Position numbers and translations under genes: made by a program. From the NCBI GenBank assembly GCA_016783505.1, contig JADHWK010000001.1, positions 62,001 to 126,000 of the forward strand: 64,000 bases of DNA, given 5' to 3'. The notes below the pieces were generated by a model, which was given only the letters and a program-made list of their open reading frames with translations, did no database searches and was not told the origin of the DNA. The stretch comes from Candidatus Zhuqueibacterota bacterium (GTDB taxonomy: Bacteria > BS750m-G25). This document shows positions 1 through 64,000 of this stretch, piece after piece; positions within the stretch are counted from its first letter, which is position 1, and each line of letters starts with the position of its first letter.

Positions 1-1044
1 GGCCAGCTTCCGGCAGCAAAGCTCCCTTACTTCGGGGGCGTTCTCCCCGATTCCTCCGGTAAAGACCACCCCATCCAGTCCCCCCATGGCGGCTCCGTAG
101 GCAGCGATATACTTCCTCACCCGGTAACAGAAGACGGCCAGGGCCAATCTTGCCCGACGATGGCCATTTTGGGATTCTTGCAAGATCTCCCTCATGTCGT
201 TCGATACCCCGGAAATACCCAGCAGTCCGGAATGTTTGTTGAGAAGGACGTTGGCATCGCCCAGCGAGAGCTCCTCCCGACCCATGATGTGGAGGAGGGC
301 CGCCGGGTCCACATCCCCGCACCGGGTGCCCATCAGCAGCCCTTCCACCGGGGTAAATCCCATTGAGGTGTCTATGGATACTCCCCCGTCCACCGCCGCC
401 ATACTGCACCCGTTTCCCAGATGGCAGGTGACCAGTTTGAGCTCCTTTATATCCCGACCCAGCATCCCCGCCGCCCGCCGGGAGATATAATAGTGGGAGG
501 TGCCGTGAAAACCATATCGCCGGATGCCGTATTTTTTATAGAGTGAATAGGGAATACCGTATAGGTAAGCGAAGTCTGGCATTTGGGAGTGGAAGGCAGT
601 GTCGAATACCGCCACCTGGGGGGCTTGGGGAAGGAGGCGTCCGCAGGCCTTGATCCCCTTAATGTTATGGGGATTGTGGAGAGGGGCCAGCTCGATGCAC
701 TCCTCCAGTTGATCCATGACCTCGGGGTTGATGAGAACCGATGTCCTGAACTTCTCCCCCCCATGTACCACCCGGTGCCCCACTGCGGCGATCTCCCCAC
801 TGTCAGTGATCACCCCATGATTAGCGGACAGAAGAATAGAGAGAACGCATTCAATGGCCGCTTGATGATCGGGAATGGCCGCCGCAAGTTTTACCTTATC
901 CCCGTCGTAACGCCGATGGGAAAGCACCGCCCCTTTCATCCCGATCCGTTCCATCAATCCCCTGGCTAAGGCCTTCCGCCCGGTCATTTCAATGAGCTGA
1001 TACTTGACCGAGGAACTACCGCAGTTTAAGACTAAAATCTTCAT
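1..1044 (-). CDS. ackA: Acetate kinase, C-terminus cut by window edge
   Basis: Makes acetate and ATP from acetyl phosphate and ADP in the cytoplasm. The 348 codons present start with MKILVLNCGSSSVK, the phosphate-binding signature of the acetokinase family. Further family motifs are GHRVVHGG (about residue 89), FDTAFH (about 147, containing the catalytic Asp), HGTSH (180-184, catalytic His) and a Gly-rich GNGCSMAAVDGG stretch. The reading frame stays open to base 1, so about 50 C-terminal residues of the usual ~400 lie outside. It is the last gene of the block containing korABC and a malic enzyme with a phosphotransacetylase-like domain, which could supply acetyl phosphate. That fits acetate formation with ATP gain as the end of the pathway. 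The identification is secure. Confidence 0.97.
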   Translation of the reverse strand, partial: MKILVLNCGSSSVKYQLIEMTGRKALARGLMERIGMKGAVLSHRRYDGDKVKLAAAIPDHQAAIECVLSILLSANHGVITDSGEIAAVGHRVVHGGEKFRTSVLINPEVMDQLEECIELAPLHNPHNIKGIKACGRLLPQAPQVAVFDTAFHSQMPDFAYLYGIPYSLYKKYGIRRYGFHGTSHYYISRRAAGMLGRDIKELKLVTCHLGNGCSMAAVDGGVSIDTSMGFTPVEGLLMGTRCGDVDPAALLHIMGREELSLGDANVLLNKHSGLLGISGVSNDMREILQESQNGHRRARLALAVFCYRVRKYIAAYGAAMGGLDGVVFTGGIGENAPEVRELCCRKLA

Positions 1045-1068
1045 GTTCAATACCACAAGGCAATTCTT

Positions 1069-1494
1069 TCAACAAAGTTCCTCTTCTTTGAAGAAGAAGG
1101 CCACCTCTCGAACGCCATTCTCGGGACTGTCCGACCCGTGGACGGCGTTCCGCTCGATGTTTTCAGCATAGAGTTTGCGAAGGGTGCCCGGGTCGGCCTG
1201 GGCCGGGTCGGTAGCCCCGATGACCCGCCTCAGACGGGACACGGCGTCCTCCCCTTCCAGGGCCATGAGCACCACCCTCCCGGAGGTGACATAGTTAAGA
1301 AGACCCTCATAAAAGGGTTTGCCCCGGTGGACAGCGTAGAAATCGGCCGCTTGGTCCCGGGAGAGCCTCACCATCCTCATGCCCCGGATGATGAACCCCT
1401 CCTGTTCAATACGCCTGATGATGTCCCCGATGTGACCCTTGCCCACCCCATCAGGTTTAATAATTAACAAAGTCCTTTCGAACATATTCTCCAT
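1069..1494 (-). CDS. ndk: Nucleoside diphosphate kinase
   Basis: Transfers the gamma phosphate of ATP to nucleoside diphosphates through a phosphohistidine intermediate. The 141-residue length is typical. The N-terminal ERTLLIIKPDGV motif and the active-site NAVHGSDSPE motif, with the catalytic His at residue 119, are both intact. It lies 24 bp upstream of acetate kinase and 9 bp downstream of the large nucleotidyltransferase-like gene, so it is probably co-transcribed with both. Nothing about the sequence is odd. Confidence 0.97.
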   Translation of the reverse strand: MENMFERTLLIIKPDGVGKGHIGDIIRRIEQEGFIIRGMRMVRLSRDQAADFYAVHRGKPFYEGLLNYVTSGRVVLMALEGEDAVSRLRRVIGATDPAQADPGTLRKLYAENIERNAVHGSDSPENGVREVAFFFKEEELC

Positions 1495-1503
1495 TTTGAA
1501 AAC

Positions 1504-4464
1504 TTAGCCCTTCGGCAAAATGTCTTCCACTAATTTGTCAATAATTCGACTTACCTGCTCGGTGCACTGACTAAAGGCCGCCAGTAGTTTCTCTTCCGGG
1601 GGCTGGCCATCAGAATCGGAAAAGCCCAGCACTCGGGCCGCCCTTCCCAAGGATTGGGGATACAGGGTATCGTCGGCCGCCGAGGAAAGTCGGTAGACAT
1701 CCCGCAGGTTTTTAAGAAAATCGAAGGCTTCGGAAAGCTCCTGAAATTCCCGGGTGTGATCTTTATCTATCTTCCCCAACGTTTCGAAGAGCCGGTTGCT
1801 GATAGGCTCCCTCAACCGATACCGGGCCTTATACATCAACAGCACCATCTCGATGTCCCGAAGCCCCCCCCGGGACTCCTTCACATTCAGCTCCGTCCCT
1901 TCACAATGCCGGGACTCGATCTCGCCCTTCATCTCACAAACATAAGACTCCCATTTTTCAAAGATGTGGGGCTTGATGATCCTCTCCTCAAATTCCCTTT
2001 CAAAAGCGGAGCTCCCCACTACCATTCGGGAACCCAAGATCTGGGATTTATCAATAAAGGAATCGGAGTCCACATGCTCCGAAAAATAGCTATCCAGCTC
2101 ACAGAGCCGGGTCACATAATTACCAAAGTGCTGGACGAATCGGTAATGGGGAAGAATCCCCCGTTTGATAATCTCGGTGTTCATCTTGGTGACGATCTTA
2201 GTTGTGTATTTCAGAATGTCCGGATCATCCGAATTCAGGATAAAGACGATGTCGTAATCGTCGTCATAGGCCTGCTCCCGGGCATGCCCCCCGGCCACGT
2301 AAATTGCCAGTAGATCATCGGTGGTTACCCCACTGGGCTGACCCAGATCAACCTCCTGTTTGCAGATATCAAACAGGGTTTGAAGGTAATTATCCGAGAA
2401 CTCAGTGAAAGCGGCGTTCGTCTCCTGAATAGGGGCCCCCTTCAGGGTCTGAAGGCCCACCCGAAGGAAGGCCAGGTCGTAATAATCCCCAACCTCTTCT
2501 TTTTTCCCCGCAAATGAACGAATGTTTTCAATGTTCGCCAGAATGCCATCCGCCAGATGTGCCAGCTTCCAGGGATCATCCAGATGCTTGAGGTATTCTG
2601 GATAACGTTCAATAACCCGCAGGAAGAATCTCTTGAAATATCGGCTGTTAGCATAATGGAGCTCACAGAGATGGACCATCTTGTCCCTCAGTCCCGCCAC
2701 CTCCGGCTCCCATATTTTCCCCCTTAACAACCCGGCAAAGGCCTGTTGCTCTTCTTCCGGGATGGCGGTTAGATAATCGTGGATCAGTTGAGGATACTGG
2801 TTGAACACCCGGGTTAACTTCTGAATCGTATTGGGATGATCGCTCATCGTCCTGAGAAAGATCCCGTTGAGATCCCTGAAGAGGGGGGTGCTGGAAAAAC
2901 GCTTCCGATTTTTATGCAGGATAACCAGAAGGCTCAGAAGGGCATAAAAGCTATAGCTGCCCCACTCGATGTAACGTCGAATAATCCTTTTTCTCTCGGT
3001 CACGCCCAGGGCGTTAAAATCATCCAGAAAACGAACCAGGAGTTGACCGTCCTTCTCCCCGAAAGCCTCCAGCACGTCATCCCAGAATTTGGTCCCCCGG
3101 AAAAATCTCAATTGACCGCCAAAATCAACGGCTAAATTTACCCCCTTTTTTTTTCCAGATTCTTTTAAACGACCCTTATCCAGCATAGGGGCAAAGATAC
3201 TGATGGTCTTAAGATGCTCGGCGGCATCCTGAAAAAGAACACCGATGGTGTCCTTTGCCATGGCAACGTTCTCATAATAATGGATGAGAAGATGATCCCG
3301 AGCCCTGATGACCCCCACGTCTTGGTATCCCATGATTTCAGCAATCCGCTGTAAATCGGGGGCTGTCTGATCATCCCCGAGGAAGATCTCCTCCTCCTGT
3401 GCCACAAAGAGCTGGTATAAATACCGGAAGATTTCCAGAAAAGTTAGCGCTCGATCCAGGTTCTGGTAGACCCAGGTTCGAGCAGGGTTCTTTTGGGTCA
3501 GCGCTTCTAGGATCTCCCAGTTGTTGACCTTCTTTACCCCGAAGATAACCTTGCCCACCGAGATCAACCCCTTTATCAGTCGCAATCCATCGTCCTTGGG
3601 GTTGATGCTATCTTCTTTCATCTTGCGTAAATGGAGGGATCTTACCTCGCCCAGAATGCCCCGCAGATACCCCTCATGGTATTTATTGTTTCCACCGGGT
3701 TGATAGTAATAACGGGAGGTTACCCCCTGCTGGAATTGACCGAAGAGTTCCTCGCTTCCCAGGATCCTGGCGGCTCCCAGCATCTCTGAAATGATGATAA
3801 AATCCTGAATTTCCTTATCCAAAAGGTGATTATATTCAGCGATTGAGGCGGAATACCCAGGGGCTCCCACGTGTTCGGAAAGATAGAAATGAAGGGGACT
3901 GGCCCGTTTGAACATCTCTGAACTGATTTGACCGATGGCCTGGTTCAAGGGTGACCGCTTAGGACCCCCGTCGTCAATAATGCCCACGTCAATGTCGTCC
4001 TGGTCGGCCCGGGTGCCTACCCCACAGATGACAAATTGGGATCGTTCCCCGGCGGGAAGGAACAGATTCAATAAGGCATCCATATAGGCGGTGGTCAATT
4101 TGCGGAATTCCAGCCCCACCCGCTTCATGAATTCCTTATAGACCCCCAATCGGTCGGGGGCCGAAGCTAAGTTCATCACCAGCACGTCCACCGCCCTTAA
4201 GTTCATGTTCAGAACCTGCAGGGCATAGTAACAGCTTAGAAAGGACAGCTTTTCTCCCAAATCCTTTCCCAGGGCCCCAATGGTTTCCATCTCAGCAGAA
4301 GCTTCATGGGCAGGGGTCCACAGGTGCACCCGGTCCGCCTTCCCAGAGGCCTCCAACCGTTCGACCAGCTTGCCCTTATGAGCGGCGATGGTCAGAAGAA
4401 ATTTACGGTTGTGATTACCCAGTTGTTCAACCCGGTCCTTTAATCGGACCAACGGTTCGGGCAT
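1504..4464 (-). CDS. Large GlnD-like protein with two nucleotidyltransferase-type domains
   Basis: A 986-residue protein of uncertain function. Two segments resemble the nucleotidyltransferase fold seen in GlnD/DUF294 proteins. One is near residues 147-164 (GVGTRADQDDIDVGI). The other is near residue 720 (GGHAREQAYDDDYDIVFI), followed by a GlnD-like segment NVKESRGGLRDIEMVL. The usual Gly-Ser of the active-site loop is Gly-Thr in the first and Gly-His in the second, while the acidic pairs are kept. The long helical middle has no motif I recognise. GlnD uridylylates PII, but the ACT domains and HD domain of a standard GlnD are not evident, so I do not call it glnD. It lies between korC plus a small NTase-like gene and ndk, and may sense or modify a protein in response to nucleotide or 2-oxoglutarate status. 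That role is inference. Confidence 0.6.
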   Translation of the reverse strand: MPEPLVRLKDRVEQLGNHNRKFLLTIAAHKGKLVERLEASGKADRVHLWTPAHEASAEMETIGALGKDLGEKLSFLSCYYALQVLNMNLRAVDVLVMNLASAPDRLGVYKEFMKRVGLEFRKLTTAYMDALLNLFLPAGERSQFVICGVGTRADQDDIDVGIIDDGGPKRSPLNQAIGQISSEMFKRASPLHFYLSEHVGAPGYSASIAEYNHLLDKEIQDFIIISEMLGAARILGSEELFGQFQQGVTSRYYYQPGGNNKYHEGYLRGILGEVRSLHLRKMKEDSINPKDDGLRLIKGLISVGKVIFGVKKVNNWEILEALTQKNPARTWVYQNLDRALTFLEIFRYLYQLFVAQEEEIFLGDDQTAPDLQRIAEIMGYQDVGVIRARDHLLIHYYENVAMAKDTIGVLFQDAAEHLKTISIFAPMLDKGRLKESGKKKGVNLAVDFGGQLRFFRGTKFWDDVLEAFGEKDGQLLVRFLDDFNALGVTERKRIIRRYIEWGSYSFYALLSLLVILHKNRKRFSSTPLFRDLNGIFLRTMSDHPNTIQKLTRVFNQYPQLIHDYLTAIPEEEQQAFAGLLRGKIWEPEVAGLRDKMVHLCELHYANSRYFKRFFLRVIERYPEYLKHLDDPWKLAHLADGILANIENIRSFAGKKEEVGDYYDLAFLRVGLQTLKGAPIQETNAAFTEFSDNYLQTLFDICKQEVDLGQPSGVTTDDLLAIYVAGGHAREQAYDDDYDIVFILNSDDPDILKYTTKIVTKMNTEIIKRGILPHYRFVQHFGNYVTRLCELDSYFSEHVDSDSFIDKSQILGSRMVVGSSAFEREFEERIIKPHIFEKWESYVCEMKGEIESRHCEGTELNVKESRGGLRDIEMVLLMYKARYRLREPISNRLFETLGKIDKDHTREFQELSEAFDFLKNLRDVYRLSSAADDTLYPQSLGRAARVLGFSDSDGQPPEEKLLAAFSQCTEQVSRIIDKLVEDILPKG

Positions 4465-4476
4465 ACCCTCTTCCCC

Positions 4477-5232
4477 TCACAAGGATTTAACAATAGACAA
4501 CAAAGATATTGGCCTGAGATTATCCCCATAACCCAATTCAGAAATATTTGATGCCAGTTCAGTAAGGTTTTTCTTAAACAACCCTTTGTTCCTCAACTGG
4601 GAAGCCTTGGCGGCTGTGTGTTTCCAGAAAACTGGATTTCCGAAATTCCCGTTTAATATAATCATAATGTGCCTTAAATCCACCCCCATGCTGTCCCGGC
4701 GGTCGAGCTCGCCTGAAAACCGGGAAGTAATAAGCTTTTCCACGAACACATCCCAGGGATGGGCGAGGAATAAAAACCAATGGATTTCCCTCCCGTCCCC
4801 CAGTTCAACCCGACCCCGAAGGGGACCTCTCTTTTTAAGGGTGGTATAATGATGATGGAAGAAATTATCCCTAAGGAGGTAGTCTACGTTGAACCAGCCC
4901 CGGTCAAAGGACCAGGCGGTATGGAAGCTGCGGATGCTCCTGCCCACCATTAAGGCTTCATCGTAGTGAACGATCCTCAAATCGGGGGATTTAGGCAGGT
5001 CAATGAAATCATACAGGGATTTTTCATCCCGGAACAGAAGGTCTAAGTCCCACCAAGCGGTGTATTTTAAATACCCCTGCATAAGCAGGGACATGGCCCC
5101 CACCACGATGAAAGATGGGTCATTCTTACTCAGAACTCGGGAAAGCTCTTGCAGGATCAGAAGAAGGTTGGTACGCCGTTTGGTATCAACGTAAAGATAC
5201 CAAGGTCGCTCTGTTTGGCACTCTGCCGTCAT
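4477..5232 (-). CDS. Nucleotidyltransferase-like protein, degenerate
   Basis: A 251-residue protein. The segment FIVVGAMSLLMQGYLKYTAWWDLDLLF at about residues 41-67 has the layout of AbiEii/DUF1814-type nucleotidyltransferases (GG..A...G..R.T.DIDLL). The double Gly has become Gly-Ala, the Arg-x-Thr region is altered, and the last motif is WDLDLL. It starts with ATG 34 bp after the korC stop and ends 12 bp before the large GlnD-like gene, so it appears to belong to that operon. Catalytic activity is doubtful given the altered loop. It could be a pseudo-enzyme partner of the GlnD-like protein or a captured toxin-antitoxin remnant. Confidence 0.5.
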   Translation of the reverse strand: MTAECQTERPWYLYVDTKRRTNLLLILQELSRVLSKNDPSFIVVGAMSLLMQGYLKYTAWWDLDLLFRDEKSLYDFIDLPKSPDLRIVHYDEALMVGRSIRSFHTAWSFDRGWFNVDYLLRDNFFHHHYTTLKKRGPLRGRVELGDGREIHWFLFLAHPWDVFVEKLITSRFSGELDRRDSMGVDLRHIMIILNGNFGNPVFWKHTAAKASQLRNKGLFKKNLTELASNISELGYGDNLRPISLLSIVKSL

Positions 5233-5266
5233 GGTCTCTGGCCCAAGATAGTGGGTTTTGCCCCCA

Positions 5267-5821
5267 TCAATCCTTTTCCTTCAGGGCTTTCCCTTTTTCC
5301 AACCCCACCCGAAAGGCCTTGAGGTTCAGCTCTTCGGTCCCCTTGGGCACCCGGGACAGGATGGCAGATTCCACCGCCTCCCGGGAGACGACCCCTGAAA
5401 GCTCGGTAATGATACCCAAGGCTACTATATTGGCAACCAACACCTTTCCCACCTGACTCCGGGCGATTTCGGAGATGGGCACCTTATAGTTCCTGAAATT
5501 TCCCCGGGGAAGCTGGGTCACGTATTCTGAATCCACCAGCAGGATGCCCCCATCCTTTAAATCTTTGTAATATTTATCGCAGGATTCCTGGGTCAGGGCT
5601 AACAGGAGATCTATATTGGTAGCCTTGGGGTAGTCAATATCCTCATCGGAGATAATCACCTCTGACCGGCTGGCCCCGCCCCGGGCCTCGGGGCCGTAGG
5701 ACTGGGATTGGGTAGCGTTCTTATCATCATAGATGGCGGCTGCTTCCGCCAGTACCTTACCCACCAGAATAAGCCCCTGTCCCCCGGAACCGCTGAGTCT
5801 CACCTCATATCGGAATCCCAT
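5267..5821 (-). CDS. korC: 2-oxoacid:ferredoxin oxidoreductase, gamma subunit
   Basis: Gamma subunit of a thiamine-dependent 2-oxoacid:ferredoxin oxidoreductase. The chosen start is the ATG at 5821, giving MGFRYEVRLSGSGGQG and 184 residues. An AAGGAG ribosome site sits 7 bases upstream, and an in-frame upstream extension would run into korB. Family motifs GSGGQG, QSQSYGPEARGG and the C-terminal VPKGTEELNLKAF are present. It follows korB by 16 bases and korA further up, giving the order A-B-C. The closely similar second gamma subunit at 24001-24576 belongs to another complete set. The substrate (2-oxoglutarate, pyruvate or a branched-chain oxoacid) cannot be read from sequence. Confidence 0.9.
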   Translation of the reverse strand: MGFRYEVRLSGSGGQGLILVGKVLAEAAAIYDDKNATQSQSYGPEARGGASRSEVIISDEDIDYPKATNIDLLLALTQESCDKYYKDLKDGGILLVDSEYVTQLPRGNFRNYKVPISEIARSQVGKVLVANIVALGIITELSGVVSREAVESAILSRVPKGTEELNLKAFRVGLEKGKALKEKD

Positions 5822-5837
5822 AGCGCACTCCTTTAGT

Positions 5838-6659
5838 TCAACCCATGTTTTGGACCCGTTCAATAAGTTTGTTATATTCCTCCGTATATTCCGGCTTTTC
5901 AATGTCCACCAAAACGCCAGTGACAATCTTCTCCCCCCGCTGCTCCGGGGATATGGTGGAGGCCGCTTTGAGGGAAATGGTATTTCCCTGATACCATTTG
6001 AGCATGTTGCTCGCCGTCCCCATCCGGTTCCACTTTCCATACATGATGGGACATGGAGTCAGCGCTTCGACCACCGAGAATCCCTTCTTACGGATGGCCC
6101 GTTCGATAAACTTATCCAGAAGCAGGGCGTGGTATACTGTCCCCCGAGCCACAAAGGTGGATCCAGCCGCCTGGGCCAGTGCGGAGATATCAAAGGGATG
6201 CTCTATGCTTCCGTAGGGGGCAGTGGAGCCATGCATGCCAAATGGGGTGGTGGGGGAATACTGCCCCCCGGTCATCCCGTAGATGTAATTATTGAAAATG
6301 ATGGCGGTGAGGTCAATATTTCGTCGGGCGGCATGGATGAAGTGGTTGCCCCCGATGGCGGTGGCGTCCCCATCTCCCATGACGACGATCACCGTGAGCT
6401 TGGGGTCAGCCATCTTGACCCCGGTGGCAAAGGTCAGCGCCCGACCGTGGGTGGTATGCAGGGTATTGAAATCGCAGTAACCGGGCGTCCGCGATGAACA
6501 GCCGATCCCCGACACCATGACGATTTCATCCTTAGACAGTCCGATGCGGTCAATCGCCCGCAAGATGGCCTTGAGCACGATCCCGTTCCCGCAACCTTCG
6601 CACCAGATATGGGGAAATTTGTCCTGACGTAGGTATTTGTTATAATCCATCGTTACCAC
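5838..6659 (-). CDS. korB: 2-oxoacid:ferredoxin oxidoreductase, beta subunit (TPP-binding)
   Basis: Carries the thiamine pyrophosphate site of the complex. The 273-residue protein has HIWCEGCGNG near the N-terminus, the SGIGCSSR motif, HTTHGR, and the GDGDATAIGGNHFIHAARRN thiamine-binding segment. This architecture is typical of Kor/Por beta chains that lack their own ferredoxin domain. It is downstream of korA (with a 130-bp gap holding no gene) and immediately upstream of korC. The ferredoxin subunit of this set is probably the small 4Fe-4S protein at 10280-10489, separated by the malic enzyme gene. Confidence 0.92.
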   Translation of the reverse strand: MVTMDYNKYLRQDKFPHIWCEGCGNGIVLKAILRAIDRIGLSKDEIVMVSGIGCSSRTPGYCDFNTLHTTHGRALTFATGVKMADPKLTVIVVMGDGDATAIGGNHFIHAARRNIDLTAIIFNNYIYGMTGGQYSPTTPFGMHGSTAPYGSIEHPFDISALAQAAGSTFVARGTVYHALLLDKFIERAIRKKGFSVVEALTPCPIMYGKWNRMGTASNMLKWYQGNTISLKAASTISPEQRGEKIVTGVLVDIEKPEYTEEYNKLIERVQNMG

Positions 6660-6789
6660 TTAATGAAGTAAACAAGGCTAAAAATGGCTCAGAAAAAAAT
6701 TCATTGAATCCCTGTTAAGTCCTTTTATGCCCTATTAAACCATTTAGCCATCTATGGTTTTTTTAAATCATTTGTCATGAGTTATGGGA

Positions 6790-7935
6790 TTATTTTTTTA
6801 ATAAATCAAGGATCTGCTGGGGGCTGATGGGCTCCCCATCTACCCTAGTTAGGGGTACCACCTTTGTTTTACCTTCAGCGGAACATTTGACCAATTGGGC
6901 CACCTGTCCCAGGTTCATTTCTGGGACGATGATGCGTTTAACCTGATCCGCCAATTTAGTAACCTGTTCCTCCGGAAATGGCCATAGGGTCACCGGCCTC
7001 AATAATCCCACTTTGATCCCTTCCTCCCTGGCCATAATTACCGCTCGTCGGGCTGAACGAGCCGTGGACCCGTAGGCCACCACCCCGATTTCGGCATCCC
7101 CTAGTTCTAGTTCGGCCACTTCAATTATATCGTCCCTATATCGCTCGATCTTCCGGTTGATCCGACGGAGGAGGCTGTTGATCTTGGCCGGATCATTAGT
7201 GGGGAACCCCGTCTCGTCGTGGCACAGGCCAGTCACGTGATAGCGATACCCTTCGCCGAAATTGGCCATGGGTGGAATGTCATCTTCAGTTTGACAGTAG
7301 GGCAGATAGTCTTCAGGTGATACCATGGGCTTTTGTCGGTCAATAATTTCTATTTCCGATGGGTGGGGCAGACGGACTTTTTCGTTCACATGACCCACGA
7401 TCTCGTCCATGAGAAGAATGACCGGCACCCGGTATTGTTCCGCCAGGTTAAAGGCCCGCACTGTTAGCTCGAAGGTTTCCCGGACGGAGTAGGGGGCCAG
7501 GACGATCACCGGGTGATCCCCGTGGGAGCCCCAGCGGGCCTGCATCACATCACCCTGGGAGGGGAGGGTGGGCAATCCTGTAGAAGGCCCCCCCCGCATG
7601 ACATTGACGATCACACAGGGAATTTCGGCGATGGCGGCATAACCGATGTTCTCCTGTTTCAGGGAAAAGCCGGGTCCTGAGGTGGCCGTCATCGCTTTAA
7701 CCCCGACCAGACTGGCCCCGATCACCGCCCCCATGGAAGCGATTTCATCCTCCATCTGGATGAACCTCCCCCCTATCCGGGGAAGCCGTTGGGACAGGAT
7801 CTCGGCGATCTCTGAAGACGGGGTTATGGGATAACCGGCGAAGAAACTTAAACCCGCCGCCAGCGCCCCCTCGGCACAGGCCTCGTTGCCCTGCATTACC
7901 CGGACATTTTTTGATTTATTTATTGCCATAAGCAA
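6790..7935 (-). CDS. korA: 2-oxoacid:ferredoxin oxidoreductase, alpha subunit
   Basis: Alpha subunit that binds the 2-oxoacid and completes the active site. The protein begins MLMAINKSKN, and the second Met may be the real start. Shared family features are MQGNEACAEGALAAG, FFAGYPITPSSEIAE, GPGFSLKQE, the RGGPSTGLPT loop and the conserved MDEIVGH segment. The length of about 381 residues is normal for the four-subunit type. It lies 52 bp downstream of the malic enzyme/phosphotransacetylase-like gene. The 130 bp after it (6660-6789) are AT-rich and show no gene or clear terminator. Confidence 0.92.
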   Translation of the reverse strand: MLMAINKSKNVRVMQGNEACAEGALAAGLSFFAGYPITPSSEIAEILSQRLPRIGGRFIQMEDEIASMGAVIGASLVGVKAMTATSGPGFSLKQENIGYAAIAEIPCVIVNVMRGGPSTGLPTLPSQGDVMQARWGSHGDHPVIVLAPYSVRETFELTVRAFNLAEQYRVPVILLMDEIVGHVNEKVRLPHPSEIEIIDRQKPMVSPEDYLPYCQTEDDIPPMANFGEGYRYHVTGLCHDETGFPTNDPAKINSLLRRINRKIERYRDDIIEVAELELGDAEIGVVAYGSTARSARRAVIMAREEGIKVGLLRPVTLWPFPEEQVTKLADQVKRIIVPEMNLGQVAQLVKCSAEGKTKVVPLTRVDGEPISPQQILDLLKK

Positions 7936-7987
7936 TGATGAGTTCTAAACCCGATCAAGGTTGGTCTTCTGGCCAAATAGAGAACCC

Positions 7988-10243
7988 CTATTTCCCCTCC
8001 CGATACCGGGCATCCACAACTGCGATGGCGGTCATATTGACGATGTCGTTCACTTCGCAGCCTCGCTGAAGCACGTGCACCGATTTTCTCATTCCCATCA
8101 AGATGGGGCCGATGGCCTCGGCTCCACCAAGGCGGTTCATAAGCTTGTAGGCGATGTTCCCCGATTGCAGGTCGGGGAAGATAAGCACGTTGGCCCTCCC
8201 TTTCAGGGCTGAGAAGGGGTAGGTGGACTCGATAATTTCGGGCGTCACCGCGGTATCCGCCTGCATCTCACCGTCTATCATCAGGTTAGGGACCTTTTCC
8301 TTTACGATTTCTACCGCCCGGCGGACCTTCTCGGTCAATGGATGACGGGTGCTCCCGAAGTTAGAAAAGGAAAGCATGGCCACCCGGGGTTCCACATCGA
8401 AACGGCGGGCGGTTTCGGCGCTGCATATAGCAATCTCGGCCAGTTGTTCCGCCGTAGGCTCAATGTTGACCGTGGTATCGGCAAAAAAGATGATTTCTTT
8501 TTTAAAGATCATCATGTAAACACCGGACACCCTGTGAATACCTTCCCGCATTTTGATGATCTGCAGGGCCGGTCGGATGGTGTCCGGGTAGTGATGGATC
8601 AAGCCGCTGATCAGCCCATCAGCATCCCCCTTGTTCACCATCATGGCCCCGAAATAGTTTGGCACCGCCATAAGGTCGCGGGCCTCACTTCGGGTAATCC
8701 CCCGACGCCTCCTGATCTGATAAAACTCTTCTACATAATCGGAAAATTCTTCAGAGGCGGGGGGGTCGATGATCTTAACCCCCTTTAAATCCAGGTGTAG
8801 ATCGGCTATTTTTTTCCGAATGTCCCCATGGTTGCCCAGCAGGATGGGTTGGGCGATTCCCTCATCAATGATGATCTGACAGGCCCTTAGAATCTTTTCC
8901 CGGTTACCCTCGGGGAAGACAACCCGCCTGGGGGCAGCCTGGGCCTTATGGATCACCGACCGCATCACCATTCGGGAAGGACCCAGCCTGGCTTCTAGTT
9001 GCTCCCGGTATTGGTCAAGCTCAATCTGGATTCGGGCCACCCCGTCCTCCATGGCTGCCTTGGCCACCGCGGTGGCCTCCCACAGAAGCACCCGGGGATC
9101 GAAGGGTTTGGGGATAATGTACTCCGGGCCAAACCCGATCCTCTCGTCCCCATAGGCCTTGAGCACCGAATCGGGGACATCCTGCTTGGCCAGGTCGGCC
9201 AGGGCATGGGCGGCGGCGATCTTCATGTTCTCGGTAATCGCTGTGGCCCGCACATCCAAAGCCCCCCGGAAGATGAACGGAAACCCCAAAACGTTGTTTA
9301 CCTGGTTGGGATAATCGCTGCGACCGGTAGCCATAATTACATCGGGACGGGCGGCCCTGGCATCGGTATAGGTGATCTCCGGATCGGGGTTGGCCATGGC
9401 GAAAACGATGGGATCCTTGTTCATGGACTTGACCATATCTGGGGTAACCGCATCCTTCACCGATACCCCCACGAAGACATCAGCCCCCACCATGACCTCC
9501 TTCAGTGTTCTCAGATCGGTATCAGCAACAAACCGCTCCTTATAGGGGTTCATTCCTTCCTCCCTACCCTTGTAGATCACCCCCTTTGAATCACACATAA
9601 TAATATTTTCCCGCTTGACGCCAAAGGCCAGGTAAAGGGAGGCACAGGCGATGCCCGCCGCTCCGGCCCCGTTAAAGACCACCCTGACTTCCCCGATGGG
9701 CTTGTCGGTCAACTCTAGGGCATTGAGGAGAGCGGCTCCTGAGATGATGGCGGTACCGTGCTGATCATCGTGGAAGACCGGGATGTTCATGGTCTCCTTC
9801 AACTTCTCCTCGATGTAGAAGCACTCCGGGGCTTTAATGTCCTCTAGGTTAATCCCCCCGAAGGTGGGCTCCAGGAGCTGAACCACCCGGATCAATTTAT
9901 CGGGATCCTCGGTGTCCACCTCCAGGTCGAAAACGTCCACGTCGGCGAACCGTTTGAATAGAACCCCCTTGCCCTCCATTACGGGCTTCCCCGCCTGGGC
10001 GCCAATGCGGCCCAACCCCAGCACTGCTGTCCCGTTAGTGATTACAGCCACCAGATTACCCTTAGCAGTGTACTGGTAGACTTCATCGGGGCTTCTTTTT
10101 ATCTCCAGGCAGGGTTCGGCCACTCCGGGGGTATAAGCTAACGAGAGGTCCCGTTGAGTAACGCAGGGTTTAGTGGCGATCACCTCAATTTTCCCCCTCC
10201 GACCCTGTCTGTGGTAATCAAGAGCATCCTGCTTTCTGATCAT
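7988..10243 (-). CDS. maeB: Malic enzyme with C-terminal phosphotransacetylase-like domain
   Basis: Oxidative decarboxylation of malate to pyruvate with NAD(P). Residues about 1-420 form the malic enzyme part, with YTPGVAEPC, the catalytic-Lys region, HDDQHGTA and the nucleotide-binding GAGAAGIA. Residues about 430-751 form a phosphate acetyltransferase-like domain ([14 protein letters not shown], then [16 protein letters not shown]). The 751-residue length matches the MaeB family, in which the second domain is usually regulatory by acetyl-CoA rather than catalytic. It sits between the small ferredoxin gene and korA, linking malate to the oxoacid oxidoreductase. Whether the C-terminal domain makes acetyl phosphate here is open, but no separate pta gene is visible in the window. 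Confidence 0.94.
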
Positions 10244-10279
10244 GTTATTCCCCCTGTCCTAAGATTTCACTTTCACCTT

Positions 10280-10489
10280 TTAGGCGTTTACCACTTCTAC
10301 CATAATGGCAAAATCCGGGCAGCGCACCTCGCATAGCATGCACAGGTTGCAGGCTTCAAGGTCCATCACTTCGGGATAGCCGTCCTTCATGGCCAGCACA
10401 TTTTTGGGACAGAAATCAACGCAGATGCTGCATCCCTGACACCAGGATTTATTTATTTCAATAACTGGATGACCCTTTTTCTTATTCAT
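10280..10489 (-). CDS. korD: Small 4Fe-4S ferredoxin, oxidoreductase delta-type subunit
   Basis: A 69-residue two-cluster ferredoxin, read from the ATG at 10489 (MNKKKGHPVIEINKSWCQGC). Two CxxCxxCxxxCP motifs bind two 4Fe-4S clusters: CQGCSICVDFCP and CNLCMLCEVRCP. A longer GTG start at 10555 is possible, but its extra 22 residues look non-conserved. It probably serves as the electron-exit subunit of korABC. The order here, ferredoxin then malic enzyme then korABC, differs from the compact D-A-B-C order of the second set at 24001-26848. Confidence 0.85.
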   Translation of the reverse strand: MNKKKGHPVIEINKSWCQGCSICVDFCPKNVLAMKDGYPEVMDLEACNLCMLCEVRCPDFAIMVEVVNA

Positions 10490-10597
10490 GGCTTGCAGTT
10501 GAAAAAAAGGAGCATCAGCGCCCCTCTTCACGGAAGAATTATGTAGCCGTTTCACATCATAACTAAAAGATTACAAATCTTAATTGGTTCAGGATTT

Positions 10598-11959
10598 TCA
10601 CTCTGGCGTCTTGATGAATCCCTCTTCCATCAGTAGCTGGATTTCCTTCCTCGCCTTCTGGATGATATTTGACGCTTTGCGAAACAGCTCCTCCCGGGTG
10701 GTCTTAATCTTGGCCACCCCCTGTTCAATAGCCTTCATTCCCACCGCCGCTGCCTCCCTGGGATAGACTTCCCATTCCTCCATTGTGGGAATAATGGATT
10801 CATCATTAAGACCTTTATCCTCAGCGCATTGGGCCAGCTCGAAGGCGGCGGCAACGCACATCTCATCGGTGATAGTGGAGGCCATCACATCCAGGGTGCC
10901 CCGGAAGATGCCGGGGAAGCCCAGTGAATTGTTGACCTGGTTGGGGAAATCCGACCGTCCCGTAGCCACGATCCGGGCCCCGGCCGCCTTGGCCTCCCAG
11001 GGCCAGATCTCAGGGATGGGATTGGCGCAAGCGAACACGATGGCATCCCCAGCCATACTTTTAACCCATTTCTTCTGAATAACACCGGGACCCGGGGTGG
11101 AGAGGGCGATCAATACATCAGCCTTCTTCATCGCCTCCGGGATTCCCCCCCTGCGCCCCTCGGCATTGGTCTTCTGACACAGCTCCCATTTCTCCTTCTC
11201 ACTATCCTTGAGATCATCCCGACCGGGATGAAGGGTCCCTTTCCTATCCACCATGATGATCTTACCCGGGTCGGCCCCAGCCTTGATTAACAGCCAGCAG
11301 ATCCTGATGTTGGAGGCCCCGGCACCCACCATGGTGATCTTCACCTCGGCCAACTCCTTACCCACAACCTTTAAGGCATTGACCAGACCGGCCAGGGTAA
11401 CCGCTGCCGTCCCCTGCTGGTCGTCGTGCCAGACGGGGATGTCTAACTCCTTACGCAGGGTGTTCAGAATGTGAAAACACTTGGGTTTGGCGATGTCCTC
11501 CAGATTAACCCCGGCGAATGTGGGCTGAATCCATTTAACCGCCTGTATGATCTCATCGGGGTCTTTAGTCTTAAGACAAAGGGGAAAAGCATCCACCCCA
11601 CCCAGGTATTTGAACAGGATGGCCTTCCCCTCCATCACCGGCAGCCCGGCCTCTGGTCCGATGTCCCCCAGCCCCAGCACCCGGCTTCCGTCGGTAACCA
11701 CCGCCACCATGTTCCATTTGCTGGTGTGCTCCAGCACCTTCTCAGGATGCTTGTGGATGTCCATGCAGGGTTCCGCTACCCCAGGGGTATACCAGATACT
11801 GAAGTCATCAAAATTCCGGATACAGCACTTGGGAATCACCTCGATCTTCCCCCGGTAAAAGGGATGCAGCCTCATAGCATCCTTGCCCGGCTTGTAGGCC
11901 TTCGCCAGAAGCTCATCGGTCGTCAATTTTTTCTCAGCCACATTAGGGTTTCCTTTCAT
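10598..11959 (-). CDS. Malic enzyme, single-domain
   Basis: A second malic enzyme of 453 residues without the phosphotransacetylase-like tail. It has [20 protein letters not shown], the nucleotide-binding GAGASNIR and [23 protein letters not shown]. It carries an N-terminal extension of about 30 residues compared with its neighbour. Its ATG directly follows the stop codon of the 45-residue zinc-ribbon gene with no gap, so the two are translationally linked. Two distinct malic enzymes in one operon suggest different cofactor use or opposite directions of flux, which the sequence cannot decide. Confidence 0.92.
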
Positions 11960-12097
11960 TTAAGTTTTTTCCTTAATCCGGCGGACGGAGTTACTCATAC
12001 ACTTGGGGCACGTTCTCTCCGCGGGAACTTTTGGAGTATAAGTGGCCATAAATTCATGACCACATCGCAGGCATTCGAACTTCGCTTCCTCTGCCAA
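11960..12097 (-). CDS. 45-residue zinc-ribbon protein
   Basis: A very short gene starting with TTG at 12097, with a strong GGAGGA ribosome site 7 bases upstream. The product begins MAEEAKFECLRCGHEF and ends RTCPKCMSNSVRRIKEKT. Two CxxC pairs spaced about 17 residues apart make a classic one-zinc (or rubredoxin-like) ribbon. Its TAA stop is immediately followed by the malic enzyme ATG, which supports translation of both. Function unknown; comparable small ribbons occur beside redox enzyme genes. The good ribosome site, intact frame and tight coupling make it likely to be real. Confidence 0.75.
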   Translation of the reverse strand: MAEEAKFECLRCGHEFMATYTPKVPAERTCPKCMSNSVRRIKEKT

Positions 12098-12140
12098 TTC
12101 TCATTCCTCCGCATTTAGTCCGTTGTTTTTTCCGCAAGCA

Positions 12141-12287
12141 TTTAGCCACTGAGTCACCAAGGCACAAAGGAGAAATATGAGTTTTCAAACAGTACCAGAT
12201 GGTATTAAAAGAACTATTCTATAATCTTGGTGTCTTCGCCTGCCCCGTAGGGAAGAATGACCATATTGGGGTGTCTCTGTGGCTGAA
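12141..12287. repeat. MITE-like element with imperfect terminal inverted repeats
   Basis: The left end TTTAGCCACTGAGTCACCAAGG is nearly the reverse complement of the right end GGTGTCTCTGTGGCTGAA. The interior is about 110 bp, non-coding and AT-rich. It fills most of the 200-bp gap between the selenocysteine HdrA-MvhD gene and the zinc-ribbon gene. A second copy in the window was not found, so mobility is inference. Confidence 0.4.
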
Positions 12288-12301
12288 CTGTTGCTTTTTT
12301 C

Positions 12302-14740
12302 TTAGGCCACCTCTTTAACCTTTACCTTCATCTTGGGCTTTTCCTCAGTTAACACCTTTTTGGTAAATTCGATCTCCTCGGGGGTCACCTTCTTTCTCAG
12401 TTCCTCCAGTTCCCTCATCACCCGGGCAAACTTCTGTCCTTCAGCGGCGCTGATCCACTCCAGCTGCAGTCTCTCCGGCCGGATTCCCAGCTTTTCCAGC
12501 TTATCCCACAGCCTTTCCACCCGGCGCTGGGTCCAGGTGACGGCGTTGATATAATGGCAATCGGCAAAGTGGCATCCGGAGACCAGCACGATGGGAGCCC
12601 CCAGTCGGAACCCGTGGAGGATAAACTTCTCGTCCACCCGGCCCGAGCACATGGTGCGTATCAACCGGGAAGAGGTGGGATACTGAAGCCGGGCGGTGCC
12701 GGCGTTATCCCCCCCGGCATAGGAGCACCAGTTGCAGGCGAAGGTGAGGATCTTCTCCTCGGGCTTTTCGGCCAGGATCTGTTCAAGCTGGGCCATAATC
12801 TGGCCGTCGGTGAAGTGGCGCATGGTAATAGCATCCAGGGGACACTCGGCCCCGCAGGTGCCGCACCCGGCGCAGGCCGCCTCGATGATCATAGGATACT
12901 GATTCTTCTTCCGGTCTGGGGGGACGATGGCATGATAGGGACAGACCTTGACACACTGTCCGCAGAAGTTGCACTTCTCCTCATCCAAAACCCCAGTGAT
13001 AGCCTCAATTTTGACCCTGCCGGCGTTCAACAGGATACTGGCCCGGGCAGCAGCGGCTCCCGCCTGAGTCACAGAGTCCTTGACATCCTTGGGGAATTCG
13101 GCGCAACCGGCAAAATAGACCCCCTGGGTGGGGGCATCCACTGGCTTCAGCTTGGGATGGGATTCCAAAAGAAAACCATCGGCGGAATTGGACAGGGTGA
13201 GCAATTTCTGTATGGCCTTTCCGTCGTGGCGTGGCTCCACCCCCACCGACAGCACCACCATCGCCAGTTCGTGCTGTTCAACCTTCCCGGACAGGGTATT
13301 TTCTACCGAAAGAATAAGATTTTTTTTAACGGGGTTCTCTTCGATGTCCCCGGGAATCCCCCTGATGTATTGGACCCCTTCGGCCTTGCTCCGCTTGAAC
13401 AGGTCCTCAAATCCCTTACCAAAGGCCCGAATATCCATGTAGAATACCTTACACTGAATATCGGGATAATGGTCTTTAAGGATCAATGTGTCTTTCACGG
13501 TATTCATACAGCAGATGTTGCTGCAGAAGGGGTTCCCCCGCTTTTCCGACCGGGAACCCACGCATTGGATGAATCCCACAGTCTTCGGTATTTTTCTGTC
13601 TGTGAGCCGGATGAAGTGTCCCTCGGTGGGGCCCCCGGCGCAGATGAGTCGCTCAAACTCCATGGAGGTAATGACGTTCTCGAACCGGGTGTAGCCGAAC
13701 TCGTCCAACTCGGTGGGATCGTAGACGTCCATCCCAGTAGCCACAATAATGGTCCCCACCTCCAGGGTGATGATCTCATCCTGCATATCGTAGTCAATGC
13801 ACTGTTTCTCGCAGGCCTCCTGGCACTTGCCGCAGGCGATGGGGTTGTTACCCAGGCAATCATCCATGTTCAGAATATAAGAAGAGGGAACAGCCTGGGG
13901 AAAGGGAATGTAGATGGCCTTGCGGGATGAGAACCCCTGCTGGTATTCGTCGGGGATAGCAACGGGACAAACCTGTACACAATCGCTGCAGGCGGTGCAT
14001 TCCTTTTCATTCACATAACGGGCCTTCTTTCGCACCTTGACGGTAAAATTCCCCACGAATCCTGAGACATTTTCTATTTCGCTGTAAGCGTAAAGTTTAA
14101 TCCGAGGATGTCGACCGACATCCATCATCTTCGGTCCCAGAATTCATATGGAGCAATCCATGGTGGGGTAGGTTTTGTCCAAAGCCGCCATGATGCCCCC
14201 GATGGAGGGCTCCTTTTCCACCATGTAGACCTGATGTCCCCCATCGGCCAGGTCCAAAGCCGCCTGGATCCCTGCCACTCCACCGCCGATGACCAGCGCC
14301 GCCTTGGTGACCGGAAATTCAGCCTCCACCTGGGCCTCCAGGTATCGGGCCTTGCCCACCGCTGATCGCAACAGGTCCTTGGCTTTCTCGGTAGCCAGCT
14401 CCTTTTCGTACTGATGGACCCAGCTGCACTGCTCCCGGATGTTGGCCATCTCGAACAGGTAGGGGTTCAACCCCGCCTCGGCCACACAGTTGCGGAAGGT
14501 GGGCTCGTGGATCTTGGGGGTGCAAGAAGCCACCACCACCCGGTTGAGGCGGTGTTCAGCGATGGCCTTCTTGATCTCATTCTGACCCGGGTCAGCACAG
14601 GTGTATCGGTTACGGATCACCGCTACCACATCGGGCAGGGTTTCCGCAAACCGGGCCACCTCAGCACAGTCCACCGTGCCGGCGATGTTAAGCCCGCAGT
14701 CGCAGACAAAAACCCCAATCCGCAGTTCTTGATCGGGCAA
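12302..14740 (-). CDS. hdrA: HdrA-MvhD fusion, selenocysteine-containing heterodisulfide reductase subunit A
   Basis: Flavin/iron-sulfur subunit of a heterodisulfide-reductase-type electron-bifurcating complex, 812 residues including selenocysteine. The start is TTG at 14740, preceded by a perfect AAGGAGGTG ribosome site. Order: N-terminal CxC domain ([15 protein letters not shown]), FAD-binding [12 protein letters not shown], then MDCSI-U-ILGPKM at residues about 194-205. The in-frame UGA (14144-14146) replaces the last Cys of the CxxC that binds the HdrA-specific cluster in homologues. Several CxxCxxCxxxCP motifs follow. From about residue 670 there is an MvhD domain ([28 protein letters not shown]), the 2Fe-2S unit that accepts electrons from a partner dehydrogenase. 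Both open segments are in one frame and a GGUC-loop hairpin lies behind the UGA, so readthrough as Sec is favoured over a pseudogene. Confidence 0.92.
14102..14134 (-). promoter_or_regulatory. Bacterial SECIS hairpin after the hdrA UGA
   Basis: In the mRNA, GGAUGUC and GACAUCC form a 7-bp stem closed by a GGUC tetraloop, the same apical loop as the E. coli fdhF SECIS. An outer CCGA/UCGG pair extends it beyond a 7-nt bulge. The loop starts 27 nt after the UGA. The second hdrA has the same hairpin with a compensatory U-A to C-G change. Confidence 0.8.
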
Positions 14741-14965
14741 TTTTTCCACCTCCTTTAATCTTAGATAGCCCCTGATTGAAATCAGGGTCTGTTCCATGTG
14801 TAAATTGACTGAAGTCGATTTCTTAAATTTAATTGGCAATTCGACGGATTTAGAAAATTAATAGACACCGAATTTATTCGGTGGTCATAAGAGGATAAAA
14901 GAAAAACTTTGTGATAAGTTTGTTGTTGAAGCACTAGGAATAGCTTGTCGGTCTATGTTTATTCT
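14741..14965. other. Gap between hdrA-mvhD and the HdrD-like gene; short hairpin
   Basis: No gene is supported here. The frame upstream of the TTG start stays open to 14839, but with no ribosome site. The sequence CACCGAATTTATTCGGTG near 14869 forms a small hairpin with no clear U-tract, so I do not call it a terminator. Confidence 0.4.
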
Positions 14966-16108
14966 TTAAATCAGGGCTTCCGCCGTTAAGGTAGCCAAGT
15001 CCTCAATTTCAATTTTCACCTCATCCGCCGCATTCTGGTCGGATTGGGCGCATTTGAAGTGAATATAGCATTTGGGACAGCCGGTCACTAAAAGGTCAGC
15101 GCCGGTCTGCTTGGCACTCCGAAGCCGACCCAGTTGAATCTGTTTGGATGTCAAATCACAGTTGGTCCAACAGCTGGTCCCGCAGCAGATGGCCATCTCC
15201 CGGCTTTTGGGCATTTCTAATAGGGTAAGCCCGGGGATCTGGGTCAACAGTTGCCGGGGAGGATCATAGATACCCAGGTGCCGACCAAGCCGACAGGGAT
15301 CTTGATAGGTAACCCCCTTTTTCAAAGCATGAAACTTAAGGGCATTATTGGCCACCTTACCCGCCAAGAATTCCGACAGATGAATGACATCAAATCCAAG
15401 CTCACCGACGTATTGGGGATAGTCCAGCTTAAAAGTCCGGTAACATTCAGGACAGGAAAACAGCACCGTCTTAGCCCCGCTTTTTTTTATCTCTGCCACA
15501 TTATGCTCGGCCAATCTCTGGAAGTTTATCATATCACCGGTCCAAAAAAGATCATGACCGCAGCACCGCTCGTTGGGCAGAAGCACGGGTTCAATTCCCA
15601 AATGGTTTAATATTTTGATTACGCTCTTGGCAATTTCTAAACTCTCCACCCCGATGTCCGAAAAGAAGACATCAAAATAGGGCAGACAGCCGACAAAATA
15701 GAGAAACTCTCCTCCCTTGCTGATCTTCAAATCAGAGGAGGCCCAATCCATCCGGTTTTGCTTCAGGTTGGAGGAGGTCATTATCTTTGTCAGGGACTGA
15801 AATACCCCCCCGTGGGAACACAGTCCCTCCTGTCCGCTACGGTTGGATTCGATCCGGGCCAGACGGGTAAACTCGGTGTAGTGAACATCTGAAGGACAGT
15901 GTACGTTGCACATACCACAGGTAAGACAGGTCCAGATCTGTCTATCAACCAATAGCTCATCGTAATGGCCCTGGATGGAACGGGTGATCATCAGGCGGGG
16001 GGAATACTGACCGCCGAATCGGGAAATGGGGCAGACGCTGGTGCACTTACCGCATTCCAAACAGTTAAACAGATTGGTCTTTTTGGCTATTTCTGTTAAA
16101 TCACCCAT
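14966..16108 (-). CDS. HdrD-like protein: ferredoxin domain plus cysteine-rich CCG domains
   Basis: About 380 residues, read from MGDLTEIAKK at 16108 (an upstream start at 16180 would overlap mvhD). The N-terminus resembles HdrC, with two 4Fe-4S motifs (CLECGKCTSVCP and CLTCGMCNVHCP). The C-terminal half resembles HdrB, with two cysteine-rich CCG modules (NERCCGHD.. with CPECY, and AICCGTSCW with GCPKCY) that build the non-cubane clusters reducing disulfides. Fused HdrC-HdrB proteins are called HdrD in methanogens; bacterial relatives work in soluble Hdr-like complexes. No membrane segment is visible. It sits between mvhD and hdrA-mvhD, and probably provides the disulfide or other low-potential acceptor site of the second HdrA. 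The natural substrate is unknown. Confidence 0.82.
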   Translation of the reverse strand: MGDLTEIAKKTNLFNCLECGKCTSVCPISRFGGQYSPRLMITRSIQGHYDELLVDRQIWTCLTCGMCNVHCPSDVHYTEFTRLARIESNRSGQEGLCSHGGVFQSLTKIMTSSNLKQNRMDWASSDLKISKGGEFLYFVGCLPYFDVFFSDIGVESLEIAKSVIKILNHLGIEPVLLPNERCCGHDLFWTGDMINFQRLAEHNVAEIKKSGAKTVLFSCPECYRTFKLDYPQYVGELGFDVIHLSEFLAGKVANNALKFHALKKGVTYQDPCRLGRHLGIYDPPRQLLTQIPGLTLLEMPKSREMAICCGTSCWTNCDLTSKQIQLGRLRSAKQTGADLLVTGCPKCYIHFKCAQSDQNAADEVKIEIEDLATLTAEALI

Positions 16109-16112
16109 ATTA

Positions 16113-16556
16113 TTATTTAGTTTTTTCTGATACCAGCGGACTGGGCCCCAGTTGGGTAACCTCGTCCACGAATTCGTCAATTATCTGCCCCCAGCGGGTC
16201 CCTTCGGCCGCTGAAATCCATTCCAACCGCAACCGCTTCTCCTCGAGACCCAGAAGTCGGATCATCTTCTTGGTTTTTTCAAACAGCTCTACGGCTCGCT
16301 CGTTGCCGAATATATAGTGGCAGTCCCCGAAGTGACACCCGGAGACCAGTACCCCATCGGCCCCGAGTTGAAAGGCTTTTAGGATGAACCCGGGTTTTAC
16401 CCTGCCGGAGCACATGGTGCGAATGACCCGGAAGTGGGGGGAATACTGAATCCGGTTTACCCCGGCGTTATCGGCCCCGGCGTAGGAACACCAGTTGCAG
16501 GCAAAGGCCACGATTTTGGGGTGAAACCCATTTTTTTTAATCTTCTTCTGAGCCAT
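16113..16556 (-). CDS. mvhD: MvhD-type 2Fe-2S subunit
   Basis: Small electron-transfer subunit linking HdrA to a partner dehydrogenase. The start at 16556 (MAQKKIKKNG) has an AAGGA site 5-6 bases upstream. The conserved MvhD motifs are all present: [22 protein letters not shown] and SGCHFGDCHY, followed by [10 protein letters not shown]. Its 147 residues match free-standing MvhD, and it is closely similar to the C-terminal domain of the HdrA-MvhD fusion nearby. It follows the long HdrA by 18 bp and overlaps or abuts the HdrD-like gene. The usual partner (a NiFe hydrogenase or formate dehydrogenase) is not in this window. Confidence 0.9.
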   Translation of the reverse strand: MAQKKIKKNGFHPKIVAFACNWCSYAGADNAGVNRIQYSPHFRVIRTMCSGRVKPGFILKAFQLGADGVLVSGCHFGDCHYIFGNERAVELFEKTKKMIRLLGLEEKRLRLEWISAAEGTRWGQIIDEFVDEVTQLGPSPLVSEKTK

Positions 16557-16574
16557 ATAAATCCTTAAACACAA

Positions 16575-19500
16575 TCAGGCTACCTCTTGAAACAAAGACT
16601 CGATCATGGAGGTAATCTGCCGATCGGTGAAGTGCTTGGCGGAGATGGCTTCGGTAGGACACCAGGCGGCGCAGGTGCCGCAGCCCTTGCATAGGGCCTC
16701 ATTGATCTTGGAAACGAAGATCCCAGGGGATCTCTCCACCAGTTCCGGGGCGTTGAACTGACAGATGGCCACACACTTCCCGCACCCCCGACACAACATC
16801 TCGTCCACTTCACATACGGTGGGCTCCAAAGCAATCGTTTCTTTACAAACTAGGGTGGTAGCTTTCCCCGCTGCTGCAGCCGCTTGAGCCATAGTATCAG
16901 CCAGGTCCTTAGGCCCTTGGATACAGCCGGCCAGAAAGATCCCCTCGGTGGTCGTCTCCACCGGGCCCAGCTTGGGATGACGTTCCATAAAAAAACGGTC
17001 CGGCGAACGGGGCACCTTCAGCATCTCCTGAAGCCGTGTCATATCGGGCTCCCTGGGGACCATCCCTGCTGCCAAGACCACCGCATCCACCTCTACTTCC
17101 ACCTTTTCCCCCAGCATAGAATCGAAAGCTTCCACGCCTTGGGCTAATTTTTTTCCCAGGATTTTCGGTTTCTCAGCATCGGGCACCCGGATGAATAGTA
17201 CCCCCATTCCCCGGACCTTCTGATACATTTCCTCAGCCCCATGACCCACCATCCTCATGTCCCGGTAGAATACGGCCACATCCACCCCTTTCTCCCGGAG
17301 GGCGATAGCCTGCTTCACCGTGGTGGGACAGCAGAAGCGGGAACAGGCTGGGTTCTTCTCCGGATCCCTGGAGCCGACGCATTGGATGAAAGCAACTCTT
17401 TTTACCCCCTGACCTTTTATTTTTATTTCCGACTCTTGCCTGGCCAGAATTCCTTCCAGTTCAAGATTGGTCAACACATTGGACATCTTCCCATAGCCGT
17501 ATTCCCGTTGGGGACGGTATACATCGGCACCCGCAGCCAGAATAATCGAGCCCACCTTGAAAGTCCCTTTGGTGGTGATGACTTCGAAATTACCCACATA
17601 CCCTTTGACATCGGTCACTTCCGTCTTCGTTAAGACGTTTACCCCACTGGCCTTCAACTGTCCCAATTTTTCCTGGAGCAGTTCACGAGCCAGCCGGCCT
17701 TCTGGATACAACCGATGCAGATCCCTAAGCCGTCCCCCCAAACCCTTTTCTTTCTCTACCAAATGAACAGTAAACCCCTGGGCTTTCAGGTCCAGGGTCG
17801 ACTGAATGCCGGCCATGCCCCCTCCGATCACCAGGGTTTCGGGCTGCATCCCAATCTTTTTCACCCGTAGGGGTTGAAGCCACTGGGCCCGGGCGCAAGC
17901 CATCCGAAGCAGGTCATGGGCTTTTTGGTTGGCAAAATCCGGCTCTAAGGAATGAACCCAGGAGCACTGGTCCCTCACGTTGACCATCTCGAAAAGGTAG
18001 GGGTTAAAACCCACCCGGGCGCAGCTCTCCCGGAAGATGGGCTCGTGAGTTCTCGGGGTGCAGGCGGCGGCCACCACCCTGTTTAAGCCCTTCTCGACGA
18101 TCATCTTCTGAATTTCTTTTTGCCCCCCATCAGAGCACAGAAAAAGGTCGTCCTGAACATGAACTACATGAGGGATGTTCTTCGCATATTCCTGTAGGTG
18201 GTCAATGTCCAGCACCCCGGCGATGTTAATCCCGCAGTGGCAGAGGAAGACCCCGATCCGGGGCGGTCCATCGGTGCTGATCTGGGGAATCTCTTCCTCA
18301 ACCTCGGGAAGCCGGTCCTCGGCCAGGTGTTTTCCCGCCTCGGCCGCCGCCCCCGTCCCCTGGGCCACCGAGTCGGGAATATCCTCAGGGCCGCGGGCGC
18401 AGCCGCACAGGTAGATCCCCTCCCGGGTGGAGGAGAGAAATTGGCCATCCTCCCCCCTGTTTTGAAAATAACCGTCGCTATTTAATTTGATGCCCAGAAC
18501 CTTAGCCAATCGCTCCGTCCCCCCCGGTGGTCTCCCCGCCGAGGCCAGCACTACTAGATCCGCCCTTATCCGCTCAGGTTTTCCTGTAAGGGTATCCTCA
18601 ACATAGAGGATTAGATCACGAGTCCCGGGTTCCTCGATAATCTTAGAGGGCTTTCCCCGAAAATATTTGATATATGGGAATTGCCGGGAACGATTGTAGA
18701 GCTCCTCGTAACCCTTCCCTGAGGCACGGATATCGCTGTAGAAAATAGTAATTTCCTCAACGTCCGGCTCATGATCCTTGGCCAGCATGGCGTCCTTGAC
18801 TGAGTTCATACAGCAGAAGCGGGAACAGTAAAGACAGTCGTTCTCCCCCCGGGCGCCCACACACTGGACGAAGGCGATCTTCTTGGGAATCTTGCCATCT
18901 GTAGGCCTGATGACATGACCCTTGGTGGGTCCTGATGCGTTGAGCAGGCGTTCAAATTCCAGTCCTGTGAGGATATTGGGGGAAAGACTGTATCCATAGG
19001 TCTTCATCAGGTATGGATCAAAAACATCCAATCCGGTGGCCACGATAATTGACCCTACCTGAAGAACTACATCCTCAGGGGTCATATCATAGTCAATGGC
19101 GTCCCGCTCGCACTGACGGCTGCAGTTTTCGCAGACGATAAAATCACCGTTCAGGCAGTTTTGGCAATCAATAACATAGACATTGGGCACCGCCTGGGAG
19201 AAGGGAGAATAGATGGCCTTACGGGCACCCAGCCCCAGGTCAAATTCGTTGGGCACCACTACCGGACAGGCCTGGGCACAATCCCCGCAGCCGGTACACA
19301 AATCCTCGAACACCCCCCTGGGGTGCCTGCGGACGGTAATCAGAAAATCCCCCGCCCCTCCATCCACCCTGGTAACCTCAGATAAGGTCAGAAGTTCAAT
19401 GTTGGGATGCCGACCGGCATCCATCATCTTCGGCCCCAGGATTCATATGGAGCAGTCCATGGTGGGGAAGGTCTTATCCAGTTGGGCCATCCGCCCCCCC

Positions 19501-19622
19501 AGGCTGGGGGAGCGCTCCACCAGATAGACCTTGATCCTGGAGTTAGCCAGGTCTAAAGCCGCTTGAATCCCGGCTATCCCTCCCCCGACGACAAGAACAC
19601 CTTTTGTTGTTTTGTCTTCCAT
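16575..19622 (-). CDS. hdrA: Double-module HdrA with selenocysteine
   Basis: 1,015 residues including Sec at about position 60, read from ATG at 19622 ([15 protein letters not shown]), 16 nt after the hdrB stop. It contains two successive HdrA modules. The first has the FAD motif [10 protein letters not shown] and then MDCSI-U-ILGPKM, with UGA at 19443-19445 in the position of a cluster-binding Cys. It continues through [12 protein letters not shown] and further cysteine motifs. A second module starts at about residue 445 with [15 protein letters not shown] and a second FAD motif [12 protein letters not shown], lacking the Cys/Sec motif. The protein ends with two ferredoxin motifs ([24 protein letters not shown]). 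Two flavin modules in one chain resemble HdrA2- or QmoB-like fusions and fit flavin-based bifurcation. It is flanked by hdrB upstream and mvhD downstream. Confidence 0.92.
19405..19422 (-). promoter_or_regulatory. Bacterial SECIS hairpin core after the long hdrA UGA
   Basis: GGAUGCC and GGCAUCC form a 7-bp stem closed by a GGUC loop, 27 nt downstream of the UGA at 19443-19445. Compared with the first hdrA, one base pair has changed on both sides (U-A to C-G), which preserves the stem. The outer CCGA/UCGG pair seen in the first copy is not kept. Confidence 0.8.
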
Positions 19623-19638
19623 TTTTCCCGATTGTAAT

Positions 19639-20526
19639 TTACCCCGCAACCGCCCCCAATTTTTCAATCAGCTTCGGGGCTTTAATCTTGTGCCAGTGCA
19701 GACCCATATCCTCGGGGTTAAAGCCCTGTGCTAAGGCCAGCAATTGAAAGTAATAGATTATCGGGATGTCAAATCTTTTACCAAACTTGCGGGCCAGCTT
19801 TAGCTGACCCAGATCGTATTCATCAAAACAGGTAGGGCAGATCAGGCCCATGCAGTCCACATTCAATTTTTCCACCGATGCCAGCACATCATAGGTCATC
19901 TGGGCGGGCATCTCCTCGTCCATACAGGCCTTTCCGCAGCAGAGGACCCGTTCCTGGTGGGATACGGGCTCGGCCCCGATAGCGGCCACCAGGTCCTCCA
20001 AAATGGTGGGCCGGTCGGGATCATCAACCGACATCACCCGACTTGGCTTAAGCAGATGGCAGCCGTAATGGATGGCCACCCTCATTCCCTCTAAGGGGCG
20101 GGTTACCGACTGGGCAACCTTATCAATTCCCAAATCATCGCGGATGACGGTAACGATGTGCCTGACTCTGATTGTCCCCCTAAAGGTTCTTCCGATCCTC
20201 TGCAACCTCCTGTTCACCCTGGCCTTCAGTTTGGGATCCCCGGTCAGCAGGTGACGGGTCTCGGATAAAGTCGCCGTGCATCCGCTGCACATGGTGACCA
20301 AGTCCAATCCAGCCTCTTCGGCTAAGCAGAGGTTACGGGCCGCCAGGGTCAGCCAGGTCAATTTGTCCGATGATTTAAAATAGATGGGATCGGGACAGCA
20401 GGAAAACCCCTCTACATCCACCAGTTCGATCCCCAGCCTGGGCAGGGTCTTCCGAACTGCCGCTTCAAACTGGGGGTATTTGGCTGAGATCATGCAGCCG
20501 AAAAAGGGGATGTATCTCAAGTTCAT
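19639..20526 (-). CDS. hdrB: Heterodisulfide reductase subunit B
   Basis: Catalytic disulfide-reducing subunit carrying two non-cubane 4Fe-4S clusters. The start is taken at 20526 ([18 protein letters not shown]), since FGC is the typical N-terminus; 295 residues is a normal length. Cysteine-rich signatures are SCCPDP and CSGCTATL, then [20 protein letters not shown] and CPTCFDEYD. It follows hdrC with a 7-nt gap from its stop, and precedes the long HdrA, giving the order C-B-A seen in soluble HdrABC operons. Confidence 0.93.
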
Positions 20527-20533
20527 GACTATC

Positions 20534-21004
20534 TCAATGAAATCGGGTCTGCATGAGCTTTCGAATCTCGTCCATGGGAACATCACCCATTTTTTCAAGA
20601 CCCATTTCCCCCCGCCGCCGGTCTACAACAGAGGTCAGCACCACTGTCCGTCCCGTCTCCTGGACCGCCTTAACCATATCGTTCACCTGTTGGGGATTGG
20701 TCCTGGCCTTATGGGTCATATTCTTCAGCGCCATGATCACCTCTACCGGCCGCACGTCCTGGGGACAGCGCTCATAGCAGTTGTAACAGTTGGTGCACTC
20801 CCAGATGACCGAGTCCTCCGCCAGCAGGGGATCGGCCTGACCGAGGATGGCCTGGAGCATAATCCGACGGGGATTGAATCGGGGGGAATAGCGGGCCGCC
20901 GGGCAGTCCCCCACACAGGCCCCGCATTGAAAACAATAGGAGTGCAGTTCCCCCCCGATCATGGCATTCAACTTTTTCCTGAAATTGAAATCTATCTTTG
21001 CCAT
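20534..21004 (-). CDS. hdrC: Heterodisulfide reductase subunit C
   Basis: Two-cluster iron-sulfur protein that passes electrons from HdrA to HdrB. The 156-residue product has CFQCGACVGDCPA at about residue 24 and CTNCYNCYERCP at about 69, separated by a helical segment, plus a C-terminal helical tail typical of HdrC. It starts with ATG at 21004 and is the first gene of the hdr-mvhD block. Upstream lies an AT-rich cassette-like region, so the operon promoter should be between 21005 and about 21110, though I see no strong consensus there. Confidence 0.93.
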   Translation of the reverse strand: MAKIDFNFRKKLNAMIGGELHSYCFQCGACVGDCPAARYSPRFNPRRIMLQAILGQADPLLAEDSVIWECTNCYNCYERCPQDVRPVEVIMALKNMTHKARTNPQQVNDMVKAVQETGRTVVLTSVVDRRRGEMGLEKMGDVPMDEIRKLMQTRFH

Positions 21005-21340
21005 TAATTACCACCAGACATCTATCGTTACGCATATCTGAAGTTTTCATCCCGACTTTAACAGAATGAATTTTTATTATCAGATAAGCGTGTTTAAATC
21101 AATTTCGCCTAAATCTTCATCAAATTAAGGGATGAAAATTTGGGTGAAGAAATTTTTTGTTCCTTAATGTCTAATAAATGAAAAATTTCTGAACCAGATA
21201 TGCCTTGTTATGTGATGTAAATTTTTTATCCTCGATTTTTAGTTGATAGCATTTTTATCTCGTAAAGAAAATTTGATTTCTTCCGTTTTGGCGAGGGGTA
21301 GAGGGGCTGGGGGTTAATGCCCCGAGCCAAAACACCTTTA
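21005..21340. other. AT-rich intergenic region between fic and hdrC
   Basis: No gene is supported here. It holds the leader of the hdr block (about 21005-21100), an attC-like inverted repeat (21106-21212) and a further 130 bp of AT-rich sequence behind the fic stop codon. Confidence 0.6.
21106..21212 (-). repeat. attC-like inverted repeat, site 1 (downstream of fic)
   Basis: On the minus strand the site opens with CATAACAAGGCATATCTGGTTC and closes with GATTTAGGCG. Its right end (ACCAGATA..GTTATG) is shared with the site at 22711-22853. The interior holds a CTTCA..TGAAG hairpin. The layout resembles integron attC sites, but the terminal cores deviate from the consensus. Confidence 0.3.
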
Positions 21341-22489
21341 TTATTCGTTGTCAATAAAAATATCAACATATTCCTTATACATGTAGGATTGGCCGTATTT
21401 CTTGTCTTTATCTTTGGGCAATAGAATTCCTATTTTAATAAATCGATCAATGACAGTTTGTGCTCCAGCGCGTGTAAATCCTGTCCAAGTCTGAATAACG
21501 TTATTATTTACAATTGGCTGGCTGTAAAGTTTTGGTAAAATAATAGCGGCGCTTTCTGAAGCACGTTTTCCTAGTTTTTGAATTTTTGTCATATCTCTTT
21601 CTCTCAGTAATGTTATTTTATCTACAATATTAATAGCTTCATTGGAAATTTCAATCACGCCATCAAGAAAAAAATCAATCCAATCAGACACATTTCCGTT
21701 GTGATATCCAAATAATTTTTCGTAATAAAGTTTTTGATGTTTTTTAAAGAAAGACGATAAAAACAAGACGGGCCTTTCTAGGTAGCCTTCTTTCCAAAGA
21801 TAAAAGGTGATTAACATTCTACCAGTCCTACCATTACCGTCTAAGAACGGATGGATTGTCTCAAATTGCGCATGAATTATTCCCGCCTTGATTATAGTTA
21901 GTATAGTGTCATCAGTATGTATAAATTTTTCAAGATCGTTGAGCGCTCTTTGCATATCATCAACGGGCGGAGGTACAAAGCGGGCGTTATCCGGACGAGT
22001 ACCACCAATCCAATTTTGACTTTTGCGAAATTGGCCTGGATCAGGAAAATGAGTAGAACGTGCTTTATACATAAGTTGTTTGTGTAATTCTCGTATAAAT
22101 CGAAGTGCCATCGGAAAGTTATTCGTTGTTACTCTTTTTATCCCGTAATTAAGTGCTTTGATGTAGTGCAATATATCGTCAACGTCTTCTGGTATGTTTG
22201 TTTTTATTTTTATTTCAGCTTCAATGGCATTAATCATTGTTGCCATCGTACCCTCGATTTGGCTCGAGGAAGCAGCATCTTTTCTTAGATACATCAAAAG
22301 AAAAAAATCGGCATCAGGCAGAAGTTTTGTAATGCCATCAAGCTTGCCGAGTAATCGAGTTGCCTTGTCGTTATTTTTAAAAGTTTTTGGATCAAAACCA
22401 AAACCTTCCTTCGGTGGAAAAGGATTTGGAATAAAGGCTTTAAACCCGTCTTTTTGTTCAATGTTTGTGCCAATTTTAATATTTTTCAT
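21341..22489 (-). CDS. Fic-family protein AMPylase with C-terminal winged helix
   Basis: Fic enzymes transfer AMP or other phosphate groups onto target proteins. This 382-residue protein has the intact catalytic motif HPFLDGNGRTGR at about residues 214-225. It also has an N-terminal SSSQIEG motif (about 74-80) matching the class II inhibitory helix, whose Glu blocks the ATP site until relieved. The C-terminal ~70 residues (GFTRAGAQTVIDRFIKIGIL) look like a winged helix-turn-helix DNA-binding domain. The gene is AT-rich, unlike the Hdr and Kor genes beside it, and stands alone. A palindromic operator overlaps its promoter, so autorepression is likely. The AMPylation target is unknown. Confidence 0.88.
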   Translation of the reverse strand: MKNIKIGTNIEQKDGFKAFIPNPFPPKEGFGFDPKTFKNNDKATRLLGKLDGITKLLPDADFFLLMYLRKDAASSSQIEGTMATMINAIEAEIKIKTNIPEDVDDILHYIKALNYGIKRVTTNNFPMALRFIRELHKQLMYKARSTHFPDPGQFRKSQNWIGGTRPDNARFVPPPVDDMQRALNDLEKFIHTDDTILTIIKAGIIHAQFETIHPFLDGNGRTGRMLITFYLWKEGYLERPVLFLSSFFKKHQKLYYEKLFGYHNGNVSDWIDFFLDGVIEISNEAINIVDKITLLRERDMTKIQKLGKRASESAAIILPKLYSQPIVNNNVIQTWTGFTRAGAQTVIDRFIKIGILLPKDKDKKYGQSYMYKEYVDIFIDNE

Positions 22490-22509
22490 AGTTTGTTTAT
22501 ATCTCTTTT

Positions 22510-22546
22510 ACAATGTATACAAAGTATATCAGTTTGTATACATTGT
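22510..22546 (-). promoter_or_regulatory. Perfect 14-bp palindromic operator upstream of fic
   Basis: ACAATGTATACAAA and TTTGTATACATTGT form a perfect inverted repeat separated by 9 bp, starting 21 bp before the fic start codon. It spans most of the -35 to -10 interval, as expected for a dimeric repressor site, probably for the Fic protein's own winged helix. Confidence 0.75.
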
Positions 22547-22551
22547 GTCAA
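22523..22551 (-). promoter_or_regulatory. Sigma-70 type promoter of fic
   Basis: On the minus strand TTGACA (22546-22551) is separated by exactly 17 bases from TATACT (22523-22528). The -10 box ends about 34 bp before the fic ATG. The box positions overlap the palindromic operator. Confidence 0.75.
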
Positions 22552-22710
22552 TGAATGTTTACAAAGTTAGTAAAAGTGTCGAAGTGAGTTTTTTAAGTCA
22601 AAATTTTTTCTCTATTGTAGTGTTTATTACGGTTTTGCTTTGTTTCCTCTTTTCGTCGTGGTTTAAATAATCTATCTATAAAATTATCAAAGGATAAAAA
22701 ATTTATTTCA

Positions 22711-22853
22711 CATAACGTCCCGGCATACCCGAAGTTGCGCGGTCGAAGGCGCCCAAGGTGAGCAAACTCCGCTTGCGAACCATGGTTGTGCCATCCTGGC
22801 CGAGCAATTTGGGCGAAGGTGCGTAGCACTGAAACCAGATACACGCTGTTATG
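22711..22853 (-). repeat. attC-like inverted repeat, site 2
   Basis: 143 bp bounded by CATAAC and GTTATG. On the minus strand it begins GCATAACAGCGTGTATCTGGTTTCAG and ends GTATGCCGGGACGTTATGTG, with GC-rich imperfect inverted repeats between. Length and layout fit long integron attC (VCR-like) sites. It is much more GC-rich than its surroundings. The terminal core departs from GTTRRRY at one base. Confidence 0.35.
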
Positions 22854-22896
22854 CGATATCGAGTTTATAATCTCATAGGATTATCAAATCTGTCTT

Positions 22897-23355
22897 TCAT
22901 GATATCAGAAGATAGTGTATAACCGAGAGATTATAATAGCTCCACTTTCCCATAATAGTGTAGATGAAAAAGTCCATAAAATAGTGTATCGCCATGCCCA
23001 ATAAGATGATGCGAGCTATCCACGCCAGATAGTAATACCAGGTTTTAGAATAATCCGAATGCTGGGGAAAGAGTCAAGTTTTCAAACTATGTCCTCATCG
23101 ACGGTCAATCAAGTTAATAGCTATCACTATTGCGAGAAATTCTATAGTATGAAAAGCATGCAGTATTTTCAAACCAGGTGGCGGTACTTGCAAGAAGCCT
23201 GGTTGATTTGTAAGGAGGAAATGATCCAAATCTATCCAGGCAATTGTAATTACTAAAGGCAATGCCTTTTGCCAACCGATACGACGCAATACCAAGATCC
23301 AACATATGGTGGCTACAATTGCACCAACACCAATTCCGATAATTTTTGTTATCAC
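22897..23355 (-). pseudogene. Membrane protein gene with two in-frame UGA codons
   Basis: From a GTG at 23355 (with an AAGGAAGTG ribosome site) the frame encodes VITKIIGIGVGAIVATICW and a hydrophobic protein containing IDLDHFLL and a later HAFHTIEF segment. This recalls metal-dependent inner-membrane hydrolases of the YdjM type, weakly. It stops at UGA 23095-23097, then seven codons later at UGA 23074-23076. It then continues in the same frame for 58 codons with another hydrophobic, aromatic-rich stretch (KTWYYYLAWIARIILLG) to the UGA at 22897-22899. The unchanged frame and matching character suggest one gene of about 150 codons broken by two nonsense changes. Selenocysteine at both sites is unlikely, since neither context looks like a Cys position. 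Confidence 0.5.
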
Positions 23356-23381
23356 ATTTTCACTTCCTTTTACTCGATTTC

Positions 23382-23470
23382 GCACAACGGAACGAGCGTA
23401 TCTGAAGTCCCGACAAAAGTCGGGATTTGGGTGGAGGCTGAAAGCTGAAGCCAGAAATCTATAGTTAGGC
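23382..23470 (-). repeat. attC-like inverted repeat, site 3
   Basis: On the minus strand the site opens with GCCTAAC, a perfect match to the attC R'' consensus RYYYAAC, and closes with CGTTGTGC. An inner CCCGACTTTTGTCGGG hairpin sits in the middle. The 89-bp length is in the attC range. It lies directly behind the DUF202 gene, where a cassette attC would be. Confidence 0.4.
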
Positions 23471-23491
23471 GAAGTAAAGCCTTATTTAGAA

Positions 23492-23779
23492 CTACTCAAT
23501 TTTATCTTTAATATCGTATAGTTTTTTAATATTATTTTTCGTACGAATATAGCTACTCAGACCTAATAATGATACTAATAATGATATTGAAAGTAAAATA
23601 ATTCCTAATATAAGAATAAAAAAATCTGATCCAAATATCTTTATTAACCCGATACCTGAGGCCATTAACATTATTGCTGTACGGAAATATGCTAGCATTG
23701 TTCTTTGATTTGCAAGTTTTGTTCTATCTATTGCAAGATAATCTCGTAAAATTATTTCCGATTTATTTTGATCTTTCAT
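23492..23779 (-). CDS. DUF202 family membrane protein
   Basis: A small integral membrane protein of about 95 residues, read from MKDQNKSEIILRDYLA at 23779 after an AGGGGG ribosome site. The segment LANQRTMLAYFRTAIMLMASGIG is the DUF202/YidH signature. Two further hydrophobic stretches (FFILILGIILLSISLLVSLL) follow. The function of the family is unknown. Low G+C and its place between two attC-like repeats suggest it arrived as a cassette. Confidence 0.75.
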   Translation of the reverse strand: MKDQNKSEIILRDYLAIDRTKLANQRTMLAYFRTAIMLMASGIGLIKIFGSDFFILILGIILLSISLLVSLLGLSSYIRTKNNIKKLYDIKDKIE

Positions 23780-23832
23780 TAAACCCCCTTTTAATGCAAT
23801 AAACAATTAAGATATTATATGGGCTTTATTTT

Positions 23833-23941
23833 GCCTAACTTAAAATAACCGAACTACTTCTTTTATGCTCCCAAATTGGTATATTTTGTCCCGATAACAT
23901 CGGGATTTATGCACGACTCTAAGTGAAACCTAAAGTTGTAA
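23833..23941 (-). repeat. attC-like inverted repeat, site 4
   Basis: On the minus strand the site ends with GTTAGGC, a perfect match to the attC R' core GTTRRRY. It starts near TTACAAC. A CCCGATGTTATCGGG hairpin lies within. It fills most of the gap between the DUF202 gene and the korC gene at 24001. Confidence 0.35.
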
Positions 23942-24000
23942 CTTTTTGTTGCTGTCATTTTCTTTCAACACTAAACTAAATTTATTTTTGACATTTCGAC

Positions 24001-24576
24001 CTATTTGGGGGCTTTGCCCTTCTTCTTCAAGTTCATTCCGTATTCATAACCCCGGTCGAAGGCCTTCAGGTTCAGCTCTTCCGTCCCTTTGGGCACCGTG
24101 GTTTTCACCGCCTCCCTCATCGCTTTGGCGCTGATAATGCCCGTCATAGCGGTGAAGAACCCCACCATCACGATATTCAGAACGATCTTTCTCCCCAACT
24201 CCTCAGCAATACGGGTAGCAGGGATAGCGAATTGCTTTATTTTTTCCCTGGGTTTTTTGGGCTTCACCAGATCCTTCTCGATGAGGAGCAATCCGTTCTC
24301 ATCCAGTTCAGGCTCAAACTTTGTGTAAGCCTCCTGGGACATCACCACCATAATATCAGGAACGGTGACATAGGGGTAGAGAATCTGATCATCCGAGATC
24401 AGCACCTGGGCACTACAGGCGCTCCCCCTGGCCTCGGGGCCAAAGCTCTGGGTTAGGGTGGCACTCTTGTTGTCGAATATGGTAGCCGCCTTGCCGATAA
24501 TGATGCCCGACAGGATAACCCCCTGTCCTCCAAAACCCCCGATCTTTAACTCAGTCGTGCTCATTGGACCCTCCAT
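24001..24576 (-). CDS. korC: 2-oxoglutarate:ferredoxin oxidoreductase, gamma subunit (second set)
   Basis: 191 residues as read from MEGPMSTTELKIGG; MSTTELK at about 24564 is an alternative start. The family motifs GGFGGQGVILSG, TQSFGPEARGSA and VPKGTEELNLKAF are present. Its 5' end overlaps the korB stop by a few codons, so translation is coupled. It is the last gene of the sucC-sucD-korD-korA-korB-korC run, after which the AT-rich cassette region begins. The link to succinyl-CoA synthetase makes 2-oxoglutarate the most likely substrate. Confidence 0.92.
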   Translation of the reverse strand: MEGPMSTTELKIGGFGGQGVILSGIIIGKAATIFDNKSATLTQSFGPEARGSACSAQVLISDDQILYPYVTVPDIMVVMSQEAYTKFEPELDENGLLLIEKDLVKPKKPREKIKQFAIPATRIAEELGRKIVLNIVMVGFFTAMTGIISAKAMREAVKTTVPKGTEELNLKAFDRGYEYGMNLKKKGKAPK

Positions 24577-25426
24577 AGGGTTGAAATTTTTCCCCCAGCG
24601 CTTTTTTCATCTGGGCGTTCCACGATTCTAAAAAAGTGGGTCTTTCTCTGTCAACAAACTTCCCCACCACCATCGGCTTCTGGAATTCAATGTCCAGCTC
24701 CCTGGTATCTGCCCCATGTTTGATAACGCTGCTTTCGTGGTAAAACTTCATAAGGTCAAGGCCGGTGCCCAGCTTATTCCTCCGGGCATAAAGGGTCGAA
24801 CACGGACAGATAACCTCCACAACGGAAAAACCCGGTTTGTTTAGAGCCTCAACCATGGACTTTGTCAACCGCCTGATATGAAGGGCCGTCCATCTGGCCA
24901 CATAGACCGCGCCGCAGGAATCGGCAAGATATGGGATGCTAAATGGCGTCTCGAAGCAACCGTAGGGGCTGGTGGTGGCCAGGGCTGTTAAGGGGGTGGT
25001 GGGGGCCACCTGCCCCCCGGTCATGGCATAATTGAAATTATTAACACAGATCACCGTAATATCAATGTTTCTCCGGGCGGCGTGAATGAAATGATTCCCC
25101 CCGATTGCCACAATATCCCCGTCCCCGCTGAAGACCACCACTTTAAGTTCCGGGTTGCCCAGTTTGAGCCCGGTGGCGAAGGGAATGGGCCTTCCGTGGG
25201 TAGTGTGGAAGGAGTCCAGTTTGACATATCCGGCAACCCTCCCCGTGCAACCGATCCCGGAGACCACCACTACCTTGTCAAGCGGATAGTCAATCTTTTC
25301 CAGGGCGGTGATGAAACAGGATACTGCCGTCCCAATCCCGCAGGTAGGGCACCATATATGGGGCATCCTGTCCATTCTCAGGAGGGCCTCCATGGGGTGT
25401 TCTGGCTTCAGTCGCTCTTTGTTCAT
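24551..25426 (-). CDS. korB: 2-oxoglutarate:ferredoxin oxidoreductase, beta subunit (second set)
   Basis: TPP-binding subunit of 291 residues. HIWCPTCGIGT near residue 25, SGIGCTGRV, HTTHGRPIPFATG and the TPP segment GDGDIVAIGGNHFIHAARRN are intact. The start codon overlaps the korA stop by 4 nt. It is distinctly diverged from the first KorB at 5838, so the two sets are not a recent duplication. Confidence 0.93.
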   Translation of the reverse strand: MNKERLKPEHPMEALLRMDRMPHIWCPTCGIGTAVSCFITALEKIDYPLDKVVVVSGIGCTGRVAGYVKLDSFHTTHGRPIPFATGLKLGNPELKVVVFSGDGDIVAIGGNHFIHAARRNIDITVICVNNFNYAMTGGQVAPTTPLTALATTSPYGCFETPFSIPYLADSCGAVYVARWTALHIRRLTKSMVEALNKPGFSVVEVICPCSTLYARRNKLGTGLDLMKFYHESSVIKHGADTRELDIEFQKPMVVGKFVDRERPTFLESWNAQMKKALGEKFQPYGGSNEHD

Positions 25427-26580
25427 TTGGCCGCCTCCATGATTCTCTCATATATCTGTTCCGGTTTATGCACTGTCCCCCCTCCGTGGGGCGCCAGGAG
25501 AACCTTCGCCTTCCCCGCTACGCACCTTTCAAGCTCTAAAACCACCTGTCCGTAATTCATCTCCGGCATCACAAAAGCCTTCACCTTATCCGCCAGCTGG
25601 CGGATCCTTTCTTCGGGGAAGGGCCAGACAACGATCAGCCGCATCATTCCCACTTTCAGACCCTTCTCCCGGGCCATCTGCACCGCCCGAAGCGCCACCC
25701 GGTGAGTGATGCCGTAAGAGATAACAACGACCTCGGCCCCATCCACCTGATCTTCCTCATAAATCCAGATGTCCCTTGCGTTCCGGCGGATTTTGTCAAT
25801 CAACCTGTGTACCAGGGTCTCCTGGCATTCAGCGCTCATAACCGGATACCCCCTTTCGTCATGGGTCAATCCGGTTACGTGGAAACGATAGCCGTCACCA
25901 ACCTTGACCATGGGGGGAACCAGGTCTGGATCAGGCTTGAAGGGAAGATATTCCTCAGGGGGGAGGGTAGTATACCGTCTGGGAACCACTTCAATCTGGT
26001 CGGCTGGGGGAATAACAACCTTTTCGGTCATGTGGCCCACGCATTCGTCCATCATGAACATCACCGGCACCCGGTATCTCTCCGACAGGTTAAAGGCATC
26101 AATCATAAAATCGAAACACTCCTGGGGAGAATTGGGGCAGAGGGAGATCAATTCATAGTCCCCGTGTGAGCCCCAGCGGGCCTGCATCATGTCCGCCTGA
26201 CCGGGCAGGGTGGGCAGCCCCGTGGAGGGCCCTCCCCGCTGGACGTTAACGAAGACACAGGGGGTCTCTAACATCGCCCCCAGACCTATATGCTCCATCA
26301 TCAACGAGAACCCGGGGCCCGAAGTCACCGTCATGGACTTCAATCCCGCCCACGAGGCCCCGAGGATGGCAATGGAAGAAGCCAGCTCGTCCTCCATCTG
26401 GATAAATATCCCCCCCACTAAGGGTATCCTCTCGGCGAACCGCTCAACAACTTCTGTTGAGGGTGTGATGGGGTACCCGGCGGCAAAGCGGCAGCCGGCT
26501 GCCAGGGCTCCCTCGCAACAAGCATGGTCTCCATCTAAGAAATAGGATCCGGTCAGGACTCCCTTTGGATCAACTTTCAA
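25423..26580 (-). CDS. korA: 2-oxoglutarate:ferredoxin oxidoreductase, alpha subunit (second set)
   Basis: 385 residues starting with TTG at 26580 behind a GAGGAGGT ribosome site that lies inside the end of korD. GDHACCEGALAAG, FAAGYPITPSTEVVE, GPGFSLMMEHIG and RGGPSTGLPTLPGQ match KorA. Overlaps at both ends show an operon with coupled translation. The complete D-A-B-C set next to sucCD points to 2-oxoglutarate to succinyl-CoA conversion with reduced ferredoxin as the product. Confidence 0.93.
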   Translation of the reverse strand: MKVDPKGVLTGSYFLDGDHACCEGALAAGCRFAAGYPITPSTEVVERFAERIPLVGGIFIQMEDELASSIAILGASWAGLKSMTVTSGPGFSLMMEHIGLGAMLETPCVFVNVQRGGPSTGLPTLPGQADMMQARWGSHGDYELISLCPNSPQECFDFMIDAFNLSERYRVPVMFMMDECVGHMTEKVVIPPADQIEVVPRRYTTLPPEEYLPFKPDPDLVPPMVKVGDGYRFHVTGLTHDERGYPVMSAECQETLVHRLIDKIRRNARDIWIYEEDQVDGAEVVVISYGITHRVALRAVQMAREKGLKVGMMRLIVVWPFPEERIRQLADKVKAFVMPEMNYGQVVLELERCVAGKAKVLLAPHGGGTVHKPEQIYERIMEAAK

Positions 26581-26848
26581 CGCTCTCTACCTCCTCTTTT
26601 GTTGTTACGAATATGGCAAATTCAGGACAAATCGCCTCACAGAGCCTGCAGTCTGCACACCCCTCTTCGTCCTTCACATAAGGGGGGTGGTATCCCTTGA
26701 TGTTGAATTCATCGGAAAGCTCAAGCACCTCCCTGGGGCAGTACTCTACACAGAACCCACATCCTTTGCAACGATCTTTGATGATGTGAAGTTCACCATG
26801 GGGTATCTTTAGTCTGTCAATGTCCAACGGGGTACGCCAGAGTTTCAT
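26570..26848 (-). CDS. korD: Ferredoxin subunit of the second oxoacid oxidoreductase
   Basis: 92 residues with two 4Fe-4S motifs, CKGCGFCVEYCP at about residue 27 and CADCRLCEAICP at about 67. A short linker (FNIKGYHPPYVK) separates them, as is typical of KorD. Delivers electrons from the TPP site to free ferredoxin. It overlaps korA by 11 nt and follows sucD by 22 nt. Confidence 0.93.
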   Translation of the reverse strand: MKLWRTPLDIDRLKIPHGELHIIKDRCKGCGFCVEYCPREVLELSDEFNIKGYHPPYVKDEEGCADCRLCEAICPEFAIFVTTKEEVESVES

Positions 26849-26870
26849 GGGATTACCCTATTTATGATGT

Positions 26871-27737
26871 TTATAAAACTTCTTTGACCTCTTCTCCAAT
26901 TTCCGCCGGGCTTTCGCAGACGAAGGCACCGGCCTGTTTTAATCTTGCGATCTTCTCGGCTGCCGTCCCTTTCCCCCCAGCGATAATGGCCCCGGCGTGG
27001 CCCATCCGTCGGCCCGGCGGAGCGGTCAGGCCGGCCACGAAGGCCACCACCGGTTTGGTGATGTTCTCTTCGATAAATTCTGCCGCTTCCTCCTCGGCCG
27101 TTCCCCCAATTTCTCCGATCAGGACAACAGCATCCGTCTCCCGATCGCGCTCGAACAGTTCCAGTAGATCCACGAAGGTGGATCCAATAACGGGATCCCC
27201 ACCGATTCCGATGCAGGTGGATTGACCGATGCCCAGTTGGGTCAACTGGAAGACAGCTTCGTAGGTCAGCGTACCCGACCGGGAGATGACCCCCACGTTC
27301 CCTTCTTTATGAATAAAACCAGGCATGATTCCCACCTTGGCCTTGCCCGGAGAAATGACGCCCGGACAGTTGGGACCCACCATTCTGGTGGACTGACCCC
27401 TCAGATAATTATGCACCTTTATCATATCTTTTGTGGGAATACCCTCGGTGATGCACACCGTCAGGGCCACCCCGGAGGCGGCCGCCTCCATCACCGCGTC
27501 GGCGGCGAAGGATGCCGGGACGAAGATGACCGATGTGTTAGCCCCGGTCTCGGTGATTGCTTCGCTGACCGTATTAAAAATGGGGACTCCCTGGGTCTTT
27601 AGCCCCCCTTTCCCCGGAGTCACCCCGGCCACCACCTGCGTCCCGTATTCGATCATCCGGGCGGTATGAAAAGACCCCTCCCCACCGGTGATCCCCTGCA
27701 CCACAACTCTCGTATCCTTGTCAACTAAAATGCTCAA
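26871..27737 (-). CDS. sucD: Succinate-CoA ligase (ADP-forming), alpha subunit
   Basis: 288 residues, the normal length. The N-terminal CoA-binding domain ([21 protein letters not shown]), the central [10 protein letters not shown] and the active-site [15 protein letters not shown] segment containing the phosphohistidine are all intact. With SucC it makes ATP from succinyl-CoA. It is separated from sucC by a 540-bp stretch filled with the remains of a toxin-antitoxin pair, and is followed at once by korDABC. Confidence 0.96.
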
Positions 27738-27786
27738 TATAAAAACCCCTCCAAATAGCGGACAATCCTAAGAAATTAAGAAATCC

Positions 27787-28053
27787 TCAAAAAGGGCTTC
27801 CTTGCTTAGTTGTAACAGCAATGATTGTAATTAACCTGTCTCGGTCATCAATTGAATAATACAGTCGGTAATTACGCCCAACCCAGACTCACCAAAGATT
27901 TGAATATGCTTCCAATCTCTTACATCCTCTTGGACGTGGATTTGATTTAAGATCCTGTATTATTTGGTCAACTTGAAGAAGAACATGTCTGGGAAGACGG
28001 GCAATCTGTTTATCCACCCTTTTATTCTTCGTTTGGATCCTGTATTTAGTCAA
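27787..28053 (-). pseudogene. RelE/ParE-family toxin gene with premature UGA
   Basis: From TTG at 28053 the frame encodes TKYRIQTKNKRVDKQIARLP and so on to AYSNLW, then UGA (27889-27891). It continues in frame with VWVGRNYRLYYSIDDRDRLI and TIIAVTTKQ to the stop at 27787. The tail is the typical RelE/ParE strand set (Trp, Arg-x-x-x-x-Tyr-Arg, then hydrophobic strands). The UGA falls where an Arg is normal, so a CGA to UGA nonsense mutation is the simple explanation. Its start overlaps the end of the antitoxin remnant in the usual antitoxin-toxin order. Confidence 0.7.
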
Positions 28054-28276
28054 CCTTTAACCACTCCTGCACAAGCTCATCCCAGTCCGAACCTTCGCTA
28101 TTGTCTTTTAATACTTCTTGAATATAGGCATGAAGTTCAGGGGGCTCGATCTCCTCAGTAATATTTTGCAACCAGAGTTCCAAAGCTCTTTTACTTATCC
28201 TCCAAATACGCCCGATTTTCCTGGCCGGAATGACCCCTTTCTCAAGTTGGGCATAAAGAGTCCGAAAACGTTCTGA
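28046..28276 (-). pseudogene. N-terminally truncated helix-turn-helix antitoxin remnant
   Basis: The 76 open codons have no good start. They begin within a DNA-binding segment (FRTLYAQLEKGVIPARKIGR, then IWRIS), which resembles the excisionase/MerR-like HTH of antitoxins that bind DNA through GxIPA.K.GR.WRI. The missing N-terminal helix-turn part would lie inside sucC, whose stop is at 28280. The C-terminus (EGSDWDELVQEW) is the expected toxin-binding tail. It overlaps the toxin start by 8 nt. Confidence 0.65.
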
Positions 28277-28279
28277 TTA

Positions 28280-29440
28280 TTATCCTATTGACCGTACCAC
28301 CTTCTCCGCCGCATCCTGAAAGCTATCCGCCACGATAAACTTCAGTGGGGATGTCCCCAAAAGCTTAACCGCCTCTTCAGCATTGGTTCCCTCCAGTCGG
28401 ACAACTACTGGGAATTCGACGCCGATTTTGGAGGCCGCCTCTACCACCCCCTGGGCCACCCGGTCGCAGCGGACGATTCCCCCGAAGATATTGATGAGCA
28501 CCGCTTTTACGTTGGGGTCGGACAGAATGATCCTGAAGCCGTTCTCCACCGCTTCAGGGGAAGCCCCCCCCCCTACATCCAGAAAGTTGGCCGGTTCCCC
28601 CCCGGCTAGCTTGATAATATCCATGGTAGCCATGGCCAGTCCCGCTCCATTGACCATGCAGCCCACGTTACCATCCAGTTTTATGTAGCTAAGATTATAT
28701 TTTGACGCTTCAATCTCCGAGGGTTCCTCTTCGTTCAAATCCCTCATCCCCTGGGCCTCCGGATGCCGGTAGAGGGCATTATCATCAAAGTTAATCTTGG
28801 CATCCAGGGCCAGCACCCGGCCACCCTTGATAACCGCTAAGGGATTAATCTCAGCCAAGGAGCAATCGCATTCTTCAAAAACCCGGTAAAGCCCGGTCAA
28901 GAACTGCACCCCGGACTTAACCTGATCCCCCTCAAGTCCCAATTGATAGGCCATTTTTCGAGCCTGGAAGGGTTGCAGTCCCACACCCAGGTCAATATAT
29001 TCCTTGAAGATCTTTTCCGGGCTTTCGGCGGCCACCTGTTCGATCTCCACCCCGCCCTCGGTGGAAACCATGAACACATTCTGGGATCTGGATCGGTCCA
29101 ACACAATCCCGGCGTAGAGCTCCCGCCCGATGTCCATCCCCTCTTCCACCAGCACCTTCTGGACCTCTTTCCCCTCCGATCCCGTCTGATGGGTGACCAG
29201 TTTCATTCCCAGCATGTTCCCGGCGATCTCCTTCACCTCGGCCGGGCTTTGCGCCAGTTTGATTCCCCCCCCCTTGCCCCGACCGCCGGCGTGGATCTGG
29301 GCCTTGACCACTACGGTCCCCCCCCCCAATTCTTGGGCCACCTTTTCCGCCTCATCAAGGCTAAAGGCCACCCTACCCTTTGGTACATCCACACCGAATC
29401 TCTTGAGAATTTCTTTGGCTTGATATTCGTGGATCTTCAC
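28280..29440 (-). CDS. sucC: Succinate-CoA ligase (ADP-forming), beta subunit
   Basis: 386 residues from a GTG at 29440 ([17 protein letters not shown]) preceded by AGGGGAG. This start matches the conserved SucC N-terminus, whereas the longer frame from 29482 does not. The ATP-grasp features [14 protein letters not shown] and the later NINIFGG-type segment ([12 protein letters not shown]) are present, as is [13 protein letters not shown]. It makes ATP with SucD. The gene follows a broken MNT-type nucleotidyltransferase gene whose original 3' end overlapped the sucC leader. Confidence 0.96.
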
Positions 29441-29474
29441 CGTCTCCCCTTCAAAAACTTGACAATGTAACCCA

Positions 29475-29908
29475 TCACTCAACCTTACCAGCTAATTCAT
29501 CAAGCATAATCTGATGATATTCATCTAAATAGTGTTTAAAATCCCAATATTCTTTTTGAATCGGGGTGTTAAAGTATTCCTGAAAATCCGGGTCATGGGA
29601 AAATAAAACCTCCCCTTTTGAGATCAAATTATAATTGAAAGTCAAAGGGTGTCATCAACAACCCGCAGGTCAATCCTGGCCTCCCCAAATACAGCCTCAA
29701 AGGGTTCAGAGATAACGGTCATTTGCCGGAGAAAATCCTTGGTTGATTTCCCCTTGCCAATCACCACCGCCAGGTCAATGTCGCTTTCCCCATGGGGGTA
29801 ACCTTCAACAAGCGATCCGTAGAGATAAATTATCATCACCTCTGGATTATCAGCGGCTACGCTTTTGGCAATCCGCCGTAATTTTTGAATTTTTTGTTTC
29901 CTATTCAT
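29475..29908 (-). pseudogene. MNT-type nucleotidyltransferase (MntA-like), frameshifted
   Basis: The first 88 codons (29642-29908) give a minimal nucleotidyltransferase with YLYGSLVEGYPHGESDIDLAVV, the GSx10DxD motif of MntA antitoxins. The frame stops after RVVDDTL. Adding one base in the ACCCTTT run restores a frame reading TPLTFNYNLISKGEVLFS and on to [13 protein letters not shown], ending at 29475. This tail is what MntA proteins carry after the core. A single-base deletion in a C-run therefore explains the truncation (a sequencing error is also possible). No intact HEPN partner is adjacent. Confidence 0.75.
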
Positions 29909-29909
29909 C

Positions 29910-30860
29910 CTAATTCAAAATTTTAGTCCCCGCCTCTCCCGAGATGGCATCCACCACCTTGTCAATCGAAGTGACAATAACCTTCTCCCCTCCCCATCCC
30001 AGAAAGTTGATGGCTGCTTTGATCTTGGGGCCCATGCTCCCGTAGGGAAAATGGCCCTCGTGAAGATATTGTCTCGCTTCCTCCCGCCCAAGCTCGTCCA
30101 GCCAGACCTGATCAGGTTTCCCATAGTTTAAAGCCACCTTTTCCACGTCGGTGAGAATGATCAACTCCTCGGCCCCGATGTCCCGGGCCAAGACAGCGGA
30201 GGCTAAGTCCTTATCAATCACCGCATCCACCCCCTCGTAACACCCGTCGTCCTCCACATAAACCGGAATGCCACCCCCCCCGGCGGTGATTACCACCGTC
30301 CCCCCGGCAACCAGATCCTTTATCGTCCGTCGGTTGATAATCTGAAGCGGATTGGGGGAGGGAACCACCCGTCGCCATCCCCGGCCCTTGTCCTCTTTAA
30401 CCACCCAACTGGACCGGGCAGCCATCCCTTTGGCCTCCTCTTCGGTATAAAACTGCCCGATATATTTGGTGGGATTTTGGATGGAAGAATCATCCTTATC
30501 CACTACCACCTGTGTGACGATGGTCACCACCCCCCGGTCTATCCCCGCCAGATTTAGTCCGTTCTGAAGAGACTGCTCAATCATGTAGCCCATTCCCCCC
30601 TGGATGTCGGCCACACATATCCCTAAGGGAAGGATGGGGGCTTTCCCCCGGGCCAGCTCCACCCGGAGGAGGGCATTGCCAACCTGGGGCCCGTTGCCGT
30701 GGGTGATAGCCAGGTTATACCCTTCCCGGATCAGTTCAATAATGGCCTTTAGACTCTGCCGAGTATGCCGAAATTGATTGGGGATGGTATCCTCCTCCGC
30801 TATCGGGGAAATGGCGTTTCCCCCCAGGGCTACCACAGCGGTTTTTTGATCCGATTTCAA
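29910..30860 (-). CDS. arcC: Carbamate kinase
   Basis: Makes ATP and carbamate from carbamoyl phosphate and ADP, the last step of arginine deiminase-type or purine-type fermentation. The 316-residue protein begins VVALGGNAISP and has ITHGNGPQVGNALLR, the VVPSPNP segment, TAGGGGIPV and FPYGSMGPKIKAA, all diagnostic. It is 3 nt downstream of the cPGS-like P-loop gene and 1 nt upstream of the MNT remnant. No ornithine carbamoyltransferase or deiminase is in the window, so the source of carbamoyl phosphate is unknown. Confidence 0.96.
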   Translation of the reverse strand: MKSDQKTAVVALGGNAISPIAEEDTIPNQFRHTRQSLKAIIELIREGYNLAITHGNGPQVGNALLRVELARGKAPILPLGICVADIQGGMGYMIEQSLQNGLNLAGIDRGVVTIVTQVVVDKDDSSIQNPTKYIGQFYTEEEAKGMAARSSWVVKEDKGRGWRRVVPSPNPLQIINRRTIKDLVAGGTVVITAGGGGIPVYVEDDGCYEGVDAVIDKDLASAVLARDIGAEELIILTDVEKVALNYGKPDQVWLDELGREEARQYLHEGHFPYGSMGPKIKAAINFLGWGGEKVIVTSIDKVVDAISGEAGTKILN

Positions 30861-30863
30861 GGG

Positions 30864-32180
30864 TTAATCCGTTAACTTCGCTAAAATATCTTTCAGATCG
30901 GGTTTGCCGATCTCTTCCAGCTCATAGGTCACCCGAACCGTAGGTTTTCCAATTTCAATGACCCGGCGGAGGTCAATAGGAGTAGCGATGATTACCGCCC
31001 CCGCATCCGTCCGACGGATGGTTTCCTCCAGTTCACCCATCTGGTGTTCACCATAACCCATGGCTGGAAGCAGAGCACCAATATCCGGATATTTTTCAAA
31101 GGCTTCCGCAATTGATCCGGTAGCAAAAGGCCGGGGATCTACCAATTCTTTTGCTCCATATTTTTCCGCCGCCAAAACACCGGCACCATAGGTCATCCCC
31201 CCATGGGTCAGGGTGGGGCCATCCTCAACGACCAGCACCTTTTTATCCCGAATAATGGATGGATCCTCTACATAAATTGGGGAAGCCGCCTCTATAATGA
31301 GGGCGGTCGGGTTCAGCCTACGAATATTTTCCCGCACCTCCTCCACATCCTCGGGATAGGCGGTGTCCACCTTATTAATGACCACCGCATCGGCCATCCG
31401 CAGGTTGCTCTCCCCGGGGTAATGGGTGATTTCATGACCAGGCCGGTGGGGATCGGCCACCGTGATATGAATAGCCGGTTGATAAAAAGGGAGATCATTA
31501 TTTCCTCCATCCCAGACGATGATGTCGGCCTCGGATTCCGCTTCTTTTAGAATCGCCCCATAATCCACCCCAGCGAAGACCACGTTGCCCTGTAGGATGT
31601 GGGGTTCATATTCCTCCATCTCCTCGATGGTGCACTGGTATCGTTCCAAGTCATCTAGGGTTGCAAAGCGCTGTACCCGCTGCTTGACCAAATCGCCGTA
31701 GGGCATAGGGTGACGAACAACAGCGATCTTTTTCCCCGCCTCTTTCAGGATCTCACATACCCTGCGGGTAGTCTGGCTTTTCCCGCTGCCGGTACGCACG
31801 GCGCAAATAGCCACCACCGGTTTGACACTTTTCAGCATGGTACGGGCAGCGCCCATCAGCCGGAAGTCCGCCCCTGACTGAATGACCTGACTGGCCTTAT
31901 GCATGACGTATTCGTGGGAGACATCGCTGTAGGAGAACACCACCTCATCCACTTTATATGTATGGATCAGGTCGGGCAGTTCTTCCTCAGGATAAATGGG
32001 AATGCCGTCAGGATAAAGAGAGCCGGCCAGTTGGGCTGGATATTTTCGGTCTTGGATATCCGGGATCTGAGTCGCGGTGAAGGCCACCACCTCGTAGTCT
32101 TGGTTGTCCCGGAAGAAGGTGTTGAAGTTATGAAAATCCCGCCCGGCAGCCCCCATGATTAGAACCTTAGTTTTAGCCAT
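30864..32180 (-). CDS. P-loop protein of the cyclic 2,3-diphosphoglycerate synthetase family
   Basis: 438 residues. The N-terminus is Rossmann-like (KVLIMGAAGRDFHNFNTFFR), and a P-loop VRTGSGKSQTTRR follows at about residues 128-140, with later DGGNNDLPF and NKVDTAYPEDVEE motifs. The family includes archaeal cPGS, but bacterial members beside carbamate kinase genes are common and their role is not established. The gene abuts carbamate kinase (3-nt gap), so the two probably work together. Its ATG follows directly on the TAG of the short HEPN remnant. Confidence 0.8.
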   Translation of the reverse strand: MAKTKVLIMGAAGRDFHNFNTFFRDNQDYEVVAFTATQIPDIQDRKYPAQLAGSLYPDGIPIYPEEELPDLIHTYKVDEVVFSYSDVSHEYVMHKASQVIQSGADFRLMGAARTMLKSVKPVVAICAVRTGSGKSQTTRRVCEILKEAGKKIAVVRHPMPYGDLVKQRVQRFATLDDLERYQCTIEEMEEYEPHILQGNVVFAGVDYGAILKEAESEADIIVWDGGNNDLPFYQPAIHITVADPHRPGHEITHYPGESNLRMADAVVINKVDTAYPEDVEEVRENIRRLNPTALIIEAASPIYVEDPSIIRDKKVLVVEDGPTLTHGGMTYGAGVLAAEKYGAKELVDPRPFATGSIAEAFEKYPDIGALLPAMGYGEHQMGELEETIRRTDAGAVIIATPIDLRRVIEIGKPTVRVTYELEEIGKPDLKDILAKLTD

Positions 32181-32357
32181 CTAAAAAGTCCCAATAAGTT
32201 CTTCCAGTGCTCTTTCTACCCCCGAAAGAAATTGACGACATTTTTTCTCTATATTTTGGACTTCCTCTCGGACAAAAGTATGATAATCCTCATAATCCCC
32301 GCTCGTCCTTTTTTCAAAACTGGCATCTAGAATTTTAGATAGCCTCCGATTGATCAT
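32181..32357 (-). pseudogene. C-terminal remnant of a HEPN-domain gene
   Basis: A 58-codon frame from ATG at 32357 encodes RLSKILDASFEKRTSGDYED followed by VREEVQNIEKKCRQFLSGVERALEEL. This matches the last two helices of HEPN proteins (F..R..GDY, then E.....A..F...). The N-terminal half, including the catalytic-site helix, is missing and is replaced by a REP-like hairpin upstream. Its TAG abuts the next gene's ATG. It may be the lost partner of the frameshifted MNT gene 2.3 kb downstream. Confidence 0.55.
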
Positions 32358-32378
32358 AAGGGAACAAATTTTTTAGGG

Positions 32379-32436
32379 GTAGCCGCAGGCTTTACGCCTG
32401 CGTATTTATTCTCGCACCCATAAAGGGTGCGGCTAC
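32379..32436. repeat. REP-like double hairpin
   Basis: The outer arms GTAGCCGCA and TGCGGCTAC pair, enclosing two inner hairpins: GCAGGCTTTACGCCTGC and CGCACCCATAAAGGGTGCG. Such clover-like palindromes are typical of REP elements mobilised by RAYT transposases, and a decayed RAYT gene is at 62156-62692, though with a different hairpin. It lies between the P5C dehydrogenase and the HEPN remnant. Confidence 0.65.
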
Positions 32437-32450
32437 TTTTTCTATCTTTT

Positions 32451-33998
32451 TTAGATCTTTTCAGACACCGATTTCGCCTGGGTAAACAAGAGCAGATAAT
32501 CCCTCCCCCCGGCTTTAGAGTCTGTCCCTGACATATTAAATCCCCCGAAGGGATGCACCCCAACCAGAGCCGCCGTGCACTTGCGGTTAAAATATAAGTT
32601 GCCCACATGAAAGATACTTCGGGCTCTTTCTAAATTCTTTCGGGACCGGGAATAGACCGCACCGGTAAGCCCGTAGATGGAATCGTTGGCAATTTCTAAG
32701 GCATGGTCGAAATCCCGGGCCTTGATGAAGACCAAAACCGGACCGAAGACCTCCTCCTGGGCCAACCGGGCTTTGGGGTCCACATCGGCGATGATTGTAG
32801 GCTGGATGAAATGCCCATCTCCCGGGGCCCGGCCTCCCCCCAATACTAACTGTCCCTCTTTTTTCCCGATCTCAATGTATTCTAGGATTTTGTCGCAGGC
32901 AGCCTGATCGATCACCGGCCCCATGAAATTTTTCTGATCCTCCACCGGACCCACAGTAACTTCCTTGGCCTTTTCGATTACCTGGGCCAACACTTTATCA
33001 TAAACATCCTCGGTGACGATAGCCCGGGAACAGGCCGAACATTTCTGCCCCTGGAAGCCATAGGCCGAGCTGAAGATGCCCTGCGACGCCTCGGCCAGAT
33101 CAGCGGTGCCGTCCACCACGATGGCGTCCTTACCCCCCATCTCCAGGATAACCCGCTTGATCCAGATCTGACCCGGCGGGACCTTGGCGGCCAGTTCATT
33201 GATCCGTAGTCCCACCTCCATCGATCCGGTGAAGGCGATGAAGCGGGTTTGAGGATGGCCCACCAGATGATCCCCGATTTTCCCCCCGGGGCCGGGAAGA
33301 TAGTTTACCACTCCCGGGGGCAACCCCGCTTCTTCCAATACTTCCATAAACTTAGCGGCGACCACGGGGGCAGTGCTGGCCGGTTTCAAAACCACCGTGT
33401 TGCCGGTCACCAGCGAGGCGATGGTCATCCCTGCAAGGATAGCAAGGGGGAAATTCCAGGGGGGGATTACCGCTCCCACCCCTAAGGGGATATAGTAAAG
33501 TTCATTCTCCTCCTGCGGATGGAGTGTCAGGGGTTGAGGGCCGGCCAGCCGCTGCATCTCCCGGCCGTAGAATTCGCAGAAGTCAACCGCCTCAGCCACA
33601 TCGGCGTCGGCCTCAACCCAGTTTTTCCCCTCCTCGTAAACCTCCCAGGCAGCCAGTTCAAACTTCCGCCGCCGCATGATCTGGGCCGCTTTAAACAGGA
33701 TCCGGGACCTCTCCTCAGCGGGGACGAATTTCCAGTCTTGAAAAACATCCGAGGCGGCCCCTATGGCTCTATCTACCCGCAGGGTATCCGCCTTGGACAC
33801 AAACCCTACGATTTCAGCTGGGTTTGAAGGATTTATGGATCTTATCTTCTCATCGGTCCTAATCCGCTCCCCACCGATAATCAAGTCGTATTCGCCCCCA
33901 AACTGGGAACGTACTGACTCTAAGGCTTTTTTCATCCGGTCACAATTTTCCCTGACCGAAAAATCGGTCAACGGCTCATTTCTGAATTCCTGGATCAT
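32451..33998 (-). CDS. pruA: 1-pyrroline-5-carboxylate dehydrogenase
   Basis: Oxidises glutamate semialdehyde/P5C to glutamate with NAD, in proline and arginine breakdown. The ATG at 33998 has AAGGAG 5 bases upstream and overlaps the preceding stop by one base (TGATG). The 515 residues include the N-terminal extension typical of RocA/PruA (EFRNEPLTDF, IIGGERI), the catalytic Asn region PPWNFPLAI, the Glu of LEMGGKDAIVV and the catalytic Cys in GFQGQKCSACSR. The C-terminal NRKCTAALVGVHPFGGF is P5CDH-specific. Together with Kor and SucCD this gives a route from proline to succinate. Confidence 0.93.
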   Translation of the reverse strand: MIQEFRNEPLTDFSVRENCDRMKKALESVRSQFGGEYDLIIGGERIRTDEKIRSINPSNPAEIVGFVSKADTLRVDRAIGAASDVFQDWKFVPAEERSRILFKAAQIMRRRKFELAAWEVYEEGKNWVEADADVAEAVDFCEFYGREMQRLAGPQPLTLHPQEENELYYIPLGVGAVIPPWNFPLAILAGMTIASLVTGNTVVLKPASTAPVVAAKFMEVLEEAGLPPGVVNYLPGPGGKIGDHLVGHPQTRFIAFTGSMEVGLRINELAAKVPPGQIWIKRVILEMGGKDAIVVDGTADLAEASQGIFSSAYGFQGQKCSACSRAIVTEDVYDKVLAQVIEKAKEVTVGPVEDQKNFMGPVIDQAACDKILEYIEIGKKEGQLVLGGGRAPGDGHFIQPTIIADVDPKARLAQEEVFGPVLVFIKARDFDHALEIANDSIYGLTGAVYSRSRKNLERARSIFHVGNLYFNRKCTAALVGVHPFGGFNMSGTDSKAGGRDYLLLFTQAKSVSEKI

Positions 33999-35509
33999 CA
34001 GCACTCCTTAACTTTTCCAGTATCAATCTGGGCCCGCTGCAGCTTTCCGGAAAAATCCACGTAGATCGTCTTGATCTCGCTGAAGAATTCATAAACTGTC
34101 CATCCCCCCTCCCGGTGGCCATTGCCCGTCTCCTTGACCCCCCCGAAGGGCATGTGACACTCGGCGCCGATGGTAGGCCCGTTGATGTAGGTGATCCCCG
34201 CCTCCAGGTCCCTCATGGCTTTAAAAGCGGCGTTCACATCCTGGGTGTAGATAGAGGAAGAGAGGCCATAGTCGGTGTTATTATGCACGGCAATGGCCTC
34301 ATCCAGGTCCTTCACCTTGATCACCGAGAGCACGGGGCCGAAGATTTCTTCCTTGGCGATTCGCATTTCCGGGGTCACCCCGGTGAAAATGGTGGGACGA
34401 TAGAACCAACCCCCTTTACATTCATCCTCCTCGTAAAATCCCCCCCCACATCGCAGTTCTGCCCCTTCCTTCTGACCAATTTGAACGTATTCATGGACCG
34501 TATTCCGCTGATTTTCGTCAATGCAGGGTCCCATCTCCACCGATTCGTCCAGACCGTCACCGATCCTGATGGCATTGGCGCGGTTGATTAATTTATCTAC
34601 AAAGTCGTAATGAATTTCTTGGTGTAAGATTAATCGGCTGGTGGCGGTACATCTCTGGCCGGTGGTGCCGAAGGCCCCCCAAAGCACCCCTTCTAAGGCC
34701 AGTTCCATGTTGGCGTCGGGCATGACGATCTGGGCGTTCTTGCCCCCCAGTTCCAGCGAGACCCTCTTCAGTTGGGCCCCGGCCCGGGCGTTAATGTCCT
34801 TGCCCACCGCCGAAGAACCGGTGAATGAGATCAAATCCACCCCCGGATGCTGAACCAGGGGGACCCCCACTTGGGTCCCCGATCCGTGTACGAGGTTAAT
34901 AACCCCTGGCGGGAAGCCCGCTTCTAATATCAATTCAATCAATCGGGTGGCGGTGGCCGGGGTGAAGCTGGCCGGTTTGAACACTAAGGGGTTGCCACAG
35001 AGCAGAGCCGGAATGACCTTCCAGCAGGGGATGGCCATAGGAAAATTCCATGGGGTGATGAGTCCGGCTACCCCGATCGGCATACGGACGGTCATATTGA
35101 ATTTATTGGGAAGCTCCGAGGGAACGGTATGGCCGAACAACCTCCTCCCCTCCCCGGCGGCGTAGTAGGCAGTATCAATACCCTCCTGGGTGTCCCCCCG
35201 GGTTTCCAGCAAAATTTTTCCCATCTCCCGGGTCATCAGTTTAGATATTTCTTCCTTATGCTGAACCATGAGGTCACCCAATTTCTGGAACAACCTGGCC
35301 CGCTCGGGAACGGGAACCAGTCTCCATGTCTGGAATGCTTTACAGGCCGCCTTTACCGCCTTATCCACGTCCTCCTTTTTAGATTTCGGAAAGGTGCCGA
35401 CGACCTCATCCCAGCGAGCCGGATTTCGGTTTTCAAACCGCTCACCGCATTCAGCATCACACCATTTCCCGTCAATGAAATTAAAATATTTCTTGTCAGT
35501 GTCAATCAT
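33998..35509 (-). CDS. NAD(P)-dependent aldehyde dehydrogenase
   Basis: 503 residues. Motifs are TPWNFPMAIPCWK (catalytic Asn), LELGGKNAQIV (general-base Glu), FGTTGQRCTATSR (nucleophile Cys) and EEIFGPVLSVIKV. The closest family by feel is the succinate-semialdehyde/aminoadipate-semialdehyde type (YINGPTIGAECHMPFGGVKETGNG), but I cannot fix the substrate. It overlaps the P5C dehydrogenase gene by one base, so the pair probably acts in the same amino-acid breakdown route. Confidence 0.85.
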   Translation of the reverse strand: MIDTDKKYFNFIDGKWCDAECGERFENRNPARWDEVVGTFPKSKKEDVDKAVKAACKAFQTWRLVPVPERARLFQKLGDLMVQHKEEISKLMTREMGKILLETRGDTQEGIDTAYYAAGEGRRLFGHTVPSELPNKFNMTVRMPIGVAGLITPWNFPMAIPCWKVIPALLCGNPLVFKPASFTPATATRLIELILEAGFPPGVINLVHGSGTQVGVPLVQHPGVDLISFTGSSAVGKDINARAGAQLKRVSLELGGKNAQIVMPDANMELALEGVLWGAFGTTGQRCTATSRLILHQEIHYDFVDKLINRANAIRIGDGLDESVEMGPCIDENQRNTVHEYVQIGQKEGAELRCGGGFYEEDECKGGWFYRPTIFTGVTPEMRIAKEEIFGPVLSVIKVKDLDEAIAVHNNTDYGLSSSIYTQDVNAAFKAMRDLEAGITYINGPTIGAECHMPFGGVKETGNGHREGGWTVYEFFSEIKTIYVDFSGKLQRAQIDTGKVKEC

Positions 35510-35604
35510 CTCTTTACCCCTTAAGTTAATCCATGACAGATGGTTTCGAAGTTGATGGTTCCCAAATTCGATAATATGCTGGCTGATAGCTACCTAAAAG
35601 GTGT

Positions 35605-35802
35605 TTATGCCATTGCTGGGGTCTCTGAAACGGTCACACTTACCAGGTAGCCCAGCCGTGACAGAAAATCTTGGCAATCTTCCCAGGTCATCCCAAATGC
35701 CCTCACATCCGCCAAGCCCACCCGGCTGACGATCCCCCGCAGGATTTCAAAGTCCTGCTCTTCGAAATCCGCCTCCATCATCGCCGACTCCGCCCAATTC
35801 AC
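35605..35802 (-). CDS. Small conserved hypothetical protein
   Basis: 65 codons from a GTG at 35802 encode NWAESAMMEADFEEQDFEI and a C-terminal segment LADVRAFGMTWEDCQDFLSRLGY. The frame is open further upstream to about 35880 (YSSKVAQKLIDYLHHRITLKG), which fits the same protein, so the true start may lie there. No ATG serves that extension, so the N-terminus may be damaged by the terminator-like hairpin at 35889-35913. Acidic, helical, no domain recognised; it looks like small proteins encoded beside mobile modules. Confidence 0.5.
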   Translation of the reverse strand: MNWAESAMMEADFEEQDFEILRGIVSRVGLADVRAFGMTWEDCQDFLSRLGYLVSVTVSETPAMA

Positions 35803-35888
35803 TAACCCTTTCAGCGTGATACGATGATGAAGGTAGTCAATGAGCTTCTGAGCAACCTTTGACGAGTAACCTTCATTAGAAAAAACAA

Positions 35889-35913
35889 GCGAACCCTAAA
35901 AATTTAGGTTCGC
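35889..35913 (-). terminator. Rho-independent terminator
   Basis: GCGAACC and GGTTCGC arms, with CCTAAA/TTTAGG continuing the stem (one unpaired base), form a near-perfect hairpin. On the minus strand it is followed by TTGTTTTTT. Confidence 0.65.
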
Positions 35914-35999
35914 CACTGCCTCATTATTCCACTCCCTCTCCCATTCTCCAGAATCACCGTATCAATGTTGTAATCGTGGAACTTCGTTATTAATTTCAC
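35889..35999 (-). ncRNA. Candidate ~110-nt small RNA between promoter and terminator
   Basis: The minus-strand promoter at 36005-36033 predicts a transcript starting near 35999, and the terminator hairpin ends it about 110 nt later. The only frame inside is six codons (MRQWRT) ending in the hairpin. It could be a small RNA or a leader with attenuation for the 65-codon gene. Only promoter and terminator geometry support it. Confidence 0.35.
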
Positions 36000-36004
36000 G
36001 GCTA

Positions 36005-36033
36005 AATATACACAATTTTAGCTATAATGTCAA
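36005..36033 (-). promoter_or_regulatory. Sigma-70 type promoter
   Basis: On the minus strand TTGACA (36028-36033) and TATATT (36005-36010) are exactly 17 bases apart. It lies just behind a terminator, as expected for a new transcription unit. Confidence 0.65.
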
Positions 36034-36060
36034 CCTAAATTTTTTTCTTTTTCAATAAAA

Positions 36061-36086
36061 AGGCGGAAAGAATGGCCTCTCCGCCT
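36061..36086 (-). terminator. Rho-independent terminator
   Basis: On the minus strand AGGCGGA, a 12-nt loop, and TCCGCCT are followed by TTTTATT. It lies between the secreted-protein operon and the small promoter at 36005-36033. Confidence 0.65.
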
Positions 36087-36186
36087 TGACTTTGCCCAGT
36101 GCCTCATTACCCGATCAACAACATCATCCTGACCCGGCTAAATTTACCAGCCTCAATTCATAGGAAAAAGTATAAATAAAAAAACC

Positions 36187-36211
36187 ATTCGTTTACTCTT
36201 GAATGGTTTTA
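36187..36211 (-). terminator. Rho-independent terminator of the secreted-protein operon
   Basis: ACCATTC and GAATGGT arms, extended by A-T pairs on both sides, form a strong hairpin. It is followed on the minus strand by a run of T and lies about 40 bp after the stop of the lysozyme-fold gene. Confidence 0.8.
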
Positions 36212-36250
36212 AGCCCAGTAGGTTAATTCAACCCCCCTTTAAAAGAAAAT

Positions 36251-36862
36251 TTAAGGGGATACCACCTTCAATAGGTCTGATTCATAAACTTCTTTCACTC
36301 TTTTCCCGAAATAATTCATCTTGGGACTACTATGGGGCGTTCGCTCTGAACCATCCTTTTTATAGGCGCCGGTTGAATATAGGGTGCCCAGAATACCCGG
36401 GTTTTCTGAAATATCAAAACCCATTCCCCCCCAGCGCCTCTGAAACATCGCTATGTAAACCACAGCATATTGGATGTTCAAATCTACTGCCTTCAGTTTG
36501 CCGATCAGCTCATCCCTGTATCTGCTTTTAGGAAACCTCTTTCCTGTTTCCTTACCAAGATAATATGGGCTTAGAGGGTTGTTTAGATTCCTTTCGATCC
36601 AATATGCTGTATGAAGTTTAATCTGACAAAAACCAATGGAACTGTTTTTTCCATTTATAGCCAAAATAACATCTAATGCATCATCCTTCCAGTCGTAGTT
36701 GAGCATTCTCTCCGTATAAATAACGCTAAAGATTGTTCTAGGATCGACATTAAATTCTTCACAGGTTTTTATTATGACAGAACTCTTCGACAAAAGAACT
36801 TCTTCGGTGTCCGCAGATCCCCATGGAAAAGCAAAGATCAATATGAATGCTAAAAATTTCAT
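36251..36862 (-). CDS. Secreted lysozyme-fold (lytic transglycosylase-like) protein
   Basis: 203 residues with a short N-terminal signal sequence (MKFLAFILIFAFPWGSA). After it, DPRTIFSVIYTERMLNY gives a Glu in the position used by lysozyme-type transglycosylases, and NSSIGFCQIKLHTAYWIE resembles the GxxQI segment of that fold. The C-terminus has GGMGFDISENPGILGTLYSTG, similar to the end of transglycosylase domains. It probably cleaves cell-wall glycan in the periplasm. It is 1 nt downstream of the large beta-helix protein, so the two are co-expressed. Confidence 0.6.
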   Translation of the reverse strand: MKFLAFILIFAFPWGSADTEEVLLSKSSVIIKTCEEFNVDPRTIFSVIYTERMLNYDWKDDALDVILAINGKNSSIGFCQIKLHTAYWIERNLNNPLSPYYLGKETGKRFPKSRYRDELIGKLKAVDLNIQYAVVYIAMFQRRWGGMGFDISENPGILGTLYSTGAYKKDGSERTPHSSPKMNYFGKRVKEVYESDLLKVVSP

Positions 36863-36863
36863 G

Positions 36864-39800
36864 TTATTTTAACATCATTATCTTTCGATGGGCAGCGGAT
36901 CTACAGGCCTGGATCTGTACGATGTAAAGACCACTCGCAACATCCCTGCCTGAATTATCTTTTCCGTCCCAAAAAAGACTGTAGACCCCCGCATCCTTTT
37001 CCTCGCTGACTAATCCCCGAATCTCCTGACCAAGAATATTATAAATATAAAGAATCACCATTGACCTTTCAGTCAGTTGATAATGAATGGTGGTTCCTAT
37101 ATTAAAGGGATTCGGGTAGTTTGAAGAAATCGCCACCTCTTCGATAGGAGTTTCTCCCCCTTTCTTCCCCCTTCCCGGAATCAAGTCTTCATCTAAAAGA
37201 ATGCTTGCAACCATTACCAAAGGGTCATCAGGATAATTGCTGGCTAACTCCATAAAGGCTTCCCTTGCGGCTTCCCGATCATAAAGATCGTTCAAATAGA
37301 TCAGTCCCTTGGTAAAAAGAGCCATTTTATCCAGCTCTGAGTTGGGAAATTGGGCCTGTACTCTCCGTATCTGAGAGAAGGCTTTTTGGTATCTCCCCTC
37401 ATAACTCAAAAGTGTTGCATTGATCAATGAAGCAGTACCACCAATCTCCCTTATATTATGGAATCGGATCAGCCGGTTTAGTAAACCCCTAAAGCCAACC
37501 CTGCCAGATTCCCGATATGCCATCCAAAGAACATCTAAGGCGAAAAGCGAGGCCGACGAATCGGGATAAGAATTAATCACCCCTAAACATATCGCCATAG
37601 CAAGATTAAACTGGCCAGCCTCCAAAAGAAAACGAGCTGCCCAAATCCGTTGCCTGAGGGACAGGGAGTCAATTAAAGACATGGTCTGTTTGGCCACAGA
37701 AGTCTTGTTTGATTCCGGGGACAGGTCTAAATCGAAGTAATCATCATCAGGATTACTAGCTAACATCTTTGTCAAAGGTCTTCCCTCATTGGGATCTTCG
37801 GTTAGCCAAGGGATGTAGTCAATGCTAGAACCGCTATACATGTAAAACAATTGATCGGGATCTGGATCAGGTGTACCCCACCAGTTACCTTCAGCCATGA
37901 TGTTGCAATTATAACTGGCACGAACTAGATAGGGATTCGTGTCGTAAACACTGTTGTTCATTCCATAATAGCCGCAGCCTTCCCCTAAAATGAGATTGGA
38001 GGAATATTTAGCATAAATTTCGTCACCGGAATTGTAAGCAATGATATTTTCTCCATGGGTATACAACCAGCCAAGTTGAGCAGAGGAATACCAATTGCAG
38101 TAGAGGCCCCTGGAACCATTGTAGGTAATAGTATTCTTATACAACTTCGGTGAAGAAGAATTACAATAAATCCCCCAAGATCCATTGTTGTTAATTTTAT
38201 TATTCTTTATTAGCGGCTGGTTGCCGGTGCTGTTCGAATTATAAATAAGGATACCATAGTAGTTATTATTTTTTATTTCGTTTCCTTCAATAAGTGAATT
38301 CCCATTATAGCGTAAGTAAACTCCATATTTATTACCGCTTATAATATTATTTTTTATCGTCGGTGAACTCCCGTTGAAGCAAACCATCCCATAATAACCG
38401 TCCTTGACCTCACTATATTCTAATAGACTATTTCCACTGCCGTCCTCAAAAAAGATACCATACCAGTCTCCTGGGGTTGAATTTGTAGATTGAAAGATGA
38501 TGTGATCCCCAGAAATTCCTTGAGCGGTGAGGGTCCCATTAACGATCAGTTCGGATTTGCTGGAATTATGCCCACCGCTTTGATCGTCGCTGTTAGCGGG
38601 AAAGGTAACAGTGGCCCCACGGAAAATAGTGAGGGTAACACCAGAATTTATAGTAACATCACCTGTAAGTGAAATGTTTCCTTTCCAGACTCTATCAGTG
38701 GTTACATGTCCACTGCCGGGCATAACTGCTGATACCTCATCAGAGTTTAATCCTTCTCCAATCTCATTAATGGCAGCAACGGCGTAATAATAGGTTGCTC
38801 CCGGACTTGTCTGATAGTCATCAACAAAAGAGGTTGTTACCGAAACACCGATTACTTCTGCATCCAAAGGATCTGTTCCGGTGGGTCTTCGATAGATTGC
38901 ATATAATTCTGTCTCCCATTGTTCAGGAGAAGGATACCATTGTAGTTCAACAGTCATGTTGGAAGAATTAGCAGTAGCAACTAACCCAGTTGGAGGGGGT
39001 GGTGCTCCTGGCGGTGGATCAAAACCTACGAATCCCACATTATTACTCGTTTCATAGTAACCACCTATGTCGGTGACCTTGGCATAGCCATAAAACTCTA
39101 TCAGTGAGCTGTAAACATTACCATCTAAATAAAACCTGAAATAAACAGTGTGGTAATTATGATCTTGCTCAAAAATATGTGGCAATATTCTTATCTCATT
39201 ATTAAAACCTGTATCACTATCAGCAACTGTTCCATCGCCGCAATTTATTCTGTTATTGAAATCAACTATGTTGTTAGTCCCGATGCCGGCTAGAATATCT
39301 GACTGATCATGTGGGAAACCCTCAGAATCGGTTCCAGAAAGAAAAAGCTCTACTTTATTATTATCTAATTCATCATCATCGCATGTAATGTAAACTGCGA
39401 CATAATAACCAAAATCACAGTAGATCCATGGATCAGATATTATAAAAGCACTGTTATTGTTGGTGTAGGGTAAAAGTTGCATGGGGTGCTTAGCTGCACT
39501 ATAATTGGGAGAATGATAGTCCTCTGTTTCATAGTATTTTATATCAAGATGATTACCAGAAACAGTCCCAACATTTTGTCCTTCAGTAACAGACTCATCT
39601 TCTTCCAAGCTATGATTGATATGAAAATATCTTATATAAATTGAACCACTTTTTACAACAAATCCAGCATCATTTCTCCAATCAACTGTGCCGCTCCTAA
39701 TAGCTTCAACCGATCCGGTAACCCCGATGTCAACACCCCTATGGAAATCATAGTCATATGGATCTTGACCTTCTTCAGGGGTCACACCATATTCTACATC

Positions 39801-39923
39801 ACCCATGTTTCTTGGGCCAAATGAAGAGGACATATCGTCGGTGGTCCCTATGGGCCAGGTTGTAGTAAAAGACGGTGAGACTATTATTATGATTCCCATC
39901 AAAGTAATTATTGTTTTTTTCAT
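36864..39923 (-). CDS. Large secreted multidomain protein with type IX-like C-terminal sorting domain
   Basis: 1,019 residues from MKKTIITLMG at 39923, behind an AAAGGAGGT site. Order: signal peptide; M23 peptidase-like domain (DFHRGVDIG, then SGNHLDIKYYE); fibronectin type III domain at about 310-410 (PPPTGLVATANS to SAVMPG); parallel beta-helix repeats at about 430-700 (NNIISGNKYGVYLR and similar); a helical TPR-like region (about 780-920); and a final ~85-residue domain NYPNPFNIGTTIHYQL to IMMLK. That last unit is the T9SS type A/FlgD-like sorting domain of FCB bacteria. In the peptidase domain the usual second His-x-His is His-Leu-Asp, so zinc catalysis may be lost. Likely an exported surface or cell-wall binding protein. 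Confidence 0.8.
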   Translation of the reverse strand: MKKTIITLMGIIIIVSPSFTTTWPIGTTDDMSSSFGPRNMGDVEYGVTPEEGQDPYDYDFHRGVDIGVTGSVEAIRSGTVDWRNDAGFVVKSGSIYIRYFHINHSLEEDESVTEGQNVGTVSGNHLDIKYYETEDYHSPNYSAAKHPMQLLPYTNNNSAFIISDPWIYCDFGYYVAVYITCDDDELDNNKVELFLSGTDSEGFPHDQSDILAGIGTNNIVDFNNRINCGDGTVADSDTGFNNEIRILPHIFEQDHNYHTVYFRFYLDGNVYSSLIEFYGYAKVTDIGGYYETSNNVGFVGFDPPPGAPPPPTGLVATANSSNMTVELQWYPSPEQWETELYAIYRRPTGTDPLDAEVIGVSVTTSFVDDYQTSPGATYYYAVAAINEIGEGLNSDEVSAVMPGSGHVTTDRVWKGNISLTGDVTINSGVTLTIFRGATVTFPANSDDQSGGHNSSKSELIVNGTLTAQGISGDHIIFQSTNSTPGDWYGIFFEDGSGNSLLEYSEVKDGYYGMVCFNGSSPTIKNNIISGNKYGVYLRYNGNSLIEGNEIKNNNYYGILIYNSNSTGNQPLIKNNKINNNGSWGIYCNSSSPKLYKNTITYNGSRGLYCNWYSSAQLGWLYTHGENIIAYNSGDEIYAKYSSNLILGEGCGYYGMNNSVYDTNPYLVRASYNCNIMAEGNWWGTPDPDPDQLFYMYSGSSIDYIPWLTEDPNEGRPLTKMLASNPDDDYFDLDLSPESNKTSVAKQTMSLIDSLSLRQRIWAARFLLEAGQFNLAMAICLGVINSYPDSSASLFALDVLWMAYRESGRVGFRGLLNRLIRFHNIREIGGTASLINATLLSYEGRYQKAFSQIRRVQAQFPNSELDKMALFTKGLIYLNDLYDREAAREAFMELASNYPDDPLVMVASILLDEDLIPGRGKKGGETPIEEVAISSNYPNPFNIGTTIHYQLTERSMVILYIYNILGQEIRGLVSEEKDAGVYSLFWDGKDNSGRDVASGLYIVQIQACRSAAHRKIMMLK

Positions 39924-39944
39924 TTTGCATCTACCTCCTTTCAT

Positions 39945-41168
39945 CTAATTTTGACCGAAGAAACTTATTCTATTGGCAGTTTTATTAAAAAGGACGTTAT
40001 TATTGTTAAAGGACTTGACAATTATCCAATCATCAAGATTTTTATCTTCGGATAAATCTTCCCCAGTATCTAAATCTAAAATGTGAATTGCGGAAATTTC
40101 GAAACGGACATTAGTTTGAATGACAAGTTTATTACCATCAATATAGGCTTCTTGAATTCTATGACTACCTCTTTTTGTATGAGTGTAGCTCCATAATTTG
40201 CGACCCGTTGATACATCCACCAACGAAATATTTTTTTTACCTAGAACAATTAACCTATTATCATTTATAAGCTTAATATTTTTAATTATTTTAAAACTAT
40301 CATTTTCCCACAGAACGTTCCCTTTAGAATCAAACATGATAAGTGTATAAGGATACTGCGCAATCTTCTCTTCAAAAGGCAAGTTATAAGCAGCTACAGT
40401 TATGCGGTTCTTGTTTAAGGCAGTCACACTGGCTGCATCGAATGCTGAAACCCATATTTCTTTGCCACTAATTTTGGAATAAATTTCTTTTTCTACTTCA
40501 ACCTTATTATTAGCTATATTAAAGATTATAAAAGTGAGTGGCTTCCTAGTAGCAGTCTTCTTGTCTTCATCATAAACGGCTTTTTGTAAAAGAACAACAA
40601 CCCTATTCTCGTCCAAAAAACAAGCATGAAAACATGAATAATCTTTTTTAGTAGGATGTAATATTTCTTGTCCGTTAGCAAGATCAAAGACCTGAAAGTG
40701 ACCTGCTGCTTCCTCCATGCTGACTCTAGTGGTAATACCATATTTTCCATCTTTTGATATGGTCAAACCAGGATCAGTTACCCATACTTCCCATAACTTA
40801 TTCCCCTCTTTATCAAAACAAGCATTCCGTCGTTCATCTCTTAAATTATAGTCGTATGCAACGACAATCCTATCAGATTCATCAGCTAAAGATACATTAC
40901 CAACCCAGTTAAAACTCTTTTGCCAGAGTACTCTGCCCTCAATATCAAAGAGAGTTACTTTTCCATCACCACCAGGCCTTGCTTCAGTCAAAACAGCAAT
41001 CTTATCACTACTAGTAAAAGCTTTAGAAACAGGCTGATCAAAACTCTTTTCGGCCAAGATTTTTTTGCCCGGAAAGAGTTTTTTCAATACTTCCTGTGCC
41101 TCCACAGCCCCCTGAAAAATCAAACCGGAGACTGAAAGCAATGCCAAGTAAAAAAGAATCTTTCTCAT
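39945..41168 (-). CDS. Secreted beta-propeller (PQQ/WD-like) protein
   Basis: 407 residues with a clear signal peptide ending near VEAQ. Repeated blades contain G-N-x-L-W motifs (EGRVLWQKSF, EGNKLWEVWV, KGNVLWENDS, TGRKLWSY), as in PQQ-type or quinoprotein-like propellers. No catalytic motif is visible. It directly precedes the large beta-helix protein gene, and an AGGAGG site stands before its ATG. It is probably a periplasmic or surface scaffold co-exported with it. Confidence 0.7.
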   Translation of the reverse strand: MRKILFYLALLSVSGLIFQGAVEAQEVLKKLFPGKKILAEKSFDQPVSKAFTSSDKIAVLTEARPGGDGKVTLFDIEGRVLWQKSFNWVGNVSLADESDRIVVAYDYNLRDERRNACFDKEGNKLWEVWVTDPGLTISKDGKYGITTRVSMEEAAGHFQVFDLANGQEILHPTKKDYSCFHACFLDENRVVVLLQKAVYDEDKKTATRKPLTFIIFNIANNKVEVEKEIYSKISGKEIWVSAFDAASVTALNKNRITVAAYNLPFEEKIAQYPYTLIMFDSKGNVLWENDSFKIIKNIKLINDNRLIVLGKKNISLVDVSTGRKLWSYTHTKRGSHRIQEAYIDGNKLVIQTNVRFEISAIHILDLDTGEDLSEDKNLDDWIIVKSFNNNNVLFNKTANRISFFGQN

Positions 41169-41475
41169 TTTAATGTCCTCCTATTTTGGGTTCTTTAATT
41201 ACAAATGGCTAGAAAAGGTAAGTCAGGCCGCAATAAAAAATTTTATCAACATGTCTGTAACCTATTTTTCAAGCTTTTATAAAAATATAATTAATATAAA
41301 TCGAAAAGTCAAGAGATTTTTTAATTTTTTATTTTTTTTGCCAGAAACCGCAACTATATTCCAACGGTAGAAGTAGATGCAGGATGAAAATAAGGTCGAA
41401 TCGGGGTCATCCACATCGGTCACATAATCATATCGGCTTAGGGTAACCGATGAGTCCGCTCCTAACGTTCTAATT
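41169..41475. other. AT-rich intergenic region with a possible secreted-protein fragment
   Basis: About 300 bp. A minus-strand frame around 41380-41460 reads SVTLSRYDYVTDVDDPDSTL, which resembles a fragment of the DxDDP.S.L repeats of secreted adhesion proteins, but it has no start and ends in AT-rich sequence. No terminator is clear. Confidence 0.3.
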
Positions 41476-42882
41476 TTACTTTCTTGCTGGTGTCTGTCTA
41501 ACGTTTCCGGAGACAGGCACCTCGATAATAGGCTGTAAGGAGCTGTTGGTGTGGACGGTGATCTTGCCATCTATTCTACCGATAGGGGCCTCGGGTTTAA
41601 GCCACACCTTGACCTGGATACGATTAACCTCCTCCGGAAGGACGATCTCTGGTGTGAGCCAATTTGAGCTGGACTCCACTCTGGTTATCTTTAGACCCCC
41701 CCCCTTATTTTTTATGAGGGTTATCACCCTCGAAGTTGGCCTTCCGGGGTTGACCAACCCAAAGTATATCCGCTCTGGGACAACCGTTATTTCCCCACTG
41801 ACATTTAAATTTATCGGCACCCTGATGTTTGGCTCTCTGGGGTCATCGGTCTGGATTGTTATCAGACCCTGGGTCCATCCGACAGGCGCATCGGGGCCCA
41901 CTTTGAGGGCCACCCGGTACCTTTTGCCCTGCTCCAGCGGCTGAAGCTCCGCAGTTATAAACTCCTTGTTGCTTTCAACATTAAATACCTTTAGTTTCCC
42001 CTGTCCAACTTTAGTAATGTTAATGGAAGGACTTTGAAACTCCTCACCCTTCTGAACATTCAGGCTCAATCGCTTTGGGGTGACAACTATGTCCCCTTTG
42101 ATATTGGCCGTCACCAATACATCAACCACCGGTTGCCTTTCATTGTCGGTATAAATTATTAGTCTCTCATTCAATCTGCCAAAGGGGGCCTCGGGACCCA
42201 AAGTTACATCAATCTGGTACACCCCTTCTTCAGAAATTTTGGACAGTTTTATCCTCAGATGTTCAGACCCGCTTTCTACTTCCCTCACTTTCAACTCTTC
42301 TCCTTTGGCGGGGAAGACGGTAAGCTTGCGGGATGGGGAATCGCCCATGATCACGTTTCCAAAATCTAACCGGTTCGGTTTGACGATCACCGCCTGTTTG
42401 ATCATCCCCTCGATCCGCAATATCAGGAGAGGCTCATCCGGATCGTTGGAGGTAACCGTGATGGATTGGCTGGTTCGCCCCTTACGTTTCCCCGGGCTAA
42501 AAGTGACCTGTATCCTACCCTCATCCTTTGGTGGTATGACTTTTTCCGACAGCAACGCTGCCGTACACCCTCACCCCGGTTTTATCTTCACTATTTTCAA
42601 GACTCCCAAGCCGAGATTCTTAAACTTAAAGACATGGGTCACCTTTTCACCCTGATAGATCTCACCAAAATTGTAGACCAGCTCCTCAAATTCAATGTCC
42701 GGTTGGGGTTCGGTCTCCGTCGGTGGACGGGAAGGTTCAACTTGCTCGGCTTTGCTGAGCACGGGAGCCTGTACGCTGGTCCCTTCATCCCCAGCGGCGA
42801 CCAAATTGATGACCGCTAAACCAACAGAAATTATGAGGATTAAAAAAGCAGCTTTTAACCCCGTGTTCCTCATGGTTCCCAT
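41476..42882 (-). CDS. DUF1573 repeat protein with probable selenocysteine
   Basis: Two open segments in one frame, 468 codons including the UGA at 42571-42573 (residue ~104). The N-terminus has a signal or membrane anchor (FLILIISVGLAVINLVAA) and a Pro-rich linker. The DUF1573 domain follows: FGEIYQGEKVTHVFKFKN, then KIKPG-UGA-GCTAALLSEKVIPP. The family consensus here is (S)CGCTAA, so the UGA sits exactly where the first Cys of the CGC motif belongs. The rest is several further immunoglobulin-like repeats (GRLNERLIIYTDN, GRIDGKITVHTNS), each about 90 residues. It is probably periplasmic. Selenocysteine is favoured because the frame is unbroken and two other genes here use Sec, but the hairpin after the UGA is close and weaker than in hdrA. 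A nonsense mutation is the alternative. Confidence 0.65.
42547..42563 (-). promoter_or_regulatory. Possible SECIS hairpin after the DUF1573 UGA
   Basis: In the mRNA CGGCAGC and GCUGUCG form a 7-bp stem (one G-U pair) around a GUU loop. GGUGU/AUACC outside adds a lower stem. The loop begins 14 nt after the UGA, slightly closer than in known bacterial SECIS elements, and its first base is G as required. Confidence 0.4.
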
Positions 42883-43204
42883 CTTTCCGCTAAAGTCTGA
42901 GTTGGGTCTAAATAATTTCTAGACCACATCGGCGCGGCTCCTATCTAACTAGCGTAGATACTTCCTTCTGTGGCTATCACAAAGGTGGTAGGGATAACCT
43001 TTATTCCAAAAAAGATTTTTAAGTTAATCCGTAGCTCAGTAGTAAATGATTATGATGTGTTTTGCTAATGCTGCAATCTATTTTTTATCATATAGTGTTT
43101 CTTTTAACACCCCATCAATCCGATCCACCAGCACGAACTCCAGTTTTTTCCGGATAGTATTCAAAACTCTTTTAAGTCCTTAAAATGAAATATCTTTTAA
43201 AATG
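42883..43204. other. Intergenic region behind the HepT gene, mostly non-coding
   Basis: Contains the diverged copy of the lon 3' end (43078-43181). Otherwise it is 170 bp of sequence without a gene. No terminator is evident. Confidence 0.6.
43078..43181 (-). repeat. Diverged second copy of the lon 3' end
   Basis: About 79 bp (43103-43181) align with the end of lon at 43945-44024, at roughly 75-80 per cent identity. It reads KRVLNTIRKKLEFVLVDRID then GVLKETLYDKK and a TAG, against KQVPDIIREKLEFVLVDRID then GVLKEAMVDKTE in Lon. It is the C-terminus of a different lon allele, not an exact duplication. It starts 23 bp behind the HepT stop codon. Confidence 0.85.
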
Positions 43205-43549
43205 TTATTCTCTCTCTATCTCGTTAATAATAGCCTTGATTCTAAGTTTAAGATCTGGTATCTTGTTCTTTACAACATCCCAAACTGATTCATAAATAAT
43301 CCCAAAATATTTATGTATAAGAATATCTCTTAATCCCGCCATTTTTTCCCACTCTATTCGGGGATACTTTTTCCTGAAATCATTAGATAAATTTTTGGTG
43401 GCTTCACCAATCACCTCAAGAGATCTCACAAAGCTCCTTTTAAGAGTTCCATTATTGATAAATTCCTTAAAAGTAAGTTTCTCAGAATTCTGCAGAAGAT
43501 ATTCTGTTTCATCCAAAATATGTTTTAAAAAAGGCTTAAATTGTTTCAA
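43205..43549 (-). CDS. hepT: HepT-type HEPN ribonuclease toxin
   Basis: 114 residues of the HEPN (DUF86) fold. The catalytic Rx4H motif is intact in RDILIHKYFGI at about residues 73-83, and the SLEVIGEATKNLS segment is typical. HepT toxins cut RNA and are neutralised by the MntA partner, which AMPylates a Tyr near the active site (here the Tyr in HKYF). It overlaps mntA by 14 nt. The pair sits between the 3' end of lon and a second, diverged copy of that end. Confidence 0.9.
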   Translation of the reverse strand: MKQFKPFLKHILDETEYLLQNSEKLTFKEFINNGTLKRSFVRSLEVIGEATKNLSNDFRKKYPRIEWEKMAGLRDILIHKYFGIIYESVWDVVKNKIPDLKLRIKAIINEIERE

Positions 43550-43868
43550 GATATTCTATCTCTCTTATAATATGTGGCTTTATATAAGGACTTAGACTAC
43601 TCTCAGTTATAAGTTCCACCTTTCTGCCGAATAAATCCTCAAGATGAAAAACTAACTCCATGAAGTTATCAAAATAACCTGTGAAATTAACATCAAATGC
43701 AGTCCGGTCAAACTCAACGAGAAAATCAATATCACTTTGCTTTTTTTGTTCCCCTCTTACATAAGAACCAAATAGTCCTATCTTCTTAACTCTATATCTT
43801 TTTAGAACGTCACTATGCTCTTTGAGTATTTTGAAAATCTCTTTATCTGTAAGGTTTTTAGTTTTCAT
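43536..43868 (-). CDS. mntA: MntA-type nucleotidyltransferase antitoxin
   Basis: 110 residues. The minimal nucleotidyltransferase motif GLFGSYVRGEQKKQSDIDFLVEF carries the GSx10DxD signature needed to transfer AMP to HepT. A later Glu in KVELIT is the third acidic position. It lies 48 bp behind the lon stop codon, with no promoter identified, so it may be read from lon. Confidence 0.92.
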   Translation of the reverse strand: MKTKNLTDKEIFKILKEHSDVLKRYRVKKIGLFGSYVRGEQKKQSDIDFLVEFDRTAFDVNFTGYFDNFMELVFHLEDLFGRKVELITESSLSPYIKPHIIREIEYLETI

Positions 43869-43916
43869 CCTACCTTACCAATACTTAAACATTACAATTA
43901 AACTGATTCCCACAGA

Positions 43917-46265
43917 TTATTCAGTTTTGTCAACCATGGCTTCCTTTAGCACCCCATCAATCCGGTCCACCAGCACGAATTCCAACTTTTCCCGGATGAT
44001 GTCCGGGACTTGTTTTAAGTCCTTTTCGTTCTGCTTGGGGAGCACCACCTTTTTGATACCCGCCCTCCGGGCGGCGATGACCTTTTCCTTAATTCCCCCC
44101 ACCGGAAGCACCTGGCCCTGGAGGTTGATCTCACCGGTCATGGCCACATCGGGTTTAATAGACCGGTCAGAGAAAAGGGAGGCCAGCGAGGCCACCATGG
44201 CAACCCCGGCCGAGGGACCGTCCTTAGGGGTGGCTCCGGCGGGAACATGGAGGTGAATATCACTCTTCTGATAGAAATTCTCGGCAATGCCCAGTTCCTT
44301 AGCGTGAGCTCGTACATAGCTTAAGGCAATCCCGGCCGACTCCTTCATCACATCTCCCAGTTGACCGGTAAGTTCTAAGGATTTCCCCCCCTTCATCCGG
44401 GTGGATTCCACAAAGATCACCTCTCCCCCCACCGGGGTCCAGGCCAGGCCGGTGGCCACCCCCACCTCGGCTCGGCGGAGGGCCAGCTCGGGAATGAATT
44501 CCTCCGGACCCAGAAAATCTTCCAGGCGGTCCGGGGTAACCCTAACCATTTCCCGTTTGCCGGTGGCAAAATCCTTAGCCACCTTCCTGCAGATAGCGGC
44601 GATCTTCTTCTCTAAGGTGCGCACCCCGGCCTCCCGGGTGTAGCCGGTGATGATCTTTTCCAGGGCCCTTTTGGTAAACCTGATGCTCTTTGGGGTCAGT
44701 CCGTTCTCCTCAATCTGCCGGGGGACCAGATACCGCCTGGCGATCTCCAGCTTCTCTATGGTAATGTAGCCGGGAAGTTTAATGATTTCTAATCGGTCCA
44801 AAAGCGCCGGGGGAATGGGGGTCAGCACGTTAGCGGTGGTAATAAATAAAACCTTTGAAAGATCGAAGGGAACGTCCAGATAGTGATCGGAAAAAGAATG
44901 GTTCTGCTCCGGGTCCAACACCTCCAGCAGGGCTGCCGCCGGATCGCCCCGAAAGTCCTGTCCGATCTTATCCACCTCATCCATCATAAACACCGGGTTG
45001 TTGGACTCAGCCGCCCGTATCTTCTGAATGATGCGGCCGGGAAGGGAACCGATATAAGTCCGCCGGTGACCCCGTATCTCAGCCTCGTCCCTCACCCCCC
45101 CCAGGGAGATGCGGACGAACTTTCTCCCCAGGGCCCGGGCAATGGACATCCCCAGGGAGGTCTTTCCCACCCCGGGCGGACCCACGAAACACAAAATCGG
45201 CCCCTTACTGGACTCTTTAAGCTTTCTCACCGCCAAAAATTCCAGCATGCGCTCCTTCACATCCTCCAGACCGTAATGGTCGGTATCCAGGATCTTCTGC
45301 GCCTGGTAAATGTCCATCCGGTCCTCCGTCCCCTTGTTCCATGGCAGGGTGACCAGCCAATCGAGGTAAGTGCGGGAAACGGTATATTCAGCAGCCGCCG
45401 GGGGCATCTTGGAAAGCCGGTCCAGCTCCTTTAAGGCCACCTTCTGGACTTCCTCGGGCATATCAGCCGCTTCGATCTTCTCCTTAAGCTCCCTGACCTC
45501 GGCCGTCTGCTCGTCCTCCTCACCAAGCTCCTTTTTGATCGCCTTAAGCTGCTCCCGAAGCAGAAATTCCCGCTGGTCCTTATCAATCTTGCTCTTCACC
45601 TCGCTCTGGATCTTAGACCCCAGCTCCAGAATCCTCAACTCCCGGTTCAGGAAGACCAACACCTTTTTCAGCCGTTCCTCCACATCAGCGGTGGCCAGGA
45701 TATCCTGCTTCTGGATCAGGTCTATATTAAGATTGGAGGTGATCAGGTCGGCCAGGCGGTCGGGTTCCTTGATATTGTAGACGGCGATCTTGAGCTCATC
45801 GGTCAGGTAAGGGGAAAAGTCAATGATTTTGAGGAAGACATCGTTGACCTCTTTCATGAGGGCTTCAACCCGTATGCTCATCTTGATCCGTTCCCCCATG
45901 CGGGCAACCAGTCCCTTAAGATAGGGTTCTTCCTGGATAATCTGTCTTAGGACGATGCGGGCGTTCCCCTGTACCAACAGCCGGAGACTTCCATCGGGAA
46001 CCCGGAACATCTTCAAGATGGCGGCTACTGTGCCCACCGGATAGATCTGCTTTTTGTCCCGATCTTTAGTGGTAAAAATCCCCACCAACTTATTCCCAGA
46101 CAGGGCATCGTTAACCAGTTTAATGGCGTTATCGTCGCTAATGACCAAAGGGGCGATGACGTGGGGAAAAATCACCATGTCATTCACCGGAAGAATGGGC
46201 AGCTTTTCAGGGATGGGAATATCACCCTTCAGGTCTATTTCTAATGATTTATCGGTTTCTTTCAT
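43917..46265 (-). CDS. lon: Lon ATP-dependent protease
   Basis: 782 residues. N-terminal LonA substrate domain (LPILPVNDMVIFPHVI), AAA+ module with Walker A GPPGVGKTSLG and Walker B VFMMDEVDK, and a C-terminal Ser-Lys protease with PKDGPSAGVAM and the Lys in KEKVIAARRAG. Degrades misfolded and regulatory proteins, including many antitoxins. A GAGGAAAAC ribosome site precedes the ATG. It follows hsp20 by 35 bp, a stress-response pairing. Its last ~30 codons are duplicated in diverged form beyond the HepT/MntA pair. Confidence 0.98.
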   Translation of the reverse strand: MKETDKSLEIDLKGDIPIPEKLPILPVNDMVIFPHVIAPLVISDDNAIKLVNDALSGNKLVGIFTTKDRDKKQIYPVGTVAAILKMFRVPDGSLRLLVQGNARIVLRQIIQEEPYLKGLVARMGERIKMSIRVEALMKEVNDVFLKIIDFSPYLTDELKIAVYNIKEPDRLADLITSNLNIDLIQKQDILATADVEERLKKVLVFLNRELRILELGSKIQSEVKSKIDKDQREFLLREQLKAIKKELGEEDEQTAEVRELKEKIEAADMPEEVQKVALKELDRLSKMPPAAAEYTVSRTYLDWLVTLPWNKGTEDRMDIYQAQKILDTDHYGLEDVKERMLEFLAVRKLKESSKGPILCFVGPPGVGKTSLGMSIARALGRKFVRISLGGVRDEAEIRGHRRTYIGSLPGRIIQKIRAAESNNPVFMMDEVDKIGQDFRGDPAAALLEVLDPEQNHSFSDHYLDVPFDLSKVLFITTANVLTPIPPALLDRLEIIKLPGYITIEKLEIARRYLVPRQIEENGLTPKSIRFTKRALEKIITGYTREAGVRTLEKKIAAICRKVAKDFATGKREMVRVTPDRLEDFLGPEEFIPELALRRAEVGVATGLAWTPVGGEVIFVESTRMKGGKSLELTGQLGDVMKESAGIALSYVRAHAKELGIAENFYQKSDIHLHVPAGATPKDGPSAGVAMVASLASLFSDRSIKPDVAMTGEINLQGQVLPVGGIKEKVIAARRAGIKKVVLPKQNEKDLKQVPDIIREKLEFVLVDRIDGVLKEAMVDKTE

Positions 46266-46300
46266 GTTTTCCTCAACTGAGTGTCACATTACTTAGATAA

Positions 46301-46747
46301 TTATTCAATCGGTATATCCGTAGATTCTCCGGGCATGGGTTTTAGTTTCTTCAGACGAATCTCCAGGAATCCGGCCTGGTATTTGGCCTGAATCTTATCC
46401 TCCTCGATCTGGCCGTCGATCTTAATCCTACGTTCAAACGGACCAAACTCGATCTCCATCTTATGGTAATGCCGCTTCCCAAATCCGGTGAACTCCTCCC
46501 GAATGCCCCGGATGGTTAACACCCCGTCTTCGAAGGTCATGTGGAGATTCCGCTCTTGGATTCCGGCGATGTCCATGATGATCACGAATTCATCTTCGGT
46601 CTCGAATACATCAGTGGAGGGCCGCCAGCCCCGATCCCGGCTCCAGAGCGGGGGCCTCTTCAGGTTAAAGAAATTGGAGAAGAGAAAATCCATCTCCTCC
46701 TTCATGGACTGAAAATCCTTCAGCCACCGCCTATCAAAGTCTGTCAT
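46301..46747 (-). CDS. Hsp20 small heat-shock protein
   Basis: 148 residues from MTDFDRRWLKDF at 46747, with GGGGAGA upstream; a longer frame to 46840 is AT-rich and unlikely. The alpha-crystallin domain includes PSTDVFETEDEFVIIMDIAG, the GVLTIRG strand and a C-terminal I-x-I-like tail (DIPIE). ATP-independent holdase for unfolding proteins. It probably shares a transcript with lon. Confidence 0.9.
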   Translation of the reverse strand: MTDFDRRWLKDFQSMKEEMDFLFSNFFNLKRPPLWSRDRGWRPSTDVFETEDEFVIIMDIAGIQERNLHMTFEDGVLTIRGIREEFTGFGKRHYHKMEIEFGPFERRIKIDGQIEEDKIQAKYQAGFLEIRLKKLKPMPGESTDIPIE

Positions 46748-46805
46748 TTTCAGTCTCCCCATCCTCTTAACTATAATGATAATCCCAATATTACGTGTGT
46801 TTAGG

Positions 46806-46905
46806 TGCGAAGTGTGAAGTTCGAAGTGTAAAAAGTGCATAGAAGTTATTTGGGCGAAGTACTAAAAGATAATTTCGCATTATAGCTTGCTTCACACTTA
46901 CCATA
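46806..46905. repeat. Short inverted-repeat remnant upstream of hsp20
   Basis: GCGAAGTGTGAAG and CTTCACACTTACC lie about 75 bp apart as inverted copies, with GTTCGAAGTGT repeats inside. It looks like a small non-coding element in the hsp20-kdsA gap. Weak evidence only. Confidence 0.3.
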
Positions 46906-46921
46906 AAGCGACCCGATTTCT

Positions 46922-47773
46922 TTATTTCAAATTTAAATTTGTTTTGTTTTGTTGGAACGGAACTCGGTTATAGATTGTCTGCACCTGGGTCAGGAGACTT
47001 TCCAGTTGGTTTAGGTGCAGCATGCTGGCGGCGTCGCTTTTCGCCTTATCAGGGCTGGGATGGGTCTCGATAAAAAGGGCGCTCACGGCTCCGGTGGCCA
47101 CCGCCGATCGGGCCAGGGGGAAGATAAACCTGGGGTCGCCCCCCGAACCCCCCTGCCCCCCGCCGGGTTTTTGCACCGAGTGGGTGACGTCAAACACCAC
47201 CGGATACCCCATTTCCGCCATTATCACCAGCCCCCGCATATCCACTACCAGGTCATGGTAGCCGAACACGGTCCCCCTTTCAGTCACCATGATCCGATCA
47301 TTCCCCGCCGACCGAGCCTTCTCTAGGATGAATTCCACATCGTCGGGGGCCAGAAACTGACCCTTTTTGATATTCATGGGTTTTCCCGTTCGGGCCACCG
47401 CCTGCACCAGGTCCGTCTGTCGGCACAGGAAGGCCGGGATCTGGATCACATCCAACACGGATGAAGCCGGCCCTACCTCTTCTACACCATGAACGTCCGA
47501 AAGGACGGGTACCCCCACCCCTTCCCGCACCCGGGCCAAAATTTTCAGCCCCTCCTCTAACCCCGGCCCCTGATAGGAATCAACCGAGGTCCGATTGGCC
47601 TTGCGGTATGATGCCTTGAAGATAAAAGGCATCCCCAGGCGACCGGCGATACGCTTGATCTCTCGAGCCACCTGAAGGGTCAACCCCTCGCCCTCAATAA
47701 CACAGGGTCCGGCAATTAATACCAAGGGATTTTCCCCCCCAATTTTTATCTCTCCAACTTCTACAGTTCTCAT
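46922..47773 (-). CDS. kdsA: 3-deoxy-D-manno-octulosonate 8-phosphate synthase
   Basis: Joins arabinose 5-phosphate and phosphoenolpyruvate to make Kdo 8-phosphate for LPS. 283 residues; LIAGPCVIEG, the FKASYRKANRTS substrate segment, LSDVHG, IPAFLCRQTDL and FDVTHSVQKPGG are all present. The Cys in FLCRQTDL is part of that conserved segment. It shows that the organism makes a Kdo-containing outer membrane. The second Kdo gene, kdsB, is 3 kb upstream across pyrG and the toxin-antitoxin cluster. Confidence 0.96.
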   Translation of the reverse strand: MRTVEVGEIKIGGENPLVLIAGPCVIEGEGLTLQVAREIKRIAGRLGMPFIFKASYRKANRTSVDSYQGPGLEEGLKILARVREGVGVPVLSDVHGVEEVGPASSVLDVIQIPAFLCRQTDLVQAVARTGKPMNIKKGQFLAPDDVEFILEKARSAGNDRIMVTERGTVFGYHDLVVDMRGLVIMAEMGYPVVFDVTHSVQKPGGGQGGSGGDPRFIFPLARSAVATGAVSALFIETHPSPDKAKSDAASMLHLNQLESLLTQVQTIYNRVPFQQNKTNLNLK

Positions 47774-47789
47774 TTCTAATTAATCTAGA

Positions 47790-48184
47790 TTAGTTTTTCT
47801 CTTCCTTTCCAATTTGACCCAGAAATTTCAACGCTTCTTGCGTAAAATCCTCTGCATCCACAATTAAACCCTCAACAGTTTCTTTTGCAAATTTTGAAGA
47901 AACGACATAATCACTATCCCTACGAAGTCCGTAGGATCTGCTAAGAATTTTGGCGTATTTTTTTCCCATTATTCCGGTCTTAACAAGATGTTTAACAAAT
48001 AGATTAATTACACCGTTATGGGATTCACCCTTAAATTTAGCTTCAATAATAGGGCATTGGCTATATGAAATATGGAATAATAGCTTCTGTTCACTGCCGC
48101 TGATAGAATATTATTATCCAATAGAACTTTAACAGCCCTCAGGTCCTCCTTAGATTTTTCAATTTCCAACTCAATTTCGTTCAT
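47790..48184 (-). pseudogene. HEPN-domain protein, frameshifted
   Basis: From ATG at 48184 the frame reads NEIELEIEKSKEDLRAVKVLL then AAVNRSYYSIFHIANALLL, the classic HEPN N-terminus, and runs to a stop at 48008-48010. Shifting frame by one base near 48035 restores EAKFKGESHNGVINLFVKHLVKTG, GKKYAKILSRSYGLRRDSDY and on to the stop at 47790, the rest of a HEPN protein. One small indel explains the break; a sequencing error is possible. It overlaps the MNT gene upstream by 14 nt, like the HepT/MntA pair near lon. Confidence 0.75.
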
Positions 48185-48524
48185 AAATTATTTTTCCCTC
48201 TTCCAGCACATTTAGGATGAACGAAAATTTATGGGCCACCATATCTTCATGTTCTATTCGGGAACGAATTACGGAGGCAAAAAGAACTTCGTTCTTGAGG
48301 CCCACGTCAACCTCAATATCCAGTAGCCGCTCTGGTAACCCATCGTCATCGGATATTACGAAAAGGTCCACGTCGCTATCCGGCCAGCGGTATTCTCCGC
48401 GGGCGGCGGAACCGTAGAGAATGATCTTCTGGATGCTGTCTTTTCCCTTCTTCTTTATTTCCCTGACCAAATCTTTCAGGGCATTATTTACTTTTTTGTC
48501 CAGAATTGGTACTGACAATTTCAC
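48171..48524 (-). CDS. MNT-type nucleotidyltransferase, partner of a broken HEPN gene
   Basis: 117 residues. Motif YGSAARGEYRWPDSDVDLFVI gives the GSx10DxD core of minimal nucleotidyltransferases. The C-terminal part (VGLKNEVLFASVIRSRIEHE) suits the MntA/HEPN-associated class. It overlaps the HEPN pseudogene start by 14 nt. As its toxin partner is frameshifted, this antitoxin may be an orphan. Confidence 0.8.
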   Translation of the reverse strand: MKLSVPILDKKVNNALKDLVREIKKKGKDSIQKIILYGSAARGEYRWPDSDVDLFVISDDDGLPERLLDIEVDVGLKNEVLFASVIRSRIEHEDMVAHKFSFILNVLEEGKIIYERN

Positions 48525-48532
48525 TTTATCCT

Positions 48533-48793
48533 CTATGTCCTTAATTTTGTACCCTTAGTTGAATTTCTTTCCGCCCGCAGTTTTTTTGCATGGGCAAGCT
48601 CCCATTCGTCCCTCTGTTTATTTGCTTCTTCTATGCTCCGGTATTTGAAAATCCCTTTGGGATAACTTATGGGACAAAGTTTATTGGCAAAATCCCAGAG
48701 TTCAGCCACTCTATCAAAATATGCCTCGTCAGGGTGGAAATTCCATAAAGCCCTTTCCGCTTCTTCAAAAGTTTTGTACTTAAAGACAGGCAT
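48533..48793 (-). CDS. Small conserved protein paired with a nucleotidyltransferase
   Basis: 86 residues, MPVFKYKTFEEAERALWNFH, then YPKGIFKYRSIEEANKQRDE and a basic tail. This short protein with repeated F+YRS/TFEEA motifs is typical of genes placed next to DUF6036-type nucleotidyltransferases and may be the other half of such a two-gene module. The nucleotidyltransferase gene lies 13 bp upstream. No catalytic motif is seen. Confidence 0.6.
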   Translation of the reverse strand: MPVFKYKTFEEAERALWNFHPDEAYFDRVAELWDFANKLCPISYPKGIFKYRSIEEANKQRDEWELAHAKKLRAERNSTKGTKLRT

Positions 48794-48806
48794 ATTTATT
48801 ACTCCT

Positions 48807-49304
48807 TTAATAAGATTCTTTTAGGTCGGGATGATTCAATTTTCTTTCTTTGATGAGTTCTCTCAAAAACATAGCGTCAATTTTATCTTGATAACGTACA
48901 GTATCTTTCTTAAGACGGTATAATGTATCAGGTGTTCCAATCCTTATTTTTATATCTTGATAGTCAATAATTTCATATTCCAAATCTTCATAAGCGGCAA
49001 CATCACCTAAACGTGTCATAATGTCAATATAAAAACCATTAGGGGTCCCATAACGAATAACGGGATAATTATCTAACTCATTCAAGGTGATTTCTTCAAT
49101 AGACGGGTCTTCAAAAATCAAATGCAGAGCTTTTCTAAGGTGTTCAATATTGTTAGGATCCCTTTTAACAAGAATGTCCATGTCACGGGTTAACCTTTCC
49201 ATCCCATGAAAAATCACAGCAACCCCTCCGATTAGGATATAATCCACCTTTTGCTCATCAAGACCTTTTAAAATCCGTATAAAATATTTGAATTGATCTG
49301 CCAT
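48807..49304 (-). CDS. Nucleotidyltransferase of the AbiEii/DUF6036 type
   Basis: 165 residues. DYILIGGVAVIFHGMERLTRDMDILV has the GG...(x)8-9R.T.D(I/M)D motif of AbiEii-like enzymes. It begins 3 nt after the pyrG stop and is probably co-transcribed with the small gene behind it. Members act as toxins or partners in abortive-infection-type systems; its activity here is unknown. Confidence 0.75.
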   Translation of the reverse strand: MADQFKYFIRILKGLDEQKVDYILIGGVAVIFHGMERLTRDMDILVKRDPNNIEHLRKALHLIFEDPSIEEITLNELDNYPVIRYGTPNGFYIDIMTRLGDVAAYEDLEYEIIDYQDIKIRIGTPDTLYRLKKDTVRYQDKIDAMFLRELIKERKLNHPDLKESY

Positions 49305-49307
49305 ACT

Positions 49308-50966
<1,659 letters not shown>

Positions 50967-51695
50967 CTACTTTTCTAACATCCCCCGAATTATTTCCAGA
51001 TCTGCCGGGGTATCCACCCCATGAGAATCAAAGGCTGTTATGACCACTCGGATGGGATAGCCATTCTCCAGAATTCTCAACTGCTCCAAATTTTCCATCC
51101 TTTCCAATGGTGAGGGACCCCACTGCTTGAATTGGAATAAAAATACTTTCCGGAACACATAGAGGCCGATGTGTTTAAAATACAGATCTTCGGTCCCCCC
51201 ATTTCGACTAAAGGGAATGACGCTCCGGGAAAAATAGAGGGCGTTATCCCGGCTATCCATGACGACCTTGACCACATTGGGGTCGGTCAACTGGACCGGA
51301 TCATGGATGGGCCTTGCCAAAGTGGTAACTTCAACATCCGTATTATCAAGAAGGGGCTTAATCGCTTCATTGATCATATCGGGCTCGATCAGGGGTTCAT
51401 CCCCCTGAATATTTGCGATGATCTCGCCTTCAAGCTCCCTAGCTGCATAGGCCACCCGGTCGCTGCCCGTTGGGATGTCCCTAGGCGTAATAACAGCCTT
51501 CCCCCCGAAACCCCGAACCGCCTCCAGGATCCGGGGATCGTCGGCAGCCACCCAAACGTCATCCAACATCTTTGCCCGGCAAGCCTGCTCGTAGACCCAT
51601 TGGATTACCGGTTTCCCCGAAAGGTCTGCCAACACCTTCCCCGGGAAACGGGCCGACCCATAGCGAGCCGGAATAACCCCGATTACCTTAGCCAA
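50967..51695 (-). CDS. kdsB: 3-deoxy-manno-octulosonate cytidylyltransferase
   Basis: Activates Kdo as CMP-Kdo for LPS core assembly. 242 residues: VIPARYGSARFPGKVLA, DTPADLEIIRG near the C-terminus, IQGDEPLIEPDMI and YFSRSVIPFSR match the family. It lies 21 bp upstream of pyrG, whose CTP product is its substrate, a sensible pairing. Confidence 0.96.
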   Translation of the reverse strand: MAKVIGVIPARYGSARFPGKVLADLSGKPVIQWVYEQACRAKMLDDVWVAADDPRILEAVRGFGGKAVITPRDIPTGSDRVAYAARELEGEIIANIQGDEPLIEPDMINEAIKPLLDNTDVEVTTLARPIHDPVQLTDPNVVKVVMDSRDNALYFSRSVIPFSRNGGTEDLYFKHIGLYVFRKVFLFQFKQWGPSPLERMENLEQLRILENGYPIRVVITAFDSHGVDTPADLEIIRGMLEK

Positions 51696-51773
51696 AGGAA
51701 CCCCTTTCCTTAATCAATTACTAAACTTTGACAAAATTATCAAAATTTATAAATCACAAACAAATCGGTCAGG

Positions 51774-52454
51774 TCAGTCAGGCGCCTGACTGACGCCGGA
51801 CTGATCGGATTTTTCTTCAATGGGTACCCGTCCTTTTCTCAGGGTTCTAAGGAAAACCCCTAAACCCAAGAGCAAGCCTGGAAAATATAAAAACCAAGGG
51901 AATGCAGTAGGAACGACTTCATCCAGAACCAGCCGGTAGTTTATGATAAAAGAAAGGACAATTGCCAGGGCCGCTAATCCTAATAGGGTCCATTCGACCC
52001 GGGTCAGAGCCAGGGCGAACCCCCTGGTTCGTAGCAGGATCACCGCCAAGCCGCCGCCGATAAAAAATAGCGATACGATCATCGGGGCCAGCACGGGACC
52101 GATCCAAGGAACTGGAATCAGGAAAAGAATATCCCAGGTAAAAAAGGAGGACGGCCAACCCAGTATCATTTTCAGAAAGACGTAATAGAAGATGTCCCAG
52201 AGGCCGAAGCTTAAGAGAAAGTAGGCCAATTTTTCCACCATATCCCGTCCGCACAGCACACCAATGGCCACCAGCATGACCAGGGTGGCCAGCTCCCGCC
52301 CCAGCTCTACGGCCACCAATGTAGCGGGCATGGCCTGCAGGGGAAAGGCAAACCCCTGGGGATAGAAAAGATCCCTTAAATAGACTACCACCGCCGCCTC
52401 TAAGTAGCCCATGGCGATGGCGAACAGGATAACCCATAAAACCTTTTTTGACAT
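51774..52454 (-). CDS. Integral membrane protein of unknown function
   Basis: 226 residues with about seven hydrophobic segments (VLWVILFAIAMGYLEAAVVV, LVMLVAIGVLCG, SLFFIGGGLAVILL, LGLAALAIVLSFII, FLYFPGLLLGLGVFL). A conserved-looking GYLEAAVVVYLRDLFYP follows the first segment. No domain recognised. It lies between cdaA and kdsB and may function in the envelope. Confidence 0.7.
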   Translation of the reverse strand: MSKKVLWVILFAIAMGYLEAAVVVYLRDLFYPQGFAFPLQAMPATLVAVELGRELATLVMLVAIGVLCGRDMVEKLAYFLLSFGLWDIFYYVFLKMILGWPSSFFTWDILFLIPVPWIGPVLAPMIVSLFFIGGGLAVILLRTRGFALALTRVEWTLLGLAALAIVLSFIINYRLVLDEVVPTAFPWFLYFPGLLLGLGVFLRTLRKGRVPIEEKSDQSGVSQAPD

Positions 52455-52471
52455 TAGTTACGTTAATAAAC

Positions 52472-53242
52472 TCAGGCTTTTTGAATACTGAACATGCGAT
52501 ACAGGTTTTCCCCAAGAAGCTCGGGGCTCAGGTTGCGGATTAGCTTTCCACCCTTGGTTAAGGAGATCTTTCCCGTCTCCTCGGAGATCACCACTGCTGT
52601 GGCATCGGACTCTTCGGAAATACCCAGGGCGGCTTGATGGCGGGTGCCCAGGGCTTTGATCCACCTCGGATTCCCCGTCAGGGGGAGAATACACTTTGCC
52701 GCCAGCACCAGATCATTCCCAATGATCACCGCCCCATCATGCATGGGGGTGAGGGGGGAAAAGATGGAGACTAACAGTTCAGTAGAGACCTCAGACTGTA
52801 TCTTGATCCCGGTCTCCATAATCCCCCGCAGGCCTGTATCCCCTTGTAAAACGATAAGTCCCCCATACTTCTTTTGAGAAAGTTCTTTTGCCGCCCGCAC
52901 CACCTCTTCGATTACCCGACTGCCCCGGATTCGGAACACCCGCCGTAGTAAGCGGGACTGACCGAGTTGGGTCAACCCCCGTCGCAGCTCGGGCTGAAAG
53001 ATGATCACAAAGGCGATCACCCAGACGGTGGCCACACTCTGGATTAGCCACAGCATCCCGCTCATGTTAAGGATAAGGACAATGATGTAAACGAACAGAA
53101 TGATTATTAGGCCTAAAAACATCTGGGCAGCCCGTGTCCCCCTCATGACCTGATATAATTTGTAAAAGATAAAAAAGATAGCCAGTACGTCCAGGATGTC
53201 AATCAGGGTAACCGAAAGAAACCCAATCCGAAAAAGCTCCAT
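52472..53242 (-). CDS. cdaA: Diadenylate cyclase (CdaA-type)
   Basis: Makes cyclic di-AMP from two ATP. 256 residues with three N-terminal membrane helices and then the DAC domain. The DGA motif is in MHDGAVIIGNDLVLAAKCILPLTG, and the second catalytic motif reads GTRHQAALGISEE. Most relatives have RHR here; the last Arg is Gln. The LKxxGxxxxL-type tail is present. Cyclic di-AMP controls potassium and osmotic balance and cell-wall homeostasis. It is transcribed upstream of the membrane-protein gene. Confidence 0.88.
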   Translation of the reverse strand: MELFRIGFLSVTLIDILDVLAIFFIFYKLYQVMRGTRAAQMFLGLIIILFVYIIVLILNMSGMLWLIQSVATVWVIAFVIIFQPELRRGLTQLGQSRLLRRVFRIRGSRVIEEVVRAAKELSQKKYGGLIVLQGDTGLRGIMETGIKIQSEVSTELLVSIFSPLTPMHDGAVIIGNDLVLAAKCILPLTGNPRWIKALGTRHQAALGISEESDATAVVISEETGKISLTKGGKLIRNLSPELLGENLYRMFSIQKA

Positions 53243-53309
53243 ATTTCAATCCACCATTTCCAAGTTCGTCCCGACAGAGAAAAATCGGTTCTTCACCATT
53301 AAATAATTA

Positions 53310-53999
53310 TCACTCAACCGATTTAACGGGGGCGGGAAAATCCAGCATATACAGGGGCTCTAAGCGATCTATATCCCTTCCCTCCCCGGTATGCAATTTC
53401 CCCCCCCCCAGCACGGCCACCGTAGAGGGTCGGGGGTAGTTCAGGGAACTAGGGACGAACAGGGCCTGCTCCTTGAGCCCCCCCTCCAGGTCCTCCCGGA
53501 ACCGAAAGGCCCCGTCACCCATAAAAATAGTCTTTTCCTTTATCCCTTCCATTAACGCCCCGGGGGTAACCGGCCGAAAACGATCCTCCTGGATCAGACT
53601 GGACCCCTTCCAGCGGTAAAGCCCCCCGTAAACCAGCCCCCTTCCGGCGTCAAGGAGGGGACAGATTGGAAACCGGGTGAAGGGCAGTTGAGAGGCCAGC
53701 ACCGTCAGGGTAGGAACGGCCACCAAGGGGAGTTCAAGGCCGTAGGCCAGCCCCTTGGCGTAGCCCATCCCCACCCGAAGTCCCGTAAATGACCCCGGCC
53801 CGGCCGAGATGGCGATCCCAGAAAGGTCTGTGAGGGATAGACCCGCTTCCCCCACCACTCCTGAGACCATGACCGCCAGGAGTCTGGACTGAAGGTGACG
53901 TCCCCGGATGCAATGCTCTACCAAAATATTTTTCCCTTCAGCAAGGCATACTCCACAGCACTCACCAGAGGTCTCTAGGGCTAATGTCCGAAATCCCAT
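53310..53999 (-). CDS. tsaB: tRNA threonylcarbamoyladenosine complex subunit TsaB
   Basis: 229 residues, inactive actin-like partner in t6A tRNA modification. ALETSGECCGVCLAEG at the N-terminus, the SAGPGSFTGLRVGM loop and a GLAYGLELPLVAVPTL segment are the family features. The tsaE gene is just upstream, separated by about 200 bp of repeat sequence. Confidence 0.93.
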   Translation of the reverse strand: MGFRTLALETSGECCGVCLAEGKNILVEHCIRGRHLQSRLLAVMVSGVVGEAGLSLTDLSGIAISAGPGSFTGLRVGMGYAKGLAYGLELPLVAVPTLTVLASQLPFTRFPICPLLDAGRGLVYGGLYRWKGSSLIQEDRFRPVTPGALMEGIKEKTIFMGDGAFRFREDLEGGLKEQALFVPSSLNYPRPSTVAVLGGGKLHTGEGRDIDRLEPLYMLDFPAPVKSVE

Positions 54000-54063
54000 A
54001 AACTATCCGCTTTCATAAGGCAACTTCTTAACAAATCGATCATGTGCCCGACTGATTAGAATT

Positions 54064-54290
54064 TGTTTCGGCCTATGGCTCGTAGAGCCATAGGCTCTGA
54101 GAGATTTCGACCCACCTGCCCCACACTGTGCGTGGCGGGCAGGTATTCGAATTTCGGATTTTCTTATCCCAAGATCGTTCCGACTGACATCGTACCTCGT
54201 CGGCTTACCTGTCCGGGGCTAGACGCTCAGACGAGGAGCGTAGCCTCCCATGGATCGTATGACCGCATGGCCCAGGGAGGCGAAGCTTCA
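54064..54290. repeat. Palindrome-rich repeat region between tsaB and tsaE
   Basis: Holds several hairpins: GCCTATGGCTCGTAGAGCCATAGGC, ACCTGCCCC..GGCGGGCAGGT and GCCTCCC..GGGAGGC. It overlaps the last ~29 codons of tsaE, whose encoded tail (LRLPGPCGHTIHGRLRSSSE) does not look like family sequence. It is probably an inserted non-coding repeat. Confidence 0.5.
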
Positions 54291-54717
54291 CTATGTGCTG
54301 AATATGGATGTCCCGAGCCTTTTCTTCCCCCGGGACGTATTTTAACTCTACCTCCCAACGATTTGGGGGCAAAAGCCCCTTTGCTTTCTCCGCCCACTCA
54401 ATTAAGCTGATCCCAGAGCCGTTAATAAATTCATGAAACCCTAAACCCAGAATATCCTGGGTGGAGTTCAAACGGTAAAGATCAATGTGATAGATAGGCA
54501 CCCTCCCCTCATACCGGGCCATAAGGACAAAGGATGGGCTCCGGACCCCCTTTTTTACACCCAGCCCGGCGCAGATGCCCTTAACCATCACCGTCTTCCC
54601 CGCCCCCAGTTCCCCCATCAGGGCGACCACGTCCCCTTTAGCTAACCGGGAAGCCAGCATCCTTCCCACCCCCAGGGTCTCTTTTTCACTGTGGGTCACC
54701 GTTATCCAATTATCCAT
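54205..54717 (-). CDS. tsaE: tRNA threonylcarbamoyladenosine complex ATPase TsaE
   Basis: 170 residues. Walker A GELGAGKTVMVKGI, SPSFVLMARYEG and HIDLYRL are intact and the Walker B-like ISLIEWAEK is normal. TsaE usually ends near the HIQHI segment (about residue 141). The remaining 29 residues are encoded by repeat sequence, so the natural stop codon was probably displaced by an insertion. Function of the core should be kept. Confidence 0.92.
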   Translation of the reverse strand: MDNWITVTHSEKETLGVGRMLASRLAKGDVVALMGELGAGKTVMVKGICAGLGVKKGVRSPSFVLMARYEGRVPIYHIDLYRLNSTQDILGLGFHEFINGSGISLIEWAEKAKGLLPPNRWEVELKYVPGEEKARDIHIQHIVKLRLPGPCGHTIHGRLRSSSERLAPDR

Positions 54718-54759
54718 CTATCCATTAATCCATTATTTCATCCTTCCTCTGTCCAAGTC

Positions 54760-56328
54760 TTATAATTTCTTAGATGTTAAAGTAATCACTGGCAAGATCA
54801 TTTCTTCCAGGGAAACCCCGCCGTGTTGAAAGGTATCCTTGTAAAGGTTTAGATAGTGGTGATATTGAGTGGGATAGACGAAATAGTAGTTCTCCTTGGC
54901 CAGCAGATAGGTGGTATTTATACCCATACGGGGCAGTTTATACTGGGCTGGATCGGTGATCAGGATAGCCTGTTTGGGGTCGCATTTCAGGTTACGCCCG
55001 TATTTATACCGCAGACTGGTGGAAGTCTCTCGATCGGCCAGCACCCGGGCCCCCTTGAGTCCCCGAATGCTCCCGTGATCGGTCGTTACCACCACCACCG
55101 CATCCTGCTCCGAAAAGGCCTTCAAAATCTGAAACAGGGGGGAATGCACAAACCAGGAGCGGATCACCGACCGATAGGCCGCCTCGTTAGGGATCATCTC
55201 TTTCAACACCCCCGAGGAGCTCCGTGAGTGGGTCAGTATATCCACAAAATTGAAGACCATGGACACCAACGGTAGGTGAAAATAATTCGCCAGATGGCGC
55301 TCGGTATAGTAAGCCTCCTCAACATCCAGGACCTTCACGTATTTTGCCCCCGGTTTTAAGGATAGACCCGATTTAGAGAGCTGCCGATCCAGCAGTTGCC
55401 GCTCATAGCGGTTGCTAGATGATTCGTCCATCTCGCCCCGGGCCCAGATGTCAGGATATTCTGATTCAATCTCACCCGGAAACAGCCCACTGAAGATGGC
55501 GTTGCGGGCGTAGGGGGTGGCACTGGGCAAGATGGAATAATAGTAATCCCTCTGAACCTGGAAGTAATCATAAAACAAGGGCTCAATAGCCAGCCACTGA
55601 TCCAGTCTCAGGCAGTCAATCACCAGAAATAATACATGTCGGCCCCGGGCCAGATGGGGAACCAGAAATTTAGAAACCACGTCCACTGAAAGGGGGGGAC
55701 CATCCTCCCGACTTCTCAGCCATCCAGGATAATTCTGCTCAATGAACCGGCCAAACCGCCGATTACATTCCGCCCATTGATCTTCCAGAGTCTGCTTTAA
55801 GCCCAGGTCTGGATACCGATCCAGTTCCACCGCCCATTGGGAAAGTTTCAAGTAAATGGCCATCCAATCACCCCAATCTGGGGGAAGATCGAGGAGAAGG
55901 GCGATCTCCTTAAGTTCGCTCAGGTAGTCCCGGGACAATCTTTCCCTGGCTAAGGCCTTACTTTCGATGATCTTTTTCAACACCAGCAGGATCTGGCTGG
56001 GATTAACGGGCTTGGTGAGGTAATCCTCGATGCTTAAGCCGATGGCCTCATCCATGAGCCTCTCCTCCTCGCTCTTGGTAATCATGACTACCGGCAACTG
56101 TGGGTTGAGGTTCTTGATCTCGATCAGGGTAGAGAGGCCGTCTTTGCCGGGCATCATCTCATCCAGCAGAACTACCTCGAAGGGTTCCTCCCGAACCAAG
56201 GAGACGGCGTCATCCCCATTGGTGACCGCCTTGACCTCATAACCCCGTTCCTCTAAAAAAAGAATATGGGGCTTAAGCATCTCAATCTCATCATCGGCCC
56301 AGAGTATTTTCTTCCTCTCAGCAGGCAA
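54760..56328 (-). CDS. porX: PorX-like response regulator with PglZ domain
   Basis: 522 residues. Receiver domain: KILWADDEIEMLKPH (acidic pocket), the phosphoacceptor Asp in VVLLDEMMPGKDG and the Lys in YLTKPVNP. From about residue 200 a PglZ-type alkaline-phosphatase-like domain follows (FLVIDCLRLDQW, ATPYARNAIFSG, VVVVTTDHGS). This architecture is that of PorX, which together with its sensor controls type IX secretion in Bacteroidetes and relatives. It fits the NYPNPFN sorting domain of the secreted protein at 36864-39923. The sensor kinase PorY is not in the window. Confidence 0.88.
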   Translation of the reverse strand: MPAERKKILWADDEIEMLKPHILFLEERGYEVKAVTNGDDAVSLVREEPFEVVLLDEMMPGKDGLSTLIEIKNLNPQLPVVMITKSEEERLMDEAIGLSIEDYLTKPVNPSQILLVLKKIIESKALARERLSRDYLSELKEIALLLDLPPDWGDWMAIYLKLSQWAVELDRYPDLGLKQTLEDQWAECNRRFGRFIEQNYPGWLRSREDGPPLSVDVVSKFLVPHLARGRHVLFLVIDCLRLDQWLAIEPLFYDYFQVQRDYYYSILPSATPYARNAIFSGLFPGEIESEYPDIWARGEMDESSSNRYERQLLDRQLSKSGLSLKPGAKYVKVLDVEEAYYTERHLANYFHLPLVSMVFNFVDILTHSRSSSGVLKEMIPNEAAYRSVIRSWFVHSPLFQILKAFSEQDAVVVVTTDHGSIRGLKGARVLADRETSTSLRYKYGRNLKCDPKQAILITDPAQYKLPRMGINTTYLLAKENYYFVYPTQYHHYLNLYKDTFQHGGVSLEEMILPVITLTSKKL

Positions 56329-56536
56329 AACATCCCCTATTTAATCATCTTAGAATGACTAAAAATTGACTTCAATAAAATGAATAGGTTACGTAAGACG
56401 TTTATCAGTCGGGCGCCTGACCGAACCGAATGTCTCAGAAACCCCTCCATAAATATCGTGGTTGTTCAGTTGCCCCGAACCTTCGGGGCTAAGCTCATCT
56501 TTTTAGACACCCATGCCCAGGAATCAATTGTTCTTG

Positions 56537-57352
56537 CTAATGGAGGGAAACTTCCATCCTTTTTCTTTTATGGAAGAGGCAGATTTTATCATATCCTGCC
56601 TCCTCTACCGCCGCCACCAGCCGATCAAAGGCCCAGCCCACTTCACCGGGGCGGTGGGCGTCCGACCCCAGGGTGATGGGAATGCCAAGCCGGCGGGCCA
56701 GTGACAAAAACCGGGGTCCCGGATATATCTCCCCCACCGGGGCCCGGAGGCCGGAGCTGTTCACCTCCAGACAGAGGTCATATTCGGCCATGACCTCCAG
56801 CGTCCGCCAGACCCAGGGATCATAGGTTTTATCGGGGAAATAGGCATATTTCTTAATCAGGTCCAGGTGGGCCATAACATCGAATAGACCTGTCCGGGCT
56901 GCCTCCCGCACCAGGGCAAAATATTCCCGGAAGACCTCATCCATATTCCGACGATGGTATTCCCCCACCCCCTTCCGTGAGACGAAACCCCAGTCGCCGA
57001 TGAAATGCACCGACCCCAGCACATAGTCGAAGGGAAAACCGCTCAATACTCCGGCCAGGACGTCTTCCAGGCCGGGCACAAAGTCGGCCTCGATTCCGAT
57101 ACGTACGGTGGGATTCCCGTCCTTTTTCTGGGTCTTCCTCAACTCTGTGAAATAAACCTTCTCCAAATCCCCTATTTCCATCCGATGGGCGGCGTCATAG
57201 CCGGTGGGGACGGGCATATGATCGGCAAAACCAATTTCATCCAGCCCCTTTTGCTTAGCCATGACTAGATAATCGCCCGGTTCCCCCTGGGCGTGTTTGC
57301 AGAGTTTGGTGTGCAGATGATAATCAACCAGAATGGTTAAGCCCCTCCTCAA
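56537..57352 (-). CDS. PHP-domain histidinol phosphatase-like protein
   Basis: PHP phosphoesterases hydrolyse phosphate esters such as histidinol phosphate with a three-metal site. Motifs are VDYHLHTKLCKHAQG, GIEADFVPG, LGSVHFIG, MAHLDLIK and GSDAHRPGEVGW, all intact. It overlaps the DUF2520 gene upstream by 29 nt as read from TTG at 57352. The true start may be closer to VDYHLH, because the only good ribosome site (AGGAGGGG) lies at 57343-57350. No other histidine-synthesis gene is near, so its substrate could be something else. Confidence 0.82.
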   Translation of the reverse strand: MRRGLTILVDYHLHTKLCKHAQGEPGDYLVMAKQKGLDEIGFADHMPVPTGYDAAHRMEIGDLEKVYFTELRKTQKKDGNPTVRIGIEADFVPGLEDVLAGVLSGFPFDYVLGSVHFIGDWGFVSRKGVGEYHRRNMDEVFREYFALVREAARTGLFDVMAHLDLIKKYAYFPDKTYDPWVWRTLEVMAEYDLCLEVNSSGLRAPVGEIYPGPRFLSLARRLGIPITLGSDAHRPGEVGWAFDRLVAAVEEAGYDKICLFHKRKRMEVSLH

Positions 57353-58217
57353 ATTCTGCCAGCAATTTCCTTAATCGGTCCGCCCCAGCATGGTCTAACC
57401 TCCCCCCATCCTGGGCCAGCTTCAGGGTCAGCCGCCCCAGCACGGTATAAAGAGGGGTCAGATCGGGAACCCTCTCCCGAAGAGTCACCAGATGAGAGCG
57501 TACCGTCTTCAGGTCCCCCCTGGCTATCGGGCCGGTGAGGGCCCGCTCTCCCCCCAGCCAGGAGGCGTTCCTTAAAGACTGTCGGGCTAGGGGCTCGATG
57601 ATCCGATAGCATGTCTCCCGACTAAAACCCAGGGGGCCGTAGAGCTTTTCCACCTGGGCCAGCAGGGTGACCAGATAGTTTGAAGCCAAAATGGCGCCCA
57701 GGTGGTAGAGGGGTTTCTGCTCGGGCCAGACCTTAAGGACCCATCCCCCGAGCCCCTCCACCAATCGCCGGGCAAGGGGGAAGGCCTCCTCATCCCCCTC
57801 AAAGGCAAAGGCCACCCCGGCAAGCTCCGGGGCCAAACCTTTGCAAAAGGTCTGCATGGGGTGAAAGGAAAAGGTTTTAGCCCCGTGTACCTTCACCGGA
57901 TCCAGCACCGAGGCCGGCATCGCCGCTGAAGTGTGAATTACCACCGTCGCTTCAGTTAATAGACCGGTTTTTAAAAGTGTTTCCGCCACCAAGGCGATCT
58001 GATCGTCGGGGGTGGTGATGAAAAAAATCTCCGTATCTTTAGGGATATCCTTTACATCCCGGGATACCACTCCGGCCCCACATCCCGACCCGCATCTTTG
58101 GGCTGACCGCATGCTACGGCTGACCACAGCCGTAATCGTATACCCCCCTTGATGAAGGGCCGCCGAAAGGACCTGCGCCACCCCCCCGGCGCCGATGAAG
58201 GCGATGCGTTCTTTCAT
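57324..58217 (-). CDS. DUF2520 Rossmann-fold protein
   Basis: 297 residues. The N-terminal NAD(P)-binding motif FIGAGGVAQVLSAALHQGG, the middle VVIHTSAAMPASVL and SFHPMQTFCKG, and an all-helical C-terminal DUF2520 domain (HLGAILASNYLVTLL, ALTGPIARGDL) are clear. It resembles ketopantoate-reductase/ProC-like dehydrogenases, but the substrate is unknown. It overlaps the PHP gene behind it. Confidence 0.85.
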   Translation of the reverse strand: MKERIAFIGAGGVAQVLSAALHQGGYTITAVVSRSMRSAQRCGSGCGAGVVSRDVKDIPKDTEIFFITTPDDQIALVAETLLKTGLLTEATVVIHTSAAMPASVLDPVKVHGAKTFSFHPMQTFCKGLAPELAGVAFAFEGDEEAFPLARRLVEGLGGWVLKVWPEQKPLYHLGAILASNYLVTLLAQVEKLYGPLGFSRETCYRIIEPLARQSLRNASWLGGERALTGPIARGDLKTVRSHLVTLRERVPDLTPLYTVLGRLTLKLAQDGGRLDHAGADRLRKLLAEFEEGLNHSG

Positions 58218-58259
58218 TTAGATCACAATGATGCTAAGAAGCTTGTAAATTGCCAAAAT

Positions 58260-58852
58260 TTAGTCTGATTTCCTAGAAGTGCTATGTGATGAAGTAAAAA
58301 TCGCAAGAAGTTTCTTACATTCTTCGAAGACAGATTTGACATGTGCCCAGGTAAGCATATCAGCTTCGACAACAACCTCCAGCCAATATTCAGTTTCACT
58401 TGCCTCTTTCATGCAAATGCCAATCTTGTTTCTTAAATCAGCTTTCGATATGGGCCGATTTGCTTTTTACCCCGTTAGATAACTTTTTCCAACCCTGATA
58501 ACTATAAAATATTTCTATCTTTCATGTTTCGGATAATATTATAAAACATATTTATCTAACGGGGCGAGTAATATGCGCCAATGGATGTTCCTGCTTTAAC
58601 CATTTGATACTTAACTACCTTGCCAGCCTCTGTGTTCGGCAATTCGCCAGTGAGTTTAATAATCTGAACTGCAAACCGTAAAGTCCGCTTTTCAAGCCCC
58701 TTACCTCTTTCTTTTTGTTCATCTTTTAAATTTAGGCAATCTTTGCCCCGATGCTTCGGGGGAAATTTAGGTAATTCAACATTGTTTTGACCGATTGTGA
58801 GGTACTGGTAATCAACCGAAGAGCACCCCGCCCAGATAACCCACCACCCCAC
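58260..58852 (-). pseudogene. Four-helix-bundle (S23-type) protein gene split by a 95-bp element
   Basis: Upstream of the insert the frame reads KGLEKRTLRFAVQIIKLTGE then AGKVVKYQMVKAGTSIGAYYS, the characteristic first half of four-helix-bundle (23S rRNA intervening-sequence type) proteins. It is cut by the element at 58470-58564. Behind the element the sequence continues in another frame with KANRPISKADLRNKIGICMK, EASETEYWLEVVVEADM and a C-terminus ending at 58260. Joined without the insert they form one normal protein of about 120 residues. The start codon is unclear; the first ~30 codons overlap the memo gene. Confidence 0.8.
58470..58564. mobile_element. 95-bp inverted-repeat element (MITE-like)
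   Basis: Bounded by a perfect 13-bp inverted repeat, CCCCGTTAGATAA and TTATCTAACGGGG. The interior is AT-rich with no gene. It splits the four-helix-bundle gene exactly between two conserved segments. No other copy was noticed in the window. Confidence 0.75.
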
Positions 58853-59639
58853 TCTTATCCCCGGTCACATCGCCCGAATTTTTGTACTGAACCGCCCTGG
58901 CCTTCCGAGCTCCCAGCTTTTGACACCCTATCATGGCCGCCATCATAGGCCCTCCACCACATGCCTCGCAATTCCCTCCTTCCAGGTCCTGGGAAAGACC
59001 CGGAACATCGTAATCCTCCAGGTGTTGAATGACCACCCTATCCAGGTCCACCGCCGTTTGATAGGGGTGAAAGTGCGAAAGGTCGGTGCTGGCCACCACC
59101 AGGGCGGGCTTACCCGACAAAACCCTGGCTAATGCCTCCCCCAGCCGCCGGCAGTTTTCCAGCCCCTGATCACCCATCACCACCGGCACCATCCGGAAAT
59201 CCCCCAGCACCATTTGAAGGAAGGGAAGTTGCACCTCCAGGGAATGTTCATCCCGGTGTCCTTCCGAAGACAGGATGATCTTTTCGTCGGCGTCCGCCAG
59301 CCCCTGGGCCAGCTCCTGGTCCACAGGGACATCCCCCAAGGGAGTCCGGTATCCGGCCCCCTCAAAGACAGAAATCAGGGGAAAATACTCCCTATGACTG
59401 GGGGCAATGACCACTACCGACTCGTATCGCTCACCGCTCACCTGTTTGTAAGCCCAGGCGGCCACCTGACCGGAATACACATACCCGGCATGGGGACTGA
59501 TCAGACCGTAGATCTTTCCCTCCAACTCAGTCTTCTCCGCCCGGGACAGAAAATCGGTGATCTGGCGCTTGAGATAGTCCGGGTCATCGCTATAGAAACT
59601 GCCCGTCACCACCGGCGGTCTTATAAAATCTGTTTTCAT
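58812..59639 (-). CDS. Memo-family protein (AmmeMemoRadiSam system B)
   Basis: 275 residues related to class III extradiol dioxygenases. SPHAGYVYSGQVAAWAY, VVIAPSHREYFP, EHSLEVQLPFLQ and STDLSHFHPY supply the His and other metal-type positions of the family, and the late CEACGGGPMMAAMI is typical. In many bacteria it occurs with an AMMECR1 and a radical-SAM partner, neither of which is in the window. Function unproven. Confidence 0.88.
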   Translation of the reverse strand: MKTDFIRPPVVTGSFYSDDPDYLKRQITDFLSRAEKTELEGKIYGLISPHAGYVYSGQVAAWAYKQVSGERYESVVVIAPSHREYFPLISVFEGAGYRTPLGDVPVDQELAQGLADADEKIILSSEGHRDEHSLEVQLPFLQMVLGDFRMVPVVMGDQGLENCRRLGEALARVLSGKPALVVASTDLSHFHPYQTAVDLDRVVIQHLEDYDVPGLSQDLEGGNCEACGGGPMMAAMIGCQKLGARKARAVQYKNSGDVTGDKSGVVGYLGGVLFG

Positions 59640-59671
59640 TGGAGATCCTTATTATAATTATATTATCATTA

Positions 59672-60070
59672 TTAGGTTTTCAAACATCTCAGTTCAGAGT
59701 GCTCTTCAATTAAATCGAAATCCTTATGATGATGAAAAAGAACCAAACCGTTTTCAATGGCAATGGAGGCAATAATGCAATCCACAGTTGACCTTGGGGT
59801 TACCCCCCTGTTTCGACAGGTTCGATAAATTTCGGCGGCCCGAATATAGGTCTCCACCCCCCTGGAAATAAAAATGGGAAAGCTCAACAGAGTTTCTCTT
59901 ACCCCCCAGTAGTCACTATCCCGTTTTATGCCCTGCAATACCTCTGTCAGGATCAGTGGGACCAAAGCGATCCCTTCTTGTTCTACGATAAGGTCATGAA
60001 GCTTCTTGCGGTGGGCCGAGGGGGTCCCCCTGAAAAACTCAATCCAGACCGATGTGTCCACTAAAATCAA
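59672..60070 (-). CDS. vapC: VapC-type PIN-domain ribonuclease toxin
   Basis: 132 residues: ILVDTSVWIEFFRG (first Asp), TEVLQGI (Glu), STVDCIIASIAIENG (third acidic, Asp) and FHHHKDFDLI (fourth Asp region). VapC toxins cut tRNA or rRNA. It overlaps vapB by 4 nt in antitoxin-toxin order. The pair lies between ychF and the memo gene. Confidence 0.92.
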   Translation of the reverse strand: MILVDTSVWIEFFRGTPSAHRKKLHDLIVEQEGIALVPLILTEVLQGIKRDSDYWGVRETLLSFPIFISRGVETYIRAAEIYRTCRNRGVTPRSTVDCIIASIAIENGLVLFHHHKDFDLIEEHSELRCLKT

Positions 60071-60267
60071 ATCCGGCTCCTCCTCATTTCACGGAGATCC
60101 CCCTCCCATTCCACCTTTCCTTCGAAGTTTAAAATTTCCTTACGCCTCATCTGGTTCACGAATTCCTTCAGCGCCCGGTTAATAAGCTCTTTTTTCGTTC
60201 TCAGTTTAGAGAGCTTTAATCCCTCTTCTACCAGATTCTCATCAATGTAAACATTGGTCCGTTGCAT
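60067..60267 (-). CDS. vapB: VapB-type antitoxin
   Basis: 66 residues: RTNVYIDENLVEEGLKLSKL then RTKKELINRALKEFVNQMRR, the ribbon-helix-helix DNA-binding segment of VapB/Arc antitoxins, and an acidic toxin-binding tail. It starts about 27 nt behind a promoter with an overlapping palindrome, consistent with autorepression. Confidence 0.9.
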   Translation of the reverse strand: MQRTNVYIDENLVEEGLKLSKLRTKKELINRALKEFVNQMRRKEILNFEGKVEWEGDLREMRRSRI

Positions 60268-60287
60268 CTTAAATCTCCCGTCTTTTT

Positions 60288-60313
60288 ACACAAAATATAA
60301 TATTTTTTTGTGT
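60288..60313 (-). promoter_or_regulatory. Palindromic operator of vapBC
   Basis: ACACAAAA (60288-60295) and TTTTGTGT (60306-60313) are inverted copies around a 10-bp centre. It covers most of the promoter spacer, as expected for VapB binding. Confidence 0.6.
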
Positions 60314-60322
60314 ATGAGTCAA
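60294..60322 (-). promoter_or_regulatory. Sigma-70 type promoter of vapBC
   Basis: On the minus strand TTGACT (60317-60322) and TATATT (60294-60299) are 17 bases apart. The -10 box ends about 27 bp before the vapB ATG. Confidence 0.7.
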
Positions 60323-60332
60323 GAACTATTTT

Positions 60333-61421
60333 TCAAACGTGGAATCGAAATTGAATCACATCCCCGTCCTGGACGGGATAGTCTTTCCCTTCCAGCCGGA
60401 CCAATCCCTTCTCTCTGCATTTGGCCAGGGAGCCCTGCGCCATTAGATCGTGGTAATGAACGACCTCGGCGCGGATGAACCCCCGTTCCATATCGGAATG
60501 GACGGCCCCGGCAGCATGGACGGCGGGGGTCCCCTGCTTGATGGTCCAGGCGTGCACCTCGTCATGAATGACGGTAAAAAAGGAAATAAGTTCCAGCAGT
60601 CCATACGAAGCCCGGATCAGTTTGTCCAAAACCGCTTCTTTCAGACCCATTTCCTCCCGGAAAATCCCTGCATCTTGCTCTTCTAACTCCGAGATTTCCA
60701 TCTCCAGCTCGGAGCACACCCCGACCATTCCCATTCCCCGCCGATCGGCCAGATCCCCATACTCCGAAAGGACGCTTTCCTCCTTTCCGGCCAGATCTTC
60801 GCCCAGATTGAGAACGATCAAAAGGGGCTTAGCGGTGAGCAGTTGAAAGCCGTGCAGGACCCTCTCATCCTTCGGGGCCAGCTCTATTTCCCGCAGGGGA
60901 ATTTCCTCCTCGATCTTCCCTTTACACAGCTCAAGCACCCTGAGTTCGTGGGCCGCCTGATCGTCTTTGACCTTCTTTAACTGCCGGGACAGTTTATCGG
61001 CCCTGTTTTCCACAATGGCTAAATCAGAGAGCAGAAATTCTGCCTCGATGATCCCGATGTCCCTGCGGGGGTCCACTGACCCCTCAGGATGGGGCACCTT
61101 TTCGCCCCCAAAGGCCCGTACCACCGCCAGCAGGGCGTCGTTGGCCTTGACCCGGTTCAGAAATTCACCGCTGAACCCCGCCTTCTGACTGGCCCCCTTG
61201 GCGAGACCGATAACATCGTCGTATTCCACTATAACGGGCACCTGGCGCTGGGGCTTAAACATCTCTACCAGCCGGTCCAGGCGCTCATCGGGGACCTTGA
61301 CCACCGCCACATGCCCCCGCTCTTTGCCCCCCCCGTAGCCCACCGCCGCATGGGCTCCTGTCAGGGCATTGAACAGGGTCGTCTTGCCCGATTGGGGCAG
61401 CCCTACTATTCCTATTTTCAC
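60333..61421 (-). CDS. ychF: YchF/Obg-family ATPase-GTPase
   Basis: 362 residues. IGIVGLPQSGKTTLFNALTG (Walker A, hydrophobic Q type of YchF), the NLGED segment in the place of a G4 motif, and a C-terminal TGS-type domain (FFTVIHDEVHAWTIKQGT, HSDMERGFIRAEVV, GLVRLEGKDYPVQDGDVIQFRF). The family binds ribosomes and ATP better than GTP. Length and motifs are ordinary. Confidence 0.93.
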   Translation of the reverse strand: MKIGIVGLPQSGKTTLFNALTGAHAAVGYGGGKERGHVAVVKVPDERLDRLVEMFKPQRQVPVIVEYDDVIGLAKGASQKAGFSGEFLNRVKANDALLAVVRAFGGEKVPHPEGSVDPRRDIGIIEAEFLLSDLAIVENRADKLSRQLKKVKDDQAAHELRVLELCKGKIEEEIPLREIELAPKDERVLHGFQLLTAKPLLIVLNLGEDLAGKEESVLSEYGDLADRRGMGMVGVCSELEMEISELEEQDAGIFREEMGLKEAVLDKLIRASYGLLELISFFTVIHDEVHAWTIKQGTPAVHAAGAVHSDMERGFIRAEVVHYHDLMAQGSLAKCREKGLVRLEGKDYPVQDGDVIQFRFHV

Positions 61422-61504
61422 GGTAACAACCCACCAAATATTATATAGTTAGAATAAATGGCTGACGCCTTAACTCCCTAATAAAGTTAAATCTTTTAGG
61501 GTTT

Positions 61505-61993
61505 TCAGCGTTTATACCCGATCTTCCGCAGAAATTCTTTGCGAACCCGGACATTCTCATCCTTTTCAACCCCTACTGGGGTTTCCCCATCAACCACACC
61601 CAGGATGCCCCGCCCCAGTTCTGTCTCCACCACGATCACCTCCACCGGATTGGCGGTGGCGCAGAAGATCGAACAGACCTCAGGACAGTTCTTGACCGCA
61701 TTCAGCACGTTGAGGGGAAAGGCCTCCTTCAGCAGGATGACGAAGGTGTGCCCAGCCCCGATGGCGAGGGCGTTCTCGGAAGCGACCTTTTTCAATTCTT
61801 CATCATTCCCCTCAACCCGCACCAACCTCTCCTGGGAGGCCTCGTTGAAGGCCAGTCCGAATTTGATCCCGGGGACCGATCCTATCAACACCTCATACAG
61901 GTCTTCGACCGTCTTGATAAAATGGGTCTGACCGATGATGATATTGGTCCCTTCGGGAATATTCATCTTTACCGATTTGAGCTCCATGTCCAT
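61505..61993 (-). CDS. Adenosine-specific kinase
   Basis: 162 residues of the small family known from archaea and thermophilic bacteria (PF04008). GTNIIIGQTHFIKTVEDLYE, GIKFGLAFNEAS, GAGHTFVILL and CSIFCATANPVEVIV are the typical segments. It phosphorylates adenosine to AMP in characterised members. The gene stands alone between ychF and a broken transposase gene. Confidence 0.85.
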   Translation of the reverse strand: MDMELKSVKMNIPEGTNIIIGQTHFIKTVEDLYEVLIGSVPGIKFGLAFNEASQERLVRVEGNDEELKKVASENALAIGAGHTFVILLKEAFPLNVLNAVKNCPEVCSIFCATANPVEVIVVETELGRGILGVVDGETPVGVEKDENVRVRKEFLRKIGYKR

Positions 61994-62155
61994 CTCCTTT
62001 TAGTCACTTATCCAGGGTTACTTTTAATATAAAGAAAATCTCCCCCATTCTCAAGTAAAAAAAGAAAAACCTTCCTGTACAAGGAAGGCCTTGAGTTCAA
62101 AATTCCGCTTTTGACTTGTACTGATCCAAATGTCATCCTGAAGCAGATTTTAAAA

Positions 62156-62692
62156 TTACGATTTAAACTTTTTTATGTTTTTTGGATTCTCGGTATCCAG
62201 TTCCCTTTTAAGGGAATTGTTTATAACAGATTCCCTAATCTGATTAAATTCCTTCTCGTTACGGATAATATGCTCGTAATAATTACGTTGCCATTTGAAA
62301 GTACATAATCCCATTTTACGAATGTTTTTTGTTACGATGGATTTGAATTGTCCGATGATAGAACCAAGGGAATTGGATTGTAATCCAATTGTAGGGGCGA
62401 CCCGGCGGGTCGCCCCTACGACATCAATAATCATAATAATCCCATGTAAATGATTAGGCATCACATTAAATTCATCCAATTCTACATTGTCCCGAATTTT
62501 GGCCGTCTTTAACCATTCGGCTTTAACCACCTGACCGAATTCATTCAACCGCATTTCGCCATACACAACATCACCAAAAATACATTCCCGATTATGGGTG
62601 CATATCGTGATGAAATATACTCCTGCCTGGGAATAATCATAATCTTATAATCGAATGGAACGACGATGATGTTTCTCTGGATTGTATATCAT
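62156..62692 (-). pseudogene. RAYT (REP-associated tyrosine transposase), nonsense-mutated
   Basis: From ATG at 62692 the frame reads MIYNPEKHHRRSIRL, then TAA (62645-62647), then DYDYSQAGVYFITICTHNRE and on. Further motifs are the HUH pair in FNVMPNHLHGIIMI and the catalytic Tyr segment WQRNYYEHIIRNEKE, ending at 62156. The stop at codon 16 replaces a Lys (KGYDYSQAG in relatives). RAYT enzymes cut and move REP hairpins. A REP-type hairpin lies inside this gene itself, translated in frame as VVGATRRVAPTIG. Confidence 0.85.
62392..62420. repeat. REP-type hairpin within the RAYT gene
   Basis: GTAGGGGCGACCC, a short loop, and GGGTCGCCCCTAC form a near-perfect hairpin. It is translated in frame in the transposase, an arrangement seen in other RAYT genes. 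Confidence 0.8.
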
Positions 62693-62712
62693 TTTTTACG
62701 TTGATGATATTG

Positions 62713-62772
62713 TTAATGATCCCCCTCATAAAACGGCTCGATATGCACCAGCATGTCTTCCACCTGGGAAAG
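62713..62772 (-). repeat. Diverged second copy of the CDF transporter 3' end
   Basis: 60 bp align with the end of the CDF gene at 63589-63648 with about 11-12 differences. They read LSQVEDMLVHIEPFYEGDH, then stop, against LSKIEDVLVHVEPFFEGDH in the gene. Nearly all changes are conservative, so it derives from a homologous gene, not from an exact duplication. It lies 5 bp behind the toxin stop codon. Confidence 0.85.
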
Positions 62773-62777
62773 CCTTT

Positions 62778-63272
62778 CTATTTCGAAAGCTCACCGGCTA
62801 ATTTGAGAATATCTTCTTTCAATTTGTCACTCAACCGAAATCCCAATCTCAAAAGTTTCTCATTAACTTCAGACACAGATTCAATGTGTCCCTGCATTTT
62901 TGATTTCAAGATAATTCCGGCCGGGCCGGTAAACCTTAAGCCCCGTAGCTCGACAATACGGCGGGCCAATCGCTCATCAAGAATGATGAGTGACCCTGGC
63001 TTTTCAATGGATAAAGCTAATACTTCAGCTTCACCTAGACCTAAGTCGGTTATCAACTTAAGATATTTAGGAACCTCTACTTTTTGTGCTTGAATCCAAG
63101 GATAGTCTTTAATATCTGGAACATCCTCCCCCTGCAATTTACCTTGCTCTAACTCGTAAACGACTCCTTGGGGAACAATGATAGTACCGTAGAGTTTTTC
63201 GAGCAATTCTAAAAGCCCTAAGCGATGCAAATAGAAAAGGGGCGAAGTATTTACAATTACATGTTCAGGCAT
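62778..63272 (-). CDS. DUF3368-type PIN-like toxin
   Basis: 164 residues: VIVNTSPLFYLHRLGLLELL (the Asp of the first PIN position is Asn here), GLGEAEVLALSIE, and LIILDERLARRIVELRG carry the acidic positions of DUF3368 PIN-like proteins. The C-terminal part (SEVNEKLLRLGFRLSDKLKEDIL) is the usual helical tail. It overlaps the antitoxin by 8 nt. The pair lies between the CDF 3' end and a diverged second copy of it. Confidence 0.85.
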   Translation of the reverse strand: MPEHVIVNTSPLFYLHRLGLLELLEKLYGTIIVPQGVVYELEQGKLQGEDVPDIKDYPWIQAQKVEVPKYLKLITDLGLGEAEVLALSIEKPGSLIILDERLARRIVELRGLRFTGPAGIILKSKMQGHIESVSEVNEKLLRLGFRLSDKLKEDILKLAGELSK

Positions 63273-63516
63273 TATGCACGTTTTTCTCTAATTCTTCGAC
63301 TTCCATATCGAATATAGCGACATTATACCGATCGAGGGCTTGGAGAAAACTTACCCGTGAAATACCAGCTAATTCTGCCGCTCGCCATGAAGACAACTTG
63401 CCCAGTTCATATAACTTTGCAGCAGCTGCCATGCGGATCTCTCGACTAAATTCTTCTGGGGTCTCATTGAGGGAGATCAGAACCTCATCGGGATACTCAA
63501 TTTGAATCGTCTTCAT
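63265..63516 (-). CDS. UPF0175 antitoxin
   Basis: 83 residues: IQIEYPDEVLISLNETPEEF then REIRMAAAAKLYELGKLSSWRA and AAELAGISRVSFLQALDRYN, the UPF0175 DNA-binding antitoxin pattern with a late helix-turn-helix. It precedes and overlaps the DUF3368 toxin and starts 72 bp behind the CDF stop codon. Confidence 0.88.
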   Translation of the reverse strand: MKTIQIEYPDEVLISLNETPEEFSREIRMAAAAKLYELGKLSSWRAAELAGISRVSFLQALDRYNVAIFDMEVEELEKNVHNA

Positions 63517-63588
63517 CTTAGCTCCTTGAAATTTTGAGAATTATCTTTATTAGTATACAAAGATAATAAATAAGAATCAACTATTTTT

Positions 63589-64000
63589 TTAATGATCCCC
63601 TTCAAAAAAAGGCTCCACATGCACCAGCACGTCTTCTATCTTAGAAAGACGATACTTCATGTGATTTTTCACTTCGGTTGCCATAAAATGGCTGTCCTGC
63701 ACGGAAACGTCCTTTCCCGCCTCCACATGAATGTCCACCAGATACCCCAGCCCGCTCTTCCTCACCCTCAGCTTCTCCACCCCCATCACCCCTTCCACCT
63801 CGAGGGCCAGCCTGCGGATATCGTCCAATAGGGCTTGCTCTGGCTGTCTGTCCATCAGCTCCCGGGAACTGGAGAGACCGATCTTTATCCCCACATAGAT
63901 GATCATTGCTGAGATGAACCCGGCGGCGATGTGGTCCAGAGCCTGCCAGCCTGAGCCCCCCAGCATGGCCCCGCCGATGCCCAGGAAGGCGGCCGCTGAA
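63589..64000 (-). CDS. Cation diffusion facilitator transporter, N-terminus cut by window edge
   Basis: Only the C-terminal ~136 codons are present. Two hydrophobic helices (LDHIAAGFISAMIIYVGIKIG) come first. They are followed by the cytoplasmic domain (ELMDRQPEQALLDDIRRLAL, GYLVDIHVEAGKDVSVQDSH, IEDVLVHVEPF) with the His-x-x-x-Asp and His-x-Glu metal positions of CDF proteins. Exports zinc, iron or manganese. The frame stays open to base 64000. Its last 20 codons are duplicated in diverged form beyond the DUF3368/UPF0175 pair. Confidence 0.9.
   Translation of the reverse strand, partial: SAAAFLGIGGAMLGGSGWQALDHIAAGFISAMIIYVGIKIGLSSSRELMDRQPEQALLDDIRRLALEVEGVMGVEKLRVRKSGLGYLVDIHVEAGKDVSVQDSHFMATEVKNHMKYRLSKIEDVLVHVEPFFEGDH

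Follow-up and report, generated by a model that had tools for sequence, protein, structure and literature searches.

Orphan gene tails behind toxin–antitoxin and other small inserts in a Candidatus Zhuqueibacterota genome: probable traces of recombination with related lineages

It has long been asked how chromosomal toxin–antitoxin (TA) systems find their way into genomes in the absence of a mobile element. In a 64,000-nucleotide stretch of DNA from a Candidatus Zhuqueibacterota bacterium (hereafter the window), two TA modules each lie between the 3' end of a host gene and a second, orphan copy of that gene's tail (Table 1). Both cases are located within one 197-kb contig, and all genes of both are on the minus strand. 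A sequence-only reading of the window had pointed out that two unrelated TA families share this arrangement, and our measurements of the gaps on either side of the modules confirm it.

Table 1. Features of the two TA loci, numbered from the first nucleotide of the window
Feature	Position	Strand	Basis
lon protease gene, host of insert 1	43917..46265	minus	782-aa ORF; tblastn
Full-length lon tail (gene 3' end)	43925-44024	minus	direct-repeat comparison
MntA-like antitoxin, NTP_transf_2 nucleotidyltransferase	43536..43868	minus	PF01909, E=8e-16
HepT-like ribonuclease toxin	43205..43549	minus	PF01934, E=2e-25
Orphan lon tail	43083..43181	minus	repeat alignment and tblastn
Cation-efflux (ZT_dimer) gene, host of insert 2	63589..64000	minus	PF16916, E=1.6e-19
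UPF0175 antitoxin	63265..63516	minus	PF03683, E=6.3e-27
PIN-domain toxin (DUF3368)	62778..63272	minus	PF11848, E=1.5e-9
Orphan cation-efflux tail	62707..62772	minus	82% over 66 bp, without frameshift, ends at stop

At the first locus the host gene is lon, whose product reached a best identity of 60% in a tblastn comparison with the Lon proteins of 59 genomes. The MntA start (43868) follows the lon stop (43917) after 48 bp, and the orphan lon tail begins, at 43181, 23 bp behind the HepT stop (43205). Aligned without gaps, 43083-43155 matches 43925-43997 at 81%; with one 1-bp indel, the repeat extends to 43083-43181 and 43925-44024 (77% over 100 bp). The differences between the orphan and the full tail are mostly silent (12 of 21.7 silent sites, as against 9 of 74.3 replacement sites), and the orphan was independently retrieved by tblastn with a Lon protein query (residues 748-780, 70% identity, E=2.8e-6). 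Judging by the coordinates listed for matches in 59 and 98 other genomes, all of them related to this one only at the level of the domain, no HepT match adjoins lon in any of these genomes.

At the second locus the host encodes a cation-efflux protein of 300 aa, which continues past the window edge and is present at full length in its contig (C1). Here, the UPF0175 start (63516) lies 72 bp behind the host stop (63589), and the orphan tail begins at 62772, 5 bp behind the stop of the PIN/DUF3368 gene (62778). The direct repeat pairs 62707-62772 with 63583-63648 (82%, 66 bp); the two tails compare as LSQVEDMLVHIEPFYEGDH versus LSKIEDVLVHVEPFFEGDH. Immediately behind the orphan tail, at 62156-62680 on the minus strand, we observed a remnant resembling a REP-associated (RAYT/Y1-type) transposase, which bears an HUH-like motif, NHLHGI, as well as a GGGGCGACCCGCCGGGTCGCCCC palindrome in its interior, and is without a Pfam match.

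Is this arrangement peculiar to the window? We called genes by simple ORF rules in this one genome, a 2.51-Mb draft of 89 contigs that is 60% complete, and scanned 2.19 Mb of it. When the terminal 110 bp of each of 1828 genes were compared with the 4 kb downstream, 41 genes had a downstream copy at a score of at least 24, as opposed to one on the reverse-complement control. On this control, a single comparison attained 24 and none attained 35, while the two window cases scored 52.5 and 40; a chance match is ruled out for both. Part of the 41 genes are tandem paralogues or carry a many-copy C-terminal domain. The latter, a T9SS sorting-type domain (NYPNPFNP-like) present in about 45-50 copies and seen on contigs C5, C63, C81, C87 and C89, is the chief false positive of tail scans in this genome.

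Furthermore, an unbiased self-comparison, filtered for paralogy by copy number and protein-level extension, yielded 52 direct two-copy repeats flanking small inserts (23.7/Mb) versus only 4 inverted ones in the 2.19 Mb. In 1.34 Mb of control sequence, which consists of 109 mostly draft lon neighbourhoods of other genomes rather than whole genomes, there were 4 direct (3.0/Mb) and 3 inverted repeats. Two of these control direct repeats (L097 and L061) were inspected as possible gene tails and rejected, both being intergenic repeats. In our genome, the direct pairs coincide with gene 3' ends roughly threefold more often than random placement predicts (21 observed, 6.7 expected), while those on gene 5' ends are at chance level (7 observed, 6.0 expected). 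The insert list also takes in some repeats that are intergenic or situated in promoter regions, and these may have arisen differently from the tail cases. The arrangement is real, reaches beyond the window and recurs genome-wide.

The host genes include, in addition to lon and the cation-efflux gene, ffh, etfB, PEPCK, sdhB/frdB, tatD and the genes for uracil-DNA glycosylase, a cNMP-binding protein, an M2/M3 peptidase, a Memo-AMMECR1 protein and vATPase subunit C. TA cargo comprises, besides the MntA-HepT and UPF0175-PIN modules of the window, a VapBC (PIN) pair behind ffh, PIN genes behind the uracil-DNA glycosylase gene and behind a 1231-aa gene, DUF5615-PIN, a HepT on C16, ParE-type pairs behind etfB, and CopG-BrnT. 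At ffh (contig C36, 54.9-57.4 kb; L237), the repeat (98%, 116 bp) ends 48 bp before the stop, so that the present C-terminal tip of the gene differs from that of the orphan copy.

To measure enrichment we used TA loci from four genome family searches that were blind to the repeats. Seven of these 30 loci lie inside inserts, compared with 54 of 1845 other ORFs (odds ratio 10, p=3e-5); under random placement the mean was 0.7, and seven was never reached in 5000 trials. TA modules are enriched in the inserts, yet they are not their exclusive cargo. Defence cargo is represented by a Schlafen-AlbA protein and by a type IIG-like restriction enzyme between 171-bp repeats, and other inserts hold a mannosylglycerate synthase, a BadF-type ATPase, a radical-SAM protein, an aldo-keto reductase and unknowns. 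The enrichment of tail repeats around TA pairs that the sequence-only reading had anticipated is thus present in this genome, as the roughly tenfold excess of TA loci inside the inserts. Its proposal of a general TA mechanism stands in so far as the arrangement is general in this genome, 3'-biased and TA-enriched; it was drawn too narrowly, since the mannosylglycerate synthase, the BadF-type ATPase, the Schlafen-AlbA protein and the type IIG enzyme occur in the same structures and the arrangement is therefore not TA-specific. The cargo has a lower GC content than the flanks (39% versus 46.5%).

As read in this one genome, the boundary between cargo and orphan tail is abrupt and lacks homology, and at the opposite junction the homology tapers off. 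The junctions share no end motif: no 8-mer was common to more than two of 19 insert junctions. Domain search found no integrase inside either window insert, in agreement with the sequence-only reading; the shared nuclease or recombinase that it had suggested looking for finds no common terminal motif pointing to it. Genome-wide, there are eight integrase-domain matches, several of them fragments. C-terminal fragments of tyrosine integrases lie at C44:3065-3178, C59:23540-23665 and C62:1372-1569, the first of them adjoining a 134-bp repeat that flanks a deaminase/HATPase gene.

Integrases are known to use the 3' ends of protein genes, as phage 21 and e14 do in icd, where an element-borne tail with silent differences replaces the gene end. 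The tails described here resemble those replaced tails, and the eight matches could supply an enzyme, so that a tyrosine recombinase encoded elsewhere might insert tail-carrying cassettes in trans with the gene tails as attachment sites. We regard such site-specific recombination as unlikely: about 20 unrelated host genes of differing sequence would have to serve as sites, without a common core or end motif, the window inserts are without an integrase, and the extent of the match ranges from 45 to 357 bp.

The divergence between the tails is informative as to their history. Pooled over 21 host genes, gene end and orphan differ by 0.37 changes per silent site and 0.11 per replacement site (dN/dS 0.22), and in the nine TA/defence cases, an amino acid is altered in 32 of 75 changed codons. 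In simulations of the neutral decay of an initially identical orphan, 65–78% of changed codons were amino-acid-altering, and none of 200 runs was as low as the TA/defence set, even in a generous variant that assigned half of the change to a fully constrained gene branch. For non-TA cargo the silent bias is weaker, the observed value being reached in 16 of 200 generous simulations. In the diverged pairs (lon, ZT, Memo-AMMECR1, SdhB), homology stops at about the stop codon, while in closer pairs it extends into the 3' flank (C16 +49, vATPase C +106), as expected of orthologous gene ends from two related lineages. Several orphans contain frame-breaking indels, which fit decay after displacement. 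From these comparisons, the tails look like orthologous gene ends from two lineages that diverged largely as working ends. AT-rich cargo and mostly silent tail divergence indirectly suggest that insert and anchor are of foreign origin.

These data bear directly on a mechanism in which the cargo inserts on its own, about 100 bp of the host's own sequence are duplicated in the process, and the orphan copy then decays. Repeats of 50-300 bp, and restriction-modification cargo between 171-bp repeats, match reported insertions of that kind (PMC3874152), and a recent event of this sort might explain the Ffh repeat (98%, 116 bp). Against this stand the silent-biased divergence, the conserved C-termini of the orphans and, in the diverged pairs, a homology that ends at the stop codon, where a randomly duplicated stretch would not. 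Copies of one target, identical at first and decaying later, would thus not be expected to give the TA/defence set, although exceptions such as Ffh may occur, and we give little credence to long target duplication as the common origin. The sequence-only reading's view that insertion leaves a tail duplication is accordingly probably wrong, the silent-biased divergence indicating tails that evolved in different lineages; the alternative that it had mentioned, homology-driven acquisition from a related strain, accounts better for this divergence than does copying of the host tail.

We therefore favor, as the probable explanation, recombination with DNA of a related lineage that is anchored by homology at one end and joined illegitimately at the other, so that the tail of the resident gene is displaced. 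The donor DNA would carry a TA pair, or another small gene set, behind the same housekeeping gene. One junction would be anchored by homology in the shared gene, and the other would form by illegitimate joining within the last 50-300 bp of the resident gene. The donor's working tail would keep the gene whole, the cargo would come next, and what we infer to be the resident tail would remain as the orphan behind the cargo. A single crossover with a circle containing tail and cargo would produce the same scar, and either route is conceivable. RecA-type pairing is inefficient at 77-87% identity, and a longer and closer anchor further upstream must therefore be assumed. The bias to 3' ends would arise because gene-breaking events are lost, and the over-representation of TA modules may be due to addiction: because TA loss is lethal, additive products would persist. 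In keeping with this model, DprA is present; against it, searches of this 60% complete genome turned up neither ComEC nor Ku, which bear on the uptake and end-joining routes. The 59 and 98 other genomes, a sample that includes no close relative, contained neither a donor nor an empty site.

Under displacement, insertion 5' of the host stop would leave an orphan tail, while insertion 3' of the stop would leave none and would be undetectable by a repeat scan. The window also contains, on the minus strand, further nucleotidyltransferase/HEPN-like small genes (47790-48524 and 48807-49304), with CTP synthase-like and KdsA-like genes on either side and no flanking tail copies, and a VapBC pair (59672-60267) behind a YchF-like GTPase gene, likewise without a tail copy. 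The TA pairs at 47790-48524 and 59672-60267 may lack orphan tails because they were inserted behind the stop.

Some loci appear to have received successive inserts. Three copies of the etfB tail are present on C23, in the order tail, ParE pair, tail, ParE-like pair, tail. At their right ends, the two orphan etfB tails are identical without exception over about 35-40 bp, and the T1 and T2 tails are mosaic, which the simplest version of the displacement model does not predict. A TA island on C1 (34.2-45.7 kb of the contig; L117, L118) lies between sugar-transferase and DegT genes and contains many small TA-like pairs. In it, the sugar-transferase tail is present three times, with a MazE-like gene, DUF7718/DUF5647 and DUF2283 TA-like pairs in the intervals, and the DegT head is doubled around AbiEii. 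The DegT repeat is diverged on its outer side while its last 69 bp are perfectly identical up to a sharp break, as predicted for a crossover inside the repeat.

As the genome is a draft of limited completeness, contigs of different strains could have been glued together such that a gene end appears twice, and tails of two strains would indeed resemble orthologues. We nevertheless consider an assembly artefact very unlikely: the sequence has no runs of N apart from a 2-kb gap introduced in the analysis, tails of 77-87% identity have too few long words in common to mislead an assembler, the mostly draft data from the 109 other loci are nearly free of such repeats, and there are three-tail arrays with two TA pairs as well as two window cases inside one contig. 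Ordinary paralogy or chance, in the form of repeated C-terminal domains or dispersed repeats, accounts for many raw matches but can hardly explain the cases that remain after filtering. These are low in copy number and sharply bounded on the left, and the reverse-strand control was nearly empty.

More tentatively, one might envisage a general, integrase-free spread of TA and defence genes, in which units of gene tail and TA module land on the 3' ends of shared housekeeping genes, addiction makes the events additive, and TA arrays grow behind core genes, leaving datable orphan tails; we think this possible, but somewhat doubtful. Orphan tails are readable scars that mark the insertion point and identify the host gene serving as landing pad, and they carry a rough clock, silent changes dating from before displacement and frameshifts from after it. 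Since the repeat scan needs one genome only, it could measure this route in any genome, and a single lineage with so many scars would be a natural test bed.

In the open-access literature, we found no report of such insertion of TA pairs behind housekeeping genes, and no paper combining TA modules with homology-facilitated insertion. Several known systems share individual traits with the arrangement described here. Integrases acting at gene 3' ends differ from it in that the window inserts have no integrase and the junctions share no core site. Restriction-modification systems have been reported to duplicate about 100 bp of their target on insertion (PMC3874152; for long duplications, Nobusato et al. 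2000 and Furuta et al. 2010, as summarized in that review). Like the inserts studied here, they are addictive small gene sets flanked by long (about 100 bp) direct repeats without an integrase; there, however, the repeats are described as a duplication of the target, whereas here the copies differ mostly silently and resemble the gene ends of two lineages. Where the papers examined for this comparison bring TA modules and long target duplication together, the duplication is described for restriction-modification systems. Homology-facilitated illegitimate recombination, known mainly from transformation and conjugation experiments (PMC2884548, PMC3240628), likewise combines a homologous anchor at one end with illegitimate joining at the other and adds small foreign segments, as has been discussed for E. 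coli (PMC2884548); the literature searched contained no description of orphan tails left across a genome behind TA cargo. It has also been proposed for the type VI effector-immunity arrays of Vibrio (Kirchberger et al. 2017, PMC5361080), in which a toxin/immunity module is inserted and the displaced 3' end of the older gene is kept downstream; those events are limited to T6SS clusters and effector genes, whereas ours are found genome-wide at unrelated genes. In Rhs C-terminal displacement (Jackson et al. 2009, PMC2935791), incoming DNA recombines within a conserved part of a gene, whose former end is thereby shifted downstream and orphaned; repeated events give rise to arrays, and circular intermediates have been proposed. 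Orphan ends displaced behind an intact gene, and arrays by successive events, are present here as well, in the etfB array and the C1 island. However, the end displaced in Rhs systems is a toxin tip, within a single gene family and at high identity, while here some 20 unrelated genes that do not belong to the rhs family, most of them housekeeping genes (among them lon, ffh, etfB and PEPCK), act as hosts, and what is inserted is a gene in its own right, with a TA, defence or metabolic role.
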